The notes under the pieces are model-generated. The model made no database searches. It was not told where the DNA came from and saw only the letters and a list, made by a program, of their open reading frames with translations. The translations under genes were made by a program, and so were the position numbers. This document shows positions 1 to 64,000 of a DNA stretch of 64,000 nt, one piece after another. Position 1 is the first letter of the stretch, and the number at the start of each line of letters is the position of its first letter. Source of the DNA: Gracilaria domingensis (lineage: Eukaryota; Rhodophyta; Florideophyceae; Gracilariales; Gracilariaceae); NCBI GenBank assembly GCA_022539475.1, contig VCMS01000086.1:1-64000 (forward strand), written 5' to 3'.

Positions 1-90
1 AGAAGGTTTATTTGAGTTTTCTTGTTCTTTGGAGACTCGTGTACGAGTTTAACTGGATCATCTGGATCAGATTGCTTACTGGTTTTCAGT

Positions 91-959
91 ATGCCGAAAC
101 CGCCTTGAGGTTCTCGAGCTGGTTCCGCGCGGTCGTCAGCTGCGGTTCCACCCGTTGCACCGACGTCCCGGTCTATCCCAGATGAGGCGCAACCTCTTGA
201 GGTCGTACCCCGCCCCCGGAGAACGCGTTCAGTTACGGAAGCACCCAAGGGAAATGTGGGTTCTGTTCAACCCGTCGTTGAGACACCATTCATGGTTAAT
301 CCTAACGCTGCTACCGTAGCCGAGTTGGCTAGGTTGGAATCCCGCTTGGATATTAATCACGCTGCTCACGTGGAACTCCTACAGGATGTTACCTCGTTGA
401 GGACGCAGGTTGATAATGCCCAGGTGAGGGATGTCTCAGGAGACTTACGTCTTCTGAGAAGGGACGTGAATTCCATTATGGAAAATCTGGGTACCCCAGA
501 CGTCTTCGTCACGGAGTACCGGGCATTTGTCGAGGAAATGCGCACCGATATCGGTCGAATTCGTTCGCGCTTGGAAACGCTGGAGGATACAATCCGTATG
601 GATGAAGCTGTGGACGCACAGGTTCCTCAAGGAAATCCATCTGCGGATGAAGACCATCGTTCGGTGAAGCAGAAACGTCGACACCCAAAACGAGTTCACT
701 ATGATTCGGATTCATCGCGCTCTGACTCGAGCGGCATTACTGAAGACAGTTCGTCAGATTCATCTGATAGTGATGACAACCGTCATAGGTCACGTTCGAC
801 ACGGTCGAAAGCGATGCAGTCTACTCAGGCAGTGATGAGATCACGCGTGAAAAGACGGCGCCACTTGGGACTCAAAGAGTTAAAGCCGACGGACCCGCTC
901 TACACAAAGCTGTTGTCGTACCGCTATTATCGGTTGGAATATGTTACTTCGAATCGCTC
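91..959 (+). pseudogene. Gag of element B, N-terminal half, with early stop, cut by element A
   Basis: This is the structural capsid-type polyprotein of a Gypsy retrotransposon. The likely start is the ATG at 91. A TGA at 106-108 is codon 6 in the same frame, after which the frame is open to 959. A heptad-like helical segment (ARLESRLDINHA to RLETLEDTIR) precedes an acidic and serine-rich stretch and then the conserved block HLGLKELKPTDPLY. The same order occurs in the gags of A, E and F. The frame ends at 959 where the LTR of A begins and resumes at 12870 with RFSRGTGKVKDYI. The first in-frame ATG after the stop is at 292, so an N-terminally shortened product is possible. Confidence 0.82.
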
Positions 960-1947
960 TGTAGAGCAAAACCCTGCGCTAGGCGCGATGGGGAATCTCC
1001 ACTAGGATGTCCGAGTCCTACTCCCTGGATGAGATAGAAACAGCGGCAGAACCCTCTGTCCGTGCTCGAGTCGCGAGACAAGCCGGGTGTAAGACCGGAG
1101 ACGGTGACTGGATATACCTACAGAGGTGAGATGCAAAGAACGGTGTAGATCCAGAGGTGAAGTGTGATCCGAACCTGGAGAGATGGAGAAAAAGGGGACC
1201 GTGTCAACGGGGGGGGAGCTCACGGTGCAACCCACCGGAGCGAAGCTACGGACCGTGCCAACCGGCGGAAACAGGTCCGATAGCGGAGCGACGCACAAGG
1301 GCGTGCCAAAAATATACCCAATACTGGGGCGGAAGCAATACCTGAACCAGGTGAACGGGTGACAACAACAGTCACGAAAATGAACAACAAAATACAATGA
1401 CAACAACAAGGGACCGATACAACGGTAGATAAAACAAAGGTTCCAGAGATGGCAAGATGCAAGCTTCCTAAGTGACCCTGAGGGGTAGTAGTGCCGAAAC
1501 CAATCGTGGTTACTCTCCGAGGGGAGTGGTAAACCTACGTAGGCAGCTGTCTACTATAGCCCGATCCTGAACAGGACGCGACTCAGTTGTCCATTTACTC
1601 GTCGGCTCCAGGGTGAGATCACCCGAGTATATATACTATTACTACTACGGTATCTACAATGCACACCTCCCGAGGGTCATACACGTGGACGACCCACTGT
1701 CAGGGTGTGGGGTATTCCCCAACGGGCGTGGCACAAATATCTAACTAGCCAACTCCACCACGTGGCCTACTATCACACCCACTAGGCACTTCCCATGCAG
1801 GGTCTATCTATTAAGGGTCCAACCAAACCATCCCAACAATGCCCAAAATTAAGGGGAGTTTTCATAACTTAGCCACGTCACCGACCATCAGTACCATCTC
1901 ATTATGAGAACGTGATGCATCCGATAGCGGAAAGCCGTTGCTCCACA
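960..1947 (-). repeat. 3' LTR of element A
   Basis: It starts TGTAGAGC and ends GCTCCACA on the + strand, near-perfect inverted ends of TG...CA type. It is almost identical to 11881-12869. A TATATATA stretch near 1629-1637 is a candidate promoter element read on the minus strand. A conserved hairpin with GTAGGTATA (see findings) lies at 1088-1123. The ORF of 135 codons inside it is LTR sequence, not a supported gene. Confidence 0.96.
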
Positions 1948-1958
1948 TCTCCCCTCCA
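1948..1958 (-). promoter_or_regulatory. 3' polypurine tract of element A
   Basis: The sequence TCTCCCCTCC touches the inner LTR edge. On the element strand it is GGAGGGGAGA, the expected primer site for plus-strand DNA synthesis. It resembles the tracts of B, E and F at the same place. Confidence 0.75.
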
Positions 1959-2044
1959 TAGGTTCGAGCGCGAGCGCGAGCGCGACGGCGAAGTACCGAC
2001 ATCGGGAGTATAAATATGACGTCCCCTCAGGTTCTACCGACCAC

Positions 2045-4070
2045 TTGGTTCTTCCACGCAAGCGGCTTTCGCCTCCGACTTCGGATATAACTCCTCCTTC
2101 TCCTCCGATACCTCGGCGTTCGCTGCCAGTCTCAACTGCTTCTTCTCCTCCCTTAGCAGGAATGAATCCGAACCCGTTCCATACCAACCCGCTCCCGGGG
2201 AACTCGTCGTCAGCTCCGCAAGCGGCGTCTGAGGTGCCCTCGGGCAGTGCGTCACAACAAGGACATCCTCCTCAAGGCCCTCCCAATACTTTGGTGGGTT
2301 TCAGTCAGCTCCTCTCCCTCAAGGGAATCCGTACGGTGGTCCGCTCAACCAACCCTACGCGGGGTACAACCATCTCGGATTCTTTCCTTCTCAAGCGCAA
2401 GCTCCTGTCCCGCAAGCGGTGGCTCCTTTCAGCTTCTACGAGGCGTATCCCGATCCGGGTGCTCCTCTTCCGATGCCTCCGGCTCCTCCAGTTGCTCCTA
2501 CTCAGCAGGCTTTCGATCCTAACGCCATTGCTTGGAATGCCGAGCAGGCTGTCCCGTTGACGATGAACCCCCGTGGGTGGATTAGTCGTGAGTCCCTCGT
2601 GAATCGGGATATACGCCGCGAGGGCCTTATCTTCTCCCGCGCGCCGTGGTTCCACCCGACAGCGGTTGCCGATGAGGCTCTCATCGATTCTTACGCCGTG
2701 AACGGAATGCTCCCAGGTGGGATTCCCGAGATGCAGTACGCTCCCGCGAGTGGCGAACCCGCATTGCGGGTAGAACCTCACTTGCTCCGATGTGAACGCG
2801 GGGAGTCCCTTGACCAAGCGCGTGGGGAGATGGCTCGTTTGGCTTACTCCAGGGTTGGAAGGTTGCGATATGATCATCCGATTCCGGCAGAATTCGACTT
2901 CTCGACGTGTCGCACTATCGTACCTACGGGGAGTTCTCATATGGCAACGCGTTGGCGGAGTTTCCGGAAGCGGAGCATCGGTATCACTTGGGTGAAGTGA
3001 ATCCTGATATCCTCCTGTGGAGTCGTCTCTTGCTGAGGGCAGAGTTCCGATACCTGTCACGGAGTAGGCGTCACAACCGTGATCTCTATGATTTCGAGAG
3101 GCGGGTCCGGTTTAAGCGGAATGCGCGCTCCCGTCGGGGACTTCTGATTCCGTATCCAAATTTGGAGGTCGATCGTTTGCGCTTCGATGCCTTACCGTCC
3201 CGATACGTGGGCCTTCCATCGTGGTGGAGTCGGGTAGAGGTCCCTGCGGGGTGTTTTGCTGAACTCCCGCCGAGCATCTACTATATCGGCTCGCGGTTGA
3301 TAGACAATCCCGACTCGGGCTATTGGTCGTTGGTACTCGCCGAGTGGGCTGCCCGCGTCGCGGTTCACCTCCTGTGGGATGTCTATGATCACTTCCGCTT
3401 GTGGTATCTTCCTCCAAATTTGAGGTGGCTCCTTCGAAGGATTGATCTCGTTACCCCTTGGGTTCCGAGGCTAACCAGGAAGAGGTTGGGGAGTTGTTGG
3501 ATGTAATCGACAGGGTCGATTGGGACCGAGTTCCGGTAGCTTGGCAGCCTGACAGGCGACAGCGTTTCCGCGACCGATCACCGGGGCGAATTTTCACCCG
3601 TTCCGGGGTCTGGGTGTACTACGACCCGTGGGAGCGCCAGCTCATCTCTCAAGAGCAAGCGAACGCGATGGCCGCACTTCCCCGCGCTATGCCGGTAGGT
3701 CACCCAGTTGGGTTTGTGTTCCTGAGGACTATGCCGTGCCCTCGGATGTCCTGATCCAATGGTGGATAATGATGAGATCGCCGTCGTTGCCGGAACAGGC
3801 CAACTCACTGGCATTCCGAATACGGACCCGAACGCAACTGCGGTCCCAACGGAGGGCGCTCCTGCCCCTGAGGAATGGTCCTTGATAGCTCCCACCGCAC
3901 AACCGGCAAATTGGGCCGGAAGCGTGGCTTCCCTTCGGGCCGATCTCCAGGCTCATGGCGTGCCAATCCCTCCGGGCGTGAACACCATCGCAGGGCTAGC
4001 GGCCTTCGCGAGCGAGTACTTCTCACAGAATCCCAACGCAGGAAGCGGTGCTCCCTCCACTGGCGGTTAG
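2045..4070 (+). pseudogene. Antisense ORF (aORF) of element A, several frameshifts
   Basis: This coding region lies between chromodomain and 3' LTR on the strand opposite to gag-pol. Its translation moves through frames 2 (2045 to about 2295), 1 (to about 2925), 3 (to about 3450), 2 (to about 3735) and 3 (to 4070). It still aligns throughout with the aORFs of B and E: GWISRESL, RAPWFHP, NGMLPGG, RTYGEFSYG, LRAEFRYL, LPSWWSRVEVPAGCFAELPP, YIGSRLI, AEWAARVA, RSPGR, YYDPWE. The N terminus is proline/glutamine-rich and includes MNPNPF, close to MNPNQF in B and MNPHQG in E. The C terminus ends in a conserved module (LRADLQAHGVPIPPG...AGLAAFA). I recognise no family. The start is uncertain: the ATG at 2016 is in another frame. 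Confidence 0.85.
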
Positions 4071-4345
4071 CCCCTCATGAGGTCTTCCTCCAATCTTAGA
4101 GTGTCTTGTGATAGTTTCCAATTAAAGCCAGCTAGTGGCAAGTTTTCCCTTACCCTCGTCGAGGTATGCTTCTCGGCGACGAGCTTCTTCTTTCTCCTTT
4201 TTAGGCATTTTCTACTTTTCCGCAATGCGGCATTGTCCCGATAATTCGGTGGTTGCTACTACTAACACTTCTCTCCTATTATACAGAGGATCTCTTCCTA
4301 CTTCTTGACTTCATCTTCTCTTCTCGAGCGTCACTCTTCTCTTCT
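4071..4345. other. Spacer between converging aORF and chromodomain ORF of A
   Basis: No coding capacity is seen. On the + strand it is pyrimidine-rich with CTTC runs (4185-4205 and 4300-4350). This matches the GA-rich character, on the element strand, of the same spacer in B and F. It must hold the 3' ends of two converging transcripts. Confidence 0.6.
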
Positions 4346-4642
4346 TCAAACCGCAGAGCGGGCACGAGAACTGTAAACTGCACCGGTTAACGGGCTACCC
4401 ACCATCGCATTGTCCAACGTTGGAGGCAATGGTGTCCGAGACCGGCGATGATACGACAAGACCTTGGACCTAGGGAGGTGTTCAATTGGCTCCCAAGTGT
4501 CCTCCTCTGGGGAATAGCCGTACCAACGGACTCTATACAGTAGCTTCCCTTCGGGGCTTTTCTCGTGTTCCACGATACGATCTACCACGAATTCCTGTGG
4601 GTATACGCCATCCTTGGCATCTCCTGGTGCTTCTCCCGACAT
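4346..4642 (-). CDS. Stand-alone chromodomain protein of element A
   Basis: A 98-residue ORF starts at the ATG at 4642. The chromodomain core is VDRIVEHEKSPEGKLLYRV followed by RWYGYSPEEDTWEPIEHLP, with the aromatic cage-type positions Y/W/W retained. In chromoviruses this domain binds histone marks and guides integration, and it is normally fused to integrase. Here it is separated from the pol stop (5347) by about 700 bp and has its own start codon. The same arrangement occurs in B and E. Splicing onto pol is an alternative that I cannot exclude. Confidence 0.85.
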   Translation of the reverse strand: MSGEAPGDAKDGVYPQEFVVDRIVEHEKSPEGKLLYRVRWYGYSPEEDTWEPIEHLPRSKVLSYHRRSRTPLPPTLDNAMVGSPLTGAVYSSRARSAV

Positions 4643-5346
4643 TGGGCAGTGATGTCCAGTAGTACCCACGCGGGTTAGTGGACCTTGGAGGCGTTGAACC
4701 GATCTTCGGGGCGGTGGACAGGTGGACTTCGGTCTTCTCAAGCCGTCCTGACGGAGTGCGCTAACTCCCGACACGGGCGTTCAATTACCTCACAAGTGAG
4801 TTCAACCGAAAACTCTCGATCTCCGGAGTCCGGCGAGCTCCTTTCTTTCCCAAACGAGCGGCCAACCGACGAACGGTAGCGTCCGTTTTGCGGAACCACT
4901 TTCACTTTGGTCGCAGGAGAGCCGTTGCGACGGAGAAGTAGCCTACAGCACTCCCTGTGCAGGGCGGCGGAACGCTGGGCCACGGCGCATATCCGGCCGT
5001 GCACTCCATTTTCATTGGATGGTGGCGCGCGCGTGTGTGCCACACATCCCGTGAACGGTATCTACAGTGTCAGTTTCCGGCAAGCGGTCGCTAAGCGGCG
5101 GGCACCACTCTCCAGCAATGGCATGGGATTACAGTATTCAATCTCGAATCTCCCGCCATAGGGCTGCGCATGCGCACTGCGCGCGGTGCCATTTACCGTA
5201 ATTCCGGGTCCGACGCACTATAGCGTTCCGTCTGCTAAGCAGCGCCCTTCATGGGACTTCTCCACTTCCTGACCAAGGCTTTCCAGCACAATCCACAAGG
5301 ATTCTTGTCTTCTTAACTCTCCCACTGCGGGCCATTCCCAGGTGGG
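4643..5346. other. Spacer between pol and chromodomain ORF of A
   Basis: No supported ORF. It contains a GC-rich stretch near 4960-5060 with AGGGCGGCGGAACG and GGGCCACGG, which resembles the equivalent spacer of E (AGGGCGGCGGTTCACC, 31950-31990). Some of it is therefore conserved as noncoding or regulatory sequence, or as intron. Confidence 0.5.
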
Positions 5347-8300
5347 CTATGCGTCACTTTCCATGCCGCTTCGTCCCGCGAAGGGGTCAGCGGATACTGG
5401 ACGTTCGCGCGAGCGAGTTACAGCGCGTTCCAGCGACTTGGATTGCATCCCAACGGGGCCACTAACATCCTTAGCAGCAGCACTCCCAGCAGGGGATTCT
5501 TCACTTCTTCTGACTTCGTTCCTCGCCGAGGTTTCGGAATCACGCGACGTAGCGCCAGCGCGATCGTTCCCAGTGGGGGATTCCATCTCACTCTGAGACT
5601 CAGCACCTCGGGTAGGTCCAGCGGATGCCGGAACAACCGGAGCGCGATTTACACTGTCCTCCCCCTCCTTAGGGTGCGATACGGCTTCCGCATTTCGCGC
5701 AATACCGTAGACGAGGGGTGAATCTCATGTAACTCAGTGGAGGGTGTAGGTGTAACCCGTGAGAGTCCGGGGTTATCCTTGAGCAACTCTGTTGTTTCAG
5801 GCAAGTCAGCGAGACCGCGCTGCGGGTGGGGCAAAACTGATGGACGGTTTGCTACAGTACCCGTCTGTTCGGTAACTTGATGCGACGATGGACCGTTTCC
5901 GGTATCCGGCGCGGCGATAACTTCCTTTATAGGGCTTGGTGCGCGATATACTCGATCTCGCGATACCCGCTCGTGCTGATTATCGATATCAAGCACGACG
6001 GTAGTCTCCTGTATGGATACAACCCGATAGGGGCCACTGGCGATTGGAGAGAGCTTATGGCGCTTCTCCTTCTCAGGATTGTAGTACTCCTTCCTGAGGA
6101 ACACATAATCATCAACCCGAAGCTGCGGTAGCGGCCTACGGATTCGGCTATCGAAATTGCGCTTGTAGGCGAGTTGAGCTTTCTCCATAGAGCGCTTAGC
6201 AATAGGCACCATCGTGGTTAACCATTTCTTCCACGCTTCGCGGTGTAGCCTCGGTGTCGAGTACTCGTCCATGGTTGGCTGTGCCTCAATGGCAAGAGGA
6301 GGTGGTCTCCTTGACAGGACTAACTCGAAAGGGGACAACGACGTACCCGATGTACCTGGGTGTTGTACGCGTATTTAATGGCGTCTGTGTACAAATCCCA
6401 AGTCTTGGGGTGTTCCGCAACGTAGGATCTCAATGCACCAAGAATGGTTCGATTAAATCTCTCTGCCTGACCATTAGTTTGGGGGTGATACGTTGTTGTG
6501 AACAGGTTCCTAATGTCGAGGATGCGACAAACGTCTTGGAAGAATTTCGACGTGAACTGGGAGCCGTTGTCGGAGAGCACGTGTACCGGTGGTCCATAGA
6601 CAAAGACCCAGTGGGTAACAAACGCCTGAGCCACAGCAGCAGCAGTTATCCGCTTGAGCGGCACAGTCCATACCAGCTTTGAGAAGCGATCGGTGATCAC
6701 CAAGAGATATTGATTCCCTTGCGAGGTTTTGATCAATTCGCCAAGAATGTCAATGGCGACAGACTCTAGCGGCGCCCTTGCACGGAATAACTTCAACTTC
6801 TTTGAATGCTTCCTCAGCTTGATGTCATTTTTGGCACATTCCTGACAGGATCGACGTACTGCATAGCAGTCGAATGCTATTGCAGGCCAGTAAAAATCCT
6901 TTCTCAATGTGAGATACAACTTTCTTCCTCCCGGATGGGCTCCCAGCTTCACATAGTGAGAGAGGTGAAGAACCCGACTCTGTAAGGAGTGCGGCACCAC
7001 TATTTGTGGGTTCGGTGACACCTTTCTTATTAAGTAGCCTTGATTATTCACCTGAAAGGGCAAGTGGTATCCACCGTTCAGACGGGCTCGTACCTGTGTA
7101 CAGAAGGGGTCCATCTGCTGTTCCCGTATCATCTCCTCGGGCGTTATGGGTATAAATGACCCGGTACCCGGTTCAGTGGGTCGTGTGACAAGTATATCGT
7201 CACAAACGTCATCCGTCACAATTTCCATACTCCCTTCGAGGTCGCCAACCATAAAACATGGGATGTCGGCGTCCTCGGTAGGCTCGGCTTCAGCTGATGT
7301 GCCCAAACGGGATAGGGCGTCCGCCTGGAGGTTAAGGGAGCCTTTCTTGTACACTACTTCGAAGTCGAATTCCGACAGTCGGAGTCTCCACCGCATCAGG
7401 CGTCCCGATGGTTCGGTGATTTCCATCAGCCAGCGAAGGCATTTGTGGTCGGTGTGTACACGAAAGTGGGTCCACATCAAATATGGTCTGAGTGTCGACA
7501 ATGCCCAGACTACGGCAAGACATTCCTTCTCGGAAACTGAGTAATTCCGCTCATGAACGTTTAGCGATCTCGACCAGTACCCAATAGGGTGTCGTTCCCC
7601 GGTCTCATCGGTTTGAAACAAAGCGCACCCAACCTGGTTTGCGCTAGCGTCAGTGTCGACCTCATAGGGTAACCCAGGTTTGGGGAGAGCCAGAATTGGC
7701 GGAGACGTCACGGCTTCAACCAATGCCGCGAACGCGGAGGCCTCTTCGCCTCCAAAGGGGTGCATTTCAACAGGTTTTCCTTTCGTAAGGAGCTTGTTCA
7801 ACGGTGAAGCAATGTCCGCGAAGTTCGGAACGAAACGTCGGTATACGTTACACAGTCCTAAGAAGGATCGCAGCTCTGTTTGAGTTCTCGGGTGTTTCGC
7901 CTCCTTCAAGGATTTGACCCGCACTTCATCGACTGAAAGCTTTCCGGGACGGATTATGTGACCCAGATACTTGACCGATTCAGTGAAGAACTCGCACTTC
8001 TTGAGTTTCAATGTTATCCCTGCGTCACGCAGTACTCTCATAACGTCCCGCACATGGGTCAGATGATCATCCAGATTGTTGGAAAAAACGACGATATCGT
8101 CCAGATACACCAAACATGTGGTCCACTTAAATCGCGCCAGTAAGATATCGACCGCACGCTGGAATGTAGCGGGTGCATTAGTTAACCCAAAGGGCATTCT
8201 CCGGAAACGGTATAGGCCTTGATGGCATACGAACGCCGTCTTATCCCGGTCTTTCTCACTAATGGGAACCTGCCAGTATCCCCAGTTAGCGTCAAGGGTG

Positions 8301-9840
8301 GTGAACACGTTCGCGCTCCCAAGAGAATCGATATATTCGTCCATCCGGGGTATCAGATATACATCTTTCACTGTCACCGCATTCAACTTTCGGTAATCGA
8401 TACAAAATCTCCAAGATCCATCCGGTTTCGGAACTAGCACTACTGGTGACGCCCAAGGGGATTGAGCGGCCTCAATAACGCCAGCCCGCAACATCTTCTC
8501 AACTTGAGACTTCTCTTCCTCCCGAGCCTTCGGTCCGGCCCGATAGGGGTGTTGTGCAATCGGCCGAGTGTTCGGAAGCAAGTCAATGCAATGCTCAGTT
8601 ATTCCAATCGTTCCTAGAGTTCCGTCCCACATGGGAGTGAATTCCCGCAGCATCTCGCGAAGCTTCTCCCGATGGGATTCCGGTACATGCTCCAAATCAA
8701 GCTTCATCAATTCCTCAACAGGATCCTTCAAATCACTGCCAGGTGGCACAGGACTAACCTCTAGAGGTCTCGGATTGTCTGAACCCGAGTCTTCTTGGGC
8801 TTCTTCCGTATTCACGGCTTCAACAACTTGCGGTTCGGCGCTCTCTTCCCCCTCCTTAGGGTCAGACACTCCGAGAACCTTGGCGATAGGTATTTTCGTC
8901 GGAACGACCGCAGTCGGGTGTGGCAGCACAGTACCAATCACTTGGTTCTTTACCAGCCACTGAGTGGATTTTCCCAAGTTGGCGACCATGACCTTGAAGG
9001 GTTGATCTGGTTGGATAGTGACCACTCCATTAGCGAGAGCGATTTGGCGCTGTTCATATAAAGCCGGTAACGGTTGTATCGTGTGGAGGTCCCATTGTTT
9101 GGTGTTGACGTCGACCCATACCTGGGATTCTGGGGGCAACTGCACGGACTTCGTGACGTGTAGTTTTGTCGACCCCATGCCATCGTTGGAGGCTTGTTGC
9201 GCGGCCGGCAGCGGTACGTGCTTCCGCGTAGCGGCTCGCAACGGTTTCCGAACAATCGGCAGTATCGACCCGTCTTCCATTTCCACTTGGCGTTTCCGCG
9301 GACGGATGGCTTCCACGAACCGATCGCAGAAGTCACAACCGAAAATAATCGGTGCAGCCAATGAGTCACAGACGACAAAATCAAGTTGTACCAAACAATT
9401 TCCTAATCGTACAAGGAGTGTAATATAACCAGCCGTTCTCAACGGATTATTGTTCGCATCGGCGAGATTTAGAGCAGGGCCGAAACGGATTGTCTCCCGA
9501 AGAGTGGGCGGGATTAGCTTCTTGTTGATCAAGTTGGGGGCAGCTCCTGTATCCAGGACAGCTAATTGCCTAACCATGAATTGGGTGGACAGGCCAAGGT
9601 CGGCATACACCTTGTAGTTCTTCTTGGCCATTACCAGGATTCTATCCGGAGCACGGAAATTTCGGGACCGTACCCACGGGCGACGAAGAACACCACAGTG
9701 TTCCGAATCTACGTCAGTGGCAGCCATCTTCCTTGTTAGGATTCTAACAGCCGGGGAGTGAAGCGGAGGCGCCTCGGGCGTCTTCAGCTTCGGCTCAGAA
9801 GACGCCCCTCCCGTTGGGGAGACTCCCAAGTCTAGTTTTT
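5347..9840 (-). pseudogene. Pol of element A: protease, RT, RNase H, integrase; two frameshifts
   Basis: Pol is entered by -1 shift from gag (heptamer 9835-9841) and stays open to 6320. Protease DTGAAPN is at about 9550, RT YLDD at about 8095-8110, RNase H DTDAS at about 7650 and TDHKC near 7455. Integrase has the zinc region HPGGRKLYLTLRKDFYWP...CAKN, then the core AIDILGEL, LSDNGSQF and NGQAERF. Near 6335 the frame shifts, and the integrase C terminus and tail continue in 6338 to about 5690. A second shift near 5680 leads to a tail ending at 5347. The order protease-RT-RNase H-integrase is that of Ty3/Gypsy. Protein similarity to the pols of B and E is high throughout. Confidence 0.93.
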
Positions 9841-9841
9841 C
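9776..9841 (-). promoter_or_regulatory. Gag-pol -1 frameshift element of A (heptamer plus hairpins)
   Basis: The heptamer GAAAAAC (9835-9841 on minus) reads G-AAA-AAC in the gag frame and is followed directly by the gag stop TAG (9832-9834). After 27 nt comes a perfect 10-bp stem, GGGCGTCTTC (9807-9798) with GAAGACGCCC (9785-9776), and a 12-nt loop. A small hairpin CTCCC-CAAC-GGGAG fills the spacer next to it. Pol lies in the -1 frame. The same layout recurs in B and E with compensating base changes. Confidence 0.8.
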
Positions 9842-11736
9842 GGAGCAGGACCAGCCTGTCGTGGCCGATTCCCGTCCTGGGCACCAACTTGATGACCGTT
9901 CGCGGGTTCGACTCTTCCTTCCATATTCCGGCCTACCACAGGAGCGGCTTGAGTCGCCATAGATCCACCACTCAAATGAACTGCCATTGCGTGCTTTGCG
10001 CCTTCGTAGGAAGTTCTTGGCACACGAGCTTGGTTCTCTGGGGAGAGAGATTCGAACTGAGTGATGATTTTCGACCTTTCCCGCGAAGGGAGCGTACACT
10101 GCGTTGAGATATGCCCATATTGGTAACATTCATAACAGATAACTGGGGTCGAATAGTCCTGTGGACCTCTATCCACACGACTCTGCGGGGTGTTATCCCT
10201 CCATCCTGGGCGAGTAAACCTCATGCCACGACCTCCATAGGGGATTGGCGCTGCCGGAACCCGGTGTCCTTGCGCATAGAATGCGGGATCCGTTTCCGAA
10301 GACGGGACAGAGGTGGACGGGAGGTCAGAAGTACCCATAGAGTCGGGGTTGCTACCCACGAGGTTAACGTTATCGTGATCCAGATTGGAACCATTCCCAT
10401 CAACCTGGGCAGAAGAATAATCCGATTCTTCGGCGAAGAGTACCTTACGAGGTTTGGTTCTAGAGGGACGCCTAGCTCGGAGCGTTTCACCTTCGGCTTG
10501 GGCATACTGTACTAATTCCAGGTAGGTCATCTTCCTATTATTCTCCCGATGTCGGGCGACAAGTGCCCGTATTTGGGAATCCAACCCATCCACGAACAGG
10601 GAACATCTCTCTCCCGAGGAATGTACATTATCGCAGCGGTGGAAAGCCTTATTCAGGCGCGTTGAATAAGCTGTTTCCGTTTCTCCCGGACGTTGCTTCG
10701 TATCCCTTAAGGCGGAAGTCGCCTTTTGGATGGCATGGCCAGTAGCATATGACCTTAGGAGGTAGTGTACCGCTTCGGGCCAACATGTAACTCCCCCTTC
10801 CGAGGCTCTTGACGATCCGCGGACGGAATTACACTGATCTTCTGCCAAACCTTTGAGGTAATACGATAGGGCTACATACGCCTGGCCCTCGCTCATTCCG
10901 AGTATATCAGCTTCTTGCACAAACCTTGCGAGGAAGTCCAGGACCAGGATAGGGTCCTCTCCTGCAAACTCTCTCTTATTCAGAGTAACGCCGAGTTTTC
11001 GGATGTAGTCCCGGACCTTTCCGGTTCCCCTTGAGGTCCGAACTTCGGAGGTATCCTTAAGTCGATAATAGCGATATGAAAGCAACTTCCGATACAGCGG
11101 ATTAGATGGCTTCAACTCCTTCAAGCCAGGGTGCTTCTTCCCCTTCTCCCGGGTGCGGATTGCTCCCTGAGAGGTAAAAGTAGCCTTGGACCGTGACTTC
11201 GATGAACGGGGACGCCGACGTCGGCTATCATCCGAAGAGTCGGAGGACGACGACGAGGACGAACTGTCCGAACTACTTCCGGAGTCGGAGTCAGACACAT
11301 CCGAGTAATTACGGGAATCCTTCATGGACCTACGACGGCTTCTCCTAGTGGATTGGCGAACTGAACTTTCGTCCTCCGAACTATTCCGCCCGGCGGCTTC
11401 TGCTTCCTGGTCCATCCGAATGGTGGCTTCGAGGGTGTCCAAGCGTGCGTGGATCCGTTCCACGGCGGCTTGAGTATCCTCTCGTACGAGGCGGTTTTCC
11501 TCCACATAAGCCCTTGGGGAGCCGAAGCACTCCATGAGTGAATTCATCTCCTGCCTCAGGATACGCACCTCTCCTGAGACGTCCTTATCTAGGAGTTTAT
11601 AAACCTTTCGACGGAGTTCCTCGACTGACTCAATGAGGGATATGTGGGCAGCGTTAGCAATACTAAGGCGAGTGCCCAGATTACTGTACTCCTGAGAGTC
11701 AAGTCTTTCCGGCGGTGCGGCAGAGGATGTCTCCAC
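9832..11736 (-). CDS. Gag of element A
   Basis: This is the capsid/nucleocapsid polyprotein, intact over 634 codons. The N-terminal helical region (LGTRLSIANAAHISLIESV to RLDTLEATIRMD) is followed by an SR/acidic stretch with poly-serine. Then come a capsid-type block (KVRDYIRKLG, ILDFLARFVQEADILGMSEGQAYVAL) and a C-terminal CCHC knuckle CYECYQYGHISTQC. The listed start is a GTG. The frame is open upstream through the PBS into the LTR (to 11922) and I find no in-frame ATG in that stretch, so the true start is unresolved (non-AUG or spliced). The gag stop touches the frameshift heptamer. Confidence 0.9.
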   Translation of the reverse strand: METSSAAPPERLDSQEYSNLGTRLSIANAAHISLIESVEELRRKVYKLLDKDVSGEVRILRQEMNSLMECFGSPRAYVEENRLVREDTQAAVERIHARLDTLEATIRMDQEAEAAGRNSSEDESSVRQSTRRSRRRSMKDSRNYSDVSDSDSGSSSDSSSSSSSSDSSDDSRRRRPRSSKSRSKATFTSQGAIRTREKGKKHPGLKELKPSNPLYRKLLSYRYYRLKDTSEVRTSRGTGKVRDYIRKLGVTLNKREFAGEDPILVLDFLARFVQEADILGMSEGQAYVALSYYLKGLAEDQCNSVRGSSRASEGGVTCWPEAVHYLLRSYATGHAIQKATSALRDTKQRPGETETAYSTRLNKAFHRCDNVHSSGERCSLFVDGLDSQIRALVARHRENNRKMTYLELVQYAQAEGETLRARRPSRTKPRKVLFAEESDYSSAQVDGNGSNLDHDNVNLVGSNPDSMGTSDLPSTSVPSSETDPAFYAQGHRVPAAPIPYGGRGMRFTRPGWRDNTPQSRVDRGPQDYSTPVICYECYQYGHISTQCTLPSRERSKIITQFESLSPENQARVPRTSYEGAKHAMAVHLSGGSMATQAAPVVGRNMEGRVEPANGHQVGAQDGNRPRQAGPAPKN

Positions 11737-11859
11737 GACTGGAACTTCCTCTTCAGGTTGTGGTACTGCCTGCGGAGGGAGTTCTATAATCTCCTGTCCA
11801 TCAACTGATGCATTCCGGTTCTCGGAGTTGTCGCGATTACTTCCCGATCCAGGGACCGA

Positions 11860-11877
11860 TTCTAGGTCGGGAGACCA
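11860..11877 (-). promoter_or_regulatory. Primer binding site of element A
   Basis: On the element strand it reads TGGTCTCCCGACCTAGAA, three bases inside the 5' LTR. TGG fits pairing with a tRNA 3' CCA end. The identical 18-mer sits two bases inside the 5' LTR of E (39184-39201). I do not name the tRNA. Confidence 0.8.
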
Positions 11878-11880
11878 AAA

Positions 11881-12869
11881 TGTAGAGCAAAACCCTGCGC
11901 TAGGCGCGATGGGGAATCTCCACTAGGATGTCCGAGTCCTACTCCCTGGATGAGATAGAAACAGCGGCAGAACCCTCTGTCCGTGCTCGAGTCGCGAGAC
12001 AAGCCGGGTGTAAGACCGGAGACGGTGACTGGATATACCTACAGAGGTGAGATGCAAAGAACGGTGTAGATCCAGAGGTGAAGTGTGATCCGAACCTGGA
12101 GAGATGGAGAAAAAGGGGACCGTGTCAACGGGGGGGGAGCTCACGGTGCAACCCACCGGAGCGAAGCTACGGACCGTGCCAACCGGCGGAAACAGGTCCG
12201 ATAGCGGAGCGACGCACAAGGGCGTGCCAAAAATATACCCAATACTGGGGCGGAAGCAATACCTGAACCAGGTGAACGGGTGACAACAACAGTCACGAAA
12301 ATGAACAACAAAATACAATGACAACAACAAGGGACCGATACAACGGTAGATAAAACAAAGGTTCCAGAGATGGCAAGATGCAAGCTTCCTAAGTGACCCT
12401 GAGGGGTAGTAGTGCCGAAACCAATCGTGGTTACTCTCCGAGGGGAGTGGTAAACCTACGTAGGCAGCTGTCTACTATAGCCCGATCCTGAACAGGACGC
12501 GACTCAGTTGTCCATTTACTCGTCGGCTCCAGGGTGAGATCACCCGAGTATATATACTATTACTACTACGGTATCTACAATGCACACCTCCCGAGGGTCA
12601 TACACGTGGACGACCCACTGTCAGGGTGTGGGGTATTCCCCAACGGGCGTGGCACAAATATCTAACTAGCCAACTCCACCACGTGGCCTACTATCACACC
12701 CACTAGGCACTTCCCATGCAGGGTCTACCTATTAAGGGTCCAACCAAACCATCCCAACAATACCCAAAATTAAGGGGAGTTTTCATAACTTAGCCACGTC
12801 ACCGGCCATCAGTACCATCTCATTATGAGAACCGTGATGCATCCGATAGCGGAAAGCCGTTGCTCCACA
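11881..12869 (-). repeat. 5' LTR of element A
   Basis: This is the near-identical partner of 960-1947, with one extra base and about three substitutions. The candidate TATA for the element transcript is at about 12548-12558, read on the minus strand. The conserved hairpin/GTAGGTATA block is at 12009-12044, downstream of that TATA and so in the transcribed part. Confidence 0.96.
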
Positions 12870-14075
12870 CGCTTCTCGCGAGGAACCGGTAAGGTAAAGG
12901 ACTACATTCGAAGGTTGAATGTTACCCTTGAAACAAGGAAGTTCTCGGGGACAGATCCTATCCTTATCTTGGATTTCCTTGCCAGGTTCGTCCAGGAGGC
13001 CGATATTCTCGGTATGAGTGAAGCACAGGCATATGTGGCACTGCCGTACTTCCTAACAGGGACTGCGGAAGATCAGTACAACTCAGTTCGAGGAACCTCG
13101 AGAGCCTCGGAAGGAGGAGTCACGTGTTGGCCGGAAGCCGTGAACTACCTTCTCAGGTCGTACGCGACTTCCAACGCGATTTACAGCGCTACTCTTGCTG
13201 TTCGCGACACTAGACAGAAGAGTGGAGAATCTGAAACGGTTTATTCAACGCGGTTGAACAAAGCGTTTCACCGATGTGGTAATGTGTATTCCGCACAGGA
13301 ACGGTGTACCATGTTTGTTGATGGTTTGGACCCCACCATTCGGTCGTTGGTCGCTCGCCGACGCGAGAAAAAACGCCTAATGACGTACCTAGAGTTGGTT
13401 AATTACGCCCAGGCGGAAGGAGAGATGTATCGAGCCCGCAACCCGGGGCAGCGCCGCTCGAAAGCGCTACTCGCGGAGAGTTCGCCACGATCGATGTCGG
13501 TTTTGCGACATGAAACCGCTGTCGGTGATGCTGATAATGTCCACTTCATCGAAAGTAACCCCGATTCTTACGGATCTACGGACCTACCGTCAACCTCGAT
13601 TCCGAGCACGGAAGAAGACCCCGCATTGTATGCCAAAGGTGTCCGGGTGCCTGCAGCCCCGGTGCCTTACGCTAACAATTCGTCGCGTCTGAACCGTCCA
13701 GGGTGGAAGGACACAGCACCACAACGTCGAGTGGACAATCGCCCTCGCGACAAACCGGCCTCGGTCATATGTTACCAGTGCTACCTTCCAGGTCACGTAT
13801 CGATGCAGTGCGTATTTCCGCCGTCGCACAGGCCGAAAATTATTGCGTATTACGACGCCCTCACGCCCGAGGAAAAGGAATCTGTTCCACGAAAGGAATA
13901 TGATAAGGCCAGAGCTGAACTGGGATTACCGGTTCCGGTTTATGCTCAGCCCTCCGTTCCGGCACAGGCACCTTCGAACCACGTTCAAGGCGAAGTACCC
14001 ACGCATGGGGTTCAGTTAGGCCCCCCGAACGGAGTTCACGCACCGAATTCGGTGAGTCCCGTTCAGAAAAACTGA
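12870..14075 (+). CDS. Gag of element B, C-terminal half
   Basis: This continues the gag interrupted at 959. RFSRGTGKVKDYIRRLN joins the upstream YRYYRLEYVTSN exactly as the uninterrupted gags of A and E read (SRGTGKVRDYI, SRSTGKVKDHI). The capsid block ILDFLARFVQEADILGMSEAQAYVAL is followed by the region typical of gypsy gags and a CCHC knuckle CYQCYLPGHVSMQC at about 13772-13813. It ends PVQKN with TGA at 14073. The first ATG in this piece (12825) lies in the LTR of A and is not its natural start. Confidence 0.9.
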   Translation, partial: RFSRGTGKVKDYIRRLNVTLETRKFSGTDPILILDFLARFVQEADILGMSEAQAYVALPYFLTGTAEDQYNSVRGTSRASEGGVTCWPEAVNYLLRSYATSNAIYSATLAVRDTRQKSGESETVYSTRLNKAFHRCGNVYSAQERCTMFVDGLDPTIRSLVARRREKKRLMTYLELVNYAQAEGEMYRARNPGQRRSKALLAESSPRSMSVLRHETAVGDADNVHFIESNPDSYGSTDLPSTSIPSTEEDPALYAKGVRVPAAPVPYANNSSRLNRPGWKDTAPQRRVDNRPRDKPASVICYQCYLPGHVSMQCVFPPSHRPKIIAYYDALTPEEKESVPRKEYDKARAELGLPVPVYAQPSVPAQAPSNHVQGEVPTHGVQLGPPNGVHAPNSVSPVQKN

Positions 14076-14131
14076 CTTCGGGAGTTTCCCCTACGGGAGG
14101 GGCGCCTTCCGAGCCAAAGTTGAAGGCGCCC
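14066..14131 (+). promoter_or_regulatory. Gag-pol -1 frameshift element of B
   Basis: The heptamer GAAAAAC (14066-14072) is followed by the gag stop TGA (14073-14075). The 27-nt spacer contains TTCCC-CTAC-GGGAG. The stem GGGCGCCTTC (14100-14109) pairs perfectly with GAAGGCGCCC (14122-14131) around a 12-nt loop. Relative to A, one T-A pair has become C-G on both arms. Confidence 0.8.
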
Positions 14132-17100
14132 GAGGCGTCACAGCTTCGCTCCCCAGCTGTTAGAATCCTTTCAAGGATAGCGGCTACAACTGACGTGAGC
14201 TCAGAACACCTTTCGGTTCTACGTCGTCCGTGGATACGGTCCCGTAATCTCCGTATTCCGGAAAGAGTTCTTGTGATGGCCAAGAGAAACTACAAATTTT
14301 ATGCCGATCTTGGCTTTTCTAACCAGTTCATGGTTCGACAGTTGTCTGTGTTGGATACAGGAGCTGCACCGAACCTGATTCACCTTGAGTTGGGGCCACC
14401 CGCGCTACGGGATGAAATTCGTCATGGTCCAGGTTTGGACATCGCGGATGCCAACAATGACCCGTTGCGTACTCTTGGGTACATACCTCTCATGGTACGA
14501 TTAGGAACCTGTATGGCTAAAGTGGATTTCATGGTTTGCAAAAGCATTGCCGCACCGGTGATACTCGGTTGTGACTTTTGTGATCGTTTTGTTGAAGCGA
14601 TTCGACCTCGAGCTCCAGTTGTTACCATGGATGATGGTTCCGAAATACCGATTGTAAGGAAACCGCTAAAGAGAGCTACACGCAAGCGCGTCCCGCTCCC
14701 TGCTGCACAGGAAGTTCCAACCGTCAACCCGGTATCATCTAAGCTCCAATTGGCTCATGCCATCGCAATCCCGGCGCAATCTCAAGTTTGGGTCACCATA
14801 ACTACTAAGCAGTCTGGTCTACGTGTGGTACAACCGTTGCCATCATTGTATGATCAGAAGCAACTCGCTTTGGCGAACGGAGTAATCTCGGTGGAACCCG
14901 ACAAACCATTCAGAGTTTTGGTCGCCAACTTTGGCACAACCCGACAGTGGTTAGCTAAAAACCAAATCCTTGGTACCACTCTCCCACACCCTGCTGTTAT
15001 CGTACCGACGAAGATACCCGTTGCGGATTTTCTCGGTATAACCGATGCTAAGGAGGGGGAGGGATCAGCGGAAACCACTTTTACCGCATCGGTTACCCCG
15101 GCGAGCGAAGTCACCGAATCGCTGGCACCCACCGAGGGTAAAGCGTTGCCACCAGGAACGGAAGATACAGACCCTGTCAAGGAACTGGAACAGTTGAATT
15201 TTGATCATGTACCTGAATCTCATAGAGGTAAGCTAAGAGAAATGTTGAGGGAGTTCACACCCATGTGGTATGGATCCCTCGGGACAATTGGAATTACGGA
15301 ACACCGTATTGACCTACTTCCAGGTACTAGCCCCATTTCCCAACACCCATACCGGGCTGGTCCCAAATCTAGGGAAGAAGAGCAATCTCAGGTTGAGAAG
15401 ATGTTACGCGCTGGCGTCATAGAGGCGGCTCAATCCGCTTGGGCCTCACCCGTGATGCTAGTTCCAAAAGCGGACGGATCATGGCGATTCTGTATTGATT
15501 ACCGTCGTCTAAATTCGGTCATTGTCAAAGACGTTTATCCCATACCCAGGATGGACGAATACATTGACTCGCTTGGGAGTGCTACAGTGTTCACCGCCTT
15601 GGATGCCAATTGGGGATACTGGCAAGTTCCGATCCGTGAAAAGGATAAGGACAAAACTGCTTTTGTGTGCCACCAAGGTTTGTACCGGTTTAAACGAATG
15701 CCGCTCGGATTAACCAACGCACCGGCTACGTTTCAACGTGCTATCGATATCCTCTTGGCTCGATTCAAGTGGAAGACCTGCTTGGTGTATCTTGACGATA
15801 TCATCGTGTTCTCCGATAACCTTGATGACCACTTAACACACGTCCGGGACGTCATGAGAGTCCTCAGGGACGCGGGCATTACGCTGAAACTCAAGAAGTG
15901 CGAGTTCTTCACAGATTCTGTCAAATACCCAGGGCATATCATTCGACCTGGACAGCTCTCAGTAGACGCAGTTCGCGTGAAGTCGCTGAAGGAAGCGAGA
16001 AACCCTACGACACAAACGGAACTCCGCAGTTTTCTGGGTCTTTGTAATGTATATCGGCGTTTTGTCCCGAACTTCGCAGATATTGGGACCCCTCTTAACC
16101 ACCTTTTGAGGAAAGGTCAACCAGTTCAACTGGAACCCCTAGGCGACGCGGAAGCGTCTGCCTTTTCGGCATTAATTGACGCAGTAACGTCACCGCCAAT
16201 CTTGGATTTGCCTAAGCTAGGACTTCCATTCGAAGTAGACACTGACGCCAGTGCACACCAGGTTGGTTGCGCCCTGTTTCAGGTCACGGAAGACGGCGTG
16301 AGACATCCAATTGGATACTGGTCGCGATCCTTGAACGTACACGAACGTAACTACTCAGTTTCGGAGAAAGAGTGCTTAGCCGTTGTATGGGCTCTAACTA
16401 CACTGAGGCCATATCCTATGGGAAACCATTTTACGGTACATACGGACCACTCATCTCTCCGATGGCTCATGGAAATCTCGGAACCATCAGGACGCTTGAT
16501 GCGTTGGCGCTTGAGGTTATCGGGGTTCGATTTCACAGTTACGTACAAAAAAGGAACGTTGAATCTGCAGGCAGATGCACTCTCCCGCTTGGGAACAAAT
16601 GCAGAAGCGGCACCAGTTGACGATCTGGACATACCATGCTTTATGGTGGAAGAACAAGCAGGTTGGGTCGAATCTTTGTCGGACGACATCTGTGACGACA
16701 TCCTGCTCACTTCTGAGAAGTTGGATCCCTTGACTGGATCTTTTGTACCCATCACTCCCGAAGAGATGATCCGAGAACAGCAAACGGATGAGTTTTGTAC
16801 GCGAATTCGCGCTCGTCTCAATGGAGGAGATCGTATACCTTTTCAGGTTAACGATCAGGGGTACCTGGTTAGGTTGGTTGAAGCGTATACCCAAATTGTG
16901 GTCCCATACTCGCTGCAAAACCGTGTGTTGGTCATGACACACTATGTGAAGGTAGGAGCCCACCCAGGAGGTCGAAAACTATACTTGACCTTGCGTAGGG
17001 ATTCTTACTGGCCGTCAATGGCATTGGACTGCTACGCAGTACGACGCTCTTGCACCGAGTGCGCTAAGAATAACGTGAAACTTCGTAAGTACTCGAAGAA

Positions 17101-18295
17101 GTTAACGCTGTTCCCAGCACGGTCTCCTTTGGAGTTTATCGCTATCGATATCTTAGGTGAATTGATCAGAACCACAAGAGGTAATCGATACCTTCTGGTT
17201 ATCACCGATCGGTTCTCCAAGTTGGTACGGACAGTCCCGCTGAAACGGATTACGGCCACCGTGGTTGCACAAGCTTTTGTCACCCACTGGGTCTTTGTGT
17301 ACGGTCCACCGGTTCATCCATTATCAGATAACGGTTCACAGTTCACGTCGAAGTTTTTCCAGGACGTCTGTCGGATCTTGAGTGTCAAGAATCTATTTAC
17401 GACCACCTACCACCCCCAAAGAAATGGTCAGGTAGAACGATTTAACCGTACCATGCTAAATGCATTAAGATCTTATGTGTCAGATCATCCTAAGGATTGG
17501 GATTTGTATACGGACGCTATTACGTATGCGTACAACACCCAAGTCCACCGGGTAACGAAGCTAGCACCTTTTGAGTTGGTATTGTCAAGAGTACCGCCAC
17601 CGGTTGCAATCGAGGCTCAAGAAACGCTTTCTACGTACCCGTCTGTTGGGTTATACAGGAACGCTTGGAAGGATTGGTTAACCAAAATGGTACCGGTCGC
17701 TCGCACAGCGATGGATAAGGCGCAGGCCGCTTATAAGCGCAACTTCGATGCGAAGGTTAAGACCCCATTACCAAAGGTCAAACCAGACGATATGGTATTT
17801 CTCCGCAAAGAATACTATAATCCGGAGAAGGAACGCCGCCACAAGCTCTCGCCTATCGCGGAAGGACCCTACAAGGTTATTTCCGTCACGGACGATACCG
17901 TAGTATTGGATATCAATAATCTCCACGAGCGGATATCGTTAGACCGTGTCGCGCTGGCCCCAACACCCTACGTTCACGTTAACACCCAACTGGGTGAAGC
18001 TACAGGGGACGAACAGGTCGTATCTTCGCGCCCTGCGATTCTCCGCCCTGATCGCGGCTTATCGGATCTACCGAAGTCAGAATCACCCACGCGGGTAGCA
18101 CAACCCGTTGCGGGAGACGAAGAGAAAAACTCAACTAGAGTTGACCCCCCACCGGACGTCGTGGCTCCCGTGCCACCGCCTAAGGAGGGGGAGGAAAGTA
18201 CGGAACCCGTTACACCGGCGTCGCACTGTCACACTGTGTCGCAAGGTACCGCAATCAATCTCGCGGTCTCTACAGATAGCGTTGTGGTGCGCTGA
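14073..18295 (+). CDS. Pol of element B: protease, RT, RNase H, integrase
   Basis: One uninterrupted frame, -1 relative to gag, encodes the Gypsy polyprotein. Protease is VLDTGAAPN (about 14350-14373). RT includes FCIDYRRLN, LDANWGYWQVP, GLTNAPATFQ and the catalytic YLDD (about 15787-15798). RNase H has DTDAS (about 16235) and TDHSSL. Integrase has an HHCC-type zinc region (HYVKVGAHPGG...CTECAKN), then D in AIDILGEL (about 17145), D in LSDNGSQF (about 17325) and E in NGQVERFNR. The tail contains the purine-encoded KEGE motif. The TGA at 18293 may be a nonsense mutation: the same frame stays open to 18529 and aligns with the pol tail of E (EKTVSVDPGF vs VKTVSADPDQ). No internal ATG is needed if pol is made by frameshifting. 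It looks enzymatically complete. Confidence 0.94.
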
Positions 18296-18529
18296 GGCGC
18301 TGTACCTCGTGGTGATACTCCGTCGAGTTCGTTGAGCAATGCGTTGGAAACGACACGACCCACCCAGGGGGTACATACCGCTCTGGATAACGTAACCCCG
18401 TCGGGAACACCACAACTGAGTGAGATCACCACCCGCAGAGCGGAGAAGACAGTATCTGTAGACCCGGGTTTTCCGGAGAACGCAGAACCGCAAGCGGTAG
18501 ATCAGCTCAATGTTACCGACCGGTGTTAA

Positions 18530-19222
18530 CCACGCCGTGGTATGAGGAAACCAGAAGTCGTACTTACCCGCGTATTATTTGGGAAAACAACCTTGGAAAG
18601 GTGAAGTACGAAGTACGAGTTTGGAAACCGTCGATGGTGCACCCACGCCGCGTGGCAGAGGACTCATGACACACCCAAGTGGAGAGTAACACGTTGTGTG
18701 ACGTGGTGACGTATGGAAAGCACCGCCGACGCGGGGAACTGCTGACAGTAAGTCGCGTGCGCGAGTACCACACGCGCACGGTGCACGATGTACGGTCGCC
18801 AACCGTAGGCGAACGGACACCTGTTAGGGTAACTCGTGGCTCACATGTGCAATCGCCGGGCCAACCAGAAGGCCGCGATATGCACCGTGATTGGTCAATC
18901 CGCCTCCATGGCGCACGAGCGAGACCCTGCCCGTTCTCCGTCGCACGGACGATCCTTCTGGATAGCAAGAGGGAGCTCAGAATCCCGAAGCTACCGTTGG
19001 ACGGTCGGAAGCCCAACCAAGACGAGCCGAAGCTCGTCAGACTCAAGAAGGAGAGTACTTCAAGAAGAACCTTTCAGGTTGAAGATTGGACGCTCCTGGC
19101 GTAAGTTGTAGTTGTCGCGCAGCGAGGAACTCCTAGTGAGTCGTGACTGGTTAAGTCGAAGAGGGACCCCTCTAGAGGTTAGCCGGCCACCACCTCGCCA
19201 CCCTCGAAGGTACGAAACCACA
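18530..19222. other. Spacer between pol and chromodomain ORF of B
   Basis: No recognisable protein. It is comparable in length to the spacers in A and E. It contains GCCGGGCCAACC and TGATTGGTCAATC-type sequence near 18855-18900 that is similar in position to E. It could hold a promoter or an intron for the chromodomain ORF. Confidence 0.5.
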
Positions 19223-19465
19223 ATGGGTGAAGGAGAGCAGTCAAACACCGAGGTGTACCCGCAGGAATACGTGATCGAACGTATCGTACGTCATGTTGTA
19301 GACCCCGATGGGAAGGTACTGTACCAAGTGCGATGGTATGGCTACTCCGCCGAGGAGGACACCATGGAGCCGGTCGAGCACCTACCTAGGTCGAGGATCG
19401 TTTCATACCACCGTCGCACTCAGTCAGCCTTGCCGTCCAACCTGGACCAAGCCCAGGTGGGATAA
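19223..19465 (+). CDS. Stand-alone chromodomain protein of element B
   Basis: An 80-residue ORF starts at the ATG at 19223 (CACAATGG context). The chromodomain core is VIERIVRHVVDPDGKVLYQV then RWYGYSAEEDTMEPVEHLP, and it ends SNLDQAQVG, the same C terminus as E (PDLDQAQVG). It is intact and separated by about 700 bp from the pol end. The frame is open upstream to 19112, but the upstream residues are not shared with E, which favours the ATG at 19223. Confidence 0.86.
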   Translation: MGEGEQSNTEVYPQEYVIERIVRHVVDPDGKVLYQVRWYGYSAEEDTMEPVEHLPRSRIVSYHRRTQSALPSNLDQAQVG

Positions 19466-19851
19466 GAACCGTTCCCGGTGAGGAGCTTTCAACTATACCG
19501 CGATGCGGAAGACTCAGAATGGAGAGTTGACCCCTTCTGTGTGGGGGATGAATGAAGGAAGAAGACCAATGAAGCGGTGAAGACTGAACTAGAGGAAGTG
19601 AGAAGAAAGAAAGAAGAGCATACCGAAATGCCGGTTGTACCGATTTAAAACGGTTAGAGTAGAAGAAGCACCAAAGAAGTGAAGCACCAGAGAAGTGAAG
19701 TACACTTGAACACAGTGTGAGTGAAGAAGTAATCGAAGATCGATCAAGTTCGTGGAGAAGATTCAAAAGGGTGAAGGGAAAGTTACCACTAGATGGTTTT
19801 ACAGTTTCTATCTTATACTAAGGACCAAGTCCTCCAGCCCTGCTGGTCATC
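19466..19851. other. GA-rich spacer between chromodomain ORF and aORF of B
   Basis: It is rich in GAAG/GAAGAA (for example 19551-19620 and 19670-19710), with short direct repeats of AGAAGTGAAG. It lies between two converging ORFs, so it is a candidate site for both 3' ends. No coding sequence is seen. Confidence 0.6.
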
Positions 19852-21705
19852 TTACACCCCCGATGAGGGACCGGCACCGCCGCTACCGGAGGGACCCTGC
19901 GAAGGGTGCGGAACGGCGTAAGCCAGTATCCCTGCCATAGTGGTGAGATGATCGGGCACGATAATTCCAGCGTTCTGGAGACTGGCGCGCAACATCGCGA
20001 TGTTCGCCGGAGAATCTTCCGGAGCGACCGGAGCTGTCGGGGCCGGAAGGACCGAAGGAACGGTAGCCGCTACAGGGGCCGGACCCACCACCGGAACACT
20101 CGCTTGAGTCGGAACATTCCAACCCACAGGAGCCTGGGGTACCCCGCCGCTGGCGTGCAACACCTGATTCGCCACCGGTAGGTCGTTCACCAACTCCTGG
20201 TCCATCTCGACGAGTGCTCCCGCCGCCTCTCCACCAGTATCCATGTTCGGATCATCCAGATCTACTGGGGCGACCCAGTTGTCACTGAACATGAACCCAA
20301 TGGGGTGACTGTCTGGAATCGACCGTGGCTGGTTCGCTGCCCACTCGGCATACGCGCTAGTCGTCATCGTACCCTCCCATGGGTGGTAATACACGAAATC
20401 TCCTGCTGTGGGATGTCTCCTACCGGGTGAGCGGTCGTAGTGACGACGAGGACCTTTCCCGCGTTGCAAACGGGGCACCGTTTCCCAATCGACTCCATCG
20501 ATAACATCCAAGATGTAATGGATCTCATCCACGTTCTCTTCGGACCCCAAGGGAGTGTGCAAATCCAGCGAGCGGATAATGCTGCAAAGCATCGGCGGAA
20601 TATACCAAACACGGTATTTGTCGTAAGCCTCCCAGAGGAGAAACGCTGCTACGCGTGCCGCCCACTCGCCGGCTACGAGACCCCACCATCCTGAACGCGA
20701 ATCGTTGATCAATCGGGAGCCGATGTAACTCAAGCACGGAGGCAGTTCTGCAAAACACCCTTTGGGTACCTCCACATCACGCCACCAATCTGGTAGAGGA
20801 GGGAACCGTCCAACAAAGGCCTGCGGTCTGTAACTCTCGGTCTCGATATTCGGATACGGAATCAGATACCCATGACGGAAACGAGCTTTCCGCTCAAACC
20901 GAATGCGGTTGACGAACCCACTCTGGGAAGCGTTCTTGCGAAGATAACGGAACTCCGCTCGGAGTATGGGCCGATTCCAGCACAACATCAACCTCGATGT
21001 GGTCGGGCCATCGCCAGCGTACCGCGCATGGTCGAACGCCGCCAAATTGTCTCCATATCGGACTTCACCGAAAGTACGGTAGAACGGAGTATCGAACCCA
21101 TATGACGGTGGAACCAGATGCTCGAGGTGCACTCGACTGAGTCTCTTGTACGCCAACTTCGCGTGTTCCGCGCGCACGGTGTTCAGGTTCTCACCCTCGC
21201 GGGTATCGTACCGGAAGAGCATCGGGTCGATCGCTATACGAACTTTCCATTCTGGGAATTGCACTACCGCTAACGGCAGACCGCCCGGTAGGAAGCCGTT
21301 TTAGGCATACGACTCCAGGAGAGTGTCATCCTTAACAGCTACCGGATGAAACCACGATGCACGGCTGAACGCAAACCCATCACGGAGTGGATCGCGTACT
21401 GCGAGAGATTCCCTCGATATCCAACCAGCTTGGTTCGCCATCAGCGGCATCGCTTGCGCTGAATTCCATAACGGAACGTTTACCGGGACCATCGGTTGAG
21501 ACTGAGGCAGTGGAGCCGTCGCAGAACCCGGCTGAGGGTAGTTCGACGCGCTCGCCTGACCCGTCGGGTGATGAGAAAACTGATTCGGGTTCATCGGAAT
21601 GACAGATGATGTACTGTGATCGAGTTCGGATACTTGAATACTCTGTTCGCTTGAGTGTGTATCGCGCTTGCGAAGTATAGAAACCGAGGAGTTGGTACCG
21701 CTCAT
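19852..21705 (-). pseudogene. Antisense ORF (aORF) of element B, one nonsense codon
   Basis: About 617 codons run opposite to gag-pol. The start is taken at the ATG at 21705 (MSGTNSS), about 80 bp from the 3' LTR. A single in-frame TAA at 21301-21303 interrupts LESYA/NGFLPGGL. At this point A has SYAVNGMLPGG and E has SYTENGMLPGG, so it is a point mutation. The order is a polar N terminus with MNPNQF, the core motifs GWISRESL, RASWFHP, RTFGEVRYG, LRAEFRYL, LIPYPNIE, LPDWWRDVEVPKGCFAELPP, YIGSRLI, AEWAARVAAFLLWEAYD, RSPGRRHP, YYHPWEG and IGFMFSDN, a Pro/Ala/Val linker, and a C-terminal module (RASLQNAGIIVPDH...GGAGPSSG). I do not recognise a family. The shared frame after divergence from A and E argues for selection on the protein. 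Confidence 0.88.
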
Positions 21706-21770
21706 GACTGTGACGTATTTACGTACTTGCGTTTCGCACAAAACTTCAGCCTCGAAGTCGTTCTCGGCTC

Positions 21771-21784
21771 TAAGGAGAGGGAGA
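21771..21784 (+). promoter_or_regulatory. 3' polypurine tract of element B
   Basis: TAAGGAGAGGGAGA lies directly before the LTR start TGTAGAGC at 21785. It is close to the internal tracts TAAGGAGGGGGA at 15049-15060 and 18181-18192. Confidence 0.8.
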
Positions 21785-22758
21785 TGTAGAGCAACGCAAT
21801 TTGCGTGGTTATCAGGATGATGCGCCTCATATACTCAGGGGAGTGATACGAGGACGCACTCGAAGAGTTATGAGTTGGACCCAATTTTGGCGGTTACTTT
21901 TGGAATGGCTTTCCCACAGTTACCTGTAATCAGGGTTGCCATTGCTGGCCAATACCGCTAGGTGGACGCGTGTACTACACCACCGTGTGTGTGCATATTA
22001 CGGGACAATAGGTAGTGCACCTGAGGTGCCTGACACTGGGCTAGCCACGTGTACGGACCCCTGCGGGTGTGCACCACGTGTACATAGTTAGTTTAGACCT
22101 ACTTAGGTGAGCTCGACCTCGTCGTCGCGAGCACCTTTGTAAAGTCAACCCGAGCACTTCTAAGTGAACTCTTTGTCGAGCAGCGCTCTCCTGAGTGGAC
22201 TCTACACGAGTGAGGCTCTGGCGCCAACCGCCTACGTGGGTTATCACTCTCGCGAGTATAGCCACGTCTGGTTACGGTGGTCCTACCCTCTCGGTACCTT
22301 TGAGGAACATCTGTCGTTGACGTCGGAACCTGAGGGTCGTACCGAGGAGGTATAGAACTAGATTACGAAGTGATCCGACTCTGTATAGAGTTTTGCCGTG
22401 TTTACGGAAACCCGTGCATTACCGTTGGAGGATCTCGCCCCGCTCCGGGCACAGTGCCGAGGAGGCCCTACCCTTCGCGTGTGGGTGTTGTTTGGTTGTT
22501 GTTTTCTGTTGCTTTCCCTCTCGGGACTACACCTGTCGTTGGTCGTGTTTCATCGTTGCCGATACCACCCCATCTCTGGAGTTTCTCATCGTTTCCTCAC
22601 CACGTGGCCTAGCACCTCTGTAGGTATAGCCAGTTGCCACTTCGGCCTTACAACCGAGTTACGATGGTACAGAGGGCTCTGTCACTGGTCTGCCATCTCT
22701 CACGAGAGCGGACCTTCGGACAGTCTGGTGGGTTTCACTCTTCCGAGTTTGCCCCACA
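21785..22758 (+). repeat. 3' LTR of element B
   Basis: It starts TGTAGAGCAACGC and ends GAGTTTGCCCCACA. It is homologous at its ends and in its U5-like part to the LTRs of A and G (GTAGGTATAGCC near 22620). It is about 974 bp. The partner LTR is outside the window, so the right end is assigned by similarity and the TG...CA rule. Confidence 0.8.
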
Positions 22759-23131
22759 GCTATGGCCGCTCCAATGCATGTGTTCCACAAGCTGGCAATG
22801 CGGAGGTGTTATCGTGGCCCTCTGTGACTGTCATTTGCAGCGGACATCACTACAAGGTGATGCACTGGCTTCCGCCCAAGATTCAGGTTCTCCTGTGACA
22901 TTTCTAATCGGTTCGGGGGACGTAATGTAAGATAGTGAAGTGCCAGGCTTTTACTGGCTCGGAACATCTTACTAAACCAGAACCGACACACTGTCGATGT
23001 CTGGAACAACAAGAGCTTCACGCTGAAGTGAGCTCAATACTTATACTAACTGTACGGTCCTGATGTACTCACAGGTAATTGTCGGAATACCTGAGTGGGT
23101 GTCACTATATTACACGTAATGTGTTCCTCAA
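22759..23131. other. Sequence between LTR of B and RT of element C
   Basis: Only short unsupported ORFs are present. It lies just upstream of the RT domain of C on the same strand, so it may be the decayed protease/gag end of C. No motif such as DTG is seen. Confidence 0.35.
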
Positions 23132-24065
23132 TTGGCTCGGGATGTGGCGATTCGTAGTAATAGTAATCGTTCGAGTAACAACGTGCATCGTAAGATCCCT
23201 AGTATTCACCCGGCGGACATTCTCCACACTTATCCGTCTCAGAAAGGTACAGTTCTCCCCCCGGATGTGAACAAGTTTACAAGACAGCTTGTGGATATGG
23301 GGTTCATATTTCCCAATCCAACGGCAGAGTGCCAGTGCGCTTCGCTAGTCGTTCCAAAGAAAAGAAGGGTCAAGTTTCGCCTAACGATTGATCTACGACC
23401 GCTGAACGCAGCTACAAAGAAGCAAGCGTTTCCAATGCCAAACCTAGAGGCAGAAATGCAAGACTTTGCTGAAAGTACAGTGTTCGCGGCCATCGATCTC
23501 GTTTCTGGGTATTGGCAGCTTCCATTGCAGGAAGACTCGTATTCAAAGTGCTCTTTTGTCACCCCAAATGGTTTGTACTCGTCCAAACGAGTATTGATGG
23601 GAATGACGAACGCATTACCGCACTTTCAGGGGAGTATATACCCCCTTTTTGAACACTTACGCAATTCACTGAAGCTTTGGATTGATGATTTTGCACTTCA
23701 TGAACAAGATGAAGAATCACTCGTAGAGGTCGTGGCTGAATACCTCAAAATATGTCAAGGGAAAGGGTCATACGTCTCTGCAAAGAAATCTAGTTTCTTC
23801 GAGAAAGAATTTCGTTGGTGCGGCAGAATTATTGACGAACATGGGAATCGGCTGGACCCAACGAGAATTGAGGCTTTCAAAGATATTGAATGCCCACAAA
23901 CCGCAGATGAGTTGTGTGAATTTGTTCATTGCTGCAGGTGGATGGCGAATGCTATCCCAAATCTAGCGGTACAGTTGGCACCATTAACCGAGCTTCTGGA
24001 AAAGGCTTATGAGAAGGTCGGCAAACGCAAGAAGGCTTTGCTAAAGAAAGTTTCACTACGTAGCC
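23132..24065 (+). pseudogene. Reverse transcriptase of element C
   Basis: The RT domain has FRLTIDLRPLNAATKK, FAAIDLVSGYWQLPLQ, FVTPNGLYSSKRVLMGMTNA and the catalytic box LWIDDF in place of the usual YxDD. It is followed by the thumb/connection CGRIIDEHGNRLDPTRIEAF. The frame is open until element D begins at 24066. Its N-terminal extent is uncertain. The closest families I recall are oomycete-type Gypsy pols. Confidence 0.85.
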
Positions 24066-24280
24066 TGTAACACAGAAGACAGCCTACAAGCCATCGTGAC
24101 GCTTGATCACCGTCCGAGGCTTGTAGCTCACGTGCTGCGAGCCAGCACAAGACAGTAGACAGCTTGTAGGATAGTCGTAGATATCTTTAGACTTCTACAA
24201 GATCTGTATTAAAGGAGCGTGTGCCGGCCCTCCCCTCCATCGGAGAAGGCCAGACTTCACTCAACCATCTCTTCATTACA
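24066..24280. repeat. Left LTR of element D
   Basis: 215 bp, with TGTAA/TTACA ends. It contains an inverted pair CTACAAGCC...GGCTTGTAG (24086 onward) and TATTAAAG at about 24207, a possible promoter element. Confidence 0.88.
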
Positions 24281-25578
24281 TTTTGTAGCATCTGCTTGCG
24301 ATCCCCAGCGACTGGATCCACCACGCCCCACTCCGCACGTGATCTTATCAACCAGCATCATCGTTTTCAACCGCAACACCGTCCTCTACGCTTTTCTCAA
24401 CATCGACATCTCTAATCTAGCCCAATTCCGATCGTATTGATAATGAATCTGACCAAGACTCCGGAGCAATACTTTTTTTCTCGTCGCTGCTGACCACCAC
24501 TTAGTCAGCTGCCCGACACCCGAAAGCACACATGTGCCTTCCGCGCACAGCCGCTCCAGCTCATGTCGTTGATACTTTTGCTCGTCACCTGTTTTACCTC
24601 TGTACAAAGGTACCTGCTCTTTCTTCATCGCTTCTGATTTCCGCATCTTCAGCCGTCCGACATCAGATGACCATCGTGGATGTTTCGCGCACACCCGCAT
24701 GCACTGCCACCCACATTCCGGGCTACCGCAGTATGACCAGCCTCTCACCCGCTGCAGTTGATAACCGTCGTCCAGCCGCCGGACAGCCCTCATGTGTCTT
24801 AACACGCTGGACGCCGGAGAACCGCACAGAGCTGCACGACGCCAGCTCAAAGCCGCGCACAAGCCGCGCAAAGCCGCGCACAAGCCGCTCACAAGCCGCG
24901 CAAAGCCGCGCACAAGCTGCGCAAAGTCGCGCACAAAGCCGCACAAACCCGCACAAACCCGCGCGTAGTCACACACTACCCGGCAAACCGCTGATTGGGC
25001 CATGGCTCGCAATATGTCGCCAAACGCGTGCTACAGAGAGTTTCTGCTGCGTCCGCCAACCAGGAAGTTTGCCCATTATTCTGAGATTCAGTTTCAATGA
25101 TCATCCGTCTTTGTCCGAGCTGCCTCCTTGGCAGTTGAATGGACTTGCTAATGCAGAAGATGGTTCCTATCTTAATCACTATCGCTCTTTCTTTGGTTTA
25201 CCTCTGGTCTGCTCCAGATTCGCACACTATCAGACTGGCATAAGCGATCCTTTTGTCCAATCGTATCTATTTCTGTTCTAATTCGTACAAACTCTTCGTA
25301 ATTTTCGATGGTTCTATCGTGTAGTATGGGATGCACGATTCTTCATGAAGTTCTCAGTCTGTTTTGCCCAGCACAGACTTAAAACAATAGCTGCTATATC
25401 TTCTTGAATTCTTACGCCTCATTGGTTACGCACCACACGGGCAGAGCTCCGTGTTCACCTTCCGGGTCTAGGCTGTTTCTTCTGCTGGACACTTGTCTAC
25501 ATTTACCTTCTCACAAACCAACTACAACCCTACCAACACATTGTTCAACGAGGACGTTGAACCTCAAAACCGGGGTGA
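24281..25578. other. Internal region of element D
   Basis: No pol or gag similarity. An 11-bp-type tandem repeat (GCCGCGCACAA/GCCGCGCAAA) occupies about 24848-24965. It explains the repetitive SRAKPRTSR-like and LCARLCA-like ORFs on the two strands. No TGG-type primer binding site is seen immediately inside the left LTR. Confidence 0.6.
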
Positions 25579-26350
25579 ATGTAACACAGAAGCAGGCCCG
25601 TATTTGTGACTGACTGACTTGATAAAAATATAAGTGACTAGTGACTGACTGACTAGCAAATGCAATAAAATTCTAGTCACATTTAGTCATTTACAGTACA
25701 GGTGGCCACTTACATACGTGTCACATTCATAACCACTAATTTTCCTACACGTGTGTAATATAATAGCCTAAGTGGTTTTCAAATTAAGTCTGAAGTTTAT
25801 TTTTGACTATAAATAGTAAAAATAGATATCAATTTGTTAATATATCTCTTTGTTTGATTGATTTTGGTGTTTTTTTCAATGTTTTGCTCAATTTTAAAAA
25901 TGTTTCTAAAACTTGAAGTTTGATAATAACATTCTTTAGAACGAAAATACCTTGTTAGAGCCTAAGCAAATTGACTTATATACTTATATATCTCCGACCA
26001 AGAGCAGCGCAATTTAACTTCTAAGCAAACGCGCTTAGAGAAAGAACCAAGGAAAATGTGCCTACATGTGACTGACTAGGAATTTTTTTGAGTGACTTTG
26101 ACTTTTAAACTTGCTGGAAAATCTAGTCACAAATACGGTCCTGCACAGAAGACCTACAAGCCATCGTGACGTTTGATCACCGTCCGAGGCTTGTAGCTCA
26201 CGTGCTGCCAGCCAGCACAAGACAGTAGACAGCTTGTAGGATAGTCGTAGATATCTTTAGACTTCTACAAGATCTGTATTAAAGGAGCGTGTGCCGGCCT
26301 TCTCCTCCATCGGAGAAGGCCAGACTTCACTCAACCATCTCTTCATTACA
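25579..26350. repeat. Right LTR of element D, split by MITE
   Basis: The first 13 bases (TGTAACACAGAAG) lie at 25579-25591 and the rest at 26144-26350. Taking out 552 bp of MITE and one 8-bp duplication leaves 212 bp. This matches the left LTR apart from a 3-base difference. Confidence 0.88.
25592..26143. mobile_element. hAT-like MITE inside LTR of D
   Basis: The terminal inverted repeats are CAGGCCCGTATTTGTGACT at the left and the complement of CAGGACCGTATTTGTGACT at the right, 18 of 19 matching. They are flanked by an 8-bp duplication CACAGAAG (25584-25591 and 26144-26151). An 8-bp duplication with CAG-type ends fits the hAT superfamily. The interior is AT-rich with repeated GTGACTGACTGACT and no transposase. 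Confidence 0.88.
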
Positions 26351-26355
26351 TAGCC

Positions 26356-28107
26356 TTTCTTGGGGACCAGACCATGAAGCCTCGTTCTTGGATGTGCAAG
26401 AAAGCCTACGTGAGAGTGTAAGGCTGTTCTTTGTGAAGGATAGTTACGTCATCTGCGTGTTCACAGACGCGTCAGAACGTTACTGGTCAGGAGTGGTGAC
26501 CCAGACGAAAGCAGAGGAGCTGAACCTGCCCATCGACGTGCAGGAGCATGAGCCTCTTGCATTACTTGGTGGAGCGTTCACTGAGACACAGGCGAGATGG
26601 ACAACGTATGAAAAAGAGGGTTATACCATCTTTCAGGTATTCAAGAAGATGGGCTACCTGTTCCTGGGACGGATTGACACATTTGTGTTTACAGATCACC
26701 ATAACCTTCTGTTTGTGTTTTGCCCATTGGCATATATAACCTCGCTTGGGAGACATATCATCTCAAAAGTTCAAAGGTGGGCTTTGTTCATGGCATGATT
26801 TGACTACTTTCTTGAGCACATTGCAGGATACAAGAACATTTTTCCTGATATGCTTACACGCTGGCTCAAAGGATACCAGTCCAGACCAGCAGCAAGGTCA
26901 AGGTCGAGCCTTTTGGTTAAGGCCACCCAGATAACACCGTCCTCCGACTTATTTGCTTGGCCTACGCTTACAGATATTCGCGTGGTGCAGCAAACTGCTA
27001 GAAAGGAGGAATCGTGGACATCAGATGAGAAGGGCACCTTGAGATTCAACGGTATGGTGTGGATACCTGATGATGATGTGGAACTGAAGTTGAAGATTAT
27101 GATCATATCCCATTGTGATAGTTGTGGTCATCGTGGGGCCACTGCAACTGAGAGTGTGATAAGAGAAACATTCTATTGGAAGTCTATGACTGTGGATGTA
27201 CAGACTTTTGTCAAGGACAGTCTGTATTGCATCTTATCGAGAGCGGGATCAATGGTGTCAAGACCGTTTGGTCAAGCGTTGCACGCAACTCGTCCGAACG
27301 AAGTCATTCACGTTGATTTCTTATACATGGGACGCAGCAACTCGGGTTTCACGTACATTTTATTGATTAGAGATGACCTCTCTGGCTTTGTTTGGCTATG
27401 GCCTGGTGTGGCCGCAGATATTATCACTGCAGCCGAAGCATTGTCATCGTGGACAGCCAATTTCAGTGGGTGGGATCACATGGTGACGGACTAGGGTGCT
27501 CATTTCCGAAACTCTTTGATGAAGAACCTGGCAGAGGAACTGCATTTTAGTCATCATTTCACAACGACGTATTGCCCCTGGGCCAATGGCTCTGTAGAGA
27601 GGATATGCAGGGAGGTGCTCAGAGCATGTAAGGCTCTGCTAGCAGAACGGAAATTGAAACCGTAGAATGGCCTAAGGTGGTTGAGGTTGTGCAGAGCATT
27701 CTGAACCATGCCCCTTTGCAGCGCTTAGGATTGCGCGATGAGAAGACACCAAAGGTCTACCGGACTCCGTTGGAAGTGTTTACAGATCACAAACCCAAAA
27801 GGCCTTTGCTTTCTGCATGGGTTGCAGAGGACTACCCGAAGGGAGCAACAACGACGGAAGCAAGAGCACGTCAACTGGTTGAGATTGAGAAACTGCAAGA
27901 GGCAGTAGAGATGATGCATAAGAAGGTGGCCGAAGAGTTTTCAAAGAATCGCAAGAGAAAGATTCAAGAGCACAACATGAGAACGCGAGTGCATTTTCCA
28001 GACTTGGACGTTGCGTCTTTTGTTCTCGTTCGACAAGCTGTGGATGGTGGACATAAGCTCAAATTTAAGTTGAAAGGTCCTCCTCGTGTTGTGAAAGTGG
28101 AGTCAGA
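26356..28107 (+). pseudogene. RNase H and integrase of element C
   Basis: RNase H has VFTDASERYWSG, then EKEGYTIF and FTDHHNLLF. A frameshift near 26797 precedes AGYKNIFPDMLTRWL. Integrase has an incomplete zinc region (HCDSCGHRGA... with only one of the two later cysteines), core D in HVDFLYMG, D in VTD followed by an in-frame TAG (27492-27494), and E in NGSVERICREV. Another shift near 27665 leads to the C-terminal domain (FVLVRQAVDGGHKLKFKLKGPPRVVKVES), which stops where element E enters at 28108. It is non-functional as it stands. Confidence 0.85.
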
Positions 28108-29091
28108 TGTGGAGCAAAACCCCAGCGATGGGATCGTCTCTCAAGGCGTTCGAGTCCTTGCCCTCTAGACGAGGTGAACTCAGTGGTGAGCCCTCCGAAC
28201 ACGGATAGTGCGGGTGTAAGACCGCCCGTGGTACGGGATATACCTACGGAGGTTGAGTGGGTGAACGTGCTTGATCCAGGAATCCGGCGAAAAGTGACGG
28301 AATGGTCGAGGAGGAAGAGTACCGTAGAGCGGTGTAAGCCCTAGGCAAAAGGGGAGAAAGAAGGGAAATAGAGGAGGAAAAGAGAGGAATCCCGCGGCGG
28401 GACGTGCGGAAAGCGGCAACAGACCCGGCGCCGGGAGACGACGATGTGTATTAAGCCCACGCGGCACAACTCTATACAGAGAGGGAAACGCTACCAATTG
28501 TGGTGAAAGCAGTACAACTGCACAAATAAGAAACATGAACAGTCCGAAGACACGGAATAAAACAGCCCGAGGGCAAGGCCACAATGGTCAGTATTGCCTG
28601 AATAATCCCGAGGGATGAAGCTGAGTCGTACCGTACGCGGTGTTTCTCCGGAGGGAGTTGTACACTTCGCGATGGCGAAACAGTTCAGAGCCAAACTCGG
28701 TTACCCTTTACTGAGGGGCGGAGGTGGCTGCGAGGTGATCTTCTCATATCATAACCGATTACTTAGTTAAACTAAATTAAATAAATAAAGTGCACGCTTG
28801 TGCAGGTCCACACACGTGGAAGGTGTGCAACCCGCGGCAGCGGCCAGTAAACTATTCGACTATCGAACCAGATTCACCTGTGAAAGGGTCAAAATAACCA
28901 CACGCGTACACGCGACCAATACTCATCCGCGCCACGTCATGGCCGACCCCTCAGGGTGCCATACCTCAATGCGGCCAAAAGGTATCCCATCAGTGGGCCA
29001 ATATTCATACCTTCCGAGTACCCGGAACCATCCTTACCAGGGGTTTATGAAAACAATCCCCGTGTATCGGGTAAGCACGTTTTGCTCTACA
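28108..29091 (-). repeat. 3' LTR of element E
   Basis: On the + strand it starts TGTGGAGC and ends GCTCTACA. It is nearly identical to 39204-40187. The conserved hairpin block lies at 28213-28248. Its ORFs (for example 28180-28584) are LTR sequence without independent support. Confidence 0.96.
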
Positions 29092-29105
29092 TATCCCCCT
29101 CCTTA
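29092..29105 (-). promoter_or_regulatory. 3' polypurine tract of element E
   Basis: On the element strand TAAGGAGGGGGATA touches the LTR start. Its 12-base core TAAGGAGGGGGA recurs inside pol at 32676-32687, and 11 of the bases recur at 35895-35905. Confidence 0.85.
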
Positions 29106-29171
29106 GCGCAGGAAACATCCGGTTTGCGAGCGGAGACTCATCAGGGAGCTCGCATATAAGCGTGGTCCACC

Positions 29172-30986
29172 ATGGACATATCCGAGATTCCGGTTCCTCG
29201 TCACAATGAGACACACGTGCAAACGCACTCAGCTTCTCTGCACTCAGACGATTCAGTACGTGAAGTTTCTTCTGCGATCGACGATTCGATGAACCCTCAC
29301 CAGGGCGACAAGCAGCCCTCCCAAACCGGGGTTCCGAACGTTTCGGGTCCCGCAACTCCTGCGACAGGGTATCTCGGCGGATTCGCCTCCGCTCCTCTGC
29401 CTCAGAGTCAACATCACACGTCTACACCGAATCCGGTCGACGTCGCGGCGTGGAATTCCGCTCAGGCGGTGCCCTTGCTGGCGACTCCAGCTGGCTGGAT
29501 AGCGCGTGAATCGCTCCTTGTTCAAGATCCGACTACCGGAGGAAGCTGGGCCTATTCCAGAGCGCCCTGGTTTCACCCGATAGCGGTTCGCAACAGTGCG
29601 TTGATGGATTCATACACCGAGAACGGTATGCTGCCTGGCGGCCTGCACCGAGATATGATGGATTCCTGGGATTGGAGAAACCGCGTGGCGGTTGTACCTC
29701 ACGTGCTGTCACGAAAACGGCGCGGCCGTGGATACGAAACGCTGGATGAAGCGCGCGCGGCTATGGCGCGATTGGCGTACTTTCGGAAGGACCGAGCCTC
29801 GTTCCCCGAGAGGATCCCCCAGTCATACGGGTTCGACCTTTCCCGGTTCCGAACTTACGGAGAGATCAAGTATGGCGCGAACCTCGCGGACTTCCAAGCG
29901 GCGGAAAACTTCCCGGAGTCGATGCCGGCGGACATTCTCCTGTTCAACAGGCCTATCCTGCGAGCGGAGTTCCGATATCTACATCGCCTTTCGGGAGAGG
30001 GACGCTTCTTCGACCGATTGCGAAACGAACGCAAGTGGCGATCCCGGTTCGGGTATCTGATTCCACACCAGAACATGGAGGTTGAACGTTTGCGTCCGGA
30101 CGCACTAGCCGGTCGATTCGCTCCACTCCCATCGTGGTGGGCTCACTATGAGGTACCACGCGGGTGTTTCCCGGAATTGCCTCCGTGAATCTCCTATGTG
30201 GGGTCACGCATGATTGCGAATCCGCACTCGGAGTACTGGATGCTCTTCATCGCCGAATGGGCCGCTCGCGTTGCCGCGTTTACGCTATGGGAAGCATACG
30301 ACCAGAACCGTGTTTGGTATTTGCCTCCGAGGTTACGGAATGTGATTAGATCACTGGACTTATACACCGCGCTCGGTTCGGACGACAACGTCAGCGAGGT
30401 CATCAGCCTTATCGATCTCATCGATTCCATTGATTGGAGTACCGTTCCGGCGGAAAACGTCCCCAGGGACACTCGTTCGCACTACGACCGTTCGCCAGGG
30501 CGAAGACATCCGGGTGCCGGTCACTTCGTGTACTACGATCCCTGGGAAGGAGTTACCGTCCCGAAGGAGCGGGCCCTCGTCCTACGCGGACTTCCTCGAA
30601 TGGTTCCGAGCGATCACCCTATTGGGTTTATGTTTTCCGACAACTATTACTCCGTAGCAGAGGAGGACGATCCAATGGTGGATGACACTGTGGAAGACCC
30701 GGCAACGGGAGGCCCGTCGGCGGCTTCCGCAGGAGTTCCGGTTGTCGGAGGGGCGGCTGCGCCAGTTGCTCCTATCGGTTGGGGCGTGGGCCCTTCGCAG
30801 GGGAATATTGACCCTCGCGTGATAGCGATGCGCAACCAACTCCTCGGACTTGGGGTGCCGGTTCCACCGGATATGTACGACCTCGGCCAGCTGTTGGCAT
30901 TGGGAGCGCAGGCCTTTGCGAGTCAGCCTCCCCAAGCGGAGCCGTCAAACCCTGGAGGTGCCGGTCCTTCGACAGGATGGCAGTGA
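29172..30986 (+). pseudogene. Antisense ORF (aORF) of element E, one nonsense codon
   Basis: About 604 codons run opposite to gag-pol. It starts at an ATG in the context CCACCATGG at 29172, 80 bp from the inner LTR edge. One in-frame TGA (30186-30188) breaks CFPELPP/ISYVGSR, where A and B have serine and cysteine codons. Core motifs by residue: GWIARESL about 107, RAPWFHP about 130, NGMLPGG about 152, RTYGEIKYG about 229, LRAEFRYL about 262, WWAHYEVPRGCFPELPP 323-338, AEWAARVAAFTLWEAYD about 359, RSPGRRHP about 440, YYDPWEG about 454, IGFMFSDN about 483. A variable Ala/Val/Pro linker precedes the C-terminal module ending GGAGPSTG. No transmembrane segment, signal peptide or known catalytic motif is evident. 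Envelope, gag-like or regulatory roles are all unproven. Confidence 0.88.
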
Positions 30987-31376
30987 TCCCAACGGTGGGT
31001 TCCCTCCATGATGGGCTGTGGTAGGCTCTGCGACCAACGCACTCCGCAATAGCTAGCGGTACAACTTCTCCTTAGAATAAAATCGACTTCGATGTCACTT
31101 CCTTCATAACCGGTTTACGGTTCAACGCTTCTTCGCGTATCGTCGTTCCAAGACGATCGTCCAAACTGCGTGTAGCTTCACAACATGTTCACATGGACCG
31201 TTACACGGTAGTTTTCTTCGTTCCGATAAATCGGCATCCGTTAGACGGAAATCATCTTTTCTTCTTCATCCCTTCGATACTTCCTTCCTTGGGAACAAAC
31301 CAAACTTCTTGGTAGTACCATCAATGATTCTTCCACAAGTGGGTCCGTCGATTGCCCTTACGACCCGGCGGCACTG
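30987..31376. other. Spacer between aORF and chromodomain ORF of E
   Basis: No coding sequence. It contains TTCTTCGTTCC and CTTTTCTTCTTCATCCCTTCG (31205-31290), pyrimidine-rich on +. This corresponds to the spacers of A, B and F. It separates two converging ORFs. Confidence 0.55.
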
Positions 31377-31613
31377 TCACCCTACTTGGGCCTGATCCAA
31401 ATCTGGAGGCAGCGCTAGCCGCTTACGCCGGTAGTAGGCGAGAACCTTCGATCGAGGTAGATGTTGTTCGATCGGCTCGAAAGTATCCTCCTCAGGGGAG
31501 TATCCGTACCAACGGACTTGGTATTCAGTCTCCCCATCGGGGTTCACGACGTGACTCACGATGCGTTCGATAACGAATTCCCGTGGGAACACTTCCCGTT
31601 CGCGGGCCTCCAT
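31377..31613 (-). CDS. Stand-alone chromodomain protein of element E
   Basis: 78 residues start from the ATG at 31613 (CACCATGG context). The core is VIERIVSHVVNPDGETEYQV then RWYGYSPEEDTFEPIEQHLP, ending DLDQAQVG as in B. The ORF is intact. It lies 720 bp beyond the pol stop and is a separate small gene as in A and B. Confidence 0.86.
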   Translation of the reverse strand: MEAREREVFPREFVIERIVSHVVNPDGETEYQVRWYGYSPEEDTFEPIEQHLPRSKVLAYYRRKRLALPPDLDQAQVG

Positions 31614-32335
31614 GGTGTATGGGCCACTCCTGCTGACGCAGTATCACCTAGAGAGGTTGTGCAATTGCGCTAGCGTCCCTCAGGTGAGGCTTTCCAAGTG
31701 TTGGAGACGTGCTTACTTCCGCGTTCCTCGCCAAATCCCGCTGCGGCGGCCGTACTGTAACTCGCGTCCTACGCGTCCTGTCCTCGAGCTAGAGGGATAG
31801 TTGCAAAGCTCTCGAACAGACGAGTACAACGGTATCACGTTATTCGATGATAGTCAAGAGACCGACAAACGGTAGTACTTCCGATTGACGAACTTCCCGG
31901 CCTTGACGGGGATAACCGTTTCGGTGACGGAGGTATGTACAACACTACCTGGGCAGGGCGGCGGTTCACCCGGGCCACGGGGCATGTGCCATGAGCTCTG
32001 ATTGGCTCCGCGCCACAGATTGGCGACCACGACAACCGTGCGCGTGCCGTGCTCGGCCATCCGTTCGCGAAAGGTCGCCGACCGCTCATTAGGGCATTCC
32101 ACGTTGTGACGTGCCACCGCGTGGCACGCGCCTGGTTCTGTTAGGCCCCGTGTCACGGAGATTGCACACGTGCAGCGCCGATGGAGCGCCAGGGCTCCAT
32201 TCCACACCCAAGGTGGTGCACACTGAAGAGTGACAGCTTCCAAGAAAGCGCTCAAAATCCCACAAGGGAATCCACAATGAATGGTCACATTTAGCACAAC
32301 TCGTTCACGATATCCCCCAGTTCAGAGTCGCAGCG
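31614..32335. other. Spacer between pol and chromodomain ORF of E
   Basis: No supported ORF. It contains a CAGGGCGGCGGTTCACC...GGGCCACGG stretch (31950-31985) shared in character with A. Promoter or intron function is possible. Confidence 0.5.
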
Positions 32336-35300
32336 CTATTCTTCCGCTTGTTGCGGCTGGTCCGGATCAGCGGAAACGGTTTTCACAGTTTGACTGTCCT
32401 TTTCAACGCGGTTAGGCGACTTTGGGCGGTTAGCGATCCCAGGCTGGGTAGCTGCTTCTGCGGCGACGCTCCGCCTCTCGCGGGGAGTACGGGTATCTTC
32501 CGTGATATCGTCGGACGATACGGCGAAGTTTCCGCGCTTTGGGCGCGTCGAGGCGGCCGTGCCACTAGATTCTCCTACAGGAGCGACTGGATTGTCAGTG
32601 TGGCTCACATTTCCCGTGGTTCGGGAACCGGGCGACACCGGAGCGTCAGTGCCAGTTGCAGCAACTGCAGTGTCCTCCCCCTCCTTAGGTGGCGCCACGG
32701 GCTCCATCAGGAGATGGGGTGGGGGCGTGACTCTTGTAAATACTCGTGCAGAGTCCTTGGAAGTCGTCCAAGTAGTAGGAAGTTCAGTTCTGTGGTCAGA
32801 AGTACCTACTGTAGGTAGATCTCTTAATCCTCGATCCGGGTACGGAAGAATCGCGGGAGGCGATGGCGTAGCATCCGTTGACAGAACTTCTTCCTGTAGA
32901 GGATCCCCTGATTGGGTATTGGTTGTAGATTGTCCGGAAGGCGGAGTAGGTGCCAGTACGACGCGATCACGTGATACACGCTCGTGTTGCCCATCAATGT
33001 CGATCACGACGGTATTTGGAGTGACAGAAATAACGTGATACGGTCCGTCGGCGATCGGAGACAGCTTATGTCGTCGTTCCTTCTCAGAATTATAATACTC
33101 CGTTCGTAGGAAGACGTAGTCATTAGCTTTCACCATTGATTGTTTGCCGCGTAATCGGCTATCGAAATTTCGCTTGTACGCGAGTTGAGCCTTCTCCATG
33201 GCCTTCCGGGCTACCGGTACCATCTTCTTCAACCAATTTTTCCAGGTTTCCCTCTACAAACCCGTCGATGGGAAAGACGATAGCGTCGCTTGAGCTTCAA
33301 TTGCCACAGGTGGCGGAATCCTTGAGCAAACCAATTCAAACGGCGACAGCGACGTAACCCGATGTACCTGGGTGTTATATGCGTAAGTTATCGCATCAGT
33401 GTACAGGTCCCAATCCTTTGGGTGATCCGCAACGTAGGATCTCAATGCGTTTAGCATCGTACGGTTAAACCGTTCTACCTGCCCATTACACTGGGGATGA
33501 TAGGTTGTTGTGAACATATTCTTGATATCCAAGATACGGCATACGTCCTTAAAGAACTTTGACGCAAACTGCGAGCCATTGTCTGAAAACAGATTAACGG
33601 GTGGCCCGTAAGTGAAGACCCAATGCGTCACAAATGCTTGTGCAACTGCTGCTGCAGTGATCCGCTTCAACGGAACCGTTCGCATTAACTTCGAAAACCT
33701 GTCCGTGATAACCAGGAGATATCTGTGACCGCGTGCGGTTCGAATTAATTCGCCCAGAATGTCGATAGCGACGAACTCTAAAGGAGCCCGGGCTGGGAAC
33801 AGCCTCATCGATTTCGAGTTTCGTCGAAGTTTGACGTTGTTCTTGGCGCATTCCGTGCATGAACGGCGTACTGCGTAGCAGTCGAATGCCATAGCTGGCC
33901 AATAAAAGTCCGTTCGGAGAGTTAGATACAACTTCCTACCACCAGGGTGTCCCCCAATCTTTGCATAGTGGGATATATGGAGAACCCTCCATTGTAGGGA
34001 GTGTGGAACCACAATTTGAGGGAGTGGCCCAACAATTCTAACAAGGAATCCCTGATCGTTGATTAGAAAGGGTATCTTGAATCCCCCGTTGAGTCGGGCC
34101 CTTATCTGAGTACAGAAAAGATCGCCGTGTTGTTCACGTATTACCTCTTCAGCGGTAATGGGTTCAAATGAACCGGGTAACGGTGTAACCGGTCCGGTGG
34201 CGAGTATGTCGTCGCAAACGTCGTCCAGAAAGTCTGGTTCTTCCTCGAATTCTTCAGCCAAGAAGCAAGGGATGTCGTCGTCATCGACAGGTTCTGCTTC
34301 ACCAGAAGTTCCCAAGCGGGAGAACGCATCTGCCTGCAAGTTCAGGGTTCCCCGTTTGTAACGGACTTCGAAATCAAATTCCGACAAGCGGAGACGCCAT
34401 CTCATAAGGCGGCCTGATGGCTCAGATATCTCCATAAGCCAACGGAGTGCCGAATGATCGGTGTGCACCTGAAAATGAGTTCCCATGAGGTACGGTCTCA
34501 GAGTTGAGAGTGCCCATACAACGACAAGACATTCTTTCTCGGAAACCGAGTAGTTGCGTTCATGCACATTCAGGGAACGGGACCAGTATCCCACTGGGCG
34601 TCGTACGCCATCTTCCGAAACCTAGAAAAGCGCACAACCAACTTGGTATTCACTTGCATCAGTATCCACTTCATAAGGAAGCCCAGGAGTGGGTAATGCC
34701 AAGACTGGCGGAGACGTTACGGCGGCGACAAGCGCCAAAAAGGCGGACGCTTCCGCGTCGCCAAATGGTTCCAGTTTAACTCGCTGTCCTTTCCTGAGGA
34801 GAGAATTGAGAGGAGCTGCAGTATCAGCGAAATTCGGGACGAACCGACGGTAGACATTACACAAACCGAGAAATGATCGGAGTTCCGTTTGAGTTGTCGG
34901 ATGTTTCGCTTCCTTCAGCGACTTCACCCTTACCTCGTCGACCGAGAGTTTCCCTGGGCGGATAATGTGGCCCAGGTATTTCAACGAGTCGGTAAAGAAT
35001 TCGCATTTCTTGAGCTTCAAGGTAACACCTGCGTCACGCAGAACTTGCATCACTTCCTTCACATGGGACATATGTTCATCCATACTGTTGGAAAATACGA
35101 CGATGTCGTCCAAGTACACAAGACAAGTCTTCCACTTGAATCTGGCCAACAGAATGTCAACCGCGCGCTGAAACGTAGCGGGAGCATTCGTTAGCCCGAA
35201 GGGCATCCGTTTGAATCGGTACAGTCCTTGGTAACATACAAACGCGGTCTTGTCGCGATCTTCCTTTCGAATTGGAACCTGCCAGTGACCCCAATTGGCG

Positions 35301-36894
35301 TCAAGGGCGGTAAATATTCTGGCGCTTCCCAGCGAGTCGATGTACTCATCCATCCGTGGAATCGGATACACGTCTTTGACGGTAACGGCGTTGAGTCGCC
35401 TGTAATCGATGCAAAAACGCCACGATCCATCCGACTTCGGAACAAGTACAACGGGCGATGCCCATGACGACTGAGCTGGCTCAATTACGTCGGCACGTAG
35501 CATCTTCTCGACTTGAGACTTTTCTTCTTCCCGCGCTTTCGGGCCTGCCCGATACGGGTGTTGCGCGATTGGGCGAGTATCTGGGAGCAGATCAATACGG
35601 TGCTCCGTAATTCCAATTGTTCCAAGGGAACCGTCCCACATGCGAGTGAATTCTCTGAGCATGTCTCGCAAATTCTCGCGATGAGACGCTGGGACATGGT
35701 CCAGATTCAACTTCTCTAATTCCTCAACAGGATTCGTCTGTTCTGTGCCAGGGGGTAGCGCTGATTTAACCGGAATGAACGGTCGTTCGTGGCGCGAATT
35801 AACTAGATTCACCTCTTCAGTAGCGACTGCTTCCGGTACGGCGGAGTTTCCATTTCTGGAGGAATCCGACAAAACGGAGTTTCCATGACGCCCCTCCCCC
35901 TCCTTGGCTTCGGGCACACCGAGAACCTCGGACGTTGGGATTCTCGTCTGTACGAGCGCCTTCGGATGCGGCAGGGCCGACCCCAGTACCTGGTGTTTGA
36001 CTAGTTACTGAGTGGTTTTGCCAAAGTTGGCAACCAGTACCTTGAAAGGTTGATCGGGCTCGATAGAAACAACACCATTAGCTAAAGAGAGCTGTCGCTG
36101 ATCGTATAACGATGAAGACGGTTGAAATAGTCGAATTCCACCTTGTTTGGAGACGCACTGCACCCACACCTGGGATTCCGGCGGGATTGAAACGGATTTC
36201 GCAATGCGAAGCTTTGTTGATTTCGGATCCAAGTTTGGAATCTCCTGAGCCACAGGTAATGGAACGCGCTTCCGGATTGCACGCCTCAACGGCTTCCAAA
36301 CGATCGGAATGGTTGTACCGTCTTCCATTTCCACGGTTTTCGCCCTTGGGCGTATCGCTTCGACAAAGCGGTCGCAAAAATCACAACCGAGTATAACCGG
36401 TGCAGCGAGTGAATCGCAGACAACAAATTCAAGTTTCACCACGTAGGTGCCAAGTCTCACTGTGAGAGTTAAGTAACCAACCGTGTGCAACGGGTTATTG
36501 TTCGCGTCAGCGATATCCAAGCCTGGACCATAGCGAACGAATTCCCGAAGTGCCTGGGGCACTAACGAAGAGTGAATAAGATTTAGCGCAGCGCCCGTGT
36601 CCAACACGGACAGTTGACGAACCATAAACTGGTTTGATAAGCCGAGGTCGGCGTAAACCTTATAATTACTCTTGGCCATCACAAGGACTCTATCCGGGTT
36701 ACGGAAATTTCGGGACCGTACCCACGGACGACGGAGAACCGTTAAAAGCTCTGAGTCCACGTCAGATTGAGCCATCTTCCTCGTAAGGATCTTCCTTTTA
36801 AGGAAAGTGACCGGGGAGCGAAGCGGCGGTGCCTCGGGCGTCTCCGACTTCGGCTCAGGAGACGCCCCTCCCGCAGGGGAAACTCCCAAGTTTA
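32336..36894 (-). pseudogene. Pol of element E: one frame, three stop codons
   Basis: The frame is continuous from the -1 shift site to 32336, about 1,520 codons. It is broken only by in-frame stops at 36003-36005, 34622-34624 and 33254-33256, where B and A have W, Q-like and Y codons. Protease VLDTGAALN (about 36590), RT YLDDIVVF (about 35100), RNase H DTDAS (about 34660), the integrase zinc region HPGGRKLY...CTECAKN, core AIDILGEL (about 33760), FSDNGSQF (about 33580) and NGQVERF are all present. The tail has PPKEGEDT and ends DQPQQAEE at the TAA. No indel is needed to read it, so inactivation is recent. Confidence 0.93.
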
Positions 36895-36901
36895 GTTTTT
36901 C
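36836..36901 (-). promoter_or_regulatory. Gag-pol -1 frameshift element of E
   Basis: The heptamer GAAAAAC (36901-36895 on minus) is followed directly by the stop TAA (36894-36892). The 27-nt spacer contains TTCCC-CTGC-GGGAG. The stem GGGCGTCTCC (36867-36858) pairs with GGAGACGCCC (36845-36836) around a 12-nt loop. A different base pair from the one changed in B has switched from T-A to C-G relative to A. Confidence 0.8.
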
Positions 36902-38986
36902 TGGGCGGGCTTGGCCGGCGACGGCAAACTCTGCTCAGAGTGAGAAACAGAATTCCCGGGTTCGGGGTTGGTCGCAGTCATCTGTTCGGTCGCATCCGAG
37001 TTTCGTCTACGCGAACGTTCTGTCCTGTACCAGGGTTGCCAAACATGGCCTTCTGCGCTTCATAATTCTTACTCGGTACACGAGCCTTGTCAGCTGATGA
37101 CAGAGATTCATACCATCCGATACTTTTCGGTAACTCCCGAGCGGGCAACATGCACACAGGTGCAATATGACCGTGTCGGTAACAAATGTGACAGATGGTC
37201 GTCACCGACTTGTCGAAAGATCGATTACCATCTGGCCGTCGTTGCGGTTGCGCATTCACCCATCCTGGGGTGAGAAACGGCTTCCGTTATTCGCATAAGC
37301 GAGTGGAGCGGCCTGTACCCGTGTTCCTCCCATATAGAGTGCGGGGTCACCTTCTGAGGTCGGAGTCGACAACGACGGAATGTCAGAGGACCCGTACGAA
37401 TCGGGAGCACTTCCAACGAAGTATACGTTATCCAGATCCGGGTTCACGGAGTTTCCACGTTCCAAGGAAAGAGATGGGGATGACTCGTTGACGAGGAACG
37501 CCCTTGAGCGATGGGGTTTCGGCGGGCGCCGACCACGGAGGACTTCGCCTTCAGCTTGGGCGTACTGGACCAATTCCAGATATGTAATCCTACGTCTCTC
37601 TTCGCGATATCGCGCCACCAAAGCCTTGATAGAAGGGTCCAACCCATCCACGAACATCGTGCATCTCTCCTGAGCGGAGTACATATTCCCAGAGCGATGA
37701 AACGCTTTATTCAACCGAGTTGAGTAAACCGTTTCGGTCTCTTCAGTCTTCTGTTTAGTATCTCGCAGAGCGAGCGTCGCGTTGTGAATCGCGCTTCCTG
37801 TTGCATAGGACCTCATGAGGTATTGGACGGCTTTCGGCCAACAACTGACACCTCCCTCAGATGCACGGGAAGACCCTCGGACCGAGTTAAACTGATCTTC
37901 AGCCATCCCTGACAGAAAATAGGGTAAAGCGAGAAACGCTTGCGCCTCGTTCATACCGAGAATGTCGGCTTCCTGCACAAAGCGGGCCAGGAAGTCCAAT
38001 ACCAGAATCGGATCTTCGCCATCGAATTTCTTCGTAAAGACGATATTCAGTCTTCTGATGTGATCCTTCACCTTGCCGGTGCTTCGCGAGGTGCGACGTG
38101 ACGATGAATCGTCTAATCGGTAATAACGATACGATAACAGCTTCCTGTAGAGGAGATTCGTTGGTTTCAACTCCTTGAGTCCAAGATGACGTCTACCTTT
38201 CTCGCGAGAGCGAATCACTCCTTGAGTGGCATATGTCGCCTTCGACTTCGTTCCGCGGGAACGACTCCCATACCGTTCTCGGTCTTCCTCACTGTCCGAA
38301 GAACTGGATGAAGTAGATTTCGCAGAGCGAACGCTAGAATTGGAACTAGACGAATCCGAGTCGTAACGGAGTTCCTTTTTGGATCGTCGATTTCCGTGAT
38401 GCGGAGTATGGCGTGCCGAGCGCCTAGAGGCTTCTTCCTTAGCATCCTTCGCATCAGATGCGTTATCCATCCGGATGATCTCTTCGAGAGTAGACAACCG
38501 AGTGCTTATGCGATCGATTTCAGATCGATGCTCTTGAATAGAGGAATGGTAAGCTTGAACAAAAGCGGCTGGTGCACCCAGACTTTCCAAAATGGAATTC
38601 ACGTCTTGACGTAAGACACGAATGTTATTGGTCGGATCTCCGATTTCAGCTTGGTCAAGCTTCCGGCTTAGATACTGCAGATCCTCGAACAACGAGTTTT
38701 GCGCGAGCTGACTGACACGCAGTTGAGCCTCGAGGTACGAGTATCCAAGGGTTTCAACCACATCGTCTGGTCTCTCCGTGGCCGGAGTACCCGTAACGGG
38801 CGGAGCTTCTGCCGTAGAAGCGGCCATCGGACCCGACGTGACTGAAGAAGCTCTCTGGGGTTCCGGGACCTGTCCATTATCAGACGACCTTGGGGGTACG
38901 GAGGCGCGAGAACGCGGAGGCCTAGGCGGAGGCACACCAGCATCTCTGGCCACACCGTTTCGAGGGTTCGGCGCAGGTGGCGCCAT
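36892..38986 (-). pseudogene. Gag of element E with frameshifts near its C terminus
   Basis: The start is taken at the ATG at 38986 (MAPPAPNPRNG). The helical N terminus (LEAQLRVSQLAQNSLFEDL to RLSTLEEIIRMD), serine/acidic stretch, HLGLKELKPTN block and capsid block (ILDFLARFVQEADILGMNEAQAFLAL) are intact to about 37260. A shift there moves the CCHC knuckle CHICYRHGHIAPVC to another frame (37259-36978), and a further shift is needed to reach the final AQKN and stop at 36892. Its product would be capsid without nucleocapsid unless these shifts are assembly errors. Confidence 0.85.
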
Positions 38987-39203
38987 ACCGGGCCACGGTG
39001 TACCGAACAGCGGTAAGATCAAATTAACAACGAGAGGTCTCGATACTCCAAAGAGTAAGTAACGAACAACAAATAAAACACTCTAGAGAGTCCACTGTTC
39101 TACAGTAGCTTCCCAAAAACCAATTGATCACTAATCGTGAGACTCCTCGACAAGAACGAGAACGAAAGAAAGAATCCAACCCGTTCTAGGTCGGGAGACC
39201 ACT
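38987..39203 (-). other. 5' leader of element E with primer binding site
   Basis: The PBS TGGTCTCCCGACCTAGAA is at 39201-39184, two bases from the 5' LTR. It is followed by about 200 nt of leader before the gag ATG. The leader piece ACTCTTTGGAGTATCGAG resembles CTTTGGAGACTCGTG in the leader of B (30-45). Confidence 0.75.
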
Positions 39204-40187
39204 TGTGGAGCAAAACCCCAGCGATGGGATCGTCTCTCAAGGCGTTCGAGTCCTTGCCCTCTAGACGAGGTGAAATCAGTGGTGAGTCCTCCGAACACGG
39301 ATAGTGCGGGTGTAAGACCGCCCGTGGTACGCGATATACCTACGGAGGTTGAGTGGGTGAACGTGCCTGATCCAGGAATCCGGCGAAAAGTGACGGAATG
39401 GTGGAGGAGGAAGAGTACCGTAGAGCGGTGTAAGCCCTAGGCAAAAGGGGAGAAAGAAGGGAAATAGAGGAGGAAAAGAGAGGAATCCCGCGGCGGGACG
39501 TGCGGAAAGCGGCAACAGACCCGGCGCCGGGAGACGACGATGTGTATTAAGCCCACGCGGCACAACTCTATACAGAGAGGGAAACGCTACCAATTGTGGT
39601 GAAAGCAGTACAACTGCACAAATAAGAAACATGAACAGTCCGAAGACACGGAATAAAACAGCCCGAGGGCAAGGCCACAATGGTCAGTATTGCCTGAATA
39701 ATCCCGAGGGATGAAGCTGAGTCGTACCGTACGCGGTGTTTCTCCGGAGGGAGTTGTACACTTCGCGATGGCGAAACAGTTCAGAGCCAAACTCGGTTAC
39801 CCTTTACTGAGGGGCGGAGGTGGCTGCGAGGTGATCTTCTCATATCATAACCGATTACTTAGTTAAACTAAATTAAATAAATAAAGTGCACGCTTGTGCA
39901 GGTCCACACACGTGGAAGGTGTGCAACCCGCGGCAGCGGCCAGTAAACTATTCGACTATCGAACCAGATTCACCTGTGAAAGGGTCAAAATAACCACACG
40001 CGTACACGCGACCAATACTCATCCGCGCCACGTCATGGCCGACCCCTCAGGGTGCCATACCTCAATGCGGCCAAAAGGTATCCCATCAGTGGGCCAATAT
40101 TCATACCTTCCGAGTACCCGGAACCATCCTTACCAGGGGTTTATGAAAACAATCCCCGTGTATCGGGTAAGCACGTTTTGCTCTACA
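39204..40187 (-). repeat. 5' LTR of element E
   Basis: This is the partner of 28108-29091. The conserved hairpin block is at 39309-39345, with one base different from the left copy in the stem region. Confidence 0.96.
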
Positions 40188-40192
40188 TCAGA

Positions 40193-40550
40193 GTGGGTCT
40201 TTGTCGTTAAAAACATTCTCACCAAGAAGAGGGAATCAGTTCATGTACGACGTCTTTTGCCTTACCGAGCGGATTTGGATGGAAGTTATGTCGACGCGGA
40301 TCTGCTTAAAGCCATTAGGCACAACGAAGCCATAATTGAACGCGTTGAAAACATAATGGATATTCGCGATGGGCTGAGTGGTATTGAACTGTTTGTGCAA
40401 TGGGATGGATTGCCTGACGACATAGACTGCACTTGGGAGCCTTCATCTCAAATGTTGGAGGACATTTCTGGAGATGTTGAAGACTTTCTACACACTGCTG
40501 GAAAACGAGAGCTGAAGAAACGCGCGTTACGTCTTTGCTCCTCAGAATGA
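40193..40550 (+). CDS. Integrase tail and chromodomain of element C
   Basis: After removal of E and one TCAGA, the frame continues from the integrase C terminus at 28107 into EWVFVVKNILTKKRES and HVRRLLPYRADLDG. The chromodomain follows (IIERVENIMDIRDGLSGIEL, FVQWDGLPDDIDCTWEPSSQ) and the protein ends LRLCSSE. Unlike A, B and E the domain is fused to pol in the classic way. The listed upstream ATG lies in the LTR of E and is not real. Confidence 0.85.
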
Positions 40551-40720
40551 TTCACATTGTACTTATCGTTATTGATAGCCAATATGATTCATTAAGCACT
40601 ATAGAACTTGAGATGCAGTTTGTGCAGAAGTTCGAGGCATAGACTGACAACGCGCCGTGACTAACAGTATCGGTTCAATTGAAAGTAGTCCAATTTGAAC
40701 AGATTAGAGGAGTGCAGAGC
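40551..40720. other. Short gap after element C
   Basis: Nothing recognised. It may hold the 3' end of C or of the following minus-strand gene. Confidence 0.4.
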
Positions 40721-41473
40721 TCAAAGCTCAGAATAAAGGCACGATCTCGATGGATCGTGGTGAGGACGAGAGGCGAAGAGCGAATTTCCCCTCACTTTTG
40801 TGCCGGTTCTTTCTTGCTGAGAGCGTAATTTGGCATAACACGACTGCATGGTATTCGGTGAGTCCATGTACGATCCATCATAACATTGCATGCATTGGAG
40901 AGGATAGAAGCTGCAGAATGTTCCAGGTGGGCATGTTGCACAGGAACCATCTTCCATTAACACTTGTCCCTCACGGCAGGGAATACACTCAGAGGCGCCT
41001 TGCGTAGAGTAGGAATTTCGCGGGCACGGCAAACACGGACCTAGCCCGTGTTCCGCTTCGAAGAATCCATACTCACATGCCGAGCAGTAACTGCCGCTGA
41101 GGTATCTCCCAGGTGGACAGGTTCCGCACTCGTTCATTATGAGAGCATGCCCTTCTAGACAGTGTATACATTCGGTTGCTCTAGTTCCAGAATATGTGCT
41201 TGGAGGACAGGGAAAGCACTCAGTTTGACCGGCGTGCGGCTGGTAAGTGCCAGAGTAACATGATTCACAATACCCATGTCCGTCATCATGCGTCCCTGGT
41301 GAACAAATTATGCAGCTTCTATTGGAAACCTCAGTGTACCCCGGTTCGCAAGGAGGGCTAGCCAGCGCGCCACAGAAGAAGAAAATAGTACAAATGAGAG
41401 AAAATGACGTAGAGATACATGTTGATAAGCGCCAAACGTTTCTGCGAAACAGAAGGTTATCTGAAGTTTTCAC
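40721..41473 (-). CDS. Secreted cysteine-rich protein with GCC2/GCC3 (ephrin-receptor-like) repeats
   Basis: 250 residues. A hydrophobic segment near residues 17-39 (TSFSLICTIFFFCGALA) after a basic N terminus looks like a signal peptide or anchor. Residues 40 to about 210 hold at least four Cys-rich units with spacing such as SGTYQPHAGQTECFPCPPST and NSYSTQGASECIPC. This is the CxxGTYxxxxGxxxCxxCP pattern of GCC2/GCC3 and TNFR-like extracellular domains. The C-terminal ~35 residues are basic and lack cysteine. Such domains are usual in long cell-surface proteins of protists and animals, so this is a small example or a fragment. It is the only gene here with no transposon hallmark. It lies antisense, 170 bp past the chromodomain of C. 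Its ligand and role are unknown. Confidence 0.7.
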   Translation of the reverse strand: MKTSDNLLFRRNVWRLSTCISTSFSLICTIFFFCGALASPPCEPGYTEVSNRSCIICSPGTHDDGHGYCESCYSGTYQPHAGQTECFPCPPSTYSGTRATECIHCLEGHALIMNECGTCPPGRYLSGSYCSACEYGFFEAEHGLGPCLPCPRNSYSTQGASECIPCREGQVLMEDGSCATCPPGTFCSFYPLQCMQCYDGSYMDSPNTMQSCYAKLRSQQERTGTKVRGNSLFASRPHHDPSRSCLYSEL

Positions 41474-42113
41474 GAAGTGGATGTCTCTTAAATACGTGTG
41501 CTTTCTCGGAGAGCTAGAAAAGTGGGCGCTTTGATGCTGAGATTGTACAGCTGCATCGGAACGATGTCAAGGGCGGAGCAAAGATCACCTTTGGCAAAGC
41601 CTTCCAACTACGTCAATATTTGTGTAATAACGTGGAAGATGCATTGATGGCTCACTGTGGAAAGGAAAAGGGGCACAATCATTCAACAAGATGGCAGATA
41701 GACCTGCGGTGAGAAGAGTAGACAATCGACTGCGAAGAGTGGGAAGGAGGGTGGCTGCAAGACGATAAACGAGAGCTAACATGTTTACAGATCATTGCTG
41801 TACATTAGAACTCTAGCTCAAACACTGTAGTAATACGTAAATAGTAAGAGAAGTCCAGCAAAGATGCGTAATCTACAGCAATGCTCGTATATGCACAAAA
41901 TATAAATTTGTGCTTTGCGCATTATTATTCCACTCCGTATATAAATGTCCGTGCACAAGATGCTGCCCATTCATTCAAAGCATCTCTATACACAAATACA
42001 AACCAGCGCCTACTGAAGAATAGTCATTGCAATAAAACTAGGTCATTCGGCAACAACTTACTCTTTCCAGATGTAGACACACAAATACAGCTCTCTCGTA
42101 CCACTCTCTCTCA
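41474..42113. other. Intergenic region upstream of PIF transposase
   Basis: Only short unsupported ORFs. It becomes AT-rich towards 42113 (TATAAATG at about 41939), which may be the 5' region of the transposon. Confidence 0.4.
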
Positions 42114-43400
42114 ATGGAAACTATCACCCCAGAACACGCCGCCGTTTCTGTAGATCTTTTGCAGGAACATTTATTGGAACGAGACTCCAAACTTTCTGCC
42201 TACTCTTCAGGAAAATTGAACGCCGATTCAGACGAGGAAAATGATTCAGACTCACCAATCTACGATTCATTTTATTTTCAGAATCAGTCCGAGATTATTA
42301 TGAAAATGACTAATTTCTCGTCAAAAGAATTTGATATGGTTTACAATATTGCGTCTAAAATTTTTTCTGAGAGCTGGAAGCAAGGTAGAGGAAGAAAATA
42401 TACTTTCTCTGAGAAAGATATATTTTTCATGACCTTGACTACTTTGAAACACGGCGGAAAGTGGGATTTTTTGGGACAGGTGTTTAACATAAACGGTGGA
42501 ACATTTGAGAGATTAATTATGAAGTTCATCTCTTCCGTGTCTTTGCAACTGTATAACCGGTATGTTGACAATGTAGATGGTCGATGGCCAATGAAGAAGG
42601 TTCTGCAGCATAACTTGGGATTTACGAATTATAAGCACTGCCGTTATGCCACAGACGTTATTTTTCAACAATCATATCGACCGAGTGGAAGTTTATCAGA
42701 GGCCAAGAAATACTTTAGCGGCAAACATAAGCTATATGGCTTAAAAACAGAAGTTTCTGTTTTACCCCATGGGTTTGCAATTAACGCTTCTGATTACGCT
42801 CCTGGTTCAACCTCAGATTTAAATATATTTTATTCGAATATTCAAACTCACAAGGTAGCGTTGGAAAAACGGGGCGATGAAGGCAGTAATTTTATTATTG
42901 ATGCTGGAAATATGCAGGACAAGTACCCCAACCAATGGGGAATATTGATGGACAAGGGCTATCAGGGTGCCGCGGAGCACGTAAGAGCAGTTATACCCAA
43001 GAAGAAGCCGATAAGAGGATATTTAACACAGGAAGAACAGCGCACAAATCGAAAAATTAGTTCTGATCGTGTTATCGCAGAAAACTATTTTGGGCGACTA
43101 ACACAACTATGGAACGTAATTGGCTCAAAATATCGCTGGGGTGAAAAATTCTATGATGATATATTTTCTTTTTGTGTGTCGATGACGAATGCACATGTTG
43201 GATGGCACCCATTAAGAGCAGCAGATGGCGAGTTTTATAACAGGGTTAAGAATCGCTTGAACGCTATTGGAGAGGATATGGCTATGAAGCGAAAACTGAC
43301 ACAGAAAAAATACAGAGAAAAGCGCAGGCGCCGAATGGAAGCGCAGTACAAACAAATTGGTTCGGATGAAGATACCGCTAAACCAAGCAATAATGTTTGA
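42114..43400 (+). CDS. PIF/Harbinger-type DDE transposase, intact
   Basis: 428 residues from ATG to TGA without interruption. The N-terminal ~60 residues are acidic/serine-rich. Then come a helical region (KYTFSEKDIFFMTLTTLKHG) and the DDE_4-type catalytic domain: D in GSTSDLNIF (about residue 235), D in LMDKGYQG (about 280) and E in VIAENYFGR (about 323). The C terminus is LRAADGEFYNRVKNRLNAIG followed by a basic tail (RKLTQKKYREKRRRRM). This is the nuclease/transferase of cut-and-paste Harbinger elements. The C terminus resembles transposases I associate with oomycetes. The partner Myb/SANT protein gene and the terminal repeats were not found by eye. Confidence 0.88.
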   Translation: METITPEHAAVSVDLLQEHLLERDSKLSAYSSGKLNADSDEENDSDSPIYDSFYFQNQSEIIMKMTNFSSKEFDMVYNIASKIFSESWKQGRGRKYTFSEKDIFFMTLTTLKHGGKWDFLGQVFNINGGTFERLIMKFISSVSLQLYNRYVDNVDGRWPMKKVLQHNLGFTNYKHCRYATDVIFQQSYRPSGSLSEAKKYFSGKHKLYGLKTEVSVLPHGFAINASDYAPGSTSDLNIFYSNIQTHKVALEKRGDEGSNFIIDAGNMQDKYPNQWGILMDKGYQGAAEHVRAVIPKKKPIRGYLTQEEQRTNRKISSDRVIAENYFGRLTQLWNVIGSKYRWGEKFYDDIFSFCVSMTNAHVGWHPLRAADGEFYNRVKNRLNAIGEDMAMKRKLTQKKYREKRRRRMEAQYKQIGSDEDTAKPSNNV

Positions 43401-43630
43401 TATATGTAAATGAATGATCTATGTGCAAGAACTGCGCTTTTTGCAATAAAAGTTTATTCTTCCTTTGCATTCTTTATTTCGATCAAAATTTTGTTTTGAT
43501 AGAAATAGCTTATATTTCTACAACCATAGGATATAAAAGGATAAAGATAATCCTTCAAGATGTACTTAGTATTTGAAAGAGAGATCTATTGGGATTTCAA
43601 AATTTAAATCAAATTTAATTTGGGGAACAT
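43401..43630. other. AT-rich sequence after PIF transposase
   Basis: AATAAAAG at about 43445 may be a polyadenylation signal of the transposase. Otherwise nothing is recognised. Confidence 0.45.
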
Positions 43631-44349
43631 TAGATTTTCGAGGAAGGAAGAAAGGGATTTATTTGAACGGGAGTGAGGGGAAGGATGATCTAATCAGCGA
43701 TTACTTGGAATATCTGCATGCACTGGATTTATCACCGCTTCGCCGGCGTCGCTCGGCGTCGTCGTCTTCGATCGCGTCTTGCTTCGATCTCTCATTGCGC
43801 GATCGACGGCGACGAATCTCTCTTTTTACCGCGCGACGCCGGTCAGGAGCATAATCCTACCGTCCAGACTGATCGCACTGCAGTTTCTTTCGCTTTCTGG
43901 ACGCGATTTGCAGACTGCTAACTATTGTAACTATCCATCTCTATTTCTGCCTCGTCTATGCTCTGCGCAACTCGGTACAGGTAACATCGGTGAAGAGATG
44001 ATCAGGATCCCATACCTTTTTCTTCCGTGGTTGGTCTTTCTTTTGCCCACGTGGTTTTTTTGGCGCTATCGAAGTTTTAATGGTGGTGATCGAATCAATC
44101 CTCCCTATGTTTTCTGTACTTTTCGGTGACTATATGTATCATTAACGTTGCAATGCATGCAACAGAGCGGCTCAGATCCAAAGGATCATCGCTGTTGGGG
44201 CGGGTGCAGTGCTGTCCTGGTCGGACACACTGAACGCGCATGGTCGTGCCGTGCGGTGTAGCAGAGCATGATGGGTCGTGCCCGCTCTGTGTCTCCCACC
44301 TTGCCAAAACTTAAAGATCTTCCGAGAGCGCTACGATAGTGATGAATAA
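43631..44349 (+). repeat. Tandem duplication, copy 1
   Basis: The unit starts TAGATTTTCGAGGA and ends GATAGTGATGAATAA. Copy 2 begins at the next base. The shared parts are 43631 to about 43827 and about 44207-44349. About 380 bp between them is absent from copy 2. A reading frame LEYLHALDLSPLRRRRS appears in both copies, but it is short and may be incidental. Confidence 0.8.
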
Positions 44350-44717
44350 TAGATTTTCGAGGAACGAAGAAGTAGATTTATTTGAACGGGAGTGAGCGGA
44401 AGGATGATCTAATCAGCGATTACTTGGAATATCTGCATGCACTGGATTTATCACCGCTTCGCCGGCGTCGCTCGGCGTCGTCGTCTTCGATCGCCTCTTG
44501 CTTCGCTCTCGCATTGCGCGATCGACGGCGACGGATCTCTCTTTTCAATTTCCCTTCCCACCCGTCTCTGGGAGAAGTGCTGTCCTGGTCGGACACACTG
44601 AACGCGCATGGTCGTGCCGTGCGGTGTAGCAGAGCATGATGGGTCGTGCCCGCTCTGTGTCTCCCACCTTACCAAAACTTAATGATCTTCCGAGAGCGCT
44701 TCGATAGTGATGAATAA
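44350..44717 (+). repeat. Tandem duplication, copy 2 (internally deleted)
   Basis: About 368 bp, head-to-tail with copy 1 and highly similar at both ends (for example GTCCTGGTCGGACACACTG at 44209 and 44582). The inner 380 bp is missing. No terminal repeats or coding function were recognised. Confidence 0.8.
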
Positions 44718-45339
44718 AGATAGAAACAATGTCTATCTTGAACACAAATAGTTACAGCGATGCGTATATAAAAAAGCACCCTTCAAAGAAGTAATATCTA
44801 CAGCATTTATCGCAGACGTCCAGCTCCTCTTGAAAGTTGCACAGGTAATATCGCTAAAAATAAATCAGAGCTTTGAGAAGCAAGCTTCTCCAACGGAAGA
44901 AACCGCGAAGCTCCCATGCAAAAATATTTGAAAGCTTAGAAAATAAATCATTTTGGAGTAATTAGCTTCTAAACTTGTCGCAATATATTTCGAAACAGGG
45001 CGAAAACTTAGAAGAAGCAAATGCACAAAACGCTTTTTGCAAACTTAGAATCCAAAATTTCGTGCTAAATATATTTGAAAAAATTTACTGTTATCTCACT
45101 AGCTCTCTAAATGTCCCTCACCACGTAAAAGAGTTTCTGTTTGACAGTAAAAAACATAACAAGCGAGAGGTATATTATGAAAACGAATAAAGGAAAGTAA
45201 TCAATTTAATACATTGACATTTGTCTAACAGTAATGGAAAATGAACGATGAAGTGTACAGTTAAAGATGTAGGTATACATTTAAAGAAGTTAAATGCCCA
45301 AAAAAAAGTTAAAGTGCAGATTCGTATGAAAGACTGACA
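44718..45339. other. AT-rich region without recognised gene
   Basis: A 71-codon ORF (44975-45190) has no known motif. Nothing else is supported. Confidence 0.4.
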
Positions 45340-45534
45340 AATCTACCAAAAAAGAGAACTTATTACAGCCTTAGCAAGTTGACATATATACTTGTATATC
45401 AAAGCAACAGCAGTACAGTTTAATTTCTAAGCAAAAACATATAGAAAAACAATCAAAAAAATATGACTAAATGTGACTTACTATGAATTATTTTTGAGTT
45501 CTGGAATTGGTCAAAACTTTTACTCACAAATACG
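45340..45534. mobile_element. Decayed second copy of the hAT-like MITE (right end)
   Basis: TTAGCAAGTTGACATATATACTTGTATAT and TTTCTAAGCAAA, followed by ATGACTAAATGTGACT and CTCACAAATACGATCA, match in order the last ~200 bp of 25592-26143. The left terminal repeat is not evident. Confidence 0.65.
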
Positions 45535-45748
45535 ATCACGACGACAACAATTGCTACGATTGGGGTCGTCGTTGTCACTACGTTCGAGATTGATACAAAC
45601 GGAAGCGTAACTCCGGAGAAAGTAGCAATACTTGAACTCCGACTTTCTACCAAGAGGGAATAAACATGGTAATCACCACTCCAACCTTTGCTTATATGTA
45701 ATGCAAAAGCGACATAATTAACCCGCGTGACCTGATGTTTATTGCAGA
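45535..45748. other. Short region before the Copia remnant
   Basis: No supported feature; a few short ORFs only. It may include the decayed gag of the Copia element. Confidence 0.3.
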
Positions 45749-48132
45749 ATGTCAATGTACGATACTCACATTGCAGTACTCTCACAACACCTGTTCGACA
45801 TTGAATATATCGATTTAGGCGCCAATCATCACTGTTCTTATTCACGAGAATCATTTATAGGCTACAAGACAATCAACATCGAGCTCGTTCACGATGCTTT
45901 TAGTACAGCTCGTCTTGTTAGGAAGGGCCATGTTTAAATTCTTTTGAATAAAGGTATAGGTATTCTTTTAATCGGTGTACTAAGTGCAGCCTTCATGGTG
46001 ATGTTCACTTCAACGCTAGGCCCGTTTAGTTGCATCTCCATTATGGCTTTTCATCGCGATTCTAAGTTGATCTTGGAAACGCAAATCCACCAAGAGCTCC
46101 TCATCATGGAGCTTAGTGACCAAAAAATACAGATCATAATCATGGACGCCGGTAACAACAAACAAAAACTGGCTTTAGAATGGCATAGACGCACTGGGCA
46201 CCTACATCAAATCAAGTACCGGCATCTATTGATGGCCTTGGACTCTGTTCTTTACTTTTGACGGTCTATCTTTGGGTCTTTAACTTGTGTCCCATGCCTC
46301 GCTGGAAACATGAAGCGCAATTCATTGATCGCCAGGCTGCTATCGATCTCAACTTCAAATCCATTAAAGCTTATCCACATGGAAGTTTCTGAAAAGATCT
46401 CGCCATTTTTCTCTCGCGCCATATCTTGCTACATCTACGCCTTTGCTGATTTCGACGACTACAACTCAAAGTAGGACGTCTTCTTTCTGACGGAAAAGAC
46501 TAGGGCCAACAGTATCAAGAACGTAAAATAGTATGAGCGCAGTTCTGAGCTTGAGCTCAGCCACTCGTTTCGACTCAAGAATGTTCGCCTGGACGAAGCA
46601 GTCGAATATAAGAACAACGAGTTTAAACTATTCTGCCACAACAACAGCATCAAGCTAGAATTCCCTCCTGCCTACTTCTCTCAATAAAAAGGAGCTGCCG
46701 AGAAACTCATCCAGAGAAACTGGAGTAGAACATGTGTGCTCTTGTTCGCGAGCAAACTCCCCGCCTCTTTTCTGCGCGGAAGCTATGAATCATTCAAAGT
46801 AGCTACGAAACCGGACACCGTCCTCCCACATCCAGAGACGGATTCTAATGTTGGAATGGGATCCATCGACAAAGATCGACCTCTCACGTTCTAGACTTCA
46901 GACAGTTGGGCTATGTCTTTGTCTATCGCTCGAAAACGGTCCCAAGCAAGGGTTCCTATCACGTTCCGTGCTTTTGCACTTCGCTGGCATGCAGAGTGAC
47001 TACACTCTTTTCCGTGTCTTCGTATTAGAGAAAAGCTCTGTTCGGACGTGTCGGAACTTGAACTTGAAGCCGGTCAGCCCCTCTACACTCTTCAACATAT
47101 CAAGCCTTTTTGAAGGTATCACGAGACAACAAGAGGCCGAGAAAGTGGAGGCGGAGCCATCTAAACAGCCTTATATAGAGAAAACGAACTTGATAGAGCA
47201 TCTTGTGAAAGCTTTCAAGACCATTTTCTACCACCTCTCGCGGTTCTGAGTCTCAAAGAAGACACTGGATAACCGATTTGTACCGCAATCCTTCAAGGAG
47301 GCGTGCAGAGACACAAGATGGTGTGAAGCCTTTGACCGCGAAATGAATGCCGTGGTCCTGGGAAAGACATGGGAACTCACCCCTCGCCAAGCTTGGATGA
47401 AACCTGTGCCGTACACATGAGTCTACAAGGAGAAAATGCTCGATAGAATCAGAAAGAAGTTCTTGAACAAGGCACACCGCACTCTACGGGGAGGACAAGC
47501 AGAAGCGATTCATTGACTTCGATCCAAACAACACTTACGCTGCTGTTGCCTGCAACAAAGCTCTTCGTATTTGCCTGGCCGTCTCGGCTGCAGAGAACCT
47601 CATACCGAAAGGAGCTAACATATCGAACGCATATCTCTGCGGCAAACTGGATGTCCCAATATTCATGGAGCAAACAACCGACTCCTCCGGTATTCCTGCA
47701 AAACCGGGCTTCTGCAGGCTACTCAACTCCCTTTACGGAGCTGTGCTAACTGGGATCATCTGGGGCTCCTTCTTCTCGGAAATTCTATTGTCATGGGGAT
47801 TCGTGACATCGGCTCTCGACTCACGAGTCTTCATGTACGTTGAGGAAGACCGGTTTTTAATCGTCCCAGTAATCGTTGACAACTGCGCCTTTGATGCCAA
47901 CAGCGTAAACCTCTTGACATACTTCAAGGAACGACTATCGAAAACTTTTGACGTGAAGCTGTATGGTGAGCTTAATTCATTTATTGGTTGGAGTATCCAA
48001 CGTTCCGTGCTTGGCATAAATGTCACGCAATATGGCTACGCATTACAACTGCTCAAAAAGTTTGGAATGCAACGATGCAACACCGTGCAGTCTCCCTTCC
48101 CATTCGTAGCCAACTTACTCCCGACAGGCGAT
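45749..48132 (+). pseudogene. Decayed Ty1/Copia pol
   Basis: In order on +: a protease-like YIDLGANHHCSYSRESFIGYK (usual D-S/T-G changed to DLG, 45800-45870), a GAG-pre-integrase motif LEWHRRTGHLHQIKYRHL (about 46175-46230), broken integrase segments (for example NSIKLEFPPAYFS near 46650), an RT start TWELTPRQAW near 47370, and RT palm CRLLNSLYGAVLTG, FVTSALDSRVFM, LIVPVIVDNC with the second catalytic D changed to N (47700-47890). Many stops and frameshifts separate them. The protease-integrase-RT order is that of Copia, not Gypsy. It ends abruptly at LTR H. Confidence 0.8.
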
Positions 48133-49141
48133 TGTAGAGCAAAACCCCACGATGAAAGCTATGGGGAATCTCCACTAGAATGTCCGAGTCCTATTTCCTG
48201 TGCAGGCCTGACTCAGCGATAGGACCCTCTCTCCGTACTCAAGTCGAGTGAAAGGGCGGGTGTAACACCGAAGACGGTGACTGGCTATACGTACAGAAGT
48301 GGGATGCAAAGAACGGTGTAAGTCCAGAGATGGAGTGTGATCCGAACCTGAACAAATAATGAGGGGGAAAAGGGGACCGTGCAAAGGGGAGAAAGCTCAC
48401 GGTAGAAACCACCAGACCGAAGCTACGGACCGTGCCAACCGGTGGGAACAGGTCTGACAGCCGAGCGACGCACTCACAGGCGCCAAGAATGAACCCAATA
48501 CTAGGGCGCAAGCGATAACTGAACCAGGTGAACAAGTGTCAACAACGAGAGTAACTAGAGTAATAACAACAAGAGAAAAAAGAAAAATAAAAAAGAAACA
48601 ACCGACGCGGCGGTGAAAACAATCAAATTTTCAAAGATGGCAAAACAAGTGCTTCCTTATTCACATTGAGGGTAGCCGTGCCGATACCAGTCGTTTTCAC
48701 TCTTCTCATAGAGTCGTAGACCCACGTATGCAGCAAGCTACTATAGCCCGACTCTGCACAGGATTCGACTTGAGTGTCAACTCAGTTATTCATTTACTTG
48801 AAGGCTAAAGGGTGAGATAACCGGAGCATATATACTACTACTACAATATCTACTGTGCACACCTTCCGAAGGTTCTACACGTGGACAACCTACTCTCAGG
48901 AGGTAGGGTAGCTCCTAACGGGCGTGGCACAACTATCTGCAGGCCAATCTTCACACGTGGACACCTAATTTACTTACTATGCGCTTTCTATAGAGGAGTC
49001 ACCTATCCAGGCTCCGTAAAAACCCTCCGAAAACTGCCCAAAAGTAAAGGGAGTTTTCATAACTTGGCCACGTCAACGACCATCGATACCATCTCATTAT
49101 GAGCAATAATGCATCCAATAGCGGAAAGTCGTTGCTTCACA
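48133..49141 (-). repeat. Gypsy LTR H (related to LTR of A)
   Basis: It starts TGTAGAGCAAAACCC and ends GTTGCTTCACA, similar along its length to the LTRs of A but clearly diverged. It includes the hairpin block (48258-48294) and TATATATACTACTAC. The following TCTCTCCCC resembles the PPT of A, after which similarity ends. No matching five-base flanks were found. It is therefore probably a truncated element end, not a clean solo LTR. Confidence 0.85.
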
Positions 49142-51213
49142 TCTCTCCCCGGTACGCATCCAGTTGCCCTGGGCTAAATTAATTTTATTTTACACATGGA
49201 AATCGCATCTAAATTGCAGAGGCGCACTTTAGGTCTTACGTTTAATCTCTAGAAGGTCAGCTTTATGTTTACTTTTCGATGTCTCAGTGGTACAGCGCTT
49301 GCATGTAGATAGTCTCGTACATGTGTGGGCGGTAGCGTAGAGATCTAGGCAGTAGTCGCAAACTGGATAGCATCCTATTGCACGTTCATGGCTGCTTATC
49401 AGAACGAGACCAACCCAAGAGATTTACTACTGTGTAACAAGATTGACGAAAAGCAACTAACCGAGTCTAGTGCGGGCCGCACTAGACTATGCTTCAGTAG
49501 CGTCCGCAGGGTTTAATGCCTTCTCCCTTTGCATTCCCATCCGCATGCCCGACTCTCCTCTTCGCGTGCCCTGTCTAACCAATAGAACTAGACATCCCAA
49601 TTTCCTCTTCTTAAGCGCTATTTAAGCTTGCAAACATCCTCATTCTCTATTTAGTTTAGTAGTCGTTTCATGGTTTAAAAGTACAACTTTGTCGTAAAAC
49701 AAAGCTAAATGCAACAAAGTACCTATTTTCATTCCGGATATAATGAAAGGCTTTACAATTGTAATTCAATTTAGGAATAATATAGCAAAGCCAGAGGCTT
49801 CTACAATTTCCGTTTTACAAAAATTCAACGTTGATTCAAAACAGGGCATTGGTACCTAATAATTAGTTTTAAGCAGCTAAAACACTTTCAACTGTACATA
49901 AAGTGAAACAAAACTGCGAGGATCTGTCAAGGTTACAGAGATATCAAACTGTGTTTATCGGTTAGTGGGATACCATTGTTTGTCTTTTAAATTCGACATG
50001 ACCACCACCAATGCACTCTGTGTTTCGCTATGTCGTTCAAAACTGCTAAAAGCCTACAAGAACAACAAATATTTGTCTAAATGTCTAAACATCAGTATTG
50101 ATGTCCTGGAGAACAGCGGTTTGGGTAAAATTCACTCCTCATCCAAACAGATAGCAAACTTTTGGCATATTTTCGATGCGAGAACTAACTAAAATTAATC
50201 TTCATTACATTATACATTGAATTCATTGATACCGCTATGTTGTTTCGTGTGCAAGTAACGCACTCCATTATATCAGATTATGAATTCGATACAGGGAAAT
50301 TATTTCCCAGTCCCGTCTTTCTTTTCCACCACAAGAATTGTGTTGCAAAAGAAAGACAGAACCTATTCTTGTCAACGCTTATTGAGAAAGAGCGTGAGTA
50401 TGCTGAGTGCCTACAAAGCCGGGTCTCGATTATGTTAGAGGTTAACGTTTTCAACGGTCTTGAAATTGATTTCTTTGTGGCCCAGATTATGAAAACGGTT
50501 AACGTTTTCAACGGTTTCAAAAATGATCTATTCGTGGCCTTACAATGATGCGTCGTACGGACACCAAATCTCTACTAACGTGACAACTTTGCCATGGGGA
50601 CGGCAATATAATGTTGATCTGCGAAAGACGCACTGAAATGCGCTGTACAAAACCGTTCTGTCTGACGTACCAGAGACATTTCCAGTGGAAGGTTTTGGCG
50701 AACCTCTTTGATATATAGCATAAGGAGAGTATGGTAAAATCGCTGGGAACAACTCAATCTTTATAATCGCATCACGCAAAATCGTCACAAGCGAGCTCTA
50801 CGTTTTCATGCAGTTGTCAATATTGTCCAAATTGCAATTCAATGTGCAGAAAAGCATACGATATATAATAGAAAGAAATAAATTTCTCCATCTTTACTGT
50901 CAATTTAAATTAAGTTCATTCAGAAAACAACCACATTGATATTCAGTAGACCTAGAACATTATTTGTAGATTTCTTCTTGAATCAAAGCGTGATTACACT
51001 TTATCACTTGATCTAGGAACAAAAGGTATATCTCCTGAAGGAATAAAACTACTCTAACTCAACTCCTTTGATATATCCATATTGTAATTGATGAAACTCA
51101 ACAAATCAATTTAGAACGCTGACATTGAGAGAAACTTTTATCATATTGTAGATATCTAGGTCCTACAGAAATTACTCAAGTGGGGCAGGGGGTGCAACAG
51201 TTGCGTCGTCAGA
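49142..51213. other. AT-rich region without recognised gene
   Basis: There are several ORFs of 75-103 codons (49965-50192, 50237-50548), none with a recognisable motif. A tRNA-Ala-like stretch lies at 49278-49305. A ~57-bp repeat of about 1.7 units (GTTAACGTTTTCAACGGT at 50441 and about 50498) explains the repeated VFNG in the 103-codon ORF. The rightmost part probably belongs to the PIF element whose C terminus ends at 51214. Confidence 0.45.
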
Positions 51214-52089
51214 TTATGCCTCATTCTGGAACAATGGAGATTCCTTACCAACAGTTTCATTCGCTTCAATATCAGTTTTGAACATTTCCGACACAACAGG
51301 ATTCTGAGCCTCGGTATTTGTAATATCATCCATCACTATAGTTCTTCGTCCCTTGTACGATTCTTTCCTTTGCGCACTGCGCTTTCTCTCAGAGTTCACA
51401 CCAATTGTATATAACCTATTCTTTTTCCTTCTGAAAAATTCACCATCAGCAGTTGGTAGAGGATTCTTCATAACATGAAAATTAGTAAAAGCTAAACAGA
51501 ATTTGAAGAACATGGCCAAACTAGAGCGCTTTCTCTTCAATTTTGATCCAATTAAAGACCAGAGACTCTGCATCCTTCCGAAGTAGTTCTCAACAATTAT
51601 TCCATCGCTGGCAATAGACCGATTACGACGACACTCCGCATAAGTCAAACACCCATTCTGCGGTGTCTTTTTTCCGACAATACAGCGTAGCACCCGCTCC
51701 ATTCTAACGTATCCCTTGTCTATCAAAACCGCCCAAGTATCAAATGATCTTTCCTCTTCACCATTGAGGTTCTACAAAGCTTCATCTTCCGCCTTCTCCT
51801 GTAGCGCTTTGTTATGAAAGCTCATATTCTGCTGAAGTATCGTACTGTCAGCAACTGATCCTCGATGAGGTTCGAAACAATTAAGAGCTTGGCCGCAGGG
51901 CAGAACTGATACCTTCAATTTTTGCCGGTAAAGCTTGTGTTTTCCGCTAAAAAACTTTTTGCCATCTTCCATAGAACAGAATGGGCGATTTCTATGAAGA
52001 AAAACAATATCAGCAGTGTGGTGTAAAATCCAGCTATGGAAATGACACGAAAGAGGCGGTTCAGACCTCTCTCTTATAGGGCTGCACAG
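51214..52089 (-). pseudogene. Second PIF/Harbinger-type transposase, cut by element F
   Basis: The C-terminal part of a transposase related to that at 42114: KKFFSGKHKLYRQKLKVSVL, D in GSVADSTIL, D in LIDKGYVRM and E in IVENYFGRM, then TADGEFFRRKKNRLYTIGV and a basic tail. One in-frame TAG (51772-51774) splits it. The N-terminal part is missing because the LTR of F starts near 52090. It should lie beyond the right edge of the window, past the 5' LTR of F. Confidence 0.82.
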
Positions 52090-53772
52090 CAGTAGAGCGC
52101 CCTCACGGGATGACACGGCTAGGCCGGGCGTAACTCCGAGGTCAACTCTTCTCGACAACGGAGAGAGCGAAAAAAAAGAAGGCGCGTCCAGCGGTAGAAA
52201 TCACGACACTGTCGGTAATGACGTCGCAGCGGTGATTATAATACTCGCACAAATGGCGACGACACGGGGTAGCGGTAAGGAGCCACGCCGGTGATCGTGC
52301 CAAGAACAGTAGGCACCGGTATGTAGCTTAGCAATACCTGTATGACAAGGGCAAAAACGAACAAACGCGCACACAAAATAAACACGCAATAGCGGTAGTT
52401 GTGTTAGAGATTCCGCGGACAACAGTCCCTTCACAAGGTGCGAGCTCTCCGTAAAGAGTTTACTACACACCTAGGATAGAAAGTTAGAGCCGAACACTCG
52501 GTTGTTCCGTTTACTTCCTCAACACTGGGTGCAGCTCAACCTACTAAGTAGTGAAGATTGCCACTGTCAAGTCTGCAACCGAGCTAACTAAATTAAATAA
52601 TAAATATGTAAAACATCCCAAAGTTGGGTGCCAACCGTCCATACACGTGTGTCACCATCCAGCAATGCTATGTCAACGCGTGTGGAGCAAACACGATCCG
52701 GTAATCGGCACCTAATGCATCTCATAATCAGCACTGAACCCCTTGGGTGACATGGCCCACACTATTAATGGCACCCCCATTTTTTGGTAAATGTCGAAAT
52801 AAGCCTGCAGGAACCTTTGTAGGTAGATGTGGTAATTGGCTCAGGGATACGAGCGGACGCTGGACTTTGTAGTCGAGGTGTAGAGTAGATACGCAAGGTG
52901 TACCCGCCGGGGTGTGCATAGGAACCCTGACACTGGGTCGTACACGTTTTCGAACGTCGAGAGGTACACACCGCCGTGGTAGTTAGTAAAAGCTTAATTT
53001 TTGGTAGATTCCTATATAGGCTGGGGCCAGTTCGCCCTGGAGCCCACCAAGTAAACTCACCTGAGTCGCGTCCTATCTCCCAGGACCGGGCTTTAGATAT
53101 TGTTGCCTACGTAGGTTTACTACTCCTCGCGGAGGGTAACCACGACTGGTCTCGGCATATCTACCCCTCAGGGTCCTTAAGGAAGCGTAGGCTTGCATCT
53201 ATTGTTGGTTTCTTGTTACCGCTCCGATATCGGCTACTGTCGAGTGTCTTGGCCAAGGAGTGGCGTGGCTCTGGACATCGACACCTGGTTTAGGTACTGC
53301 TTCCGCCCCCGTACGGGCATTCTCTGGCCCCACTCTGGTGCATACTGTTGGCACCACTGCGTGGTCGTCGCGCCGCTGTCGGCTCTGTTTCCGCCGGTTG
53401 TCACGGGCCGTAGCTCCGCTGCGTGGTCGGTTTCCGTATACACCGTCCACACGGTTGAGTTTTCGTGATCCCATCTTTCGGGCTCTACCTCGTTACCCAC
53501 TTGGGCTCCGCTCCTTTCCTGGTTTCAACTCTGTAGGTACAGCCAGTCACCGTCTCCGGTCTTACATTCGGCTTGCTTCTCGCTTGAGCACGGACAGAGG
53601 GCTGTGTCGCTGAGATTGCCCATATAGGGAGCAGGACTCGGACATTCTGTGGATCATCCTCATTTCTGGGTTTGCTCTACAACGCGTCCAACGTCACTGA
53701 CTTCCACTGCACAGCAGGCGCAATGACTTCACCGCAAAAGCGAGAATATACCGCAAATTGCGTTGCACTACA
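52090..53772 (-). repeat. 3' LTR of element F, split by LTR G
   Basis: The left end is near AGTAGAGCGCCC (the expected TG has changed, so the boundary is approximate). The right end is TTGCACTACA. It shares ACTAAATTAAATAATAAAT (about 52586) with the LTRs of E. Without G it is only about 680 bp, so it has lost some sequence. Confidence 0.7.
52681..53681 (+). repeat. Solo LTR G inside LTR of F
   Basis: 1001 bp, starting TGTGGAGC and ending GCTCTACA, flanked by the perfect duplication ACGCG (52676-52680 and 53682-53686). It is related to the LTRs of A and B, including the hairpin block GTAGGTACAGCCAGTCACCG at 53533. It arose by recombination between two LTRs, leaving no internal sequence. Confidence 0.92.
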
Positions 53773-56130
53773 CATCCCCCTCCTGAGGTGCGAACACCAC
53801 GTCTTCATGACGGTTGAAGCGCCGGACGAACCAACATTGTTGTTCCACTACCCGCATGAGCGGTATGTGCGAGCGATGTTTAAGTCTTCCTGCCATTCCA
53901 CCGGTTTTCAGGTCTAACTGCGTCGTCCTGTACCTCCCATGGAGTCGCGAGCACCGTCTATTGACGTGCCGATACGTTCCCGAAATCGTCGTGAAAATGG
54001 CCGCAGCACGCCCAGATTGGGGTTCACTGCGTTTCCCTCACGCTAATTAACGGTGCTGGAGCCGGCACGATATGCGTCTGGGATACCCCAGTGGGTTCGC
54101 AACCAACTTCCATGACGTTGTCCTTGCCTGCAATCCGGCGAGCGGACTTCCTGCCATGCAGTGCTGCAGCAACGCTCGACACACCCGAACGGGAGCGATC
54201 CTCCTGAACTTCGTTCACTGTCCCGAGGCTCCGGTGATATACTTCTCTGAGGCGTCTATTCTCCTTTTCAGGGGCGTTTGACACACTGTGGAATCGACAA
54301 GCGCGATCCGAGGTCACCCAGTATAGTAGCGACCTTTTCCTGCCCAATTCCTTCCTCTCCGAGGTTCACTGTCCCGTCATGCGGTCACTCACACCAGGCA
54401 GTTATGCGGCAAATAATTTTCAGAACGGTTGAAGACTTGCGATAATGTCGAATCGACGCTTTCGAAGCGGTTTTGCAAACTTCGCATCTGAAAGTTGGGA
54501 TTTTGCAACAACCCCAAAATTGCAGTCGCCATAACTTCTGAACCAGCCACGCTGTGAACAAACCAGGTACACCAGAGAACTCCTGAACAGTAGAACTTAC
54601 ATTTATGACCAAGAATGTTGGGATTGACTACCACTAAGGGGGAAAGCCCAACCCATTTCAGTTCACGAAAATGCGGTCTAAAAATATATTGTTGAACAGA
54701 AACGATACCGTAACTTCTAAGTTCCTCAAGATAATCGCGATTTGTTTCCTTTAAAGCGTTTCTATGCATCCAGTAACTACTGGAACCAAGTTATTAAGGA
54801 AACGGAAACGTATTCACTGAGTTACGGGTTTTCCGCAGTTGACCCTCGCAGGGTACTGTAGGGGTGATACCTCGGACATCGAAGAACTGCGAAAAAGCCC
54901 AGAAACGACTGAAGATCAATACCAGCGCATTGTGCGGCTGTACCGGAGACTACATAAGCGTGAAGAAACCTCTCTGGAATAGGGTGAGCAGTATTCTAGT
55001 CGAAAGTCGTCGACAGTTGCAATTACACCGGTAGTCCGTGAAAACGTTCAGCCCGATAACGGTGTGCGATGCCTTAAGCAAGGTTCAACTTCTACGGAGG
55101 ACAGCTATAACGCTCATGAAGTGTCCGTGAAACCCAAAGCAAGCACAAAAACAAGGCTGAGACAACAAATGACATTATAAGTTTGGGTCGTACAACAAAC
55201 AAAACTCCTTCAAAAAGAAGTGTATCGTTCGGTACCATACCGTGTAGGACTCACGAGAACGTCTCGGTACGAGGTCAGAGATCCAGTAGGAACGATGAGA
55301 CGAGATGATAAACCCCAGCGCGGGCGCAAGCAAACCCTCCGATAAATCGGTCAACCAAGAATTCTTCTCAACGACGAGAGTGACGATCCCTTACAAAGGT
55401 GATGAGAAACGACAAAGATCGTGATCCCGCCGCACTATGCCTCAGTTTTCAAACCTTTGCTGCATGCGGCGTTAAAATGACAAACGTAAACGGTTAAAGA
55501 GACCGTCACTGACGAGAGCGAACCCTGTTCAACAGGAAAGTGAAACGAAAGGGCCGTGCTATGCGGAAATGCAAACGGTAATCGACCAGTAGATACACGT
55601 GATGTACACGGAAATTGTACACCATTCCATTAGGAAAATATCGTCATTGCGGCCCACCACGGTGGTAGGGAACCAGCAAGCTGGATAAAAAACCTAACGA
55701 GTAACAACATCGAAAACGATTGAATAGCGATAAGAAACGACAAGAGTTGGGCTCCAATCGCAAAAGGCGAGCAAAAATCTGACCCCACGTGGGTGAGCGA
55801 CACATGTGAAACTTTTTCTTCATAATTTCACATCTGAATAACAATTCCTCTCCATAGAGTCTTCATTCCTCTTCTGAGTGTACTTCATCTTCTTCCTAGT
55901 GTAGCTAAACTTCTTCTCATCCTGAGAGCATACCTAATCTTCATTTCAACTCTCCTCTTAACAGATTGTACCTTCGCAACGCGAGTATCGGTATATTACT
56001 CCTCTAGAGGCCACAGCTCTCCTCGAATGAGGGTGGTAGTTCGTAAGACCGTTAGCGCGCGGTACGCGACAAGCGTCCGTCTCCAACGACGTATGTTAAC
56101 CCACCATTGCCGAGTGTAGGTTAGTTGGCA
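53773..56130. other. Region of F at the position of the aORF
   Basis: It starts with CATCCCCCTCCTGA, the PPT on the minus strand. The next ~2 kb equals the aORF region in length, but none of the aORF motifs can be found on +. A minus-strand ORF of 126 codons (54389-54769) has no recognisable motif. A short + frame near 54870-54980 (DIEELRKSPETTEDQYQRIV) could be protein-derived. From 55850 to 55970 there are CTTCTTC-rich sequences like the spacers of A and B. Confidence 0.5.
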
Positions 56131-56139
56131 ACGTTGTGT

Positions 56140-56310
56140 TACTGCGACGGTGATACTGCACGATCTTCAATCGAGGTAGGTGCTCCACGGGCTCATCTGA
56201 GTCCCGCGACGGTGGTTAGCCATACCAACGTACCTGGTACTGAACATACCCCTTCGGGTTCAAACTGTGCATAGCGATGTGGTCTACAAAAAATTCTTTC
56301 GAATATACGA
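56140..56310 (-). pseudogene. Chromodomain remnant of element F
   Basis: The minus strand reads SKEFFVDHIAMHSLNPKGYV then QYQVRWYG, a stop, then PPSRDSDEPVEHLPRLKIVQ. This matches the stand-alone chromodomains of A, B and E with one stop codon and a changed EED segment. Confidence 0.75.
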
Positions 56311-56903
56311 CCCGCTCGAGCTCTTCCTGCGAAGGGTCGTCAGCACGCCGCGCCGGTGCCGTAACATCCTCACCAGCGGTGCTGTAAGTTCTCTTGACGT
56401 CTTCAACGGTAGAGTTATCATCTGCTTAGTGTTTGTTTCCCATTTTCGATCTTTCTCAAGCAGCTTCGCTACTTCGGCGGGTCCGCGAACGGCTAATTTC
56501 TGCGGTAGTTCCCATCCTGATGGTGAAGGCGGACGCGGGAGCGGATTGTTCATCACCGCACATGCCGGTTCACGTGGCGTCAAGCGACGTTTCGCGGTGG
56601 TGGCAGTGCCATGCGCTATGATTGGCCCACTGTGTGACGCGCGCTGCGCGCCACGCGATTTGTGATGCACAGGTGCTCTTGCGGTTGCAGTGTGCGTTAT
56701 CCTTAAATCAAGGCTGTAATCGGTATCTCCAACGAGCGATGCGCCATCATGACTTCGCGAAGCGTCATGACTTGCAATTTGCGACTTCCCCACGGTTCGA
56801 TGCAACGGTCTACTATCACTACGAGAACCGGGGTGCTTGATCTCCTCTTCAGCGAGCGTCTTCTCTCCCTCCTGCTCTGCAGTGTCGATAGTACTGGGAT
56901 CAG

Positions 56904-59900
56904 CTATGACTTCCTTTGTGCGTGCCTGCGAAGGCGGTATGCGGAGGTCGTCAGCGACGGTTTGCGGCGGTTGCGCATCCAGAGTACTCCGTGATACAGT
57001 ATCCAGCCTCGCTGTAGCCTTGCTGTGCCGAGAAGTCGGGTGTTCGTGATCAACTTCCGGCCTTGCCGATGGAACTTCGCGAACGAGAGCATGCTCCCCG
57101 TCTTGCGTCCGTGCGACGATGGGCGCGTGTTTCTACGACAATTTCCGGTATGGGTGAGCGTTACCAGTATCCTGGGACAGCCTTGAGTCCGTTCGTTGCG
57201 TGCCGTGTCCTTCTGAAAGGTCGCGATCCTTCGTGGAAGGTTGTATATCCTTCGCCGAGTTCTGCGCGACAGCGGCCGACTTCTGCGCGTCCTTCGCGAC
57301 TTCAATACGCGATAGAGGGTGATCCTTCTCAGTGACAGTGGTGCCCGAAGCAACGACGTCTTCGACGGTGTCCTGAGGCGACTCTGTTTCTTCTTCACTA
57401 CTTTCCCGTGAACCACGGTGCTGGACGGTAGCGACACCGGTGACCCACTCTCCGCGGCAAAGCGTGATTCCTCCTCCCCCTTCTTAGGTGGAGCGCTATG
57501 GAAAGCAGTCATCACGTCTGTTGACTGTGTAATAAACGCTGTGAAACGCGATTTAACCAGCGGTGTATGTTCCGATACCTCGGTTTGCGAGGATATAATC
57601 GGTACATCTTCGAGACCCCGTGTTGGGTGACGAAGCCGCACAGCGGGTGTAGGGTTCGGCGACAAGGTTCTTCAGTTCTCAGCGTGTCTAGCTTCCTGCT
57701 GTGCATCCAAAACGACTTCCATATGAACGGTCGGTCCCTGCACAACGCGATCGCGGAAAAAAAGCTCATGAGCGTCACCAACTTCCAATACGACTGTGTC
57801 CTGATTCACGCTGATAACGCGGTATGGACCATCGGCGATGGGTGAAAGCTTGGGACGCCTCTCCTTTTCAGGGTTATAATATTCTTTCCTGACAAAGGGC
57901 AGGTCTCCCACCTTCAGTGGCGGTAGCGGTCTCCGCACCCGGGCGTCAAAGGTCCGCTTGCAAGCGTGTTGTGCTTTCTCCATCGACGACCTGGCAGCAG
58001 GTACCATTGCGGATAACCACTGCTTTCATTGCAGGTAATGATCCCGTACAGACGGTAACGTATCCAGCTTGGCTGAGGGTTCAACCGCAACTGGCGGGGC
58101 TGTCCGTGAGAGCACGAGCTCAAACGGTGACAACCCAGGTATCCTGTGAACCTGCGTATTGTACGCATACGTCACTGTGTCCGTGTATAGATCCCAAGTC
58201 TTTGAGTGTTCAACAGTATAAGCCCGAAACTCGGAGAGCATTGTCTGGTTAGACCGTTCTACTTGCCCATTGCATTGTGGATGATACGTCGTCGTCGAGA
58301 GATTCTTCACGTCGAGTATCCTACAGGTATCCTGGAAGAATTTCGCAGTGAACTGCGGCCCATTATCCGAAAGGAGGTTAACCGGCGGACCGTAAACCAT
58401 TACCCAGTGTCGAACAAATGCCTCCGCAACTATGCATGCTGTGATATTCTTCAACGGAACTGTCCCGACTAACTTTGAGAATCTGTCCGTAATAACGAGT
58501 AAGAACCGATTACCTCGGGAAGTGCGCAAGAACTCACCGAGTATATCGATGGCAATAAACTCCAACGGCGCCCTTGCGGGGAATAACGTTAGTTTCTTCG
58601 CATGGCGACGCTGCTTCACTCGCTCGCGAGCACAATGTGTACACGCCTTCACGGTGATGTAGCAGTCTAACGCTAACGCGGGCCAGTAGAAATCCCGACG
58701 AAGTGTCGTGTATAACCGCTTAGCACCCAGATAGGCGGCCATCCGCTAATGATGCGACAGGTGCAGTACCCTTGTTTGTAAGGAGTGAGGAACAACAATC
58801 TGGCGGTTAGAACGAACCACTCTGACGAGGTAGCCTTGTGAGTTTACCCCAAAGGCGATCTTTGCACCGCCATTAATCTAGGCGCGTACCCTCGTACAGA
58901 ACAGGTCAGACTGTTGTTCTCTCACCATCTCCTCTGAAGAAATGGGAACGAATGTACCGGACTCCAGATCTTCACCGTTTGTGACTAGAAAATCATCACA
59001 AATGTCGACTAACACAATGTCGTAGTCCTCATCACCCTCCTCAATGAGGAAACAGGAGATATCTTCATCATCGTCATCGACGGGTAAAGCTTCGCCTTCC
59101 GTTCCCAAACGTGAAAGAGCATCCGCTTGTGCGTTGAGCAAACCCTTCTTGTAGGTGACTTCATAATCAAATTCGGCAAGCCGAAGACGTCAACGCATTA
59201 AGCGTCCAAAACGTTCCGGGACTGACATTAAGCAACGCAATGCGGAATGATCCGTATTGACGGTAAAGTGTACACCCATAAGATATGGTCGTAACGTCTG
59301 TAAAGCCCATACCATGGCGAGACACTCTTTCTCGGATACCGAGTAATTGCGTTCATGCACATTGAGCGTGCGCGACCAATATCCGATTGGTTTGCGTTCC
59401 CCTTCGGTCGTAGTCTGAAAGAGTGCGCAGTCAATCTGGTAATCACTCGAGTCCGTATCTACGCTGTACGGCAACCCCTTCTTCGGTAGTGCCAACACGG
59501 GTGCCGTAGTGACAATCTCTTTAAAAGAGTTGAAAGCCTCCACTTGCGTGGGGGTAAGTAGTCCCAATTTGGGCGGTTCTCCCTTCTTCAAGAGTTCGTT
59601 GAGCGGTCCCGCGATCTTTGGAAAGCGAGAAATGAACCGTCGATTGACGTTGGAGAGCCCCAGAAAGGAGCGTAGCTCTGCCTGTGTAGTGGGGTGCTTC
59701 GTCTTTTTGAGGGACTTCACGCGAGCTTCCTCGATCAGCAGCTGTCCTGGGCGTATGAAATGGCCCAGATACCTCACTGAGTCAGTGTAAAACTCACACT
59801 TTCTCACTTTCAGGGTGATTCCTGCATCCCGCAAAGCGGTCATTATCTCCCGAACATGTTCCAGGTGATCGTCCAAAGTGTTGGAAAACACGATGATGTC

Positions 59901-61589
59901 ATCGAAGTATACCAAAAAACTCCGCCATATGAAACGAGCCAGCAAAATGTTCGAAGCACGCTGAAACGTAGCGGAGGCGTTCGTTAACCCGAACTGCATA
60001 CCCTTGAAGCGGTATAGTCTTGAATAACAGGTAAACGGGGTCTTGTCACTGTCTTTCGGTCGTGGAGAACACAGTGGCATCGCCAAGCGAGTCGATATAC
60101 ACGTCCATACGAGGTATGGGGTACACGTCTTTGACGGTGACATCGTCAAAGCGACGATAGTCGATACAAAAGCGCCAGGACCCATCGGGTTTCGGAGCCA
60201 GTACAACTGGAGATGCCCACGGCGACTGAGACGGTTCTATCACGCCAGCGCAGAGCATTTTGTTGATCTGAAACTCTTCCTCTTCCCGTGTTTTCCGGTC
60301 TGCCCTGTAAGGGTGCTGAGCAATCGGCTTGGTCTCCGGCAGGAGGTCAATCAGGTGTTTTGTAGTTGAAACCTCTCCAAGGGAACCATCCCACATTGTT
60401 GTAAACCCTCGCAACATGTTGCGCACCTTTTCACGGTGTGAAACCGGTACATGACCGAGATTCAGTTCCTCCAACTACTTAATAAGGTCAACCTTGTCAT
60501 AAATCGTAGAAACGGTCCTAACTTCCGAGTCATTCGTGTGTTTAACCGTCTGAGACGGGTCCGGCGCAGACGAGCGCGACGGTTCTCCCTCCTGCTCTTT
60601 AGGGTGAAGAACACCAGTGCGTTCTTCAGCACTCCCGAGCATCTCGGCGGCAGTCACCTTTGTGGGGATCAGTGCGGTAGGGTGCAGTAGGACAGTACCA
60701 ATTACTTGGTTCTTCACCAGAGACTGGGTTCTCTTGCCAAAGTTAGCCAACATGACCCGAAAGCGGTGCTCTCTGTTGATTTGAACAACTCTGTTCGCCA
60801 ACGCGACCTGATACTTCTCGTATAACGAGTTCAATGGTTGAACAACCCGCAAACCTCGTCGAGCGGCTATATCATCAACCCAAACCTGGGAATCTGGTGG
60901 AATAGAAATTACACGCGCTATGCGGAGCTTCGGCGACTCCTTCAGAGGTGAGGAATCCTGTAGAGGAGCGGGTAGTGGTACCAGCTTAGCTGACGGTAGG
61001 CGCAATGAGCGACGACAAATCGGTACAACCGAACCATCTTCCATTTCCACTTCAAGCGCATGCGGTCGTATGGCTTCGACGCATCTGTCGCAGAAGTCAC
61101 ACCCTAAAATGACAGGTGCTGCAACCGTCTTGCAGACGATGACTTCGATCTGCTCGATGCAGTTGCCACTCCTGACAATCAGTTAGACCATTCCAGCCAT
61201 TTTTAGCGGGGTACTATTCGCATCTGCCACGTCCATGACGGGTCCTTGACGATCTCGACAACGGATTTCCGGAGGAAGTAACGACTCAACAATAAAGTTG
61301 GGGCCTGCACTGGTATCCAGGATGGACAAGTGACGCACCAAATATTGGGTAGACAGGCCAAGGTCAGCGAATGGCTTGAAGTTTCGCTTGGCCATGACCA
61401 TGACTGGATCCGTGATTCGGTTGTTCCTGAACCGTACCCACGGGCGACGCAACAAACCAATGGTGGTAGAGTCCACCTCTAAAACGGTCTGTTTCCTCGG
61501 AAGGATTCTGACCGGTGAGCGAGGCTGTGACGCCTCGGGCGCCGTAAACCTCAACTCGAGCGCCTCTTCATTGGAGACTCCCATACTCA
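56904..61589 (-). pseudogene. Pol of element F, heavily broken
   Basis: Pieces in order: protease LDTSAGPN (the usual DTGAAPN altered, about 61310), linker (61050-60475), RT (60474-59190) with YFDDIIVF, RNase H DTDSS and TDHSALR, tether QADALSRLG (59130), integrase zinc region and core (58742-58026) with AIDILGEF, LSDNGPQF and NGQVERSNQ, the C-terminal domain (58007-57672) and a tail with PPKKGEEE (57665-56904). RT lacks the segment corresponding to LDANWGYWQV near 60060, a ~13-residue deletion. It is not functional. Confidence 0.88.
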
Positions 61590-63718
61590 GTTTAACTGAG
61601 TTCCATCCGTTCTAACGAGAACGGCGTTCTGCGCAGCACTGATCTTCAAAGATTCATGTGGAACGGCGACAGAACTACCCGCAGCAGCGGTTGCCACCAC
61701 GGCCTGAGCCGGTGCAACATTGACCTGGGTCGAACCAGAGTGCACTAACGCAGCAAGTTCTGCAGCAGACACCCGACGGGGGTACTCAGCTTTCGCACGC
61801 AAATATGCGGTTACCGGCACTGACGCCTGTTCGGCGGGGGTCAGCGCTTCAAAATGTGCCACAACGGTGGGCATTTCCCTCATCGTGAGGTTGCAGTTCG
61901 GAGCTGCATGACCGTGGTTGTAACACGTGAAACAGATCAGAAGTGGTCTTCCGGAACTCCGTGGGTCTTGAAACTTCACTGTTCGCGGGTCTACCCAACC
62001 AGGTCGCTGGTAACGACTCCCTGAATAGCGTACTGGAGGACCGCGAACGTGGGGACGGTCTGCGTACAGCAGCGCATCTTCCGTCTTCGACGAGGCTTTT
62101 GAAGTAGAAGGCAACTCCGTAGTCGGGATAGACACAACGTCTGCCTGTGCGAGGTGTAAGTTATCCACATCGTGGCCAGAAAAGTCCTGCGGTAGCAGTG
62201 AAGCTGATGACGACCCTCCTTCGAGGTGCATCGTTTTGGTTGAAACCCGGTATCCGGTGCGTGCGCGCAAGGCGTCTCCCTCCGCCTTCGCGTACTGCAC
62301 TAACTCCAGATAGGTAGTCTTCTTCCGGTCCTCCCGTCGCTGGGCAACCAGAGTGCGAATAGCCGGATTCAATCCATTGATAAGGAGTGTACATTGCTTG
62401 TTAGAGGAATAAACGTTGCCACAACGGTGGAATGCCTTATTCAGGCGTACCGAGTATTCGGTTTCCAATTCCTTCGGGCGTTGTTTCGTCTCCCGCAGCG
62501 CGGTAATAGCTTCCTCGATAGAGATATTTGTCGCATACGAGCGCAACAAATACTGCACGGCTTCAGGCCAGCAGGTAACCCCTCCTTCGGAGCCCGGGGA
62601 TGAACCTCTCACAGAGTTGAACTGATCTTCAGCGAGTCCACGTAGAAAATACGGTAGTGCGACATACGCGTGTCCCTCACTCATGCCAAGGATGTCAGCT
62701 ACCACTACAAAGGGTGAAAGAAAGTCAAGCACCAGCATGGGATACTCTCCAGTGAACATCTGGTTGCGAAAAGTTAAGGACATGCGCTTGATGCAGTCCT
62801 TCATCTTACGCGTTCCACGGGGCGTTCGATTCAAGCTTGAATCTTCCAAACGGTAATACCGGTAAGATAAAAACATTTTAAACAACGGATTCGTCGGTTC
62901 CAATTCCCTCAGACTTGAGTGCTTCCTACACCGTTTACGGGTACTGACAACGCCATAGGTGGACGCGGAACTCTGCGAACGCGTAGAGCAAGCACGGCGC
63001 TCACCGTCACCTGACGAACTTGACGATGACGCACCCGCTGAGCGGTTTGAAACAAAAGACGACTGCGACAAATCCCAGTCATACTCGTCAACATCGCTCT
63101 TCTCAGAGCGATTCTTCCCGGACTTCCGGTCACGTGTACGACGAGAACCTCCCGCAAGTGGGGCAGCGCGCGATCATCGTCGCGGATGGTGGCTTCCAAC
63201 GTCTCAAGACGGCCAAGAATGCGAATGAATTTCGTGTCAAACTCCTCGGTGAAACAGGGATATCCTTGAAGAACCTCCAAGAGGGCTTTCACATCTTTCC
63301 GTAATATACGTAGATCTTCAGAAACACCTCCATTGAGGGCAGAGTCTACCTTCAAACGAAGTGTATCGACCTCAGTCGTGAGGGCAGCATGAGAACTTCT
63401 CATGACTGCCGTCTGGGTCTCAAGTGTACGTACTTGAGCCTCCAGTTCCACGACGAGTGCGTCTTTAGCCACAACAACGGGAGCATGGAACTCCAAAGGA
63501 GAAGATGAAGGTCCCCCTACTGGGGCATCATACGACTTCTTTGCTTGGTTCCGGCTTCCGGGTTTCTTTCCTTCTCCACCAAGGGATTCGGGACAGACCG
63601 CGGACGCGGGGGCAATTCTGCGCCAACCGAGGGAGCCTTCGAAGGGCTCGTTCGTTTGCCAGAGACCATCGTCCACGACGAAACAAAACCGGAAAACTGG
63701 GAACGAGCGAACGACCAA
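61587..63718 (-). pseudogene. Gag of element F, one frameshift
   Basis: The N-terminal part (63718 to about 63090) has the helical region ALVVELEAQVRTLETQTAVM to RLETLEATIRDDD. A shift near 63085 leads to 63071-61587 with SSLRELEPTNPLFK, the capsid block VLDFLSPFVVVADILGMSEGHAYVAL and a CCHC knuckle CFTCYNHGHAAPNC, ending DGTQLN. The gag stop TGA (61589-61587) is preceded by GTTAAAC (61596-61590), a G-TTA-AAC heptamer in the gag frame. The start codon is unclear. Confidence 0.85.
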
Positions 63719-64000
63719 TCAAATTATCATCGGATGAGTGTAACGTCCTCATCCCAAGGACATTAACCGACAGACCGGGCGAACAGACCGTACCAACGGG
63801 AACAGCCGTATGCGGAATTAGGGCAGTTCGACCAGATTGCTGGGAACAGTAAACAATACGGGGTGACAACGACCGTACCGACGGGAACCTCACACTACGG
63901 AAATAGGTAGTGCAACCAGTAGTGAACCGTTTTTCAAACAAGAACCCAAGATGGAGAAAACGAAGCCGACACGACGTCAGGTCTGTGTAGCTTTCCAAAA
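63719..64000. other. Upstream part of element F
   Basis: Leader or start of gag of F. The 5' LTR and PBS are not in the window. CCGTACCAACGGGAAC-like segments recur (63789 and 63870), a short local repeat. Confidence 0.45.

Follow-up and report, generated by a model that had tools for sequence, protein, structure and literature searches.

Antisense genes are already known from Gypsy elements of land plants and from some retroviruses. In the maize element Grande, gene23 is described as antisense to gag-pol and located between pol and the 3' LTR; the same source reports that a promoter lies upstream of it and that its protein is nuclear (PMC7264820). The antisense ORFs of Retand elements, which are non-chromoviruses of flowering plants, carry the TRP28/Transposase_28 domain (PF04195). 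As for the retroviruses, their 3' LTRs are reported to make antisense transcripts (PMC9822710), the antisense promoter of HTLV is placed inside the 3' LTR (PMC7264820) and HBZ of HTLV-1 is presented as a bZIP factor (PMC6950816). The env-like extra ORFs of plant Gypsy elements are also described between pol and the 3' LTR (PMC7264820).

The gene analyzed here, from the red alga Gracilaria domingensis, is of the same general kind as the antisense accessory genes of Grande and Retand; the preliminary description had likewise drawn its comparison from plant elements. A red-algal host agrees with the phycobilisome linker genes seen on several contigs of the genome and on one that resembles the plastid. 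An oomycete host was considered and set aside because elicitin (PF00964) has no match, although the control genomes had none either. It has the orientation and location of Grande gene23 and of the plant ORFs classified as aORF-3R (antisense, between pol and the 3' LTR), whereas the env-like ORFs share the location but are in the sense orientation. It differs from the Retand genes in that its host elements carry chromodomains and reside in a red alga, and no relation to the Retand domain is detectable at the sequence level: PF04195 has no match in the genome at E-values up to 10, and none in 20 members of the family scanned. The likeness to HBZ and other retroviral antisense genes is that of an antisense gene, here with a putative LTR promoter, but in contrast to HBZ the 20 family members scanned have no Pfam match to bZIP or to any other known domain.

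The window, a stretch of 64,000 nucleotides, contains three chromodomain Gypsy elements (A, B and E) in which a gene of 604–685 codons, antisense to gag-pol, adjoins the 3' LTR (Table 1). This agrees with the preliminary description, which had proposed such a gene between the chromodomain and the 3' LTR of these three elements, with a single stop codon in B and in E and frameshifts in A. The stop is TAA in B and TGA in E. The coordinates given earlier hold for B and E, but the gene of A starts slightly upstream of the proposed position 2045, at an ATG at 2016, and its fragments, spread over several frames, extend to about 4070. With a family profile, the three copies are recovered, in pieces with E-values of 2e-10 or better, and the rest of the window gives only scattered matches, with E-values of 0.5 or worse; by the same search, another Gypsy element within the window is devoid of the antisense gene.

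Table 1. Positions of the antisense genes, of the parts of their host elements and of the LTR motifs in the window.
Feature	Element	Position	Strand	Remarks
3' LTR	A	960..1947	-	68 nt between its edge and the antisense start codon
5' LTR	A	11881..12869	-	99.6% identity to the 3' LTR of A
3' LTR	B	21785..22758	+	79 nt between its edge and the antisense start codon
3' LTR	E	28108..29092	-	80 nt between its edge and the antisense start codon
5' LTR	E	39204..40188	-	99.5% identity to the 3' LTR of E
Antisense gene	A	2016..4070	+	broken by frameshifts; intact relatives L065-L068 (685 aa)
Antisense gene	B	19852..21705	-	single in-frame stop
Antisense gene	E	29172..30986	+	single in-frame stop
Chromodomain end of pol	A	4346..4606	-	PF00385
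Chromodomain end of pol	B	19253..19465	+	PF00385
Chromodomain end of pol	E	31377..31592	-	PF00385
pol (RT, RNase H, integrase)	A	6320..10129	-	Pfam
pol	B	14120..18295	+	Pfam
pol	E	32336..36889	-	several frames; DNA similarity to pol of A and B
gag	A	9832..11736	-	weak zinc knuckle match
gag	B	12825..14075	+	listed frame starts within the LTR of A
gag	E	37256..39022	-	66% identical to gag of B; no Pfam match
TATGA	A (LTR)	1903..1907	+	reads towards the antisense gene; 45 from the edge
TCATA	A (LTR)	1862-1866		86 from the edge
TATGA	B (LTR)	21827..21831	-	reads towards the antisense gene; distance 47 in relative L005
TATGA	E (LTR)	29046..29050	+	reads towards the antisense gene

In A and B, the Pfam matches on the gag-pol strand follow the Gypsy order RT, RNase H, integrase. 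The chromodomains of A, B and E, matched with E-values from 1e-10 to 9e-14, are located between pol and the 3' end of the antisense gene. Since A has inserted into B, the gag frame listed for B starts within an LTR of A. The window's four gags can be aligned with one another, and their Pfam matches are weak or absent. The stops which separate the chromodomain from pol in the A, B and E copies gave rise to the idea that the chromodomain is a separate spliced exon; the idea was dropped, since in an open copy of another family, H, pol continues through the linker into the chromodomain in one frame with the end of the integrase, opposite the antisense gene.

Stop-free copies of 599–685 codons are present elsewhere in the genome, and in the representatives of six families each of the remaining five frames contains 4–28 stops; a chance open frame is therefore excluded. 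The genome contains at least six families of the antisense gene (A, B, E, F, G and H), with 37–46% pairwise identity; the loci of A, F, G and H were picked because the tables showed an open frame. Among the matches listed, B, G and H have at least 20 long open copies each: counted by eye, 47 of the 90 B matches lie in frames of at least 657 codons and 58 of the 74 H matches in frames of at least 587 codons, without a stop within the match in either case. A 617-residue open frame with the same initial methionine occurs in 23 of the 30 B loci fetched, and the E gene is open over its whole length in 3 of 30. The pol gene was present at all twelve places predicted from B copies. Searches of protein databases, which each scored only the roughly 8000 candidates sharing the most words and may have missed remote relatives, gave 15 relatives in all (P0007-P0021). 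Relatives were found in the red alga Gracilariopsis chorda; one of its proteins, P0016, compared with the present genome gives nothing above about 70% identity. A relative is encoded in none of three viral contigs and in none of 33 pattern matches.

The reading frame is kept by purifying selection as strong as that which acts on the RT of the same elements. Over 23 intact B copies, which comprise 21 distinct sequences, the dN/dS is 0.238, with 57 synonymous and 51 nonsynonymous changes. The same changes placed at random give 31.3 synonymous changes, 73.0 nonsynonymous changes and 3.7 stops, and none of 5000 trials was as low, stops being absent from the observed set by the choice of intact copies. 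In the same five elements, the dN/dS is 0.285 for the antisense ORF versus 0.294 for RT/RNase H, after omission of 7 of 12 pol stretches with stops in the frame read. Values between the six families range from 0.15 to 0.46, with synonymous sites near saturation. Those among three intact E copies (0.64) and among four A copies (0.48) are higher, which is explained here by neutral decay after insertion, as shown for E only. Indeed, in 30 E copies, including decayed ones, private changes are distributed evenly over the three codon positions (198/188/193), changes whose second base occurs in at least five copies fall mostly on third positions (10/9/26), and changes found in 3–4 copies do not clearly favor them (17/14/19). 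Loci that are not intact over the whole length (7 of the 30 for B and 27 of the 30 for E) were left out of the dN/dS sets, and the codon-position count took in all 60 fetched B and E loci. A dN/dS near 1, which the preliminary description had named among the outcomes that would refute it, was not found: a neutral pattern is seen only in the private changes of old E copies. Its proposal of a functional retrotransposon gene is strongly supported by the RT-like selection, the six families and the relatives in Gracilariopsis chorda, and the gene is almost certainly functional.

The protein has a conserved core of about 380 residues, and the model of 382 of them, built with 24 sequences, is all-helical and confident (pLDDT 90, pTM 0.90); it supersedes an earlier, poor model of the full-length protein that used ten sequences (pLDDT 57). 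The tails outside the core are variable, rich in proline and alanine, and acidic. Sequence searches of Pfam, PHROGs, NCBIfam and the PDB returned nothing convincing, and no match to the core model was found in viral and PDB fold libraries. A VIA-align comparison of the core with only 37 chains gave nothing useful, and does not establish a new fold. No nuclear localization signal common to the family was found in 20 proteins scanned. A dense basic cluster (four K/R in five residues) is present in five of the 20, in differing places, and among the six genome families it occurs only in E; nuclear action is thus unsupported by the sequence.

The best overall explanation, towards which we lean, is that chromodomain Gypsy elements of red algae carry the antisense gene as a conserved accessory gene, whose product is probably a working, previously undescribed part of the element. 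The protein could regulate the element's own cycle, by acting on transcription, on protection from silencing or on entry and integration; such a role, rather than that of an enzyme of reverse transcription, is proposed tentatively. Alternatively, the product could be structural: the separate antisense RNA would then encode a particle component, either a second capsid-like protein or one associated with the virion. The all-helical core devoid of recognized domains, the many long open copies and the RT-like constraint would suit a particle protein, but the elements already have a well conserved gag, with which a comparison of the family profile detected no relation (hhalign E-value of 0.73 over 22 columns), and no counterpart was found among the viral and PDB folds searched; we therefore consider a particle protein unlikely. 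A further possibility is that the antisense RNA itself matters, through double-stranded RNA or interference with gag-pol transcription, the protein being incidental; a role of this sort has been discussed for plant elements (PMC7264820). The algal gene does overlap the 3' part of the full-length sense RNA, so that the two RNAs could pair, but selection on the amino-acid sequence is not expected of a function carried by RNA only, which makes this explanation highly improbable.

The accessory genes of LTR elements are sometimes captured (PMC7264820), and the antisense gene might be a host gene which hitch-hikes in the element. This is hard to reconcile with six diverged families that hold the gene in the same place and under selection, or with the tree, in which individual families are each joined by relatives of other origin; nor is there a single-copy host homologue among the matches listed, although such searches would not easily find one. 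Capture is thus given little weight. Finally, the preliminary description had raised the possibility that the open frame mirrors constraint on the sense strand. The sense frame which shares its third positions also has a low dN/dS (0.21), but stops interrupt it 26 times in the B copies that were checked and 13–28 times in the other five family representatives. No other frame of B and A has as many, and the gene's own frame has none. These counts refute a mirrored frame, whose probability is negligible.

The present case comes from a distant lineage and combines dozens of long open copies, several families and RT-like selection. It points to an independent origin, or retention, of antisense accessory genes in different Gypsy lineages. 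The confident structural model could guide the design of mutants, and the candidate promoter motif described below is testable.

The antisense start codon lies 53–80 nt from the LTR edge in all six families, the spacing in H being based on the last 7 LTR bases only. TATGA and TCATA occur at fixed distances from the edge in five families, although the LTR ends of these families are dissimilar in other respects. No 5-mer other than TATGA recurs in all five LTR ends at distances that agree to within 1 bp, and none of 20000 shuffles had any, a test which overstates independence as the LTR ends may share ancestry; TCATA was not counted, as its position shifts by up to 3 bp. Across the genome, 558 exact LTR/polypurine edges were found (1 with a reversed-pattern control), and TATGA is at the expected place in 309 of them (0 in the control). 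It is at this place in none of the five H edges examined, though the gene is present in H, and it is absent from one of nine B edges; a TATGA box there is thus not required in every family. The leader immediately preceding the first ATG was also inspected for a TATA box, and the idea was dropped: by eye, TATA-like sequences are seen in A, E and G, and not clearly in B, F and H.

Transcription from within or next to the 3' LTR, as proposed in the preliminary description, fits both the spacing of the start codon and the shared TATGA/TCATA pair, which is a candidate antisense promoter. Judging from these sequence features, an antisense RNA from the 3' LTR is likely: it would start in U3 and be translated into the protein, with the TATGA box as a core promoter and the mirror motif TCATA as a possible partner for the sense direction. 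The two motifs might then form one bidirectional promoter block, which would drive gag-pol when located in the 5' LTR and the antisense gene when in the 3' LTR. A more ambitious version, which appears rather doubtful, is that this protein family of unseen fold is an essential component of the element, and that one half of the bidirectional promoter directs its expression from the 3' LTR, the other half directing that of gag-pol from the 5' LTR. A solo LTR in the window (52681-53681) has TATGA and lacks TCATA. In the proposed bidirectional promoter, TCATA and TATGA face apart and their starts are 41–42 bp from each other.

Contig C86, whose start makes up the window, belongs to a 77.9 Mb genome, which is that of a red alga since phycobilisome linker genes occur on several contigs and on the plastid-like C680. 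It contains three chromodomain Gypsy elements, A, B and E, in which gag and pol lie on one strand (according to Pfam in A and B, and to similarity in E); pol is followed by the chromodomain and then, on the opposite strand, by the antisense gene, whose start codon is 68 nt (A), 79 nt (B) and 80 nt (E) from the 3' LTR. B carries A as an insertion in its 5' part. A and E have a common sequence, GGTCTCCCGACCTAGAA, just inside the 5' LTR, which is likely to be the primer binding site.

Features of the window
Feature	Positions	Strand	Remarks
Element A	960-12869	minus	LTR pair 99.6% identical
Region with GGTCTCCCGACCTAGAA in A	11840-11895
Element B, 3' LTR	21785-22758
Reverse transcriptase frame	23132-24070		near the direct repeat
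Direct repeat	24083-26351		~200 bp (98%), 2070 bp apart
Element E	28108-40188	minus	LTR pair 99.5% identical
Region with GGTCTCCCGACCTAGAA in E	39160-39220
Cysteine-rich open frame	40721-41473		Ephrin_rec_like / TNFR-like matches; possibly a piece of a host gene
DDE_Tnp_4 endonuclease domain open frame	42114-43400		E 2.7e-18; a Harbinger-like transposase
A-like LTR	48133-49141		TATGA at 44 bp, TCATA at 85 bp
Solo LTR	52681-53681		~1 kb; flanked by a 5-bp target duplication (ACGCG)
Fourth Gypsy element	53772-63071	minus	gag 61587-63071, pol about 58026-60206

The three copies in the window are damaged, as the preliminary description had reported: a single in-frame stop interrupts the gene in B and in E, and frameshifts break it in A. 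These copies are dead; the gene family is not. The B query has at least 90 scored matches in the genome, and 47 of the 90 listed, as counted from the match table, are in frames of at least 657 codons with no internal stop. The E query gives at least 119 matches, other families included, with few intact E copies among the matches listed, and the A query finds copies in 703-codon frames. Queries from other sources revealed three further families, F, G and H, with at least 21 matches in stop-free frames of at least 721 codons for G and 58 of 74 listed matches in stop-free frames of at least 587 codons for H (all family counts are lower bounds). The intact copies that were read, one per family, encode 636 (F), 670 (G) and 599 (H) amino acids. 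The sole named source of relatives of the gene is Gracilariopsis chorda (order Gracilariales).

The proposal that the gene is functional is borne out by its dN/dS, which is 0.238 among 23 intact B copies and hence not near 1. These copies show 51 nonsynonymous changes, compared to 73.0 (plus 3.7 stops) expected when the same changes are placed randomly, and none of 5000 trials was as low; stops are missing from these copies by selection of the data, as only intact ones were used. In five elements, chosen for a stop-free fetched RT/RNase H stretch, dN/dS is 0.285 for the antisense gene and 0.294 for reverse transcriptase (RT). Between the six families it ranges from 0.15 to 0.46, with synonymous sites close to saturation. 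The values among three intact E copies (0.643) and four A copies (0.479), taken alone, would weaken the case for selection. When all 30 E copies that were fetched are considered, changes private to one copy are even over the three codon positions (198/188/193). Changes whose second base occurs in two copies favour third positions (39/34/73), as do those in at least five copies (10/9/26), but those in three to four copies do not clearly do so (17/14/19). This pattern looks like decay after insertion superimposed on constraint during spread. The frame could also be a mirror of constraint on the other strand, an outcome the preliminary description had named as refuting, but in B and in A no other frame has as many stops as the one on the opposite strand with the same third positions (26 in B, 28 in A), and this explanation therefore fails.

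In all six families, 53–80 nt that include the polypurine tract separate the start codon from the LTR edge (for H, as read from the 7 terminal LTR bases), so any antisense RNA that has a leader would have to begin near or inside U3. Outside the last 12 bp, the LTR ends of A, B, E, F and G are 22–38% identical, close to chance. All five have TATGA, reading towards the gene, at 45–47 bp from the edge and TCATA at 86–89 bp, the two starting 41–42 bp apart. TATGA is the sole 5-mer common to the five ends within 1 bp, and none of 20000 shuffles gave any, a test that is generous in so far as the LTR ends share ancestry. Genome-wide, 309 of 558 exact LTR/polypurine edges have TATGA at this place (controls: 0 for TATGA, 1 for edges). 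On contigs C1-C22, where 50 edges are listed, it is found in 22 of the 28 that are followed by a gene copy versus 5 of the 22 others (Fisher P 1.5e-4, with copies that are not independent and genes taken among the matches listed). Against such a rule, none of five edges of family H, which is abundant and intact, has TATGA, and one of nine B edges lacks it.

The solo LTR and the LTR edge of the fourth Gypsy element are 91 bp apart. In the solo LTR, TATGA occurs 46 bp from the edge and TCATA is missing. The fourth element, which has a polypurine/LTR edge of this type, lacks any match to the antisense gene, and its remaining 91 bp of LTR do not contain TATGA, a single case.

We interpret the antisense gene as an accessory gene whose expression probably starts in the 3' LTR. 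TATGA and TCATA, as an inverted pair, could be back-to-back core-promoter boxes, in which case the same LTR sequence would drive gag-pol from the 5' copy and the antisense gene from the 3' copy. Alternatively, the pair might be a dimer binding site, even for the antisense protein itself. Constraint equal to that of RT, on a protein that would be made from another RNA than gag-pol, suggests that the protein may mainly benefit its own encoding copy, for instance at that copy's locus, or that only a few copies would be active simultaneously.

Two studies describe ORFs that lie antisense between pol and 3' LTR in Grande and RIRE2, elements that the preliminary description had named as examples from plants, and also in Retand, where TRP28 occurs in nearly all clusters studied and a regulatory role has been proposed (PMC7264820, PMC11963269). 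The red-algal elements have this layout in common with them, but they lack the TRP28 domain, have chromodomains, which places them in another lineage, and belong to another host group. In the titles and the starts of abstracts of openly available papers on red-algal or oomycete retrotransposons and on antisense or additional ORFs, no description of such a gene was found. The gene is therefore a variant on a known theme.

At one family H locus (L084:367-2199), the pol frame stays open from the end of integrase as far as the chromodomain, across a linker that is several hundred residues long, and the other strand of this linker has a 402-codon open frame, which is probably a mirror.
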